Assembly: GCA_015183035.1 (NCBI GenBank)
Contig: JACZZP010000004.1
Span: forward strand, 744,001-808,000
Reading direction: 5' to 3'
From: Meloidogyne chitwoodi
Taxonomy: Eukaryota; Nematoda; Chromadorea; Rhabditida; Meloidogynidae
Length of the DNA stretch: 64,000 nt
The notes beneath the pieces were generated by a model, which was not told the DNA's origin, did no database searches, and saw nothing but the letters and a program-made list of their open reading frames with translations. This document shows positions 1 to 64,000 of the stretch, piece after piece. The position numbers and the translations under genes are program-made. Position 1 is the stretch's first letter; each line of letters starts with the position of its first letter.

Positions 1-67
1 GTTGAGTATTTTTTAAAATTACTTTATAAATGAAATAATAAATTAGTAAATAAATAATTGTAAATTT

Positions 68-235
68 AACTCTGATTATCTTTTCCTATTCACATATAAA
101 TGGTCAATTGAAATAATTGTCAAAAGTGTTAGTGTGACCGAGTTTCGTTCGTGACCTGACTTACCGGGCTCTGCTGCCTTTATGTCTATTGACAATTTTA
201 TGTGAATAAGAAAAGGAAATACTAGTCAGATAGTT
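68..235. mobile_element. Inverted-repeat (MITE-like) insertion
   Basis: The ends form an imperfect inverted repeat: the left begins AACTCTGATTATCTTTTCC and the right ends GGAAATACTAGTCAGATAGTT. Both arms carry TATTCACAT followed by GTCAAT. The middle has a GC-richer stretch with ACCGAGTTTCG-like sequence resembling the hAT MITE at 13935. I could not fix a target-site duplication, so the exact ends are uncertain. It lies in the receptor gene near its last exon. Confidence 0.5.
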
Positions 236-402
236 AATGAGTAAGTCTAAAATAACAAACTGTATTCATAGCAAAATTTTGTCAGAACTGCCAAATAAAT
301 CAATACAGATATACAAAATGGAATTAAAAGAGGTAAATCTCCGGGCATAAATATACCTCTCATAATAATGCTTAAAGATTAAGTTAATTTTTACTTTTTA
401 TC

Positions 403-476
403 AAAAAGACCGCAAGTTTTGCCCGTAGGGCAACCTACTCGCTAGTATTATAAAGGACTAAACTTGCAGACTTTTT
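403..476. mobile_element. Short fold-back element
   Basis: A 74-bp sequence with inverted ends: AAAAAGACCGCAAGTTTTGCCC on the left pairs with GGACTAAACTTGCAGACTTTTT on the right. The loop contains a CCCGTAGGG palindrome. This is probably a minute non-autonomous transposon. No coding capacity. Confidence 0.5.
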
Positions 477-487
477 AGTGCTCCCAG

Positions 488-676
488 AAAATTGGGCAGT
501 GAAGGAACAGTACAAAAACTTGTTAAGAAAATACAAAAATACATTAAAAAGACAAGAAAAATACAAAAACACTTAAAAAATGTTATGTTACTGATGTATT
601 TGTGTTTTTATGTATTTTTAATGTATTTTTGTATTTTATTGCAAGTTTTTGTACTGTTTCTTCACTGCCCAATTTT
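488..676. mobile_element. MITE with ~85-bp inverted arms (GGGCAGTGAAG ends)
   Basis: The left end (AAAATTGGGCAGTGAAGG) and right end (TTCACTGCCCAATTTT) are inverted copies, and the arms continue inward with ACAGTACAAAAACTTG and AATACAAAAATACATTAAAAA. A second CACTGCCCAATTTT lies just outside the right end. An open frame across it (492-740) is a by-product of the fold-back and not a gene. A related TTTCTTCACTGACCAATTTG end occurs before the P450 gene near 45950. Confidence 0.65.
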
Positions 677-1016
677 CCACTGCCCAATTTTCATAGCACG
701 CTTTTGTCGCATAAGTGAAAAAAGTGTTTGTGAACTTTAATTTTGCCCTTACTCGTACTTTGCTGTACAAGTACGAATTTGGTACTATCTTTCAAATACT
801 TTTAAAAAGTGCTGAAAAATTTATTATTTAATTATTCCTTGTTACCCTGTGGTTACTCCTGTAAAGATTTGTATAAAGGTTACGGATGTATAAATTACTG
901 AAAGAAGACATGTAGTAAAAATAATGTATTTAATATTTCTGTTAAAAATTTAAATTTTTAAATATTAATTCTTTCTTTTTCTGCTGTAATTAAAATAATA
1001 AAATAAACTGTAGAAG

Positions 1017-1257
1017 TGTTGTATATGATTAGTGGTCTTTTATAGACACTTTAACGGTCTAGTCAATAGACTATATAAGCACCAAGAAATAACCAGTCCA
1101 GATCCGATCATCCGATCTCGACTCAATCTCCAACTTCCCAACCTTCGCCTACAACTATATTTCAACGTGATAAACTGTTTGCTTATTGCTCGTCTACTCT
1201 TCAGTAAACCTCGGACACACCCCTGTTGTACTTAAGTAGGAAACTTAAGATACAACA
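1017..1257. mobile_element. Solo LTR, 241 bp, copy 1
   Basis: The element begins TGTTGTAT and ends ATACAACA (TG...CA termini) and is flanked by the 5-bp direct repeat AGAAG (1012-1016 and 1258-1262), as expected for LTR-retrotransposon integration. A TATATAAG box lies at about 1074. It is GC-richer than its surroundings. No internal domain or second LTR is nearby, so it is a solo LTR left by LTR-LTR recombination. It interrupts TM4 of the receptor on the minus strand. The open frames 1032-1235 and 1232-1510 partly lie in it and are not separate genes. Confidence 0.85.
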
Positions 1258-1992
1258 AGAAGGAAAGAACAAATATCCCAATAAACAAAAAAGTATACCT
1301 TTTGTTCCATATATTCTGATAACTAAAAATAAAGAAGACGGCATGAAAACGATTTAATGCCAAAACAGCCATATGTAAATATGATGCATTTAATCCAAAT
1401 GTGTAAATAATTTGTATAATGTATGTAAATATAAATTGTTTAAATTGTTGCTGTACAAAAAAAAGTAGATGATTATTTACGCATTGTATAATCATAATGG
1501 ACGTACTCATGATGTTAATACAAGACTTAAATTTAATAATATTTAAAAATTTGTTTTATTTATTTTTGCAATCCCAAGAAGCCAGCAACTTTTATCAAGT
1601 ATCATAAAGTAATAGGTTGACTTAAAAGTTTTCGGACGACTTATTTTATCAAAACTTTATTCAAAATTTATTGAAGTAAAAAAAGAAGTTACTAAAATAA
1701 GAACTAGTAAATAGTAAATAAGAATGAAAGGTGTTCGTGGTCACCCTTTATAATTTATATAAAGAGAGATGGATGAATGAATGACTTGAAACATTAAACT
1801 GTGCTTAGGTTGAATAAATTTTTTAAATATTTAACATAGTACCTTACTAAACAAAATCAAGAGTGGAATCTTTTCTTTTGAAAATTTATATAGTGGACGT
1901 ATTAATATTAGCAAAAAAATATTACACATTATAAGTATCAAACATGATAATTTATCACTTGTTGAAAACAAATAGTCAGTGTTGTTTAACAT

Positions 1993-2764
1993 TTTAAATA
2001 TTCTTTAATTGGAAGAATTTTTAACTGAAAAATTACAAAAAAATGTTTTAAAAATCACTCATAAGTTGATGAACGTTTTCTTCACATTATTTTGTAATTT
2101 TTGTTAATCCCAATCAACTTCCCCTATTCTCTTCTTTTGTAAGTGCTTTGCTTAATAGATTTATAATATATCCATTCAGCAATTTTATCCAATTTATAAT
2201 GTTAAGTACTCGCGACAAAATGGGTGGTGCTGTAAAGAAAGAATATCTAGAAATAATTTAAAATATTTATATACATAATACTTTTGTCCAAATTTATTTT
2301 AACTAGTTTTTCCTAATTAAAAATAAATATTTGTATTTACAAAATATACCACACAGAAGATTTAATTATTTAATACCACCCAGGCTAATGAATTTTTTTT
2401 TTAAATTTTAATACTGGAAAAAAATAATGACGACAGTAATTTTTAATAAATAAATACCTAATTATATTATTAGGCCTGATTGAATAATATTATCGATATA
2501 ACCATCCAAAGAAAGAGCTTAATAATCTTAAAAAAATAATTTATTAAAAAATTAAAAATATTATTTACAAAAATTCCCATGTTTTCAAATAAACAATAAA
2601 TTGTTTTTGCAGTGTGAGAGTTACTTTTACCAATAAAAATACTATAAATAAAATTTTAATTTTTTGCATTAAAAAATAATAAAATGTTTAAAATCATATT
2701 TTTATTAATTTAACAAATGTATGAAATTAAATAGTGTGCTAAGAATATTAAAAAATGATTTTTA
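1993..2764. other. AT-rich intergenic region
   Basis: Upstream region of the minus-strand receptor gene. I see no convincing exon, RNA gene or element. It is repeated at 10332-11103, 23077-23848 and 28840-29611. Confidence 0.5.
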
Positions 2765-3049
2765 TTGCCCAAAACATATTTAAAAAATACATACCAATCG
2801 ATTTCTACGTATCATCCTGAGTATGAATATTTATATAATAATTTATTAGCTGAAGCTAAGATTGATGAGTTTATGAGTATTGGTCTAGTAAAAAACACCC
2901 AAAATAGAAAAGTCAGGGTGTGTTGCCTAAATCTTGCTGATTCAATTCCCAAAAATCGCGGATCTGCAGGATCAAATAGTTGGCCTGATGTGACAGAAGC
3001 TGTTTCTGTTAGAAGTCTTTTATTTTGTTTTATGCATCCTAGGCATTAA
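2765..3049 (+). other. Orphan ORF, 94 codons, copy 1 (unidentified exon or relic)
   Basis: An open frame bounded upstream by TGA (2756-2758) and ending in TAA. It has no good ATG start and no clear splice acceptor, but its second half is GC-richer than its surroundings and reads like real protein, with VRVCCLNLADSIPKNRG and SNSWPDVTEAV followed by LLFCFMHPRH. I do not recognise the family. It may be a relic or an internal exon of an unresolved gene. It precedes the Cys-rich peptide gene by about 470 bp. Confidence 0.35.
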
Positions 3050-3520
3050 ATTTTTTTTTAATTCGGAATAAGTAAAGGAATATCTTGAATTATTAAAGTA
3101 AATATTTTCAAAAAATATTTTGATAAAATTTACTACATATTTACATATAATAAAGTAAATAAAAATAACTGGAAATGAAAAATAAAAAAATTATTTTAGA
3201 ATATTTTTTATGTACTTGTTTCTCCTTAACTTGTCGATTATGCAACGTATTTATTGTTTGATATTTATTTTAAATTTTTTTATAAATAGATAATAATACT
3301 TTGTTCCTTTAATGATGTATTTAGGAAAAATAAAAATTAAATAATGTTGCCTAAATTAAATAAATTTAGTGAAATATCTTATATAATATTTCCACGTAAA
3401 TAAATTTTTATTATAAACAAAAAATTTTAAAAAATAGTTTTGTTAGTTTATATAAATCCTCATGCTTATATACAATTTATAAACATTCTTATATTATTTA
3501 ATCAAATATTAATATTATAA
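3050..3520. other. AT-rich intergenic stretch
   Basis: No gene or element seen between the orphan ORF and the Cys-rich peptide gene. The sequence is A/T runs with few GC-containing words. Confidence 0.5.
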
Positions 3521-3655
3521 ATGATAAAACAAATTTTTATAATTTTATTAGTTTTTATAATGTTAATTTATGTAACTAAACAACAACCAGCCTGTTGTGC
3601 AGGGACTTGTAGCTGCTGTCCTTGCCCTGGATTATTTGAAGATTATTTAAAGTAA
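3521..3655 (+). CDS. Small secreted Cys-rich peptide (44 aa), copy 1
   Basis: An uninterrupted ATG-to-TAA frame encodes 44 residues. Residues 1-19 are a hydrophobic signal peptide (MIKQIFIILLVFIMLIYVT). The predicted mature part is about 25 residues, starting KQQPA, with six cysteines in the pattern CC-x3-C-x-CC-x-C, then PGLFEDYLK. The Cys-rich core is clearly GC-richer than the surrounding DNA, which supports coding. Family and target are unknown. By analogy with small secreted Cys-rich proteins of plant-parasitic nematodes it could be a gland-secreted effector or a defence-type peptide; that is inference. It lies about 1 kb upstream of, and in the same direction as, the endoglucanase gene. 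It was too short to appear in a standard ORF scan. Confidence 0.6.
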   Translation: MIKQIFIILLVFIMLIYVTKQQPACCAGTCSCCPCPGLFEDYLK

Positions 3656-4648
3656 TTTTAAAACATAAAAAAATATTTTATGAATACAAAATTAGAATAG
3701 AAAAAAAAAGATCCATCAACGAATAATTAAATAAATAAATTACTTTTTAGGCTCTAAATTTTAAATAAATCTTAATCTGACACTAAAAAAATAAAAATAA
3801 TAAATTAAGTTTGTTGGAAGTTTAAATACTTATGCATGATAAATAAAAATAATCAACAGATTAGAAGAATTATCAAAATTGTTATAATTTATTTTTATTT
3901 GTAAAATATTCTTATTAAATATGAATAAAATATATTTGTTTTTTTATGTAACTTTGCTGAAAAATAAATACCTAATAGCTTTTATATATTTTAAAATTGA
4001 TTACTAATATTTAAAAATAAAAAATGATTTTTTCGAATCTACATATGAATAAAAATTTTTAATTTTTTGGAGAAGCAGTTTCAGTTCGACAATGAAAATA
4101 GTTTAATATTTTTTATTAATAATTACCTAATTAGATTTTACAAAAAGAAAATTAATTTTAAAACAATTTTACACCTGTACATTTACCAAATTATTGCTAA
4201 AAATTAAAAAAAAATTAAGCTAAATTTTATATATTTTTAAAAAATTCTTTAAAACATTTGAAACTTTAATCTCTTTTTCATTTGCATACTCATTATTTTT
4301 TTCAAAAATAAAAATTAACTGAGATATCAGTGTATTTCTTTAATTCATAATTTTTAATTTTTCTTTTATTTAATAATTTATATCAAAAAGAGTAAATATT
4401 TAAAAAATCTATTTATTTTGTTGGCTTTTTTAAAATTTGTAGTTAGTTGAAAATTTTTAATTATTGGTTACTTAAATAATAAAAATGATGAATTATAAAC
4501 TGAAATTTGTTTAAACAACAGTTTTGTGTGGATTTTCCGGAAAATACATAAATAATTTGTATTGATTTTTTGTATTAATACAAATTTGAATTTTGCTTAA
4601 TTCAACCTCTTTTTTAATTTTTTTTTCATTAAACAAAATTTCTCAAAA
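3656..4648 (+). other. Upstream region of the endoglucanase gene
   Basis: About 1 kb of AT-rich DNA between the Cys-rich peptide and the GH5 start codon. A short palindromic TTTTCCGGAAAA lies near 4535, about 115 bp before the ATG, and is a possible control site. I see no other gene or element. It is repeated at 8448-9440 and 24740-25732. Confidence 0.4.
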
Positions 4649-6284
4649 ATGCTTAATAATTATTTAATATTAACTATTTTATTTATCTCTGTTTATTTAT
4701 TAATAGCATCGGCAGCTCTTCTGCCCTATGGAAAGTTGAAAGTAAATAAAGGTCAATTGACTGGAAATAATGGACAAATAGCTACATTGAGAGGAATTTC
4801 TCTTTGGTTAAGTCAATGGATAACTGAATTTTACTCTCCTAGTGTTGTAAAGGCGATAAAGTGTTTTTATAATGGAAATGTTGTAAGTCTCTTTATATTT
4901 TTTGAGGAAAATTGTTTAATAAATTTACACAACCTTTCCTGTATATTTTATTTTGTTTTCTTGAAACTGTGAAATTTAATTTAATGTTATTTTAAATTTA
5001 AGGTTCGTGCCGCAATCGGAACTTGTTGTTCTGGTTATTTGGAAAACCCTTCTTCTGCAATTAATGCAGCTACTACCATCGGAGATGCAGCAATTGAGGT
5101 AATTTAAATTTATTGAAATATTTTATTTTTAATTTAAAGAATGGAATTTACTTTATAATTGACTGGCACGATGTAGGAAATCAAAATTGTAAAAATGACG
5201 CAGAATTTAATAATTTCATTAATAGAGCAATAAACTTTTTTACAACAATTGTCAAAAAATACAAAGGCTCACCAAATATGCTTTTAGAACTTTGGAATGA
5301 ACCTGCTTCTACTTGCAGTTGGGAAAAATTGAAGCATTATTATAATGCTGTTCTTACTGTAATTAATTAGATAATTTTTGGGGAATTATAAATTTTAGGA
5401 GATTTTTTTTAATATTTTTCAATTTAACATTCCAATTTTTAAAATTTAAGGAGATTAGAAAAATTGACCCAAAAGTCGTTGTTATTCTCGGCACACCGCA
5501 ACAATCTACTGGTCCAAGCAATGAGGTTATCAACAATCCAGTTATTGGAGCAAACATAATGTTCATATTTTTAAAATAATTTTTTAAATTTTTGGTAGAT
5601 TACCATAAATAAATGTTTTAAATTATTTAGGTATTCTTTACATTTTTATTGTGTATCAGATCAACAACACATAAAAGATCAAAAACAAATGATTTTAAAT
5701 GCAAAGGCAAAAGGATTTGGAACATTTATAACTGAATATGGTGATGCAGATTTACTCAATCTAGATTCGCTCCGACCTGAAATAATGCAGTCATTGTAAG
5801 TTAAAGATGGAATTTTTAATTATATTTAATAAAATAAAAAAATTAAAAAAAATTTTTATTAATATAAATTGGGCTTACTGAATCTAAAGCGGTAATCTTC
5901 CTGCAAGTAAATAAATAGGTTTCTACCATTTGCGTCTTCGAATTTAGATATTGCGTCAAGCTAATTAAAGATAAACTAAAAAAAATTCCTGGCCAGCTTT
6001 AAAATTACCGAACTAAATTTTGAATTTTATATAAAACATTCTAGCTGGCAATTTATGGACCAAAACCATATTTCCTATGCAAAATGGTCACTTACAAATA
6101 AAGATGAAGTTTATTCATTAATGCTGCCATGGTGTAGAGCATCTCAGGCGTCTCAAGTATCATGCCTTAGTGTTTCAGGGAGATTAGTTAGACAACACAT
6201 GTTAACTCTAAATAATGGTATAATTAAAATTATTTAAAAATTTTAATAATTTTTAATTTAATTTTAGGTATTACTAATTGCTAA
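4649..6284 (+). CDS. GH5 beta-1,4-endoglucanase (cellulase), copy 1, complete, 7 exons
   Basis: Secreted glycoside hydrolase family 5 enzyme that cuts beta-1,4-glucan in plant cell walls. My model is 4649-4882, 5003-5098, 5140-5358, 5451-5560, 5631-5795, 6045-6217 and 6268-6284; phases agree and give 337 aa. A signal peptide covers residues 1-24. Family landmarks in order: RGISLW near 48, IDWHD at 117-121, acid/base Glu164 in LELWNEP, HFY at 224-226, nucleophile Glu255 in TEYG, and YAKWSL near 286. There is only a catalytic domain, with no linker or cellulose-binding module. Animal GH5 of this type is known from tylenchid nematodes and is attributed to horizontal transfer from bacteria. The sequence is rather divergent, with extra Cys residues (TCCSG, NQNC, STCSW). 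One donor (5561, GTTCAT) is weak but restores IMYSLHFY in frame. Confidence 0.9.
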
Positions 6285-6504
6285 TTTTGTTGTGCTAAAT
6301 TGATGAATTTTCGTCAATAGATAAATAAAATTAGATGAAAAAATCTTAATTAAAAATTTTATATTCTATTAATTTAACTAAAAATTTTTCAACTTTTAAT
6401 TTAATAAAAATTCTAATTGGGTGTTCATAATTATTGCTGTTTTTTATCTAAAAAAGGAATCAACAAGAAATTGAAACACTTGAAATGTTTCAACAAGAAA
6501 TTGA
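6285..6504. other. Endoglucanase 3' flank with a coiled-coil-like fragment
   Basis: AT-rich sequence. At 6461-6531 two near-copies of CAACAAGAAATTGAAA read as QQEIETLEMF/QQEIEIRKLEKIY then TAA in one frame, after an AAAAAG acceptor-like site. The second copy runs directly into the satellite. It may be the last exon of a lost gene, or chance. Confidence 0.25.
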
Positions 6505-7018
6505 AATTCGCAAACTTGAAAAAATTTATTAAAGTACAATCTCGATATTAGACCACTAGAATAAATTCGCACACTTGAAAAAATTTATTAAAGTACAATC
6601 TCGATATTAGACCTCTAGAATAAATTCGCACACTTGAAAAAATTTATTAAAGTACAATCTCGATATTAGACCTCTAGAATAAATTCGCACACTTGAAAAA
6701 ATTTATTAAAGTACAATCTCGATATTAGACCTCTAGAATAAATTCGCACACTTGAAAAAATTTATTAAAGTACAATCTCGATATTAGACCTCTAGAATAA
6801 ATTCGCACACTTGAAAAAATTTATTAAAGTACAATCTCGATATTAGACCACTAGAATAAATTCGCACACTTGAAAAAATTTATTAAAGTACAATCTCGAT
6901 ATTAGACCTCTAGAATAAATTCGCACACTTGAAAAAATTTATTAAAGTACAATCTCGATATTAGACCACTAGAATAAATTCGCACACTTGAAAAAATTTA
7001 TTAAAGTACAATCTCGAT
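6505..7018. repeat. 59-bp tandem satellite, array 1 (~8.7 units)
   Basis: The period is exactly 59 bp, with core AATTCGCACACTTG, AAAAAATTTATTAAAG, TACAATCTCGATATTAG and ACCWCTAGAAT. The first unit has CGCAAAC instead of CGCACAC. The variable site CCACT/CCTCT runs A,T,T,T,T,A,T,A. The array ends abruptly in CTCGAT at 7018, where the inverted arm begins. Confidence 0.95.
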
Positions 7019-8447
7019 TAGGAAATATGGTTTTGGTCCATAAATTGCCAGCTAGAATGTTTTATATAAAATTCAAAATTTAGTTCGGTAATTTTAAAGC
7101 TGGCCAGGAATTTTTTTTAGTTTATCTTTAATTAGCTTGACGCAATATCTAAATTCGAAGACGCAAATGGTAGAAACCTATTTATTTACTTGCAGGAAGA
7201 TTACCGCTTTAGATTCAGTAAGCCCAATTTATATTAATAAAAATTTTTTTTAATTTTTTTATTTTATTAAATATAATTAAAAATTCCATCTTTAACTTAC
7301 AATGACTGCATTATTTCAGGTCGGAGCGAATCTAGATTGAGTAAATCTGCATCACCATATTCAGTTATAAATGTTCCAAATCCTTTTGCCTTTGCATTTA
7401 AAATCATTTGTTTTTGATCTTTTATGTGTTGTTGATCTGATACACAATAAAAATGTAAAGAATACCTAAATAATTTAAAACATTTATTTATGGTAATCTA
7501 CCAAAAATTTAAAAAATTATTTTAAAAATATGAACATTATGTTTGCTCCAATAACTGGATTGTTGATAACCTCATTGCTTGGACCAGTAGATTGTTGCGG
7601 TGTGCCGAGAATAACAACGACTTTTGGGTCAATTTTTCTAATCTCCTTAAATTTTAAAAATTGGAATGTTAAATTGAAAAATATTAAAAAAAATCTCCTA
7701 AAATTTATAATTCCCCAAAAATTATCTAATTAATTACAGTAAGAACAGCATTATAATAATGCTTCAATTTTTCCCAACTGCAAGTAGAAGCAGGTTCATT
7801 CCAAAGTTCTAAAAGCATATTTGGTGAGCCTTTGTATTTTTTGACAATTGTTGTAAAAAAGTTTATTGCTCTATTAATGAAATTATTAAATTCTGCGTCA
7901 TTTTTACAATTTTGATTTCCTACATCGTGCCAGTCAATTATAAAGTAAATTCCATTCTTTAAATTAAAAATAAAATATTTCAATAAATTTAAATTACCTC
8001 AATTGCTGCATCTCCGATGGTAGTAGCTGCATTAATTGCAGAAGAAGGGTTTTCCAAATAACCAGAACAACAAGTTCCGATTGCGGCACGAACCTTAAAT
8101 TTAAAATAACATTAAATTAAATTTCACAGTTTCAAGAAAACAAAATAAAATATACAGGAAAGGTTGTGTAAATTTATTAAACAATTTTCCTCAAAAAATA
8201 TAAAGAGACTTACAACATTTCCATTATAAAAACACTTTATCGCCTTTACAACACTAGGAGAGTAAAATTCAGTTATCCATTGACTTAACCAAAGAGAAAT
8301 TCCTCTCAATGTAGCTATTTGTCCATTATTTCCAGTCAATTGACCTTTATTTACTTTCAACTTTCCATAGGGCAGAAGAGCTGCCGATGCTATTAATAAA
8401 TAAACAGAGATAAATAAAATAGTTAATATTAAATAATTATTAAGCAT
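7018..8447 (-). pseudogene. GH5 endoglucanase, copy 2, 3'-truncated at a palindrome junction
   Basis: Minus-strand mirror of copy 1 with exons 1-5 intact (8447-8214, 8093-7998, 7956-7738, 7645-7536, 7465-7301) and only the first 32 bp of exon 6 (7051-7020). The join to the satellite creates an in-frame TAA at once (7020-7018), so the product would be 285 residues ending ...NHIS. Both catalytic glutamates remain, but the last 52 residues, including the family's YAKWSL strand, are lost. The barrel is therefore incomplete and the enzyme is probably inactive. Confidence 0.85.
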
Positions 8448-9440
8448 TTTTGAGAAATTTTGTTTAATGAAAAAAAAATTAAAAAAGAGGTTGAATTAAG
8501 CAAAATTCAAATTTGTATTAATACAAAAAATCAATACAAATTATTTATGTATTTTCCGGAAAATCCACACAAAACTGTTGTTTAAACAAATTTCAGTTTA
8601 TAATTCATCATTTTTATTATTTAAGTAACCAATAATTAAAAATTTTCAACTAACTACAAATTTTAAAAAAGCCAACAAAATAAATAGATTTTTTAAATAT
8701 TTACTCTTTTTGATATAAATTATTAAATAAAAGAAAAATTAAAAATTATGAATTAAAGAAATACACTGATATCTCAGTTAATTTTTATTTTTGAAAAAAA
8801 TAATGAGTATGCAAATGAAAAAGAGATTAAAGTTTCAAATGTTTTAAAGAATTTTTTAAAAATATATAAAATTTAGCTTAATTTTTTTTTAATTTTTAGC
8901 AATAATTTGGTAAATGTACAGGTGTAAAATTGTTTTAAAATTAATTTTCTTTTTGTAAAATCTAATTAGGTAATTATTAATAAAAAATATTAAACTATTT
9001 TCATTGTCGAACTGAAACTGCTTCTCCAAAAAATTAAAAATTTTTATTCATATGTAGATTCGAAAAAATCATTTTTTATTTTTAAATATTAGTAATCAAT
9101 TTTAAAATATATAAAAGCTATTAGGTATTTATTTTTCAGCAAAGTTACATAAAAAAACAAATATATTTTATTCATATTTAATAAGAATATTTTACAAATA
9201 AAAATAAATTATAACAATTTTGATAATTCTTCTAATCTGTTGATTATTTTTATTTATCATGCATAAGTATTTAAACTTCCAACAAACTTAATTTATTATT
9301 TTTATTTTTTTAGTGTCAGATTAAGATTTATTTAAAATTTAGAGCCTAAAAAGTAATTTATTTATTTAATTATTCGTTGATGGATCTTTTTTTTTCTATT
9401 CTAATTTTGTATTCATAAAATATTTTTTTATGTTTTAAAA

Positions 9441-9575
9441 TTACTTTAAATAATCTTCAAATAATCCAGGGCAAGGACAGCAGCTACAAGTCCCTGCACA
9501 ACAGGCTGGTTGTTGTTTAGTTACATAAATTAACATTATAAAAACTAATAAAATTATAAAAATTTGTTTTATCAT
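9441..9575 (-). CDS. Small secreted Cys-rich peptide (44 aa), copy 2
   Basis: Exact inverted copy of the gene at 3521-3655. Signal peptide and six-cysteine core are intact. It lies upstream of the truncated endoglucanase. Confidence 0.58.
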   Translation of the reverse strand: MIKQIFIILLVFIMLIYVTKQQPACCAGTCSCCPCPGLFEDYLK

Positions 9576-10046
9576 TTATAATATTAATATTTGATTAAAT
9601 AATATAAGAATGTTTATAAATTGTATATAAGCATGAGGATTTATATAAACTAACAAAACTATTTTTTAAAATTTTTTGTTTATAATAAAAATTTATTTAC
9701 GTGGAAATATTATATAAGATATTTCACTAAATTTATTTAATTTAGGCAACATTATTTAATTTTTATTTTTCCTAAATACATCATTAAAGGAACAAAGTAT
9801 TATTATCTATTTATAAAAAAATTTAAAATAAATATCAAACAATAAATACGTTGCATAATCGACAAGTTAAGGAGAAACAAGTACATAAAAAATATTCTAA
9901 AATAATTTTTTTATTTTTCATTTCCAGTTATTTTTATTTACTTTATTATATGTAAATATGTAGTAAATTTTATCAAAATATTTTTTGAAAATATTTACTT
10001 TAATAATTCAAGATATTCCTTTACTTATTCCGAATTAAAAAAAAAT

Positions 10047-10331
10047 TTAATGCCTAGGATGCATAAAACAAAATAAAAGACTTCTAACAGAAACAGCTTC
10101 TGTCACATCAGGCCAACTATTTGATCCTGCAGATCCGCGATTTTTGGGAATTGAATCAGCAAGATTTAGGCAACACACCCTGACTTTTCTATTTTGGGTG
10201 TTTTTTACTAGACCAATACTCATAAACTCATCAATCTTAGCTTCAGCTAATAAATTATTATATAAATATTCATACTCAGGATGATACGTAGAAATCGATT
10301 GGTATGTATTTTTTAAATATGTTTTGGGCAA
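10047..10331 (-). other. Orphan ORF, copy 2
   Basis: Inverted copy of the unidentified open frame at 2765-3049, with no change seen. Confidence 0.35.
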
Positions 10332-11838
10332 TAAAAATCATTTTTTAATATTCTTAGCACACTATTTAATTTCATACATTTGTTAAATTAATAAAAATAT
10401 GATTTTAAACATTTTATTATTTTTTAATGCAAAAAATTAAAATTTTATTTATAGTATTTTTATTGGTAAAAGTAACTCTCACACTGCAAAAACAATTTAT
10501 TGTTTATTTGAAAACATGGGAATTTTTGTAAATAATATTTTTAATTTTTTAATAAATTATTTTTTTAAGATTATTAAGCTCTTTCTTTGGATGGTTATAT
10601 CGATAATATTATTCAATCAGGCCTAATAATATAATTAGGTATTTATTTATTAAAAATTACTGTCGTCATTATTTTTTTCCAGTATTAAAATTTAAAAAAA
10701 AAATTCATTAGCCTGGGTGGTATTAAATAATTAAATCTTCTGTGTGGTATATTTTGTAAATACAAATATTTATTTTTAATTAGGAAAAACTAGTTAAAAT
10801 AAATTTGGACAAAAGTATTATGTATATAAATATTTTAAATTATTTCTAGATATTCTTTCTTTACAGCACCACCCATTTTGTCGCGAGTACTTAACATTAT
10901 AAATTGGATAAAATTGCTGAATGGATATATTATAAATCTATTAAGCAAAGCACTTACAAAAGAAGAGAATAGGGGAAGTTGATTGGGATTAACAAAAATT
11001 ACAAAATAATGTGAAGAAAACGTTCATCAACTTATGAGTGATTTTTAAAACATTTTTTTGTAATTTTTCAGTTAAAAATTCTTCCAATTAAAGAATATTT
11101 AAAATGTTAAACAACACTGACTATTTGTTTTCAACAAGTGATAAATTATCATGTTTGATACTTATAATGTGTAATATTTTTTTGCTAATATTAATACGTC
11201 CACTATATAAATTTTCAAAAGAAAAGATTCCACTCTTGATTTTGTTTAGTAAGGTACTATGTTAAATATTTAAAAAATTTATTCAACCTAAGCACAGTTT
11301 AATGTTTCAAGTCATTCATTCATCCATCTCTCTTTATATAAATTATAAAGGGTGACCACGAACACCTTTCATTCTTATTTACTATTTACTAGTTCTTATT
11401 TTAGTAACTTCTTTTTTTACTTCAATAAATTTTGAATAAAGTTTTGATAAAATAAGTCGTCCGAAAACTTTTAAGTCAACCTATTACTTTATGATACTTG
11501 ATAAAAGTTGCTGGCTTCTTGGGATTGCAAAAATAAATAAAACAAATTTTTAAATATTATTAAATTTAAGTCTTGTATTAACATCATGAGTACGTCCATT
11601 ATGATTATACAATGCGTAAATAATCATCTACTTTTTTTTGTACAGCAACAATTTAAACAATTTATATTTACATACATTATACAAATTATTTACACATTTG
11701 GATTAAATGCATCATATTTACATATGGCTGTTTTGGCATTAAATCGTTTTCATGCCGTCTTCTTTATTTTTAGTTATCAGAATATATGGAACAAAAGGTA
11801 TACTTTTTTGTTTATTGGGATATTTGTTCTTTCCTTCT

Positions 11839-12079
11839 TGTTGTATCTTAAGTTTCCTACTTAAGTACAACAGGGGTGTGTCCGAGGTTTACTGAAGAGT
11901 AGACGAGCAATAAGCAAACAGTTTATCACGTTGAAATATAGTTGTAGGCGAAGGTTGGGAAGTTGGAGATTGAGTCGAGATCGGATGATCGGATCTGGAC
12001 TGGTTATTTCTTGGTGCTTATATAGTCTATTGACTAGACCGTTAAAGTGTCTATAAAAGACCACTAATCATATACAACA
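11839..12079. mobile_element. Solo LTR, copy 2
   Basis: Inverted copy of the LTR at 1017-1257, flanked by CTTCT at 11834-11838 and 12080-12084, the reverse complement of the AGAAG duplication. Confidence 0.85.
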
Positions 12080-12419
12080 CTTCTACAGTTTATTTTATTA
12101 TTTTAATTACAGCAGAAAAAGAAAGAATTAATATTTAAAAATTTAAATTTTTAACAGAAATATTAAATACATTATTTTTACTACATGTCTTCTTTCAGTA
12201 ATTTATACATCCGTAACCTTTATACAAATCTTTACAGGAGTAACCACAGGGTAACAAGGAATAATTAAATAATAAATTTTTCAGCACTTTTTAAAAGTAT
12301 TTGAAAGATAGTACCAAATTCGTACTTGTACAGCAAAGTACGAGTAAGGGCAAAATTAAAGTTCACAAACACTTTTTTCACTTATGCGACAAAAGCGTGC
12401 TATGAAAATTGGGCAGTGG

Positions 12420-12608
12420 AAAATTGGGCAGTGAAGAAACAGTACAAAAACTTGCAATAAAATACAAAAATACATTAAAAATACATAAAAACACAAATAC
12501 ATCAGTAACATAACATTTTTTAAGTGTTTTTGTATTTTTCTTGTCTTTTTAATGTATTTTTGTATTTTCTTAACAAGTTTTTGTACTGTTCCTTCACTGC
12601 CCAATTTT
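12420..12608. mobile_element. MITE with GGGCAGTGAAG ends, copy 2
   Basis: Inverted copy of the element at 488-676. Confidence 0.6.
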
Positions 12609-12619
12609 CTGGGAGCACT

Positions 12620-12693
12620 AAAAAGTCTGCAAGTTTAGTCCTTTATAATACTAGCGAGTAGGTTGCCCTACGGGCAAAACTTGCGGTCTTTTT
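12620..12693. mobile_element. Short fold-back element, copy 2
   Basis: Inverted copy of the element at 403-476. Confidence 0.45.
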
Positions 12694-12860
12694 GATAAAA
12701 AGTAAAAATTAACTTAATCTTTAAGCATTATTATGAGAGGTATATTTATGCCCGGAGATTTACCTCTTTTAATTCCATTTTGTATATCTGTATTGATTTA
12801 TTTGGCAGTTCTGACAAAATTTTGCTATGAATACAGTTTGTTATTTTAGACTTACTCATT

Positions 12861-13028
12861 AACTATCTGACTAGTATTTCCTTTTCTTATTCACATAAAA
12901 TTGTCAATAGACATAAAGGCAGCAGAGCCCGGTAAGTCAGGTCACGAACGAAACTCGGTCACACTAACACTTTTGACAATTATTTCAATTGACCATTTAT
13001 ATGTGAATAGGAAAAGATAATCAGAGTT
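12861..13028. mobile_element. Inverted-repeat insertion, copy 2
   Basis: Inverted copy of the element at 68-235. It sits just before the last receptor exon. Confidence 0.45.
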
Positions 13029-13478
13029 AAATTTACAATTATTTATTTACTAATTTATTATTTCATTTATAAAGTAATTTTAAAAAATACTCAACCATCT
13101 GGAAACGAAAATACAGCAAAAGGACGTATTATTATTTTTGTTGTATGCTTGTTTAGCATTGCTCCCTGCCCTATGTTAATTGGATTATATTATTTATTTA
13201 CTATTTATAGAGGATATGCGACAAATTCAAAAGAAGACCAATCGACTTTATTTATAATTATTTTTACCATTTTTAATGCTAATTATACACTCATGCATTG
13301 CATTGAAGAACTTTGTTTAGTTATAATTTCAAAAGATTTGCGCAAATTAATTAAAAACCAATTTAAAAAAAATATTCAAACTAATATTGTAACACCACCT
13401 ATTTTTGTTTTAAATAATTCACAAAATGTTAGAATTCGTCAAATTAGTGTACAACGAAATAATTTGTTAAATAATTGA

Positions 13479-13934
13479 TTTTAGGATTGTTAATAAATTC
13501 TTCCCTGAATGTCAAAATAAAGTAAATAATTTGTAAACATAATAGTGTTATAACGGATAACGGTTACCAATTTTTTAGGTATTATTGAAATATCGATAAC
13601 GGAAAATCGCGTTCTAAGCACAAAAATAGCAAATTGTCGTCATAGACTGCAAATTTAAATTAGGAATATATAGTGGACTAATATGTATTTGTTTTATACT
13701 AAACCAATAATAGGCAATAAACTGAAATTTTACCGTTGTAAAAGCAGAGCAGCCGAGTTAATTCCAGCTTTTGCTATAAAGTAACAATCGCTAAATAAAA
13801 AGAAAAGCTTTAATTTGCCTCAAATCATCTAAATTATTTCCAATCCATATCCATCCTATCGAATATTTATTTTAACTTTTTTATAGCCTTTTATACATAA
13901 ATATATTATATTTAATATTTTAACATGTAGAGTT
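13479..13934. other. Intergenic region between the two receptor genes
   Basis: Contains GATAACGG/CCGTTATC-type words and no gene I can recognise. Copies at 20246-20701 and 31987-32442. Confidence 0.4.
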
Positions 13935-14155
13935 CAGTGTTCTCCCGACCGAGTTTCGGTCATGACCAAAAATGACTTGACCTGACCTGACCGAAATTTT
14001 TGGTCAGTTCAGATCATTTTTATGACCGAAAAATGTCGGTCAGTAATGTTTTGGTCATTTTCTACGTTATAAAAGTGAAACCTGACCGAAATTGCGGTCA
14101 TGGTCAGGTTAGATCATTTTTGATGACCGGGAAAAGGCCGGTCAGGAGAACACTG
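13935..14155. mobile_element. hAT-type MITE, 221 bp, copy 1
   Basis: Termini are CAGTGTTCTCCCGACCG and, inverted, CAGTGTTCTCCTGACCG, which is the hAT-type CAGTG end. An 8-bp target duplication GTAGAGTT flanks it (13927-13934 and 14156-14163). The interior is packed with TGACCGAAA/TTTCGGTCA words in both orientations, probably subterminal transposase-binding repeats. It has no coding capacity. Confidence 0.9.
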
Positions 14156-14650
14156 GTAGAGTTCAATTAATTACATTTAGAAAAATTATAAAATAATTTT
14201 TTTATATTTTTTATTTTCCATTTAGAGCTACATCGGTACAAAAATATATCGAAAATCGTATACAAAATTAACGAAAATCGAAAATAAAAAAACCTTAATA
14301 ATAGAAAGTCGGAAAAATTTATAAAAAGATATTGATACTTTCGCATAGTGAATTAATAAAAATTGTATTACTCTAATAATTATCGTCTAAATTTTTTAAT
14401 ATTTTGCTCTATATATCTTTTATTTAGATTATTAGTTTATAACAACTAATTTGAGATATAAAATAGTTCATAAAAAATAGTGAATTTATAAATTTTAGAA
14501 ATTCATTGTTTAGCAAAAATTAAAAAGAAAAATTATTTTTTTATTTAAATAAATAGGAAATGTGAAGCATTTTCAGTGGTTTAATGAAAATACAATTAAA
14601 AAAATTTTTTTTTATATTTAAATTTTATAAAATAATAAAAAAATTATAAT
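14156..14650. other. AT-rich 3' flank of srsx copy 1
   Basis: AT-rich, with no gene or further element recognised. Copies at 19530-20024 and 32664-33158. Confidence 0.4.
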
Positions 14651-16513
14651 TCACCAAGCTTGTTTTGTTTGTATTTTATTCTTTTGATTTGAAGGTAATG
14701 TTCCCTCTAACTGATTTAATTTATTATGTTCATATTTAACAAAAGGAGATGTTCCACCAATTCCAGTCGTTGAAGCTTTTTTATTACAGAAACGATTTAA
14801 AGCTGTTTTATAGTCAGTACTAAATTTACTTTTAATATAATTTTAATTTATTTATTTATTTACCTAAAAATGTACAAAACAGGTAAATTACAAGAAATTA
14901 CAAAATTACTGATACATCCAAGTATTGAAGTTATATAAAATATTTGGATATCATTAAATGAAAAAATAGGCAAAGTAAAATGAACAAATGAATTTAACAT
15001 CCATCTTTATTAATTATAAAATTATTAATTTTTTATTTATAATTACCCAGTAAGAACCATTGTCATAATAACTGATAAAGATTTAAACACTTTTTTAGTG
15101 TAATTTTCGACTTCTAAAATTTAATTTAAAATTTTTTTAAATTTATTATTTAAATTAAGTACGATTATTATTTGTAGATCTCCATTTAAGAATTACCCAA
15201 ATAAAAATATAATTTAATGTTGAAAATAAAATTAAAATTAAATTGTTACGAAAACTCTGAAAAATATTTATATTTAAAAAAAATTAAATATTTAGTTAAA
15301 CCATTTGACCCAAATCTTTTTGATAACAATCAGGAAGTGAACAAATAACTTGACTAAAAAATAATAAAAAAATATTTTTAAAATAATATAATTACGTTTT
15401 TGGTATAGAAATACATATTTGCCAACATAACCAAAGAATATAAAATGAATAAATTGTTGAAATTAAAATTGAAAAATAAACAATTAAACGTGAATTTTTG
15501 TTAACAGAAAAACTATAAAAATAAATTTAAGTTTAATTTAATTAAAAAATAATAATAATATTTATAAAAATAGTTTACTCTGTCAAATGCAATAAAACAA
15601 TTAAAATATTATTAGACAATTTTTCGAATTAATTTTTAATTTAATAAATTCTTATTTTTTAAAATAATATTTGTTTAGTTAAATATGATTAATTGGAATC
15701 AACTTTATATTGTGATAGACTAATTATTATATAATTAGATAATCGCCAATATAGCTATATCTATAATGGTGATTTTTCTGTTTTTAAATCCAAACTTTCA
15801 ATTATTTAATATTTTAATTTTTAAAATATATATTCCTACATAAATAATTTTTTATAAAAACAAACGTAATTGGAAAAAGAACAGACAGAAGACGATCAAA
15901 TCCAATAAAAAATGTTCCACATAAACTCATAGTTATAGATAAAATTGAATAAATCATTAAATAAAAACAAATATCCAAATTAATAAAATTAATACCAGTT
16001 AAAACAATATACATTGAAATTGAATTACTTGTTTGATAAATTGAAGTAAATAAAGCATCTATAGCTATTAAATAATTACAGCTACTATTTAATGATCTGA
16101 GAGAGAGAGAGAGAGAAAATAAATATTATAATTAAAGTTTAAGTGTCTTAAAACTTAAAAAACTATAAACTTAAAATATCACACAAATATTTTGAGGATT
16201 AAATATCTGACCTAACTCCCATATTCTGACCAATTCCTCATATTTTTAAAAAACACTTAAGGGAATATATTCACTTTGATTTATATAAATATTAATTAAT
16301 TTACTTGTCTTTAATAGTTATCCAAAATAATAAAAAATTAAATAAAGATCCAATAATAGAAATTGACCAACGAATTCCAACAAATATTATTAAAATTAAA
16401 GAAGGTCCAGAATTTGAATAAATATCATAAAGAGTTATTGTTGGTAATTTATTATTATTTATAGGTGATTGTAATGTTGAAGATAATATTGAAGTATTAT
16501 CATTTAAAGACAT
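14651..16513 (-). CDS. srsx-like chemoreceptor, copy 1, complete, 8 exons
   Basis: Mirror image of the gene at 17667-19529, described there; all eight exons and splice sites are present. It is divergent from that copy across the 1113-bp spacer. Confidence 0.72.
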
Positions 16514-16533
16514 TTTAATTAATTTATAAAATT

Positions 16534-17646
16534 ATTTTCAAGAATTTTTTTATTGTTTTGAATGATAGTGCAATACCTGTTAATTTAATATTAATTTTTT
16601 TAATTTTTTCTAAATGTAACAAAATAAGAATATTACTTAATAAACTCACACAAATTAAATATCAGAATAAAAAATGTAATATAATATTATAACACTATTA
16701 TTTTAAAATAATTATTTTATATATTTTTGTTTAGATTTTCTTTAAAATAATAAATAATTTTTAGAAAAATTTTTTAACACGCAAAGATAAATTTTTTAAG
16801 ATTTGCAGTTTATATAATTCTTAATAAAATTAAACCTTAAAATAATTTTTTATATTTAAATAATTATTTATTTTAAACAAAAAAAGTTAAACAATAAAAT
16901 ATTAATACATTATTTTGCAATAAATTTAAATATTTATTCTTAATTTAAAATTAAAAAATATTTTTTTTTAATAATTTAAAGAAAAATAAATTAAAGAAAT
17001 AATTAATTTTTATTTTTACTTTTTTAGATTCAAAAGCGTCATATTTTTTGTTTAAATAAATTTTTATTGTTTCCGAATAATCTTTTATGAATTACAAGGC
17101 GATGGAGGAAATTGTCACGTTTATAGTTTGTGACTGTTTTTTATATTTTTTAAATTTAAATATTATATAAACTCTAAAATATATTATTAGAATAGAAGAA
17201 AAACAATTAGTTCGTGTTGGCCTGTTACAAGTTTTGGTTGTACCAGAATCAAACTTTAAAAAAAAATATTTAAATTAATTAATTAATACAAATGTGGTCA
17301 TTTCAATGTAAACATTTAATGATATAAATTATTAAAAATGTTTAAAAAAATACGTTTGAAGTAGAAAATTAAGATTAAATGAGAAAAATATTATCACGTA
17401 ACAATTCTTTACTTAGCAATATATTGAAAATTAAAAAAAATATTTTTAAATTGTATAAAATAATTATTATTTTAATTAATAATTTAAATAGTTTAATATA
17501 AAAGTAATTAGGTATTTAAATAAGAGTTAAAAAGCTTAATAGGTATTTAAATTTTATATTAAAAAGTAACATTTTTGTGAGATTAACTAGATATTAAATG
17601 AGATTTTTTTGTAAACAAAAAATATAATCTAAAATTTTTAAAAATA
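16534..17646. promoter_or_regulatory. Unique 1113-bp centre between divergent srsx genes
   Basis: The non-palindromic centre of P2. Each side reaches an srsx start codon within about 20 bp of the arm boundary, so any promoter for the two mirror-image genes must lie here, probably read in both directions. It is strongly AT-rich, with no ORF of note. A GC-richer patch (ACAAGGCGATGGAGG, near 17093) is near the middle. Promoter function is inferred from position only. Confidence 0.45.
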
Positions 17647-17666
17647 AATTTTATAAATTAATTAAA

Positions 17667-19529
17667 ATGTCTTTAAATGATAATACTTCAATATTATCTT
17701 CAACATTACAATCACCTATAAATAATAATAAATTACCAACAATAACTCTTTATGATATTTATTCAAATTCTGGACCTTCTTTAATTTTAATAATATTTGT
17801 TGGAATTCGTTGGTCAATTTCTATTATTGGATCTTTATTTAATTTTTTATTATTTTGGATAACTATTAAAGACAAGTAAATTAATTAATATTTATATAAA
17901 TCAAAGTGAATATATTCCCTTAAGTGTTTTTTAAAAATATGAGGAATTGGTCAGAATATGGGAGTTAGGTCAGATATTTAATCCTCAAAATATTTGTGTG
18001 ATATTTTAAGTTTATAGTTTTTTAAGTTTTAAGACACTTAAACTTTAATTATAATATTTATTTTCTCTCTCTCTCTCTCTCAGATCATTAAATAGTAGCT
18101 GTAATTATTTAATAGCTATAGATGCTTTATTTACTTCAATTTATCAAACAAGTAATTCAATTTCAATGTATATTGTTTTAACTGGTATTAATTTTATTAA
18201 TTTGGATATTTGTTTTTATTTAATGATTTATTCAATTTTATCTATAACTATGAGTTTATGTGGAACATTTTTTATTGGATTTGATCGTCTTCTGTCTGTT
18301 CTTTTTCCAATTACGTTTGTTTTTATAAAAAATTATTTATGTAGGAATATATATTTTAAAAATTAAAATATTAAATAATTGAAAGTTTGGATTTAAAAAC
18401 AGAAAAATCACCATTATAGATATAGCTATATTGGCGATTATCTAATTATATAATAATTAGTCTATCACAATATAAAGTTGATTCCAATTAATCATATTTA
18501 ACTAAACAAATATTATTTTAAAAAATAAGAATTTATTAAATTAAAAATTAATTCGAAAAATTGTCTAATAATATTTTAATTGTTTTATTGCATTTGACAG
18601 AGTAAACTATTTTTATAAATATTATTATTATTTTTTAATTAAATTAAACTTAAATTTATTTTTATAGTTTTTCTGTTAACAAAAATTCACGTTTAATTGT
18701 TTATTTTTCAATTTTAATTTCAACAATTTATTCATTTTATATTCTTTGGTTATGTTGGCAAATATGTATTTCTATACCAAAAACGTAATTATATTATTTT
18801 AAAAATATTTTTTTATTATTTTTTAGTCAAGTTATTTGTTCACTTCCTGATTGTTATCAAAAAGATTTGGGTCAAATGGTTTAACTAAATATTTAATTTT
18901 TTTTAAATATAAATATTTTTCAGAGTTTTCGTAACAATTTAATTTTAATTTTATTTTCAACATTAAATTATATTTTTATTTGGGTAATTCTTAAATGGAG
19001 ATCTACAAATAATAATCGTACTTAATTTAAATAATAAATTTAAAAAAATTTTAAATTAAATTTTAGAAGTCGAAAATTACACTAAAAAAGTGTTTAAATC
19101 TTTATCAGTTATTATGACAATGGTTCTTACTGGGTAATTATAAATAAAAAATTAATAATTTTATAATTAATAAAGATGGATGTTAAATTCATTTGTTCAT
19201 TTTACTTTGCCTATTTTTTCATTTAATGATATCCAAATATTTTATATAACTTCAATACTTGGATGTATCAGTAATTTTGTAATTTCTTGTAATTTACCTG
19301 TTTTGTACATTTTTAGGTAAATAAATAAATAAATTAAAATTATATTAAAAGTAAATTTAGTACTGACTATAAAACAGCTTTAAATCGTTTCTGTAATAAA
19401 AAAGCTTCAACGACTGGAATTGGTGGAACATCTCCTTTTGTTAAATATGAACATAATAAATTAAATCAGTTAGAGGGAACATTACCTTCAAATCAAAAGA
19501 ATAAAATACAAACAAAACAAGCTTGGTGA
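17667..19529 (+). CDS. srsx-like chemoreceptor, copy 2, complete, 8 exons
   Basis: Seven-transmembrane receptor of the nematode srsx-like, rhodopsin-type class, expected in chemosensory neurons. Exons: 17667-17875, 18084-18314, 18668-18784, 18827-18878, 18924-19017, 19067-19133, 19176-19316 and 19361-19529. Phases agree throughout and give 359 aa. TM1 is in LILIIFVGIRWSISIIGSLF. The end of TM3 has FFIGFDRLLSVLFPI, the DRY-equivalent. TM6 is in SLSVIMTMVLTG and TM7 in IFYITSILGCISNFVISC, followed by a basic tail ending KQAW. The intron-1 acceptor has a (CT)9 tract. The start ATG follows TTAATTAAA and agrees with paralogues. srsx membership rests on motif resemblance only. Confidence 0.75.
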
Positions 19530-20024
19530 ATTATAATTTTTTTATTATTTTATAAAATTTAAATATAAAAAAAAATTTTTTTAATTGTATTTTCATTAAA
19601 CCACTGAAAATGCTTCACATTTCCTATTTATTTAAATAAAAAAATAATTTTTCTTTTTAATTTTTGCTAAACAATGAATTTCTAAAATTTATAAATTCAC
19701 TATTTTTTATGAACTATTTTATATCTCAAATTAGTTGTTATAAACTAATAATCTAAATAAAAGATATATAGAGCAAAATATTAAAAAATTTAGACGATAA
19801 TTATTAGAGTAATACAATTTTTATTAATTCACTATGCGAAAGTATCAATATCTTTTTATAAATTTTTCCGACTTTCTATTATTAAGGTTTTTTTATTTTC
19901 GATTTTCGTTAATTTTGTATACGATTTTCGATATATTTTTGTACCGATGTAGCTCTAAATGGAAAATAAAAAATATAAAAAAATTATTTTATAATTTTTC
20001 TAAATGTAATTAATTGAACTCTAC

Positions 20025-20245
20025 CAGTGTTCTCCTGACCGGCCTTTTCCCGGTCATCAAAAATGATCTAACCTGACCATGACCGCAATTTCGGTCAGGT
20101 TTCACTTTTATAACGTAGAAAATGACCAAAACATTACTGACCGACATTTTTCGGTCATAAAAATGATCTGAACTGACCAAAAATTTCGGTCAGGTCAGGT
20201 CAAGTCATTTTTGGTCATGACCGAAACTCGGTCGGGAGAACACTG
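20025..20245. mobile_element. hAT-type MITE, copy 2
   Basis: Inverted copy of 13935-14155 with the same 8-bp target duplication. Confidence 0.88.
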
Positions 20246-21151
20246 AACTCTACATGTTAAAATATTAAATATAATATATTTATGTATAAAAGGCTATAAA
20301 AAAGTTAAAATAAATATTCGATAGGATGGATATGGATTGGAAATAATTTAGATGATTTGAGGCAAATTAAAGCTTTTCTTTTTATTTAGCGATTGTTACT
20401 TTATAGCAAAAGCTGGAATTAACTCGGCTGCTCTGCTTTTACAACGGTAAAATTTCAGTTTATTGCCTATTATTGGTTTAGTATAAAACAAATACATATT
20501 AGTCCACTATATATTCCTAATTTAAATTTGCAGTCTATGACGACAATTTGCTATTTTTGTGCTTAGAACGCGATTTTCCGTTATCGATATTTCAATAATA
20601 CCTAAAAAATTGGTAACCGTTATCCGTTATAACACTATTATGTTTACAAATTATTTACTTTATTTTGACATTCAGGGAAGAATTTATTAACAATCCTAAA
20701 ATCAATTATTTAACAAATTATTTCGTTGTACACTAATTTGACGAATTCTAACATTTTGTGAATTATTTAAAACAAAAATAGGTGGTGTTACAATATTAGT
20801 TTGAATATTTTTTTTAAATTGGTTTTTAATTAATTTGCGCAAATCTTTTGAAATTATAACTAAACAAAGTTCTTCAATGCAATGCATGAGTGTATAATTA
20901 GCATTAAAAATGGTAAAAATAATTATAAATAAAGTCGATTGGTCTTCTTTTGAATTTGTCGCATATCCTCTATAAATAGTAAATAAATAATATAATCCAA
21001 TTAACATAGGGCAGGGAGCAATGCTAAACAAGCATACAACAAAAATAATAATACGTCCTTTTGCTGTATTTTCGTTTCCAGATGGTTGAGTATTTTTTAA
21101 AATTACTTTATAAATGAAATAATAAATTAGTAAATAAATAATTGTAAATTT

Positions 21152-21319
21152 AACTCTGATTATCTTTTCCTATTCACATATAAATGGTCAATTGAAATAA
21201 TTGTCAAAAGTGTTAGTGTGACCGAGTTTCGTTCGTGACCTGACTTACCGGGCTCTGCTGCCTTTATGTCTATTGACAATTTTATGTGAATAAGAAAAGG
21301 AAATACTAGTCAGATAGTT
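21152..21319. mobile_element. Inverted-repeat insertion, copy 3
   Basis: Direct copy of the element at 68-235. Confidence 0.45.
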
Positions 21320-21486
21320 AATGAGTAAGTCTAAAATAACAAACTGTATTCATAGCAAAATTTTGTCAGAACTGCCAAATAAATCAATACAGATATACAA
21401 AATGGAATTAAAAGAGGTAAATCTCCGGGCATAAATATACCTCTCATAATAATGCTTAAAGATTAAGTTAATTTTTACTTTTTATC

Positions 21487-21560
21487 AAAAAGACCGCAAG
21501 TTTTGCCCGTAGGGCAACCTACTCGCTAGTATTATAAAGGACTAAACTTGCAGACTTTTT
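21487..21560. mobile_element. Short fold-back element, copy 3
   Basis: Direct copy of 403-476. Confidence 0.45.
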
Positions 21561-21571
21561 AGTGCTCCCAG

Positions 21572-21760
21572 AAAATTGGGCAGTGAAGGAACAGTACAAA
21601 AACTTGTTAAGAAAATACAAAAATACATTAAAAAGACAAGAAAAATACAAAAACACTTAAAAAATGTTATGTTACTGATGTATTTGTGTTTTTATGTATT
21701 TTTAATGTATTTTTGTATTTTATTGCAAGTTTTTGTACTGTTTCTTCACTGCCCAATTTT
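21572..21760. mobile_element. MITE with GGGCAGTGAAG ends, copy 3
   Basis: Direct copy of 488-676. Confidence 0.6.
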
Positions 21761-22100
21761 CCACTGCCCAATTTTCATAGCACGCTTTTGTCGCATAAGT
21801 GAAAAAAGTGTTTGTGAACTTTAATTTTGCCCTTACTCGTACTTTGCTGTACAAGTACGAATTTGGTACTATCTTTCAAATACTTTTAAAAAGTGCTGAA
21901 AAATTTATTATTTAATTATTCCTTGTTACCCTGTGGTTACTCCTGTAAAGATTTGTATAAAGGTTACGGATGTATAAATTACTGAAAGAAGACATGTAGT
22001 AAAAATAATGTATTTAATATTTCTGTTAAAAATTTAAATTTTTAAATATTAATTCTTTCTTTTTCTGCTGTAATTAAAATAATAAAATAAACTGTAGAAG

Positions 22101-22341
22101 TGTTGTATATGATTAGTGGTCTTTTATAGACACTTTAACGGTCTAGTCAATAGACTATATAAGCACCAAGAAATAACCAGTCCAGATCCGATCATCCGAT
22201 CTCGACTCAATCTCCAACTTCCCAACCTTCGCCTACAACTATATTTCAACGTGATAAACTGTTTGCTTATTGCTCGTCTACTCTTCAGTAAACCTCGGAC
22301 ACACCCCTGTTGTACTTAAGTAGGAAACTTAAGATACAACA
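22101..22341. mobile_element. Solo LTR, copy 3
   Basis: Direct copy of 1017-1257 with the AGAAG duplications at 22096-22100 and 22342-22346. Confidence 0.85.
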
Positions 22342-23848
22342 AGAAGGAAAGAACAAATATCCCAATAAACAAAAAAGTATACCTTTTGTTCCATATATTC
22401 TGATAACTAAAAATAAAGAAGACGGCATGAAAACGATTTAATGCCAAAACAGCCATATGTAAATATGATGCATTTAATCCAAATGTGTAAATAATTTGTA
22501 TAATGTATGTAAATATAAATTGTTTAAATTGTTGCTGTACAAAAAAAAGTAGATGATTATTTACGCATTGTATAATCATAATGGACGTACTCATGATGTT
22601 AATACAAGACTTAAATTTAATAATATTTAAAAATTTGTTTTATTTATTTTTGCAATCCCAAGAAGCCAGCAACTTTTATCAAGTATCATAAAGTAATAGG
22701 TTGACTTAAAAGTTTTCGGACGACTTATTTTATCAAAACTTTATTCAAAATTTATTGAAGTAAAAAAAGAAGTTACTAAAATAAGAACTAGTAAATAGTA
22801 AATAAGAATGAAAGGTGTTCGTGGTCACCCTTTATAATTTATATAAAGAGAGATGGATGAATGAATGACTTGAAACATTAAACTGTGCTTAGGTTGAATA
22901 AATTTTTTAAATATTTAACATAGTACCTTACTAAACAAAATCAAGAGTGGAATCTTTTCTTTTGAAAATTTATATAGTGGACGTATTAATATTAGCAAAA
23001 AAATATTACACATTATAAGTATCAAACATGATAATTTATCACTTGTTGAAAACAAATAGTCAGTGTTGTTTAACATTTTAAATATTCTTTAATTGGAAGA
23101 ATTTTTAACTGAAAAATTACAAAAAAATGTTTTAAAAATCACTCATAAGTTGATGAACGTTTTCTTCACATTATTTTGTAATTTTTGTTAATCCCAATCA
23201 ACTTCCCCTATTCTCTTCTTTTGTAAGTGCTTTGCTTAATAGATTTATAATATATCCATTCAGCAATTTTATCCAATTTATAATGTTAAGTACTCGCGAC
23301 AAAATGGGTGGTGCTGTAAAGAAAGAATATCTAGAAATAATTTAAAATATTTATATACATAATACTTTTGTCCAAATTTATTTTAACTAGTTTTTCCTAA
23401 TTAAAAATAAATATTTGTATTTACAAAATATACCACACAGAAGATTTAATTATTTAATACCACCCAGGCTAATGAATTTTTTTTTTAAATTTTAATACTG
23501 GAAAAAAATAATGACGACAGTAATTTTTAATAAATAAATACCTAATTATATTATTAGGCCTGATTGAATAATATTATCGATATAACCATCCAAAGAAAGA
23601 GCTTAATAATCTTAAAAAAATAATTTATTAAAAAATTAAAAATATTATTTACAAAAATTCCCATGTTTTCAAATAAACAATAAATTGTTTTTGCAGTGTG
23701 AGAGTTACTTTTACCAATAAAAATACTATAAATAAAATTTTAATTTTTTGCATTAAAAAATAATAAAATGTTTAAAATCATATTTTTATTAATTTAACAA
23801 ATGTATGAAATTAAATAGTGTGCTAAGAATATTAAAAAATGATTTTTA

Positions 23849-24133
23849 TTGCCCAAAACATATTTAAAAAATACATACCAATCGATTTCTACGTATCATC
23901 CTGAGTATGAATATTTATATAATAATTTATTAGCTGAAGCTAAGATTGATGAGTTTATGAGTATTGGTCTAGTAAAAAACACCCAAAATAGAAAAGTCAG
24001 GGTGTGTTGCCTAAATCTTGCTGATTCAATTCCCAAAAATCGCGGATCTGCAGGATCAAATAGTTGGCCTGATGTGACAGAAGCTGTTTCTGTTAGAAGT
24101 CTTTTATTTTGTTTTATGCATCCTAGGCATTAA
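23849..24133 (+). other. Orphan ORF, copy 3
   Basis: Direct copy of the unidentified open frame at 2765-3049. It lies just inside the P3 boundary at 24179. Confidence 0.35.
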
Positions 24134-24604
24134 ATTTTTTTTTAATTCGGAATAAGTAAAGGAATATCTTGAATTATTAAAGTAAATATTTTCAAAAAAT
24201 ATTTTGATAAAATTTACTACATATTTACATATAATAAAGTAAATAAAAATAACTGGAAATGAAAAATAAAAAAATTATTTTAGAATATTTTTTATGTACT
24301 TGTTTCTCCTTAACTTGTCGATTATGCAACGTATTTATTGTTTGATATTTATTTTAAATTTTTTTATAAATAGATAATAATACTTTGTTCCTTTAATGAT
24401 GTATTTAGGAAAAATAAAAATTAAATAATGTTGCCTAAATTAAATAAATTTAGTGAAATATCTTATATAATATTTCCACGTAAATAAATTTTTATTATAA
24501 ACAAAAAATTTTAAAAAATAGTTTTGTTAGTTTATATAAATCCTCATGCTTATATACAATTTATAAACATTCTTATATTATTTAATCAAATATTAATATT
24601 ATAA

Positions 24605-24739
24605 ATGATAAAACAAATTTTTATAATTTTATTAGTTTTTATAATGTTAATTTATGTAACTAAACAACAACCAGCCTGTTGTGCAGGGACTTGTAGCTGC
24701 TGTCCTTGCCCTGGATTATTTGAAGATTATTTAAAGTAA
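24605..24739 (+). CDS. Small secreted Cys-rich peptide (44 aa), copy 3
   Basis: Direct copy of 3521-3655, intact. It lies in the P3 spacer, so the fourth repeat segment lacks it. Confidence 0.58.
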   Translation: MIKQIFIILLVFIMLIYVTKQQPACCAGTCSCCPCPGLFEDYLK

Positions 24740-25732
24740 TTTTAAAACATAAAAAAATATTTTATGAATACAAAATTAGAATAGAAAAAAAAAGATCCAT
24801 CAACGAATAATTAAATAAATAAATTACTTTTTAGGCTCTAAATTTTAAATAAATCTTAATCTGACACTAAAAAAATAAAAATAATAAATTAAGTTTGTTG
24901 GAAGTTTAAATACTTATGCATGATAAATAAAAATAATCAACAGATTAGAAGAATTATCAAAATTGTTATAATTTATTTTTATTTGTAAAATATTCTTATT
25001 AAATATGAATAAAATATATTTGTTTTTTTATGTAACTTTGCTGAAAAATAAATACCTAATAGCTTTTATATATTTTAAAATTGATTACTAATATTTAAAA
25101 ATAAAAAATGATTTTTTCGAATCTACATATGAATAAAAATTTTTAATTTTTTGGAGAAGCAGTTTCAGTTCGACAATGAAAATAGTTTAATATTTTTTAT
25201 TAATAATTACCTAATTAGATTTTACAAAAAGAAAATTAATTTTAAAACAATTTTACACCTGTACATTTACCAAATTATTGCTAAAAATTAAAAAAAAATT
25301 AAGCTAAATTTTATATATTTTTAAAAAATTCTTTAAAACATTTGAAACTTTAATCTCTTTTTCATTTGCATACTCATTATTTTTTTCAAAAATAAAAATT
25401 AACTGAGATATCAGTGTATTTCTTTAATTCATAATTTTTAATTTTTCTTTTATTTAATAATTTATATCAAAAAGAGTAAATATTTAAAAAATCTATTTAT
25501 TTTGTTGGCTTTTTTAAAATTTGTAGTTAGTTGAAAATTTTTAATTATTGGTTACTTAAATAATAAAAATGATGAATTATAAACTGAAATTTGTTTAAAC
25601 AACAGTTTTGTGTGGATTTTCCGGAAAATACATAAATAATTTGTATTGATTTTTTGTATTAATACAAATTTGAATTTTGCTTAATTCAACCTCTTTTTTA
25701 ATTTTTTTTTCATTAAACAAAATTTCTCAAAA

Positions 25733-27368
25733 ATGCTTAATAATTATTTAATATTAACTATTTTATTTATCTCTGTTTATTTATTAATAGCATCGGCAGC
25801 TCTTCTGCCCTATGGAAAGTTGAAAGTAAATAAAGGTCAATTGACTGGAAATAATGGACAAATAGCTACATTGAGAGGAATTTCTCTTTGGTTAAGTCAA
25901 TGGATAACTGAATTTTACTCTCCTAGTGTTGTAAAGGCGATAAAGTGTTTTTATAATGGAAATGTTGTAAGTCTCTTTATATTTTTTGAGGAAAATTGTT
26001 TAATAAATTTACACAACCTTTCCTGTATATTTTATTTTGTTTTCTTGAAACTGTGAAATTTAATTTAATGTTATTTTAAATTTAAGGTTCGTGCCGCAAT
26101 CGGAACTTGTTGTTCTGGTTATTTGGAAAACCCTTCTTCTGCAATTAATGCAGCTACTACCATCGGAGATGCAGCAATTGAGGTAATTTAAATTTATTGA
26201 AATATTTTATTTTTAATTTAAAGAATGGAATTTACTTTATAATTGACTGGCACGATGTAGGAAATCAAAATTGTAAAAATGACGCAGAATTTAATAATTT
26301 CATTAATAGAGCAATAAACTTTTTTACAACAATTGTCAAAAAATACAAAGGCTCACCAAATATGCTTTTAGAACTTTGGAATGAACCTGCTTCTACTTGC
26401 AGTTGGGAAAAATTGAAGCATTATTATAATGCTGTTCTTACTGTAATTAATTAGATAATTTTTGGGGAATTATAAATTTTAGGAGATTTTTTTTAATATT
26501 TTTCAATTTAACATTCCAATTTTTAAAATTTAAGGAGATTAGAAAAATTGACCCAAAAGTCGTTGTTATTCTCGGCACACCGCAACAATCTACTGGTCCA
26601 AGCAATGAGGTTATCAACAATCCAGTTATTGGAGCAAACATAATGTTCATATTTTTAAAATAATTTTTTAAATTTTTGGTAGATTACCATAAATAAATGT
26701 TTTAAATTATTTAGGTATTCTTTACATTTTTATTGTGTATCAGATCAACAACACATAAAAGATCAAAAACAAATGATTTTAAATGCAAAGGCAAAAGGAT
26801 TTGGAACATTTATAACTGAATATGGTGATGCAGATTTACTCAATCTAGATTCGCTCCGACCTGAAATAATGCAGTCATTGTAAGTTAAAGATGGAATTTT
26901 TAATTATATTTAATAAAATAAAAAAATTAAAAAAAATTTTTATTAATATAAATTGGGCTTACTGAATCTAAAGCGGTAATCTTCCTGCAAGTAAATAAAT
27001 AGGTTTCTACCATTTGCGTCTTCGAATTTAGATATTGCGTCAAGCTAATTAAAGATAAACTAAAAAAAATTCCTGGCCAGCTTTAAAATTACCGAACTAA
27101 ATTTTGAATTTTATATAAAACATTCTAGCTGGCAATTTATGGACCAAAACCATATTTCCTATGCAAAATGGTCACTTACAAATAAAGATGAAGTTTATTC
27201 ATTAATGCTGCCATGGTGTAGAGCATCTCAGGCGTCTCAAGTATCATGCCTTAGTGTTTCAGGGAGATTAGTTAGACAACACATGTTAACTCTAAATAAT
27301 GGTATAATTAAAATTATTTAAAAATTTTAATAATTTTTAATTTAATTTTAGGTATTACTAATTGCTAA
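25733..27368 (+). CDS. GH5 endoglucanase, copy 3, complete, 7 exons
   Basis: Direct copy of 4649-6284 at offset 21084, with all exons, both catalytic glutamates and the final NGITNC* exon. Exons: 25733-25966, 26087-26182, 26224-26442, 26535-26644, 26715-26879, 27129-27301 and 27352-27368. Predicted product 337 aa, identical to copy 1 at every place compared. The longer satellite array follows about 220 bp downstream. Confidence 0.9.
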
Positions 27369-27588
27369 TTTTGTTGTGCTAAATTGATGAATTTTCGTCA
27401 ATAGATAAATAAAATTAGATGAAAAAATCTTAATTAAAAATTTTATATTCTATTAATTTAACTAAAAATTTTTCAACTTTTAATTTAATAAAAATTCTAA
27501 TTGGGTGTTCATAATTATTGCTGTTTTTTATCTAAAAAAGGAATCAACAAGAAATTGAAACACTTGAAATGTTTCAACAAGAAATTGA

Positions 27589-28509
27589 AATTCGCAAACT
27601 TGAAAAAATTTATTAAAGTACAATCTCGATATTAGACCACTAGAATAAATTCGCACACTTGAAAAAATTTATTAAAGTACAATCTCGATATTAGACCTCT
27701 AGAATAAATTCGCACACTTGAAAAAATTTATTAAAGTACAATCTCGATATTAGACCTCTAGAATAAATTCGCACACTTGAAAAAATTTATTAAAGTACAA
27801 TCTCGATATTAGACCTCTAGAATAAATTCGCACACTTGAAAAAATTTATTAAAGTACAATCTCGATATTAGACCTCTAGAATAAATTCGCACACTTGAAA
27901 AAATTTATTAAAGTACAATCTCGATATTAGACCTCTAGAATAAATTCGCACACTTGAAAAAATTTATTAAAGTACAATCTTGATATTAGACCTCTAGAAT
28001 AAATTCGCACACTTGAAAAAATTTATTAAAGTACAATCTCGATATTAGACCTCTAGAATAAATTCGCACACTTGAAAAAATTTATTAAAGTACAATCTCG
28101 ATATTAGACCTCTAGAATAAATTCGCACACTTGAAAAAATTTATTAAAGTACAATCTTGATATTAGACCTCTAGAATAAATTCGCACACTTGAAAAAATT
28201 TATTAAAGTACAATCTCGATATTAGACCTCTAGAATAAATTCGCACACTTGAAAAAATTTATTAAAGTACAATCTCGATATTAGACCTCTAGAATAAATT
28301 CGCACACTTGAAAAAATTTATTAAAGTACAATCTCGATATTAGACCTCTAGAATAAATTCGCACACTTGAAAAAATTTATTAAAGTACAATCTCGATATT
28401 AGACCTCTAGAATAAATTCGCACACTTGAAAAAATTTATTAAAGTACAATCTCGATATTAGACCACTAGAATAAATTCGCAAACTTGAAAAAATTTATTA
28501 AAGTACAAT
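27589..28509. repeat. 59-bp tandem satellite, array 2 (~15.6 units)
   Basis: Same 59-bp unit as array 1 but nearly twice as long. Two units have CTTGATATT for CTCGATATT (near 27980 and 28157), seen nowhere in array 1. Both the first and the last unit carry the variant CGCAAAC. The last unit stops at ...GTACAAT and the inverted P3 arm begins. Confidence 0.95.
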
Positions 28510-28554
28510 AATAATTCAAGATATTCCTTTACTTATTCCGAATTAAAAAAAAAT

Positions 28555-28839
28555 TTAATGCCTAGGATGCATAAAACAAAATAAAAGACTTCTAACAGAA
28601 ACAGCTTCTGTCACATCAGGCCAACTATTTGATCCTGCAGATCCGCGATTTTTGGGAATTGAATCAGCAAGATTTAGGCAACACACCCTGACTTTTCTAT
28701 TTTGGGTGTTTTTTACTAGACCAATACTCATAAACTCATCAATCTTAGCTTCAGCTAATAAATTATTATATAAATATTCATACTCAGGATGATACGTAGA
28801 AATCGATTGGTATGTATTTTTTAAATATGTTTTGGGCAA
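28555..28839 (-). other. Orphan ORF, copy 4
   Basis: Inverted copy of the frame at 23849-24133, only about 45 bp from the satellite junction. Confidence 0.35.
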
Positions 28840-30346
28840 TAAAAATCATTTTTTAATATTCTTAGCACACTATTTAATTTCATACATTTGTTAAATTAAT
28901 AAAAATATGATTTTAAACATTTTATTATTTTTTAATGCAAAAAATTAAAATTTTATTTATAGTATTTTTATTGGTAAAAGTAACTCTCACACTGCAAAAA
29001 CAATTTATTGTTTATTTGAAAACATGGGAATTTTTGTAAATAATATTTTTAATTTTTTAATAAATTATTTTTTTAAGATTATTAAGCTCTTTCTTTGGAT
29101 GGTTATATCGATAATATTATTCAATCAGGCCTAATAATATAATTAGGTATTTATTTATTAAAAATTACTGTCGTCATTATTTTTTTCCAGTATTAAAATT
29201 TAAAAAAAAAATTCATTAGCCTGGGTGGTATTAAATAATTAAATCTTCTGTGTGGTATATTTTGTAAATACAAATATTTATTTTTAATTAGGAAAAACTA
29301 GTTAAAATAAATTTGGACAAAAGTATTATGTATATAAATATTTTAAATTATTTCTAGATATTCTTTCTTTACAGCACCACCCATTTTGTCGCGAGTACTT
29401 AACATTATAAATTGGATAAAATTGCTGAATGGATATATTATAAATCTATTAAGCAAAGCACTTACAAAAGAAGAGAATAGGGGAAGTTGATTGGGATTAA
29501 CAAAAATTACAAAATAATGTGAAGAAAACGTTCATCAACTTATGAGTGATTTTTAAAACATTTTTTTGTAATTTTTCAGTTAAAAATTCTTCCAATTAAA
29601 GAATATTTAAAATGTTAAACAACACTGACTATTTGTTTTCAACAAGTGATAAATTATCATGTTTGATACTTATAATGTGTAATATTTTTTTGCTAATATT
29701 AATACGTCCACTATATAAATTTTCAAAAGAAAAGATTCCACTCTTGATTTTGTTTAGTAAGGTACTATGTTAAATATTTAAAAAATTTATTCAACCTAAG
29801 CACAGTTTAATGTTTCAAGTCATTCATTCATCCATCTCTCTTTATATAAATTATAAAGGGTGACCACGAACACCTTTCATTCTTATTTACTATTTACTAG
29901 TTCTTATTTTAGTAACTTCTTTTTTTACTTCAATAAATTTTGAATAAAGTTTTGATAAAATAAGTCGTCCGAAAACTTTTAAGTCAACCTATTACTTTAT
30001 GATACTTGATAAAAGTTGCTGGCTTCTTGGGATTGCAAAAATAAATAAAACAAATTTTTAAATATTATTAAATTTAAGTCTTGTATTAACATCATGAGTA
30101 CGTCCATTATGATTATACAATGCGTAAATAATCATCTACTTTTTTTTGTACAGCAACAATTTAAACAATTTATATTTACATACATTATACAAATTATTTA
30201 CACATTTGGATTAAATGCATCATATTTACATATGGCTGTTTTGGCATTAAATCGTTTTCATGCCGTCTTCTTTATTTTTAGTTATCAGAATATATGGAAC
30301 AAAAGGTATACTTTTTTGTTTATTGGGATATTTGTTCTTTCCTTCT

Positions 30347-30587
30347 TGTTGTATCTTAAGTTTCCTACTTAAGTACAACAGGGGTGTGTCCGAGGTTTAC
30401 TGAAGAGTAGACGAGCAATAAGCAAACAGTTTATCACGTTGAAATATAGTTGTAGGCGAAGGTTGGGAAGTTGGAGATTGAGTCGAGATCGGATGATCGG
30501 ATCTGGACTGGTTATTTCTTGGTGCTTATATAGTCTATTGACTAGACCGTTAAAGTGTCTATAAAAGACCACTAATCATATACAACA
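30347..30587. mobile_element. Solo LTR, copy 4
   Basis: Same element and same CTTCT duplications as 11839-12079, at offset 18508. Confidence 0.85.
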
Positions 30588-30927
30588 CTTCTACAGTTTA
30601 TTTTATTATTTTAATTACAGCAGAAAAAGAAAGAATTAATATTTAAAAATTTAAATTTTTAACAGAAATATTAAATACATTATTTTTACTACATGTCTTC
30701 TTTCAGTAATTTATACATCCGTAACCTTTATACAAATCTTTACAGGAGTAACCACAGGGTAACAAGGAATAATTAAATAATAAATTTTTCAGCACTTTTT
30801 AAAAGTATTTGAAAGATAGTACCAAATTCGTACTTGTACAGCAAAGTACGAGTAAGGGCAAAATTAAAGTTCACAAACACTTTTTTCACTTATGCGACAA
30901 AAGCGTGCTATGAAAATTGGGCAGTGG

Positions 30928-31116
30928 AAAATTGGGCAGTGAAGAAACAGTACAAAAACTTGCAATAAAATACAAAAATACATTAAAAATACATAAAAAC
31001 ACAAATACATCAGTAACATAACATTTTTTAAGTGTTTTTGTATTTTTCTTGTCTTTTTAATGTATTTTTGTATTTTCTTAACAAGTTTTTGTACTGTTCC
31101 TTCACTGCCCAATTTT
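30928..31116. mobile_element. MITE with GGGCAGTGAAG ends, copy 4
   Basis: Copy of 12420-12608. Confidence 0.6.
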
Positions 31117-31127
31117 CTGGGAGCACT

Positions 31128-31201
31128 AAAAAGTCTGCAAGTTTAGTCCTTTATAATACTAGCGAGTAGGTTGCCCTACGGGCAAAACTTGCGGTCTTTT
31201 T
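31128..31201. mobile_element. Short fold-back element, copy 4
   Basis: Copy of 12620-12693. Confidence 0.45.
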
Positions 31202-31368
31202 GATAAAAAGTAAAAATTAACTTAATCTTTAAGCATTATTATGAGAGGTATATTTATGCCCGGAGATTTACCTCTTTTAATTCCATTTTGTATATCTGTA
31301 TTGATTTATTTGGCAGTTCTGACAAAATTTTGCTATGAATACAGTTTGTTATTTTAGACTTACTCATT

Positions 31369-31536
31369 AACTATCTGACTAGTATTTCCTTTTCTTATTC
31401 ACATAAAATTGTCAATAGACATAAAGGCAGCAGAGCCCGGTAAGTCAGGTCACGAACGAAACTCGGTCACACTAACACTTTTGACAATTATTTCAATTGA
31501 CCATTTATATGTGAATAGGAAAAGATAATCAGAGTT
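31369..31536. mobile_element. Inverted-repeat insertion, copy 4
   Basis: Copy of 12861-13028. Confidence 0.45.
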
Positions 31537-32442
31537 AAATTTACAATTATTTATTTACTAATTTATTATTTCATTTATAAAGTAATTTTAAAAAATACTC
31601 AACCATCTGGAAACGAAAATACAGCAAAAGGACGTATTATTATTTTTGTTGTATGCTTGTTTAGCATTGCTCCCTGCCCTATGTTAATTGGATTATATTA
31701 TTTATTTACTATTTATAGAGGATATGCGACAAATTCAAAAGAAGACCAATCGACTTTATTTATAATTATTTTTACCATTTTTAATGCTAATTATACACTC
31801 ATGCATTGCATTGAAGAACTTTGTTTAGTTATAATTTCAAAAGATTTGCGCAAATTAATTAAAAACCAATTTAAAAAAAATATTCAAACTAATATTGTAA
31901 CACCACCTATTTTTGTTTTAAATAATTCACAAAATGTTAGAATTCGTCAAATTAGTGTACAACGAAATAATTTGTTAAATAATTGATTTTAGGATTGTTA
32001 ATAAATTCTTCCCTGAATGTCAAAATAAAGTAAATAATTTGTAAACATAATAGTGTTATAACGGATAACGGTTACCAATTTTTTAGGTATTATTGAAATA
32101 TCGATAACGGAAAATCGCGTTCTAAGCACAAAAATAGCAAATTGTCGTCATAGACTGCAAATTTAAATTAGGAATATATAGTGGACTAATATGTATTTGT
32201 TTTATACTAAACCAATAATAGGCAATAAACTGAAATTTTACCGTTGTAAAAGCAGAGCAGCCGAGTTAATTCCAGCTTTTGCTATAAAGTAACAATCGCT
32301 AAATAAAAAGAAAAGCTTTAATTTGCCTCAAATCATCTAAATTATTTCCAATCCATATCCATCCTATCGAATATTTATTTTAACTTTTTTATAGCCTTTT
32401 ATACATAAATATATTATATTTAATATTTTAACATGTAGAGTT

Positions 32443-32663
32443 CAGTGTTCTCCCGACCGAGTTTCGGTCATGACCAAAAATGACTTGACCTGACCTGACC
32501 GAAATTTTTGGTCAGTTCAGATCATTTTTATGACCGAAAAATGTCGGTCAGTAATGTTTTGGTCATTTTCTACGTTATAAAAGTGAAACCTGACCGAAAT
32601 TGCGGTCATGGTCAGGTTAGATCATTTTTGATGACCGGGAAAAGGCCGGTCAGGAGAACACTG
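32443..32663. mobile_element. hAT-type MITE, copy 3
   Basis: Copy of 13935-14155, with flanking GTAGAGTT on both sides. Confidence 0.88.
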
Positions 32664-33158
32664 GTAGAGTTCAATTAATTACATTTAGAAAAATTATAAA
32701 ATAATTTTTTTATATTTTTTATTTTCCATTTAGAGCTACATCGGTACAAAAATATATCGAAAATCGTATACAAAATTAACGAAAATCGAAAATAAAAAAA
32801 CCTTAATAATAGAAAGTCGGAAAAATTTATAAAAAGATATTGATACTTTCGCATAGTGAATTAATAAAAATTGTATTACTCTAATAATTATCGTCTAAAT
32901 TTTTTAATATTTTGCTCTATATATCTTTTATTTAGATTATTAGTTTATAACAACTAATTTGAGATATAAAATAGTTCATAAAAAATAGTGAATTTATAAA
33001 TTTTAGAAATTCATTGTTTAGCAAAAATTAAAAAGAAAAATTATTTTTTTATTTAAATAAATAGGAAATGTGAAGCATTTTCAGTGGTTTAATGAAAATA
33101 CAATTAAAAAAATTTTTTTTTATATTTAAATTTTATAAAATAATAAAAAAATTATAAT

Positions 33159-35021
33159 TCACCAAGCTTGTTTTGTTTGTATTTTATTCTTTTGATTTGA
33201 AGGTAATGTTCCCTCTAACTGATTTAATTTATTATGTTCATATTTAACAAAAGGAGATGTTCCACCAATTCCAGTCGTTGAAGCTTTTTTATTACAGAAA
33301 CGATTTAAAGCTGTTTTATAGTCAGTACTAAATTTACTTTTAATATAATTTTAATTTATTTATTTATTTACCTAAAAATGTACAAAACAGGTAAATTACA
33401 AGAAATTACAAAATTACTGATACATCCAAGTATTGAAGTTATATAAAATATTTGGATATCATTAAATGAAAAAATAGGCAAAGTAAAATGAACAAATGAA
33501 TTTAACATCCATCTTTATTAATTATAAAATTATTAATTTTTTATTTATAATTACCCAGTAAGAACCATTGTCATAATAACTGATAAAGATTTAAACACTT
33601 TTTTAGTGTAATTTTCGACTTCTAAAATTTAATTTAAAATTTTTTTAAATTTATTATTTAAATTAAGTACGATTATTATTTGTAGATCTCCATTTAAGAA
33701 TTACCCAAATAAAAATATAATTTAATGTTGAAAATAAAATTAAAATTAAATTGTTACGAAAACTCTGAAAAATATTTATATTTAAAAAAAATTAAATATT
33801 TAGTTAAACCATTTGACCCAAATCTTTTTGATAACAATCAGGAAGTGAACAAATAACTTGACTAAAAAATAATAAAAAAATATTTTTAAAATAATATAAT
33901 TACGTTTTTGGTATAGAAATACATATTTGCCAACATAACCAAAGAATATAAAATGAATAAATTGTTGAAATTAAAATTGAAAAATAAACAATTAAACGTG
34001 AATTTTTGTTAACAGAAAAACTATAAAAATAAATTTAAGTTTAATTTAATTAAAAAATAATAATAATATTTATAAAAATAGTTTACTCTGTCAAATGCAA
34101 TAAAACAATTAAAATATTATTAGACAATTTTTCGAATTAATTTTTAATTTAATAAATTCTTATTTTTTAAAATAATATTTGTTTAGTTAAATATGATTAA
34201 TTGGAATCAACTTTATATTGTGATAGACTAATTATTATATAATTAGATAATCGCCAATATAGCTATATCTATAATGGTGATTTTTCTGTTTTTAAATCCA
34301 AACTTTCAATTATTTAATATTTTAATTTTTAAAATATATATTCCTACATAAATAATTTTTTATAAAAACAAACGTAATTGGAAAAAGAACAGACAGAAGA
34401 CGATCAAATCCAATAAAAAATGTTCCACATAAACTCATAGTTATAGATAAAATTGAATAAATCATTAAATAAAAACAAATATCCAAATTAATAAAATTAA
34501 TACCAGTTAAAACAATATACATTGAAATTGAATTACTTGTTTGATAAATTGAAGTAAATAAAGCATCTATAGCTATTAAATAATTACAGCTACTATTTAA
34601 TGATCTGAGAGAGAGAGAGAGAGAAAATAAATATTATAATTAAAGTTTAAGTGTCTTAAAACTTAAAAAACTATAAACTTAAAATATCACACAAATATTT
34701 TGAGGATTAAATATCTGACCTAACTCCCATATTCTGACCAATTCCTCATATTTTTAAAAAACACTTAAGGGAATATATTCACTTTGATTTATATAAATAT
34801 TAATTAATTTACTTGTCTTTAATAGTTATCCAAAATAATAAAAAATTAAATAAAGATCCAATAATAGAAATTGACCAACGAATTCCAACAAATATTATTA
34901 AAATTAAAGAAGGTCCAGAATTTGAATAAATATCATAAAGAGTTATTGTTGGTAATTTATTATTATTTATAGGTGATTGTAATGTTGAAGATAATATTGA
35001 AGTATTATCATTTAAAGACAT
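33159..35021 (-). CDS. srsx-like chemoreceptor, copy 3, complete, 8 exons
   Basis: Copy of 14651-16513 at offset 18508. Intact reading frame, 359 aa. Confidence 0.72.
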
Positions 35022-37443
35022 TTTAATTAATTTATAAAATTATTTTCAAGAATTTTTTTATTGTTTTGAATGATAGTGCAATACCTGTTAATTTAATATT
35101 AATTTTTTTAATTTTTTCTAAATGTAACAAAATAAGAATATTACTTAATAAACTCACACAAATTAAATATCAGAATAAAAAATGTAATATAATATTATAA
35201 CACTATTATTTTAAAATAATTATTTTATATATTTTTGTTTAGATTTTCTTTAAAATAATAAATAATTTTTAGAAAAATTTTTTAACACGCAAAGATAAAT
35301 TTTTTAAGATTTGCAGTTTATATAATTCTTAATAAAATTAAACCTTAAAATAATTTTTTATATTTAAATAATTATTTATTTTAAACAAAAAAAGTTAAAC
35401 AATAAAATATTAATACATTATTTTGCAATAAATTTAAATATTTATTCTTAATTTAAAATTAAAAAATATTTTTTTTTAATAATTTAAAGAAAAATAAATT
35501 AAAGAAATAATTAATTTTTATTTTTACTTTTTTAGATTCAAAAGCGTCATATTTTTTGTTTAAATAAATTTTTATTGTTTCCGAATAATCTTTTATGAAT
35601 TACAAGGCGATGGAGGAAATTGTCACGTTTATAGTTTGTGACTGTTTTTTATATTTTTTAAATTTAAATATTATATAAACTCTAAAATATATTATTAGAA
35701 TAGAAGAAAAACAATTAGTTCGTGTTGGCCTGTTACAAGTTTTGGTTGTACCAGAATCAAACTTTAAAAAAAAATATTTAAATTAATTAATTAATACAAA
35801 TGTGGTCATTTCAATGTAAACATTTAATGATATAAATTATTAAAAATGTTTAAAAAAATACGTTTGAAGTAGAAAATTAAGATTAAATGAGAAAAATATT
35901 ATCACGTAACAATTCTTTACTTAGCAATATATTGAAAATTAAAAAAAATATTTTTAAATTGTATAAAATAATTATTATTTTAATTAATAATTTAAATAGT
36001 TTAATATAAAAGTAATTAGGTATTTAAATAAGAGTTAAAAAGCTTAATAGGTATTTAAATTTTATATTAAAAAGTAACATTTTTGTGAGATTAACTAGAT
36101 ATTAAATGAGATTTTTTTGTAAACAAAAAATATAATCTAAAATTTTTAAAAATAAATTTTATAAATTAATTAAAATGTCTTTAAATGATAATACTTCAAT
36201 ATTATCTTCAACATTACAATCACCTATAAATAATAATAAATTACCAACAATAACTCTTTATGATATTTATTCAAATTCTGGACCTTCTTTAATTTTAATA
36301 ATATTTGTTGGAATTCGTTGGTCAATTTCTATTATTGGATCTTTATTTAATTTTTTATTATTTTGGATAACTATTAAAGACAAGTAAATTAATTAATATT
36401 TATATAAATCAAAGTGAATATATTCCCTTAAGTGTTTTTTAAAAATATGAGGAATTGGTCAGAATATGGGAGTTAGGTCAGATATTTAATCCTCAAAATA
36501 TTTGTGTGATATTTTAAGTTTATAGTTTTTTAAGTTTTAAGACACTTAAACTTTAATTATAATATTTATTTTCTCTCTCTCTCTCTCTCAGATCATTAAA
36601 TAGTAGCTGTAATTATTTAATAGCTATAGATGCTTTATTTACTTCAATTTATCAAACAAGTAATTCAATTTCAATGTATATTGTTTTAACTGGTATTAAT
36701 TTTATTAATTTGGATATTTGTTTTTATTTAATGATTTATTCAATTTTATCTATAACTATGAGTTTATGTGGAACATTTTTTATTGGATTTGATCGTCTTC
36801 TGTCTGTTCTTTTTCCAATTACGTTTGTTTTTATAAAAAATTATTTATGTAGGAATATATATTTTAAAAATTAAAATATTAAATAATTGAAAGTTTGGAT
36901 TTAAAAACAGAAAAATCACCATTATAGATATAGCTATATTGGCGATTATCTAATTATATAATAATTAGTCTATCACAATATAAAGTTGATTCCAATTAAT
37001 CATATTTAACTAAACAAATATTATTTTAAAAAATAAGAATTTATTAAATTAAAAATTAATTCGAAAAATTGTCTAATAATATTTTAATTGTTTTATTGCA
37101 TTTGACAGAGTAAACTATTTTTATAAATATTATTATTATTTTTTAATTAAATTAAACTTAAATTTATTTTTATAGTTTTTCTGTTAACAAAAATTCACGT
37201 TTAATTGTTTATTTTTCAATTTTAATTTCAACAATTTATTCATTTTATATTCTTTGGTTATGTTGGCAAATATGTATTTCTATACCAAAAACGTAATTAT
37301 ATTATTTTAAAAATATTTTTTTATTATTTTTTAGTCAAGTTATTTGTTCACTTCCTGATTGTTATCAAAAAGATTTGGGTCAAATGGTTTAACTAAATAT
37401 TTAATTTTTTTTAAATATAAATATTTTTCAGAGTTTTCGTAAC
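33753..37443. repeat. Inverted repeat P4 (arms 33753-35041 and 36155-37443)
   Basis: Positions pair to a sum of 71196. The spacer 35042-36154 is a second, same-orientation copy of the P2 centre. The right arm ends at 37443, inside exon 5 of an srsx gene, where the sequence switches to a homologous but different paralogue. This is the right-hand limit of the amplified material; sequence beyond it looks single-copy apart from srsx paralogy. Confidence 0.95.
35042..36154. promoter_or_regulatory. Second copy of the divergent srsx spacer
   Basis: Same-orientation copy of 16534-17646. It separates srsx copy 3 (minus) from the chimeric srsx gene (plus), so both would share it as upstream region. 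Confidence 0.45.
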
Positions 37444-38263
37444 TCAATTATTATAATTGGATTTTCAACATTAAATTATCTTATAATTTGGATTGTAATT
37501 AAATATCGTTCTTCTGTGAATACAATTAATAAAAGTTATTATTTTAATTAGCTCAATTATATTAATTAATTATTTTAGAAGGTGGAGATTATACACAACG
37601 AATTTTTAAATCATTAGCAGTCATAATGGGAATGGTTTTTGCTGGGTAATTAAATATTAATTAAAATATTTACTCAATAAAGTAGTACCTATTTTCTGTT
37701 TAATTACCCCTCCAGCGATAGGGTGAACAAATTACAAGAGTAACTATTCGAGTAAATACTGTTAATAGTATCAATTTCGCATTCATAACGAATCGGTGGC
37801 TCAGCATCCTCCGCTGTTAAAAACTTTCTCAACGGGGAAATCTGTACTTACAGCCTCGGTAATGACTAAAAAATGAGCATATTACCTTCTACATTAAATT
37901 ATTTAAAAATTATTATTTAATTATTTATTAGATGGATGTTAAATGCTAGTGCCCGTTATATTTTACCTTTACTTAATCTTAATGCTATCCAAATATTTTA
38001 TGTTTCATCTATACTTGGATGGATTACTAATTTTGTTATGACATGTAATGGACCTGTTTTATATAAATTTAGGTTTTTCTTAATAATAAATTTTAAAATA
38101 ACTTTTATTTATTTTTTTAAGTAAAGATTATAAATCAGCTTTTAATTCTTTTTTTAAATTTATAAAATCAACAAGAGTTGAAGCTGTAATTACTTCTAAT
38201 GCAAAGACATTAGAACTTACTATTAATCAAAATAAAAGTAAACAACCTAGGAAAGCTTGGTGA
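36175..38263 (+). CDS. Chimeric srsx-like chemoreceptor, complete, 8 exons
   Basis: Exons: 36175-36383, 36592-36822, 37176-37292, 37335-37386, 37432-37534, 37579-37645, 37932-38072 and 38122-38263; 353 aa with consistent phases. Exons 1-4 and the first 12 bp of exon 5 (about 207 residues, introns included) match srsx copies 1-3. After 37443 the sequence is a different paralogue (SIIIIGFSTLNYLIIWIV instead of NLILILFSTLNYIFIWVI). Frame and exon layout are kept through the switch. Intron 6 (37646-37931) is much longer than in paralogues and holds a GC-richer insert. The 3' exons are close to those of the gene at 42800-45234. Likely functional. Confidence 0.75.
37683..37890. other. GC-richer insertion in intron 6 of the chimeric srsx gene
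   Basis: The matching intron in the paralogue at 44878-44916 is 39 bp; here it is 286 bp. The extra DNA includes TACCCCTCCAGCGATAGGGTG and CGAATCGGTGGCTCAGCATC, unlike its AT-rich flanks. Clear terminal repeats or a target duplication were not found. It may be a retroposed RNA or transposon relic. Confidence 0.4.
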
Positions 38264-38373
38264 ATATTTTCGTTTTTATGATAAATGTTACGCGATTTAT
38301 TTCTTTTATTTTTTTATATTATTTTCCTTGAAATTTATATTCAGTACATGAAACTTCTAAAAAAATATTTTAA

Positions 38374-39049
38374 AAATTAAGATTGTTTTATCATTTTTCC
38401 GCTTTTACCAAATCTTCCATTTGAGTTCAAAAATTAAGTGCTGAATAAGGTTTTACTATCCTGTTGTAACCTCATGGATGTTACAATATAGAATACGACA
38501 AGACTAACAATAAGGTTTATCATAAAAGGTTATTACAATAAAGTGGTGAATAAGGCAGGAATGACTAACTGACTAGCGGCGACGATTGGCCCAACCGAAC
38601 TGAGCTCTAACAGCTCCTTTTATACTAGACTCCATCCCAACATCCTTTAGCTAAAGTTTTCTTTTAAATACTGCGGTATACATAAATATTTGTTCTTTGT
38701 AATTGCCAGCTAATATTCAGTACATGTGACTTTTAGAAAATTATTTTAAATTAAAAAATTGTTTATTAAAATTAAAAATTATTATTAAAGTTTACGTTGA
38801 GGAAATAATATTTATTAAATTTAATAAAATTAAAGTATATAATTACCTATAATTTTTATTTACATCTGCGTACTTTTTCTTAAAGTTTTTTTTATTAAAT
38901 ATTTTGTAATAAACATGTAATTATTTATGCTAGGTTGAAAATGTGTTTTTTTTAATTTTCATTAAATTCAGTTAAGAAAAAATTAAATGTCTCAATTAGT
39001 AATGGACAGGTAATTTTTTGAATTAAACGTCAACAATTATTGTATAAAG
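38374..39049. repeat. Direct repeat R, copy 1 (676 bp)
   Basis: Near-identical to 41928-42601, with only a few single-base or A/T-run differences seen. It follows the 3' end of one srsx gene and precedes another. It contains CGGCGACGATTGGCCCAACC and near its end a short frame MSQLVMD followed by a donor-like GGTAATT. It could be a duplicated srsx spacer or an unclassified element; no inverted ends or target duplication were found. Confidence 0.85.
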
Positions 39050-39675
39050 CAATGTTGCCAGATGAAAAAATGAAAAATCCGCAAATTCATAGGAAAAAAT
39101 CCTCATTTTTGGGCAAAAATCCGCAAATAATAAAAATGTTTATTATAATAGAAATTTTTTATTAATGTTCATATTTTTCGCTATTAACAATGGATTTTAA
39201 CAATTTATTGGCGCTGGTCCAGTTTATGAGTCCAATGGACTTTTATGAGTCAAATCAATAACTTGTATTTCATGCATAAAAATATGTGGGAATGCCTTTT
39301 TGTTTATGTAGTTTAATTTCTCTTTTTGAACTTTTCAAAACAAGAATTAAATTTTATAATTTTTTTTTTGAAAATGATGAATTATTGGCAAATATAATTC
39401 TAAATTTAAAATTTATCCATCCCGAAAATTCAATTCTTATATTCTCTAAAAATCTCGCAAACCGTTAACCAAAAAATAGCAAAAATTATATTTTTAAAAT
39501 AAAATATAGAGCGTACTTTTATTTTGAAAATTTTTACACTATATACCTTTAAATAGGATTTTTTGTACTTTTACTTTTTTTGTTGATCCGTTTAATTAAT
39601 GTTGTAAAATAAAGGAAATTAATTAAAAATTTAATTACTATAAAATTAAATTTGGAATTAAATTTAATATTACCT
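39050..39675. other. Intergenic region
   Basis: AT-rich, with some inverted words such as TTTATGAGTC. The open frame at 39286-39468 shows no family features and is not called. Confidence 0.4.
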
Positions 39676-41826
39676 ATGTCTAATACGAATTTTTCTGAAT
39701 GGATTAAATTAGGAGGTCCTTCCTTAAATGTAAGTATATAATTAAATTAAATTATTTAAAAAAATATATAATTTTTTTTTAAAATTAAGCCAACTTATCT
39801 GTCATATAAAGATGCTGGTATTAATTCATTATTTTTTGTACCAGCTTTAATACGATCATTTATTGCATTAATAGTTATTTTAATAAATTTAAGTGTTTGT
39901 TATATAACAATTAAATATAGGTAAATTTATAGGCTCTATCTTATGAAATACGTCCCATTAAAGTATCTACATATACCCAGTGATGGGAAAGTTCCAAAAT
40001 TTCCACTGGAACCGGTTCCAGTTCCGGAACTGCTTTTTGAATTTTTGCATTTCCAGTTCCAGTTCCGGAACCGGTTTTTTAATTTTTGCAGTTCCAGTTC
40101 CGGTTCCGGAACTGCCTTTTTACTTTTCATGATTCCAGTTCCAGTTCCGGAACTATTCGGAACTATTGTGGGGTGAGGAACCGGTTCCGGAACCAGTTCC
40201 AATTCCAAAAATTTGGTAGTTCCACAATTCCAGTTCCAAACCAGTTCCAGAATTTGGCAGTTCCACAGTTCCAGTTCCAAACCGGTTCCAGGAATCAACC
40301 AGTTCCACAGTTCCGGAACTGGAACTGGAACTTTCCCATCACTGCATATACCTATGTATCAAAGAATAATTAAATATTATAAATTACTAATATAATATTC
40401 TCCAAAAATTTAAAGAAAATAAATAAATATTTTAATCAACAAATAAATGATTTATTGGTAAAATAAATAGTTGTTGTTTGTATGTATGTGTGCATATATG
40501 TGATGGAACGTATGGCTAAGATAGAGAAATTTTTAAATATATATTTTTAATAATTAAAAAAAATAATTTTTTAGAAAAAAATATTTATCAATAAAAAGTA
40601 CTACTTCAATTTTATTATCAATTAATTCTTTTTTTGAAATTTTAACACAATCTGGACAATTTATTATTTTAGCAATTACTCTATGTGGAAAAAATTTAAT
40701 TCCATTTGGAAAAATTGTTTTTTATCAAATATATTCAATTATTGGAAATTATTCAACAATTTTTATGTTTACTACTCTTAGCTTTGACAGACTTTTGGCA
40801 GTTGCATTTCCAATTTTGTACTAAAAATAATTATTTTAATTAAAACTTAATATAAAACTTGAAAATAAGTCTTAAAGAAAATTAAAAATTTTAAATAAAA
40901 TTTAATAAATTTTATTTAAAATAATTATTCAAGTAAATGGTTGAAGTTTATATTCTCGACCGTTTGTAAGTAAAGGTTGATAGAGGATCAAGTTAATAGA
41001 AAATTTAAAAAAAAATTAAATTTTAATTATTATAGAAATATGTATATCCAAACAGAATATTTAATAAATAAGTTTTTTTTAATTAATTTATTTATTTATA
41101 TTAATTTAATAATTTATGCAGTTTTAAATCATTAAATCAACGTCGACATATTTGTACACATTTCTTTGCGATTATTTTATTAAATTGTTATTTAATATTT
41201 ATATCTATAAAAGCTTTTAATGATTTTTATGATTGGCCAGTAAATGGAACTATTAGAGATTTTATTTCAATAATTAGCTTAGAAAATAATTTATTGTCTT
41301 CAATTCCTTTTATGTTTATACCTCCAATAATTTTATATTCTTTAATTGGATTAATATTATTTATTAAAAAAGGTATTATATTAAAAATATTTATTTGTAT
41401 AAATAAATAAAAATATTTTTTATAGTTGCGAATGATGAAATGATGAAGAAAATATATAGATCTTTATTTTTAATTATTTCTATAAATATTGGAGGATATT
41501 TTATAACATTATTAATTATTATATATATTTTAACACCTTTAATAGGGAGTGAAAATCCTTTTAGTTCCATAATTATTTATAATCTACCTGTAATTACTCT
41601 TGCTATTGGAAGTGCTTCTAATGCACCAATACTTTTTATAAATAGGTAATTAAAATATGTATAAAAAAATTTAAATTTTATTTCTTTAAGTAATGATTAT
41701 AATAACGCTTACAAAAAAGAATTTAAATTAATTAAACAAAAAATATTTAAATTTTTTGGAATTAAACAACAAATAATTATTAAAACAATTGTAGTTGCAC
41801 CTCAAAACAATAATAATTATACTTAA
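39676..41826 (+). CDS. Divergent srsx-like chemoreceptor, complete, 6 exons
   Basis: Exons: 39676-39729, 39790-39920, 40575-40817, 41122-41372, 41426-41645 and 41691-41826; phases agree, 344 aa. TM1 is in LFFVPALIRSFIALIVILIN. The TM3 end reads SFDRLLAVAFPIF, the DRY-equivalent motif shared with the neighbouring srsx genes. TM6 is in LFLIISINIGGYFITLLIII and TM7 in NLPVITLAIGSASNAPIL, followed by a short basic tail. It has fewer introns and clearly different sequence from the flanking srsx genes, so it is an older paralogue between recently exchanging ones. Intron 2 carries a hAT MITE. Confidence 0.75.
39978..40344. mobile_element. hAT-type MITE with GGAACC-rich interior, 367 bp
   Basis: The ends are perfect inverted copies of CAGTGATGGGAAAGTTCC, with an 8-bp target duplication CATATACC at 39970-39977 and 40345-40352. 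The interior is almost wholly degenerate GGTTCCGGAACTGG-like words, themselves self-complementary. Four overlapping open frames here on both strands are low-complexity artefacts. It is inserted in intron 2 of the srsx gene at 39676-41826. Confidence 0.92.
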
Positions 41827-41927
41827 AATTATTTAAGAAGAAAAGAATTGAAATAAAATATTTTATTATATCTTTTTTCTCTTAATAAAGTTTATTTTAT
41901 AAAAATGGAAAAAAAATAATTTTAGTT

Positions 41928-42601
41928 AAATTAAGATTGTTTTATCATTTTTCCGCTTTTACCAAATCTTCCATTTGAGTTCAAAAATTAAGTGCTGAAT
42001 AAGGTTTTACTATCCTGTTGTAACCTCATGGATGTTACAATATAGAATACGACAAGACTAACAATAAGGTTTATCATAAAAGGTTATTACAATAAAGTGG
42101 TGAATAAGGCAGGAATGACTAACTGACTAGCGGCGACGATTGGCCCAACCGAACTGAGCTCTAACAGCTCCTTTTATACTAGACTCCATCCCAACATCCT
42201 TTAGCTAAAGTTTTCTTTTAAATACTGCGGTATACATAAATATTTGTTCTTTGTAATTGCCAGCTAATATTCAGTACATGTGACTTTTAGAAAATTATTT
42301 TAAATTAAAAAATTGTTTATTAAAATTAAAAATTATTATTAAAGTTTACGTTGAGGAAATAATATTTATTAAATTTAATAAAATTAAAGTATATAATTAC
42401 CTATAATTTTTATTTACATCTGCGTACTTTTTCTTAAAGTTTTTTTTATTAAATATTTTGTAATAAACATGTAATTATTTATGCTAGTTTGAAAATGTGT
42501 TTTTTTTAATTTTCATTAAATTCAGTTAAGAAAAATTAAATGTCTCAATTAGTAATGGACAGGTAATTTTTGAATTAAACGTCAACAATTATTGTATAAA
42601 G
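41928..42601. repeat. Direct repeat R, copy 2 (674 bp)
   Basis: Partner of 38374-39049, 3.55 kb downstream in the same orientation. It ends at ...TGTATAAAG, after which the flanks differ. Confidence 0.85.
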
Positions 42602-42799
42602 TCAGGAATTTAATAAAAAACGGACAATTTGAAATTCGATTTTGAATATAAAATGATTGACCGGAAACCATATTTGGGGGAATTCCTGTCATTTTTTTCG
42701 TTTATAACACTTCCAGGAAAGCTGGAAATTTTTATTTTATTTTAAATCAATGCGGTATATTTACGTTTATCAAAATAAAAATTTCAGCACATTATTAAA

Positions 42800-45234
42800 A
42801 TGTCTTTAAATGATAATACTTCAATATTATCTTCAACATTACAATCACCTATAAATAATAATAAATTACCAACAATAACTCTTTATGATATTTATTCAAA
42901 TTCTGGACCTTCTTTAATTTTAATAATATTTGTTGGAATTCGTTGGTCAATTTCTATTATTGGATCTTTATTTAATTTTTTATTATTTTGGATAACTATT
43001 AAAGACAAGTAAATTAATTAATATTTATATAAATCAAAGTGAATATATTCCCTTAAGTGTTTTTTAAAAATATGAGGAATTGGTCAGAATATGGGAGTTA
43101 GGTCAGATATTTAATCCTCAAAATATTTGTGTGATATTTTAAGTTTATAGTTTTTTAAGTTTTAAGACACTTAAACTTTAATTATAATATTTATTTTCTC
43201 TCTCTCTCTCTCTCAGATCATTAAATAGTAGCTGTAATTATTTAATAGCTATAGATGCTTTATTTACTTCAATTTATCAAACAAGTAATTCAATTTCAAT
43301 GTATATTGTTTTAACTGGTATTAATTTTATTAATTTGGATATTTGTTTTTATTTAATGATTTATTCAAATTTTTCATTAACAATAAGTCAAACTTTAATA
43401 TTTTTTATTGGATTTGATCGTCTTCTGTCTGTTCTTTTTCCAATTACGTTTGTTTATTTTTATCTAATAAATTTATTTTATAATTATTTAGTTTTGGTTT
43501 AAAGAAAACTTCATTTTTAAGTTGTTTTATTTCAACTTTAATTTCAACATTTCGTTCATTTTTTACGATTTGGCAATGTTGGCAAATAATTAAATTAATA
43601 CCAAAGATGTTAATTTTAATTTTTATTTTAGTCCCAATTGTTAATTATCAATATCTATAAATTGGGTTCATCTCCTTAGGGCGTAGAGGGCTTTAACTAG
43701 GAATGGAGACAAGAAATGTTGCGTGTGTCGAATGAGGATGGGAGAGATTATCAATTGTCGGGGACACCCATAGTTGACCCGTTTCTGATTTTTTTATTCA
43801 AAAGCTGGATGGGGAACAGGACAATCGGTCCAGTTGGCTTCCTACCTATCCGCAAAGAGAATTCGCTCTTTTCTTTTCTTCTCTTGCATTTTTGGCGTTA
43901 GGAGAAGTGGACGCTTATTTTTCCTTCTCTAAATATGCCTTTTGGCACTTGGAAGGACTGATCTTTTACAAATATATTTTAGAATGTTCTCCAAATTTAT
44001 GTTCTTTGATTATTAATAGTTGGTCACTTTTAAAATAGATATATTTTCACTTTATATTAATTAATTTTAATTATTTTATCCCTTTCTTTCCAAGTGCCAA
44101 AAGGCATAAATATTATAGAGAAGAAGGAAAAATAAGCGTCCACTTCTCCTAACGCCAAAAAACAAAAGAAGAAAGAAAAGAGCGAATTCTCTTTGCGGAC
44201 AGGTAGGGAGCCAACTGGTTATTTACCGGACGAACACTGCTTACGAGGATAGGACAATTAAATTGAAAAATAAACCCTCAAAGGATAAATGGACGGATAT
44301 AGAGATATGCTGCCTTACTCTCTATATATGTACATATATGACTTAGTCTTAGCATACATATTTAAAAACCATTTTAAACATCTGTAACTCTGGATAGAAC
44401 TAACCTAGACCTATTCCTTGTTCTCATCTTTGGTTTAAAGCAAGTTAACCAAAATAACATTTTACAAAAATTTACTTTTTAATTAATTTCTCTAAATTAT
44501 ATATACCTAATAATACCTAGCTTCCACAAAAAGTTATCCTCCTCTAATTATAAAAATAAAGTTTTTAGGCCAGTTATTTGCTCAGTTATTGATTGCTATC
44601 AAAAAAACGTTGCCGAAATGGTTATATTTTAATTAAAAATAAATTATAAAAATTGTTTTTAGACTTATATTATGTCAATGATTTTAAATTTACTTTCTAC
44701 TTTGAATTATGTTCTCATATGGATTTTATTAAAATATCGATCTGCTAATACATTGGTTAATAAAAGTATGTCCTCTCTTATCAAAATAAATTTTAAAAAA
44801 ATTTAAATAGAATCAGCAGATTACACTAAACGAATATTTAAATCATTAACAATTATTATGACAATGATACTTGCTGGGTAAATTTAATTTTAATTTAATA
44901 ATTAAATTTAAAATAGATGGATCTTGAATGCTAGTACCCGTTATATTTTACCTTTACTTAATCTTAATGCTATCCAAATATTTTATGTTTCATCTATACT
45001 TGGATGGATTACTAATTTTGTTATGGCATGTAATGGACCTGTTTTATATAAATTTAGGTTTTTCTTAATAATAAATTTTAAATAATTTTTATTTATTTTT
45101 TAAGTAAAGATTATAAAACAGCTTTTAATTCTTTTTTTAAATTTATAAAATCAACAAGAGTTGAACCAGTAAATGCTCTTAATGAGAAGAAATTAGAAGT
45201 AACAATTAATCAAAGTAAAAATATATGTATATAA
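42800..45234 (+). CDS. Mosaic srsx-like chemoreceptor, complete, 8 exons
   Basis: Exons: 42800-43008, 43217-43447, 43492-43608, 44569-44620, 44663-44765, 44811-44877, 44917-45057 and 45105-45234; 349 aa, all phases consistent. From about 42794 to 43368, intron 1 included, it is identical to 36169-36743. It then differs for about 35 bp (NFSLTISQTLI for ILSITMSLCGT), is identical again over FFIGFDRLLSVLFPI, and diverges in exons 3-6. Exon 7, intron 7 and the start of exon 8 are again nearly identical to the chimeric gene. Intron 3 is long because of a fold-back insertion. The frame is intact, so the receptor is probably functional. Confidence 0.75.
43830..44218. mobile_element. Fold-back element in srsx intron 3
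   Basis: Arms of about 130 bp (43830-43955 and 44085-44218) are inverted near-copies: CCAGTTGGCTTCCTACCTATC on the left, inverted on the right, through CTTTTGGCACTTGGAAGGA and its complement. The 130-bp loop is AT-rich. The sequence 43670-43830, GC-rich, may belong to the same insertion. No coding capacity; the frame at 43716-43901 crosses the arm and is not called. Confidence 0.7.
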
Positions 45235-45982
45235 GCTGTTCTTTTGACAGAAACATTTAAAAAATTTTTTAATATTTTTAATTTTAATAAATTCTATTTT
45301 TCTATCAGTTATTTTATTTAATTAATTAAATATTGAAAATAACATTTAATCTTTTATTTTTTTTTAATATTCATATTTTTAGTTTTTTATTTCCTCATTT
45401 ATTTTTAATTTTTTTTTATTCAACAATTTTAATTTTGATAAAAAATTAATCAAAAAACTTCCCAAAATAATTCTAAATGTAAATATTTTTCATTCTTTGA
45501 GTATTTCAAAAAAGAAAATTCATTTTTAATTAAAATTACAAACTATAAAAAAATAAAAATTACAAACTACATATAATTAAACATTAAAAATAAATAAGAT
45601 AAGGGACAATAATTTCACATTTTATCTTTTTTTATTATTTATTTTTCAATAGATTAATTCGTTTTATTTTCCTTTATAAATAAATATTAAAATTAATATT
45701 AAATAAAAATTTTTATTTATTTAAAAATACAAAATATAGAGGAAAATAAGTAGAAAAAAAATAAATTCACAAGAAAAAACAAAAATACATAAAAAATTTT
45801 TGTATTTTTGTTTTTTAATATATAATTTTGAAAAACACAAAAATATATTTTTGAGTAAAATAACACAAAATACAATACAAAAAATTTTAATGTTGTTTAC
45901 ATATGTTTTTGTATTTTTGAGTTTTCTTATGAATTTATTTATTTAATGTTTCTTCACTGACCAATTTGTTCCACTTAAAATA
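45235..45982. other. Intergenic region with an AT-rich repeat relic
   Basis: Between the last srsx gene and the P450. The part 45763-45975 has inverted AAAAATACAAAAA/TTTTTGTATTTTT words and ends TTTCTTCACTGACCAATTTG, resembling the right end of the MITE at 488-676, so a related, decayed element is likely. No gene seen. Confidence 0.4.
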
Positions 45983-48900
45983 ATGTTTTTACTTTTATTT
46001 TTACTTTTCTTTACAACTCTTGCTTTTTGGAATTTTGTTTGGAAACGTAAAGGATTACCACCTGGACCAACACCATTACCTCTTTTTGGGAATGTTTTTA
46101 GTATTAAAAAGTAAATAAAATAAATTATAATATTTTTAAAAATTAAATAACTTAATAGTTCAATTTACGAAAAATTTCAAATATGGACAAAAGAATATGG
46201 CCCAGTTTATACAGTATGGCTAGGTGAAGATCCAACTGTAATGGTTACTGATTATGAAGTTATGCGTGATCTTTTTGTTAAAGAGGGTGATGTTTATGCT
46301 GGACGAAACTTTATGACTGAAATATTTAAAATATGTACAGGTATATTTATTTAATTTAAATTTTTATGAAATAGAATATACATAATAATACCAAATATTA
46401 ATAGAAAAATATTAAAAATTAAAAAATAATTATATAATAATTGTTTAAGCATCAAAAGGAGATCGTGGAGGTGTTATCCGTACAGAAGGAGAAGAATGGA
46501 AAGTTATTCGACGTTTTGGACTCCAATCAATGAGAAATTTGGGTGTTGGAAGGGCTGGACTTGAAAAACATTTAATTGAAGATATGGACAGATTTGTTGA
46601 ACAGATAAAAGAGGAAATGATTAAAAATGGTGGATTTGAAATTAATTTACAGAAAAAAATTGATAGATTAGCTGGTTCTACAATAAATCGAGTTCTTTTT
46701 GGATATCCATTTGAAGATGTAAAATATTTTTATTTTTTTATTAATTATTTTTAACATAGAATTTAGACAGAAAAAGGTGTGTGGGTGGGTACTCTGTCCG
46801 TGGATCTTTTATACAGGCTTAAGACAAAAAATTAAAATAAAATTTCTTTTTTTTAATGATAATTAAAAATGTTATTATTAAAATTAGAATCTTCGGTTTT
46901 ACCAGTCCATCCGATCGTTCGAATTTTTAATTTCCCTGTTTAGATATTTTCAAACTTTTAATAATTTCTAATTAATTTACATTTTTACTCAAAAAAATAT
47001 AAATAAATAAATTTATTAAAAATAAATTTAAAGGAACAAATGTCTGAATTTTATGAATTAAAACATCATATGGAACAACAAGCATTTATAATGTCTTCAA
47101 TAACTGGGAGTTTGTTAATTACAATGCCTTGGCTTCGTTATTTACCAATATTTTCTATAACATTTAAAAAATTAGATGAAAATTTAAAAAATGTTTATGA
47201 CTTTATTAAAACACCAATAAATAAAAGAATTAAAGAAAGAGAAAAACAAACAGTTGAGGAAAGAGGAGAACCTAATGATTTAATTGATTATTTTCTTGAT
47301 CAAATAGAAAAGGAAGATAATGAATATTTTAGGTAATTTTTTTTGATTATTAAAAAAGAATTTTTAATTAAAGAGGATGATAGTTACATATATTTATTTA
47401 TTTAAATTTTAATAATAATTTAATTTTTACCCTTTTCCTCTTATTTTTTTTTAATTTTCCTAATTTATTATTTTCCGCTGGGCAGTGCCTTTTTTAATCT
47501 TTTTAGTGTATAAAATAATAAAAACAATTAAATATTTAATTTTTATTAAGCATATTCGCCTATATAAAAAATTTAAATATGATGCAAAAAATTATAATAA
47601 TAATATTTGTTTGAAATTACCAAAATATTTGCCCAAGGGGAGAAATAATAAGAAATTAGGAAAAAAAACAAATTTAAATATATAGCTAAATCTTTTTAAT
47701 ATTTATTAACCTATCTTATTATTTAAAAATTTTATAAATATTTTATTTAAATATTATTATAGTTTAAAAAGTATAACTCCCTTTTGTTTTGATTTATTTT
47801 TGGCTGGTCAAGAAACAACATCAAACACCTTGTGTTATTTAATTTTATATTTATTACTTGATCAAAGAGTTCAAACAAAATTACATGAAGAATTAGATCG
47901 TTTAGAAGAAGAAAAAGGATTTAATAATAGCTTTGCTAATAATAATGCTTTTACACAATCTGATAGAGGAAAATTGCCTTATTTAAATGCTATTATTAAT
48001 GTAAGTATTTTATTTATATTTTTAGTAAAATTGAATTTAAATAAAAGGGACTTTGTTTCAGAAACATTGGTAAGTGAATTCCCACAGCTTTCGATGGGAC
48101 CCATTTATTTTTGAACTAGAAAAGTGGAACTTCTTAATTTCGAACTTGCCATGTCAATCATTTTTATATTTTAAAAAGAAGACCTTTTATAGGTTTACAT
48201 TGTGCTTAAATAAAATTTTCATAAAAATAAGAATTAATTAGAAGCTGTAATTTTAATTTTTATTAAATTTAAGACAAATTTTTAAATTAACACTATACTT
48301 GAGAATATTAAATTCTACCGATTACGATAATAAAAGAAGTAAAACTTTTAGCTAAATAATAATTTAGCTTGCAAAAATAAGGCATGTTCGGCAAAGAAAA
48401 AATATTATTTTTTTGTTTTTCCATTTTTAACAAAACAAAACTTTATTAATTAATATTAAACAAATAAATATAATATGTTAAATATTATTCACTGGAATGT
48501 GGTTCCAAACCTTGAACTTTAATACTTTTTTTCATAAATAAATTAATTGTCCCGGTTTTTAAAAATTAAAATTTAACACTTTGACATTATGTTTAAAAAA
48601 TAATATTTATTTTTAAAGGAGACACAACGTGTTTGTAATTTACTTCCAATTAATCTGACTCACAGAACATTAGCTGATGCACAGATTTTAGGAGGAAAGT
48701 TTCATCTTAAGAAAGGTACTTCAATAACTCCTCAAATTTCTTGTGTTTTATTAGATGAAAAGGTAAAAGAAACAAAAAATTATTTATTTAATTAAAAAAA
48801 AATGTTCAGATATTCCCCAATCCACATCGCTTTGAACCTGATCGATTTATAGACGAACAGGGACAATTAAAACGAATTGAAGAATTTATTCCTTTTGGTT

Positions 48901-49149
48901 TAGGTAAAAGGTAAAAAATAATTAATTTAAATTAAAATTAATTTTATTTTATTTATTTAAAGAATTTGTATGGGAGAATCTTTAGCCAGAACAGAATTAT
49001 TTCTTTTCACAGCAAACTTTTTCCGTCAATTTAAAGTGTTACCAGTTGATCCACTCAATCCTCCTTCTAGTGAAAAAATTAAAGGATTTTCTGTAAGGCT
49101 TAAACCTTACAAATGTCGTCTTATTTTACGAACAAAAAAAGAAAATTAA
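45983..49149 (+). CDS. Cytochrome P450 (clan 2 / CYP33-like), complete, 8 exons
   Basis: Haem monooxygenase of the endoplasmic reticulum that hydroxylates small lipophilic compounds (xenobiotics, fatty acids or steroids). Exons: 45983-46110, 46159-46340, 46450-46718, 47034-47332, 47763-48000, 48619-48762, 48810-48910 and 48963-49149; phases agree, 515 aa. An N-terminal membrane anchor ([16 protein letters not shown]) is followed by the Pro-rich hinge LPPGPTPLP. The C-helix has EEWKVIRRF (WxxxR), the I-helix [11 protein letters not shown], the K-helix ETQR (ExxR), then FEPDRF, and the haem-binding loop PFGLGKRICMG with the axial Cys. All key residues are present. The clan is assigned by general resemblance to nematode CYP33/CYP14-type proteins; the substrate is unknown. 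Confidence 0.95.
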
Positions 49150-49743
49150 AATAAATAAATATAATTAATTATTTTTTAATAATTTTTAAAAATTAAATTA
49201 TGTAAATTTATCTTACATAAAAAATTTAAAAAATGTTCTCCTCCCTGTGCAGAAGAAAAGATTTAAATTAAAAAACAATAATAAATAAATTCTATTTTTT
49301 AAAATAATTTTTATAAAATTTACAAATTTCTACTACACATAAAATAAACTAATTTAAATAGAAAAATTTTTTTTTTAAATTTACGATCTCTTCTGTAATA
49401 TTCACAAAAGAATTTTTTATAGGGAATAAAACCTAAGAAAATTTAAAGCTAAATAAAAAAATAAAATATAATAAAAAAACTAAAATTGTTGTATAATTGT
49501 AGGTGAACAGAAATTACTCTTCGAGTAGAATTATTTAAAAATTTAAAATAATTTTGGATTATTTAATAAGATTATTCACAATTATTTAAGTGATTCAAAC
49601 TAATTTTTATAATTATTTTATTGGGGATTTTTCTATTAAAAGATGAATTTTAAATAAAATAATTTTCAAATAATTCATCTCGGAGAGGAATTTTAAGGTA
49701 ATTCCGTTTTTAAATATCTCTAATATAAATTAAATAAAACAAT
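49150..49743. other. Intergenic region between convergent genes
   Basis: The P450 (plus) and the secreted protein gene (minus) converge here. AT-rich; no gene, RNA or element seen. Confidence 0.5.
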
Positions 49744-51985
49744 TTATATTCCTTTTGCCTTCTTTTTTGGACTTTTAACAACTTGAGTTGCTCTCATGTT
49801 AAATTTAGGTTTTGAATTTGCATGCAAGGAAATTCCAGAATTTTTGCTCACTCCACTAGTTTTAGTTGAAATTGCTTTTTTGACAGGTTTAGAATTTTGA
49901 AATGGTTTCTTCCGTTTAATTATCAACTTTTCTTTATTTATTTTCTTTTCGTCTTTTGGCTGTCTGAAAAATATTTATTTTTTATTTTTTGTTAATTTAA
50001 TTATTTTAGATTTTGTTTCATTAAAATCTGCTTTTATTTTAATAAATTTGAAATATTTCTATTTTGTATGATTAAAAATTTAATTTAAAGTAATATTTAT
50101 TTAATTTAATTATTTTTATCTAATTTCCAAAAAATATATAAAATAACCGTGTTAATTAGAAAAAAAAATAAATATTTTTTTTTAACCCTATTTAAATTAA
50201 AAAAACAAACTTATTTTCTTTTTCCATATATTTAAATAATTCAGGACTATTTGAAGGGAAAGGTTCAAATAATTGTGAAGATGATGAAGGATTACTGTAC
50301 ATATTTATTTGTTCATTATTATCTTCAGTTGTATCAGTTGTATACATATCTTCTAACATTTGTTCTTCTTTTTCTTTTTCTTTTTCTTTTTCTTCTTCTT
50401 CTTCTTCTTCTAACATTTGATCTTCTTTTTCTTCTTCTTCTTCTTTATTAATTGGTTTTATTAACCCTTTTTGTGTTATTCCCATTTTGTCAAATATTTC
50501 AAATAATTCAGTGTTTTTTTCTTTTTCAGTACTATTATTATCTAGAATTTGTTCATTTTTATTTAAAATTATATTTTCCTGTATAATTTCAACAATCAAA
50601 ATTCTGATAACATTTTCCAAACTTTTTGCCAATTCAAAAAAACATTTCCTACTAAAAGGATAAAGATCATTACGAGAAGTAATTGGAGTTAGTAAAACTG
50701 ATTTCTCTTTATTATTATTTCTCTCTTTATTATTATTTCCTTGTTTAATTTCGTATACAGCAAAAGAAATTTCTTTGAATATTGAAAGAAAAGTAAAAAC
50801 ATCTTTCAATTTTTGTTCGCGTAACTTTTGTACTTAAAAAGATAAAATAAAAAATTAACTTTTTAATATTTAATGTAAGATTAATTTTCTAAAAAATAAT
50901 TTTAAACAAAAAATAAATATTATGGAAGAATAGACTGATTTAGCGAAACAATAGCTACATTTAATTGTTATTGTTTTCCCTTTGAACTAGAAATGAATGG
51001 ATATCTTGAAAAAAAATCAGAATAAAAAATCAGAATATTTTTGAAAAAAGAAAATATAAAAAGTTTCTTTGATATTCGCCAATATAAGCAGAAAATAAAA
51101 TAAAAAATCGTTCATTGTCGAATTAATTGTCTAAATTATCAGAAACACTTTTCAATGAAAGAGGGAATATTTTAGATGAAAGACTACTTCTTATTTTGAT
51201 TAATTTTAATCTTTGTTAATTTTATAAAAAATACTAACTTTTTTGATTTGCTTCAATATCTTCTTTTAACGGTTTTAATGAGGAAAGATATTTACTCAAA
51301 GTTGAATTTGCTTTCTTACTTTTCGCAATTGTTCCTTTTAAAACTAATTTTACATTTAAAGACACTTTTTCATTATTACCACCACTTTCCCCTATTTCAT
51401 ATAATTCATTTACTATATCATTTAAACTTTCAGTTTTTGTTGAACTTAAATTTAAAATTGAACTTTTCATTAATTCTACAAATTCTAAAACTTCATCATC
51501 TTTATAATCCTTATGTTTAGAATTAAATATATTTTTAGCTTTATCTAAATTTGAAGAATCATTTATATTCCCTTTAATTTCAGAATATATAAAATCAAAT
51601 ATGTCTTTTTCCAAATTATCAACACATTTTATTTTTTCCACAAAACAAAAAAAGAGCACTAAATAAATAATTAATTAATTAAAATTTAAAAAAAAAACAT
51701 TAAAAAAAAATAAAGTAGTAAAAAAATTTAAAACTTTCTCCTTAAATTAGCAAAAATATTAAACTTTTTTGGCTAAGCTTTTTTTAATGCTAAGGCAGTT
51801 AATTCGTATTAAATTAATTAAAGCTGATAAAAATATAAATTTATAAAAATTAAAATTTTTAAAATATTAATGAATTATAAATAATTAACATTTTTTAAAA
51901 AATCTTGAAAATTTTAATCTTCCAAAAATATTTTTATAAATAAAAAATAAATAAAAATACCTCCAAAGAAAAATAATAAATTCAT
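49744..51985 (-). CDS. Secreted protein with acidic middle and basic tail (428 aa, 4 exons), unidentified
   Basis: Exons: 51985-51961, 51658-51239, 50832-50211 and 49963-49744; phases agree. The signal peptide is split by intron 1: MNLLFFFG plus VLFFCFVEKIKC. Next comes a mostly helical, charged region (about residues 22-150, e.g. DEVLEFVELMKSSILNL, LNDIVNELYEIGESGG), then KLREQKLKDVFTFLSIFKEIS and LYPFSRKCFFELAKSLENVI. Around residues 265-310 lies a run of Glu/Lys repeats, then a Ser/Asn-rich part. The last exon is Lys-rich (IIKRKKPFQ, SPKKKAKG) and could act as a nuclear or nucleolar signal. I do not recognise the family. A secreted protein with a basic, NLS-like tail would fit a host-targeted effector, but this is inference; a luminal or extracellular house-keeping role is equally possible. 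Confidence 0.6.
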
Positions 51986-52913
51986 TTAAATGTTTGCTTT
52001 TTAAATTTATAGCAATTTTTTAAAATTTATAAAATTTTTAATAATTGTTTTTTTTTCTTAAAAAAGGCAAAATTAATAACAAAAATAAAAATTTAAATTT
52101 AGAGGGAAATTTAAAAAATAAAATAAAATGAAAGTCAATTTTTTAATTTTCCTTTAATTTTTTCCATTTTTATTTAGGGGAAAAGCAGCCTATTCAATAT
52201 TTCGAAATATTTCACATGTGAAAGCCATATTTTTGGTATTTTCTTTTTAAAATTAAAGGAAAGGGAAAAGGGCATTTTACTATATTTAATAAACAACAAT
52301 TTTTGTGTGTTTTGTTAGTCAAAAGAAAAAATAAAAAAATTAAAAGTGCGCGATCACATTCACTTTTTTTATTTATTTTACCGCTAAAAAGGGCATTTTT
52401 ATTTTTTAAAGCAAAACACATTTAAAAATAAAATAAAAAATACCCCAATCAAACTATAATATAAAAGTCTAAATTAAATTAAAAATAAATTAAATTAAAT
52501 TTTTATTTAAATTTAAAGTAAATAAAAGATTAAAATATTCAAAAATTTATTTAAAATATTCTCTCAAGGACTTTAGATTTATTTTTCAAGCATTACTAGA
52601 AGTTAAGTTTATAAGAGAATATTGTAATTTATAAAGAGATCACTGTTTTTATTGAGCTAATATTGAAATAAAAATTAAATAAAATAAAAAAACATAAAAA
52701 ATATGAATTTTTAAAGATAAAAAAGAAGAAGATAATTTTAAATAATTATATTTTTTAAATATTTAATTTTTTATAGAGGTAAATTAAATAAAATTTAAAA
52801 AAAAATAATTTTTTTTGAGTCCAAACAGAAGATATCCAATTTAAAATAATAAAATCAGATATAGTAAATATATTTTTTGTCAATAAATATATTTAATAAT
52901 TAAATATATTTAT
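51986..52913. other. Intergenic region
   Basis: Between the secreted-protein start and the LAG-1 stop codon. The open frame 52212-52421 (minus) has no family features or splice context and is not called. Confidence 0.5.
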
Positions 52914-59974
<7,061 letters not shown>

Positions 59975-61745
59975 TGTGTTAAAATTAAATTGTTGGGGAA
60001 TTAATGATTGTGTGTTGTTATTATTTGTTGTTATTTGTTGTAATAATTTTATTTATGCTTTCTTGAGAACAATTGGACATTTTTACAAATTTAAAAACAA
60101 TAAATATATATTTTTTTTTAATTTTAAAATTCTGTAGAATTAAAAAAATATTATTATTTTATTATTTTGGGAGGTTAGTCCCTCAATTTAATTTTTAAAA
60201 TTCTTCTTCTTTTTTTATTTTTACATCTTCCAAAATATTAATCGTGGGATGGGAAGAACAGAACAGTCTTGAGCTTCAATTTTAAGTTATAATTTATTAG
60301 ATGAGTGAAGATATATTTTCCCATTCATTTGCTTTAAGGGAGAAAACAGACAAATCGCAAGATTATTTTTTTAAAAAAGCCAAAAAAATTGTTTGGATAA
60401 TGGGAATATCTCACAGTTTTGAACAGAATTTCTTTTATATTTAGAGGTAAAGAATTACTTAATTTATTTTGATATGTGAGAGAATAACCCTTAAATAAAT
60501 ATCACATTTACCCCCAAAATATATATTTTCCCGCAATATTAAATTATTCACTTTTTTGTTCCAAAAAAAGTGTGGGACATTTTTTAAATAAAATTTAAGT
60601 AACAATTTTATGGATTTGACAAAAAAGGATTGGGAAAAGATTTTTAAAAATTTTCCCAAAATTTTTTAATTTTAAAAAAATTAATTCTTTCTATTGGTTC
60701 TCTCATTGACATTTTTATTAAATTTTGTGGCCAGATAAATGAACAATATTTTTATTTTGCACAAATTCGAGAGACATGCTTAACAAAAACCTTTTCCCTC
60801 CCCTCTCTTTTAATTTGCCATTTTCTTTCTTTTTTTTAAAAAAAAAGAAAAAAATGCCACACCCATAGAGAAATATCCACGCTTTTGGCATTCTGTAATA
60901 AATAAATAATATTTAGAGAGGAAAGCCGCTTTTTTTAATTTTTTATATTGAATAACCTTAGCATAAGTTCAAGTAAATAAATAAAAAATCAAAAAATCAT
61001 AAGGAAAAATAAAAATTAATTTTACAAATAAAATTAATTTTTTAATTCTTTGAAAAATATTTTTAATTTATTCTAAATTAAATATTTTAATTAAATTAAA
61101 TAATCCCTTATAATTATTATATATTTTTTATTTTTTTAAGGCATATAATTAATTTATAATTTTTTATTTAAATAAAAAAGGCATTAATATACTCTTTATT
61201 TTATTATAAATTTTTCAATTTAATTAACGTAAAAATACAGTAGAAAATCTGCCAGTTACTTAAACTGCTGCCTTGGCATTCCTTAAAATTTAAAATGTCG
61301 CACTGTGGGAAAATTTTTTTGGCATTGACAAATATAGAAGGAAAAATAAAATAAGGGGGAAATTGTTTGTTTGATATAAAAAAATGAGAAGAAAATTGAA
61401 TAAATAAAATTTATTTAAAAATAATAAAATTAAAAAATTGTTCAACAGCAAATTTTTAAAAAAATTATTATTTTTCTATGAGATAAATAATAATATAATA
61501 ATTCTCAACAATTAATATAATAAATTAAACAATTTAAAAATAAAATTAACAAAATTAGTTATTTAAGATTTTGTATAAGCTAATAAAAAATATTATTGGA
61601 ATATAATGTTTAGCTAATTTATTTAGTAAATAAAAAGATTTAAAAAATAATAATTAAAAATTTGAGAGAAATATTAAAAAAAATTAAATAAATTAAATAA
61701 ATGTTTAATTTAAATATTTCTAATTAAAAAATAAAATAAACCAAC
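59975..61745. other. Region upstream of the long lag-1 first exon
   Basis: Contains a 19-codon upstream ORF (60080-60021, minus) before the ATG at 59974, and otherwise AT-rich sequence with occasional GC-richer parts (60240-60420, 60760-60930). This would be the promoter of the short transcript and an intron of the longer one. Confidence 0.45.
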
Positions 61746-62964
61746 CTTTTCTTTTTGTTTTAACTCCATGAGAAGGTTGTTGTTGTTGTTTTTCTATACA
61801 AGTATCAAAAGAAGAATTATTATTTATTGAATTTGCAGGCAAATAATTTAAAATCTTTAAAAAAAATTAAATTAATTATTTTTTAAATTCCTCTCTTTAC
61901 CTTCTGATTAAAATTAAATTGAAAACCAAATGTATGTGCTAATTGGATAAAATGCAAGAAGTTTTCTGCAGTTGGAAGATTTGTATTAAGATCTTTAAAA
62001 ATAAATTAAAAAGCTTTAAATATTTATTTATTATGTTCTTTAAAGAGGGAATATTAATTTTTAATAAAAACTAAAAATTAATTTAAAAGTGTAAAAGCTG
62101 AATTAATAAATATATCTAAAAGAACAATTATTAAAAACCAAAGATTCTACTAAAATTAAATTTAAAAGAAGATTCTAAGAGTCTTTAAAAATTAAAAAAT
62201 ATATATATTTTTTTTACTTGGTGTTATTGTTCGAAAATTTGTAGAATTAATTATTTGATTATTATTATTATTATTATTATTATTTTGTTGTTGTAATAAA
62301 ATTAATGTCTGAGCTAAATTAGATGGTAAAACAGAAGAATTAATATTATTATTTAAAAAATAATTAGAAGGAAAAGATTGTTGTTGTTTTAAATTATTAT
62401 TTAATAAAAATGATGATGTTGAATTTTCATTAATAGAACAATTAATATTTTCAAAAGATATTTGTTGTGTTTGTGTTGAATTAATTTCTGTCGTTGTTGG
62501 ACTTGGACTTCCCATAGGTGGAAGAAAAATATTCTAAAAAATAAATAAATAAATTAATTAATTAATATTTATTTTGAAATTAAACAAAAATATTTATATT
62601 TAAAATGAGTTGAAAAAAATTACGAAAATAAATAAATTTAATTTTATAAATTAAAGCCAAAATAAAAAAATAGGTAAATGGGTAAAACATAATTTAAAAT
62701 ATTAATTTAAATTTAATAAATATTTTTACTCTTTTCTTATAATTTAATAAAAAAACATAAAAATTAATTAATTTAAAAAAAACTTAATTTATGAAATTGT
62801 GTAGGTAAATCATCCATATCAACATCTTCATTATTAGTATCTTCTTTAATTAATTCTTCATTTTTTAAAATATTTTTTGAAGTTTGATTTGCTGTCTCAT
62901 TATTTAATTTATTTTGAAGAAAAAGAATATTTTCTTGACAATTAATTAATTGTTGAATTTTCAT
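61746..62964 (-). CDS. lag-1: Probable alternative 5' exons of lag-1
   Basis: Four coding-type blocks on the minus strand: A from ATG 62964 (MKIQQLINCQENILFLQNKL, acidic end), B 62533-62218 (Ser/Asn/Gln-rich, starts NIFLPPMGSPSP), C 61992-61901 (LPTAENFLHFIQLAHTFGF) and D 61854-61746 (Gln-rich, ends PSHGVKTKRK). B, C and D join in phase. D ends in phase 1, exactly like the long lag-1 exon at 58843, so either could splice to the exon starting at 58643. There is no other minus-strand gene between them. The A donor is uncertain: the phase-compatible site at 62824 (GTTGAT) is weak. Alternatively this is a separate, unrecognised gene. Confidence 0.55.
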
Positions 62965-64000
62965 TGTTTTAAATTAAAAATAATACTTAAAAAAAATTGT
63001 TAAATTATTTTAAAATCTCCTTATAAATTGGCATAAAAATTTAATAATTATAATAAAATTAAATTTCGTTTCCTTCTATCCCGACTGGCTTTTTCTTCAA
63101 AAATCACAAAAGGGTAACCACTTTGAGTGTCCCCGTCCTCTGATAACTTCCCCCGTCACGTCCCCGGAAATATTTCTGGCCACGTTCCTCGTTAAATCAC
63201 TCCCAGCCATAAATGGATTAGCTTTAGTTAAATTAAATAATACCTAACTTTAAAAAAATAATCTAAGAATATATCCTTAAGTTTCTTTTTGGAGTAAAAT
63301 GGAAACTAAAAATTAAAAAAAATTAAAAAAATATAACTTTATATATAAATATATTGAAAGTGCACAAAAATATAAAATAAATATTTTGTTGTTTAATTTA
63401 TTTTCCCAAACTTTTAAAAAATTTCCCGCGCCAGGTATATTTATTTATAAAACTCTGTCCACAATTTTCTTTTTTTCCCAGACTTTGTAAAAATTAAAAA
63501 TGCCCGCGAATATTTGGCTGAGTTTGTTAGAATGAGAGAACGGACAATTGAGCATGTGTGAGAGGAAATGGATAAAAAAAGGCCTTGGGAGCGGTAGAAG
63601 AAATAATAAATGAAAAAAGGACTGATCACTCTCTTCTTCTACGCCCCTTCTCTTCCCTTTTCTTTTATTTTTTTTATTTTTTCCCAGAGTGAAAACTCTC
63701 TGCCCCCATCAGAATTGCCCAACATTTCTCCCTTCAAAATACTTTATTTCTCAAAGTCATTTCCCATTCCACTTTTTTAAGCAGTTTTTCTTCTAAGCGC
63801 CCAAATAAAAGTGTTTGGAGGTGTTTGTGTTGTGCAAAATGTAATGGACAAAGTGTGGGAAAATAAATATAAATAAATAAATAAAGTTGGATTTAGTATT
63901 TTATAAGTTTTATTATTTTTAATAAATTATTTATATTATAGCGAGTATATTATATTTTAAAATAATTAATGTTAAAAACAAGAAACAAGTTAAGGGCCTT
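62965..64000. other. Upstream flank of the lag-1 locus
   Basis: Noncoding. At 63060-63220 there is an unusually GC-rich patch (CCCGTCACGTCCCCGG, then CTGGCCACGTTCC) and another GC-richer stretch at 63420-63800. These may be promoter or transposon relics. No ORF of note; 63441-63629 is not supported. Confidence 0.4.

What the first reader, a model, noticed from the sequence alone, without database searches (positions are those of the whole stretch)
1..37443. Chain of interlocking, near-identical giant palindromes amplifying a parasitism/chemosensory block
Four inverted repeats (axis sums 13096, 34180, 52688, 71196) tile 37 kb in alternating orientation with arms of 1.3-9.5 kb and no net indels. 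A cell-wall hydrolase, a secreted Cys-rich peptide and two receptor genes are multiplied as one block. If real, it is an extremely recent inverted-duplication cascade that changes dosage of host-interaction genes, or a mechanism for keeping copies identical by arm-to-arm conversion in a possibly asexual genome.
Basis: partly seen in the sequence, partly recalled or inferred. Interest (0 to 1): 0.88.

Follow-up and report, generated by a model that had tools for sequence, protein, structure and literature searches.

The report
Chain of recent inverted gene duplicates
In the genome of a plant-parasitic worm, a 10-kb block with two smell-receptor genes and a cellulase gene appears about ten times in mostly alternating directions with almost no sequence differences, which looks like a very recent gene amplification but needs the raw reads to rule out an assembly error.

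Summary
The palindromes are in the sequence, and the window shows only their right part. In the parent contig (C25, 2.72 Mb; 47.5-Mb, 30-contig assembly, inferred Meloidogyne chitwoodi) the array spans 678280-781491 (103 kb). Eleven arm copies (10 long, 1 stub), mostly alternating, surround five identical 1,082-bp spacers. After masking truncated ends, 15 columns vary over 89,956 aligned letters. Full arms hold a GH5 cellulase, an srx-like and an srsx receptor and end in a 59-bp minisatellite whose 108 genome hits all lie in the array.

Unequal truncations, joints with 0-3 bp of microhomology, four minisatellite versions among five, long asymmetric spacers and a paralogue tract in only the two outermost arms argue against fold-back reads. 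A mirrored 30.5-kb half shows nested inverted duplication; the rightmost copy is a chimeric receptor gene.

Best reading: a real, very recent in-place inverted amplification with at least one conversion or exchange. Copy number and order are unproven: contigs C16/C17 repeat the left flank and join it to another contig, and no reads were available. Interesting and testable, but of a known kind.

The parts
1..6503 (-). Arm P3R (right part; the arm starts left of the window at C25:740548). Holds a GH5 gene on the + strand (ORF pieces from 4649 to about 6237) and part of the srx-like receptor gene
6504..7018 (+). Minisatellite array D, 59-bp unit, 8.7 copies, joined at 7018/7019 (J4, 0 bp microhomology by eye) to a truncated arm; lies at the centre of the 30.5-kb master palindrome
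7019..16548 (+). Arm P4F, truncated at its far end inside the last GH5 exon by J4
7021..8447 (-). GH5 cellulase gene in P4F (exon pieces; WNEP and TEYG motifs, read by eye), cut in its C-terminal exon by J4
11092..13478 (+). Receptor gene 2 (srx-like 7TM GPCR) in P4F; the stretch between its exon pieces carries a dispersed ~245-bp repeat and a fold-back element
14654..16531 (-). Receptor gene 1 (srsx 7TM GPCR) in P4F, starting next to spacer S; extent approximate, from ORF pieces
16549..17630 (+). Spacer S, 1,082 bp, five copies at 100% in the genome (3 minus, 2 plus); lies between two head-to-head copies of receptor gene 1
17631..27587 (-). Arm P4R, full length (receptor gene 1 on +, receptor gene 2 on -, GH5 on +)
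27588..28509 (+). Minisatellite array E, 15.6 copies; identical, in mirror image, to array C at C25:728587-729508; ends in junction J5 (1 bp microhomology by eye)
28510..35056 (+). Arm P5F, truncated: lacks the GH5 part, keeps both receptor genes
35057..36138 (+). Spacer S, rightmost copy
36139..37491 (-). Arm P5R, 1,353-bp stub: exons 1-3 and the start of exon 4 of receptor gene 1
36139..38260 (+). Chimeric srsx receptor gene: amplified 5' half (exons 1-3) joined in exon 4 (J6, about 19 bp of shared sequence) to a paralogous 3' half in unamplified flank; frames read by eye
37492..45220 (+). Right flank with older tandem srsx duplicates (42772-43455 is 97% identical to 17640-18322; 44914-45220 is 93% identical to 37929-38237)

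Best explanation
A roughly 10-kb chromosomal block (GH5 cellulase, srx-like receptor, srsx receptor) next to a satellite-rich flank was amplified in place, very recently, by successive inverted and direct duplications.

Proposed steps, inferred from the anatomy: (1) a head-to-head pair of srsx receptor genes around spacer S gave the first palindrome F-S-R. (2) A second turn-around on the satellite side (59-bp minisatellite M plus spacer U) made the chain ...S-R-M-U-M-F-S.... (3) Breaks rejoined with 0-3 bp of homology gave truncated arms and direct repeats (J1, J3). (4) A fold-back at J4 copied about 30 kb in mirror image, which duplicated J3 as J5. (5) Conversion or exchange moved at least one paralogue tract between arms, and a chimeric receptor stands at the right edge.

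Shown: the anatomy, the junction sequences, the tract and the near-identity, all in the assembly. Inferred: the order of steps, physical reality, and any change of gene dosage.
For: Eleven arm copies, 15 variable columns in 89,956 aligned letters, truncated ends masked. Ten full-length 100% hits of the arm probe, all in one stretch of C25. Turn-arounds have long, asymmetric spacers: S 1,082 bp; J4 941 bp; U 1,088 bp plus minisatellite; sum-52688 axis 4,329 bp. Joints J0, J1, J3/J5 and J4 show 1, 3, 1 and 0 bp of microhomology; J6 lies in shared exon sequence (by eye). Five minisatellite arrays carry four unit patterns; only C and E agree, as the master palindrome predicts. The far ends of the five full arms keep about 1.5 units of the left flank's 30-bp satellite, and M shares 18 of 21 bases with that unit, so the copies arose here. 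An 8-substitution paralogue tract is shared by only the two outermost arms. All 108 genome hits of the M pattern (up to 3 mismatches) lie in the array. A second, separate GH5 palindrome (1,255-bp arms, 100%, 219-bp spacer) lies on C26.
Against: No reads, depth or second assembly could be examined. C16 and C17 duplicate the left flank (first 20 kb of C16 against C25: 0 substitutions, 35 gap letters) and by 140 kb match C11 instead of C25, so the assembly contradicts itself left of the array. Near-zero difference among copies could partly come from polishing with reads that map to many copies. Arrays C and E are identical, so the orientation of the 44-kb stretch between J3 and J5 is not fixed by local sequence. 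If DNA was pooled from many animals, the contig may merge variants. The C26 palindrome could equally show a tendency of this assembly to make palindromes. No background rate was measured. In one search the GH5 match in each of the 7 array copies includes one TAG, which I take to lie just past the exon end, but no transcript confirms it.
Confidence: 0.6

Rival explanations
1. Assembly artefact or over-resolution: one real palindrome (or a few copies) was unrolled into a chain when the assembler traversed a tangled repeat graph bounded by satellite arrays.
For: C16/C17 are near-identical twin contigs that copy the left flank and join it to C11 sequence, with clustered single-base gaps at the C16 end examined. 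A 17-kb 30-bp satellite stands at the left edge. Arrays C and E, and junctions J3 and J5, are one junction passed twice. Artificial palindromes occur in amplified-DNA long reads (PMC6218980, passages).
Against: J1, U, J3/J5, J4 and J6 are distinct joints that a path through one palindrome would not create. Four different minisatellite versions. Long asymmetric spacers. Paralogue tract only in the outermost arms. Neighbouring joints lie 21 kb apart or less by the coordinates, so reads somewhat longer than that could have ordered them.
Confidence: 0.25
2. An older palindromic array kept identical by frequent arm-to-arm gene conversion, like the large palindromes of primate sex chromosomes.
For: Similarity fades over about 20 bp at the spacer edge instead of stopping sharply. 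The outermost arms share a paralogue tract, so conversion or exchange has happened at least once.
Against: Conversion would not by itself create identical truncation junctions in mirror image, nor the 30.5-kb master symmetry. Only one private substitution lies inside the long arms, so youth suffices. No relative's genome was available to show age.
Confidence: 0.12
3. The array is real but variable between individuals or partly extrachromosomal, and the contig is one composite of several forms.
For: Near-identical inverted repeats recombine easily, and the 44-kb segment between J3 and J5 can invert without changing local sequence (inference). Reversible high-copy inverted amplification is known in Candida albicans (PMC7371428, passages).
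Against: Both flanks are attached in C25. No direct evidence of other forms was seen, and none could be sought without reads.
Confidence: 0.2

Closest known systems
108-kb chemoreceptor-rich tandem duplication of Caenorhabditis elegans chromosome V (PMC2728738, passages)
   Same: Very recent (99.7% identical) nematode segmental duplication rich in chemosensory genes, with a new gene at its junction
   Different: One head-to-tail duplication flanked by transposons; here about ten mostly inverted copies with microhomology junctions and two kinds of turn-around
Inverted copy-number amplification through long inverted repeats and breakage-fusion-bridge in Candida albicans (PMC7371428, passages)
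   Same: Stepwise high-copy inverted amplification with fold-back junctions
   Different: There it goes with a dicentric chromosome and loss of the distal end under drug selection; here both flanks remain in the contig, and only J6 lies in longer shared sequence (about 19 bp)
ODIRA inverted triplication in yeast (PMC10766183, passages)
   Same: Interstitial chain of alternating copies with two turn-arounds and both flanks kept
   Different: ODIRA junctions use 2-14 bp inverted repeats mostly 40-80 bp apart; the spacers here are 0.9 kb or longer
Internal telomeric-repeat palindrome of Meloidogyne hapla scaffold S1 (PMC12643312, passages)
   Same: Large read-supported palindrome of a tandem repeat inside a Meloidogyne chromosome
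   Different: That one is a satellite palindrome; here genes are amplified, and the 59-bp repeat is found only in this array
Palindromes of mitotic Meloidogyne (PMC5465968, passages)
   Same: Inverted duplicated gene blocks on one scaffold in the genus
   Different: Those had the divergence of the other duplicated regions and were not found in M. hapla, M. javanica or M. floridensis; these copies are nearly identical

Membership tests
Recent inverted gene amplification (class) | Inverted copies with near-zero divergence at one place | tested here: met
Recent inverted gene amplification (class) | Raised physical copy number | not testable with these tools
   no reads or depth available
ODIRA | Short inverted repeats within about 100 bp at the turn-arounds | tested here: not met
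   spacers 941, 1,082, 1,088 (plus minisatellite) and 4,329 bp; the paper explains spacing over 1 kb by a secondary deletion of one arm
ODIRA | Interstitial, both flanks kept | tested here: met
   C25 continues on both sides, with the C16/C17 caveat
ODIRA | Replication origin inside the amplified segment | not testable with these tools
   no origin data
Breakage-fusion-bridge | Loss of the sequence distal to the amplified block | tested here: not met
   by coordinates the contig runs on for about 660 kb left and 1.9 Mb right of the array (contig length); only 634-898 kb was read
Conversion-maintained palindrome (primate sex-chromosome type) | Arm-to-arm conversion tracts | tested here: inconclusive
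   one tract shared by the outermost arms; too little variation elsewhere
Whole-genome-amplification or missed-adapter read artefact | Turn-around with almost no spacer | tested here: not met
   spacers of 0.9 kb or more; that a tiny spacer marks this artefact is recalled, and the paper searched does not use the word spacer
GH5 cellulase | PF00150 match above cut-off | tested here: met
   49 bits against a cut-off of 23.5 for the main exon; seven copies in the array
srsx chemoreceptor (gene 1) | PF10320 match above cut-off | tested here: met
   35.4 bits against 24.1 for one exon
srx chemoreceptor (gene 2) | PF10328 match above cut-off | tested here: met
   27.7 bits against 23.8 for one exon; other 7TM families also match below their cut-offs, so the subfamily is uncertain
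Meloidogyne chitwoodi assembly (species) | Species identity of the window | tested here: inconclusive
   47.48 Mb in 30 contigs, low GC, GH5 genes; primers JMV1 and JMV2 (recalled) match exactly 15 times and once, but no JMV1 hit lies near the JMV2 hit; name inferred

The most novel reading that the evidence does not exclude
The array is a live, expandable palindromic amplifier in a meiotic root-knot nematode: copies of a cellulase and chemoreceptor block are gained, lost, inverted and converted between arms at high rate, changing gene dosage and minting chimeric receptors (as at window 36139-38260) between isolates within a few thousand generations.
Probability: 0.2. Interest if true: 0.75.

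Novelty: new member of a known kind. Interest (0 to 1): 0.45.

Why it matters
If real, it catches inverted gene amplification in an animal almost at birth, with junctions, a junction copied in mirror image and a chimeric receptor gene all still readable. It would also show that large gene palindromes occur in a meiotic Meloidogyne, whereas an earlier study found none in M. hapla (PMC5465968, passages). It offers a copy-number marker for comparing isolates. If false, it flags a reference-genome error that inflates cellulase and receptor counts.

Tried and rejected
Telomere idea: the 59-bp repeat might have been a telomeric satellite as in M. hapla; rejected, since all 108 genome hits of its pattern lie inside the array.

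Templated-filler idea for spacer U: its 412-bp exact match to C25:1371162-1371573 looked like template switching. Rejected: the piece has 49-bp terminal inverted repeats and a different 8-bp target duplication at each site (by eye), so it is a hAT-like transposon insertion.

Simple missed-adapter artefact: rejected because of the long asymmetric spacers. Simple breakage-fusion-bridge: disfavoured because both flanks persist. ODIRA in strict form: not met on spacing.

Unamplified single copy elsewhere: looked for with a 2-kb and a 3-kb arm probe; the matches outside the array are partial and diverged (67-93%). In one search only 40 of 113 first-look candidates were scored; all 29 were.

Print: a search for Meloidogyne, palindrome, gene conversion and genome gave 5 papers; a search with at least two of chitwoodi, palindrom, inverted repeat and segmental duplication found 3,875 papers, of which the 15 listed do not hold the word chitwoodi. 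The paper announcing the M. chitwoodi genome was not seen; only its reference was. None of this shows that the array is unpublished.

Full report
What was checked. Self-comparison of the window finds all four inverted repeats at the stated axes. The window is C25:744001-808000 of a 47,477,280-base, 30-contig genome. Fetching C25:634001-744000 and 808001-898000 shows that the array is larger than the window: it runs from 678280 to 781491. Coordinates below are on C25; subtract 744000 for window positions.

Anatomy. From left to right: 30-bp satellite (661415-678280) | J0 | arm P1F (to 687868), spacer S, arm P1R (688951-696277) | J1 | arm R' (696275-705578), minisatellite A (705579-708082), spacer U (708083-709170), minisatellite B (709171-711000), arm P2F (711001-720957), S, arm P2R (722040-728587) | J3 | minisatellite C (728587-729508), arm P3F (729509-739465), S, arm P3R (740548-750503), minisatellite D (750504-751018) | J4 | arm P4F (751019-760548), S, arm P4R (761631-771587), minisatellite E (771588-772509) | J5 | arm P5F (772510-779056), S, arm P5R (780139-781491) | J6 | right flank. 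P1R and R' face the same way; the other neighbours alternate. S occurs five times in the genome at 100% over its full 1,082 bp, three times minus and twice plus. A master palindrome with 30.5-kb arms is centred at 750548, with a 941-bp spacer.

Variation. Eleven arms (10 long, 1 stub of 1,353 bp) were aligned. One search left out the first 432 columns of P1F, where P1F has satellite in place of about 0.3 kb of the other arms, and the broken ends of P1R, P2R, P5F and R'. In what remains, 15 columns vary over 89,956 aligned letters: one private substitution in P3F, three at the very edge of P5R, eight within 17 bp shared by P1F and P5R, and three beside S that follow the orientation of S. The eight shared changes match the paralogous exon that continues into the right flank, so a tract of that paralogue sits in both outermost arms. 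This is the only trace of conversion or exchange found. The five minisatellite arrays have 43, 31, 16, 9 and 16 units or part-units in four different patterns; C and E are identical. All 108 genome hits of the 59-bp pattern (up to 3 mismatches) lie in them: 63 forward and 45 reverse, both genome-wide and within the region fetched.

Junctions. Read by eye: J0 1 bp, J1 3 bp, J3/J5 1 bp and J4 0 bp of shared sequence. J6 lies in about 19 bp shared by two paralogous exons. The five full arms keep about 1.5 units of the 30-bp satellite between the gene block and the minisatellite, and the 59-bp unit shares 18 of 21 bases with the 30-bp unit (stretch chosen by eye). The copies therefore still carry the original left neighbour.

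Genes. Pfam supports a GH5 cellulase (PF00150, 49 bits), an srsx receptor (PF10320, 35.4 bits) and an srx-like receptor (PF10328, 27.7 bits); of 10 ORF pieces given, 6 had no match at E up to 1. The array holds 7 GH5 matches; each includes one TAG, which by the frames lies just past the exon end. By reading frames, P4F is cut in its last exon by J4 and P1F has a changed tail; the other five keep it. From the arm extents, the srx-like gene lies in 10 arms, and the srsx gene lies in 9 arms, is truncated in R', and is chimeric in P5R, where amplified exons 1-3 join a paralogous 3' half. No transcript or expression data were examined for these copies.

Spacer U. Its first 105 bases belong to a dispersed satellite. 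Bases 604-1015 are a hAT-like element with 49-bp inverted ends, also at C25:1371162-1371573. So U looks like ordinary repeat-rich DNA, not filler made at the break.

Is it real? For: distinct joints, distinct minisatellites, long asymmetric spacers, edge-weighted variation. Against: contigs C16 (153,282 bp) and C17 (153,258 bp) are twins, 100% identical over the first 20 kb and the last 1.5 kb, though only 98% over a 500-base piece at 60 kb. The first 20 kb of C16 matches C25:650583-670609 with no substitutions and 35 gap letters, 32 of them in its first 5.7 kb. At 60 kb C16 still matches C25 (610178-610676), but at 140 kb it matches C11 (735915-736414). So the assembly holds two stories for the left neighbourhood. 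No raw reads could be examined. I put 0.6 on a real recent array and 0.25 on a mainly assembly-made chain. The figures for the older and the variable forms overlap with these, because those readings are not exclusive.

Species. The name Meloidogyne chitwoodi is inferred: assembly size and contig number (recalled for that species), contig scale in line with the N50 of 2.3 Mb given for its reference in PMC12002905 (first of two parts read), low GC, GH5 genes, and exact hits of recalled diagnostic primers, which did not lie near each other.

Known relatives of the phenomenon. C. elegans has a recent, 99.7% identical 108-kb duplication rich in chemosensory genes, with a new gene at its junction (PMC2728738, passages), and newborn C. 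elegans duplicates are often adjacent and inverted (PMC2728529, one passage). Yeast ODIRA (PMC10766183, passages) and Candida inverted amplification (PMC7371428, passages) show mechanisms that give inverted copies. Strict ODIRA spacing is not met here, and breakage-fusion-bridge does not fit intact flanks. M. hapla carries a read-supported internal satellite palindrome (PMC12643312, passages). A survey of parthenogenetic animals found palindromes few and warned of assembly-made ones (PMC7953838, passages).

Age. One private substitution in the long arms, over about 90 kb of aligned letters, means extreme youth or strong homogenisation. With a C. elegans-like mutation rate (recalled, about 3e-9 per site per generation) it would mean some thousands of generations. 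Polishing could hide differences, so this is a rough figure only.

Noticed in passing
G000 contigs C16 and C17 (L029-L032, L034, L035): Twin 153-kb contigs that repeat C25 from about 670 to 610 kb in reverse and at 140 kb match C11 near 736 kb; redundancy plus a contradictory join in the assembly.
   Followed up: partly
L033 (C26:2551501-2559000), 2228-3482 and 3702-4956: A second, separate GH5 palindrome: 1,255-bp arms at 100%, 219-bp spacer, head-to-head genes.
   Followed up: partly
L037 (C25:1370901-1371800), 262-673, and spacer U at C25:708083-709170: A 412-bp hAT-like non-autonomous element with 49-bp terminal inverted repeats and 8-bp target duplications, identical at two places 660 kb apart.
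   Followed up: yes
L039 (C16:80001-80500): A frame that looks like polinton/Maverick DNA polymerase B (read by eye), between the last C16 place checked that matches C25 and the one that matches C11; not pursued.
   Followed up: no
window 55462-56410 and C25:876626-877666 (L026): A 42-bp array of 22.6 copies, and a 15-bp array of 69.4 perfect copies.
   Followed up: no
window 30347-30587 and equivalents: A dispersed ~245-bp repeat within the srx-like receptor gene; several genome pairs lie about 2.5 kb apart in the same direction, like terminal repeats of an element.
   Followed up: no
window 12419-12609 and equivalents: A fold-back (self-inverted) element of about 190 bp within the same receptor gene.
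   Followed up: no
C25, about 610-618 kb against 661-678 kb: Match counts suggest a second, oppositely oriented 30-bp satellite array bounding a ~43-kb segment left of the array; inferred, not read.
   Followed up: partly
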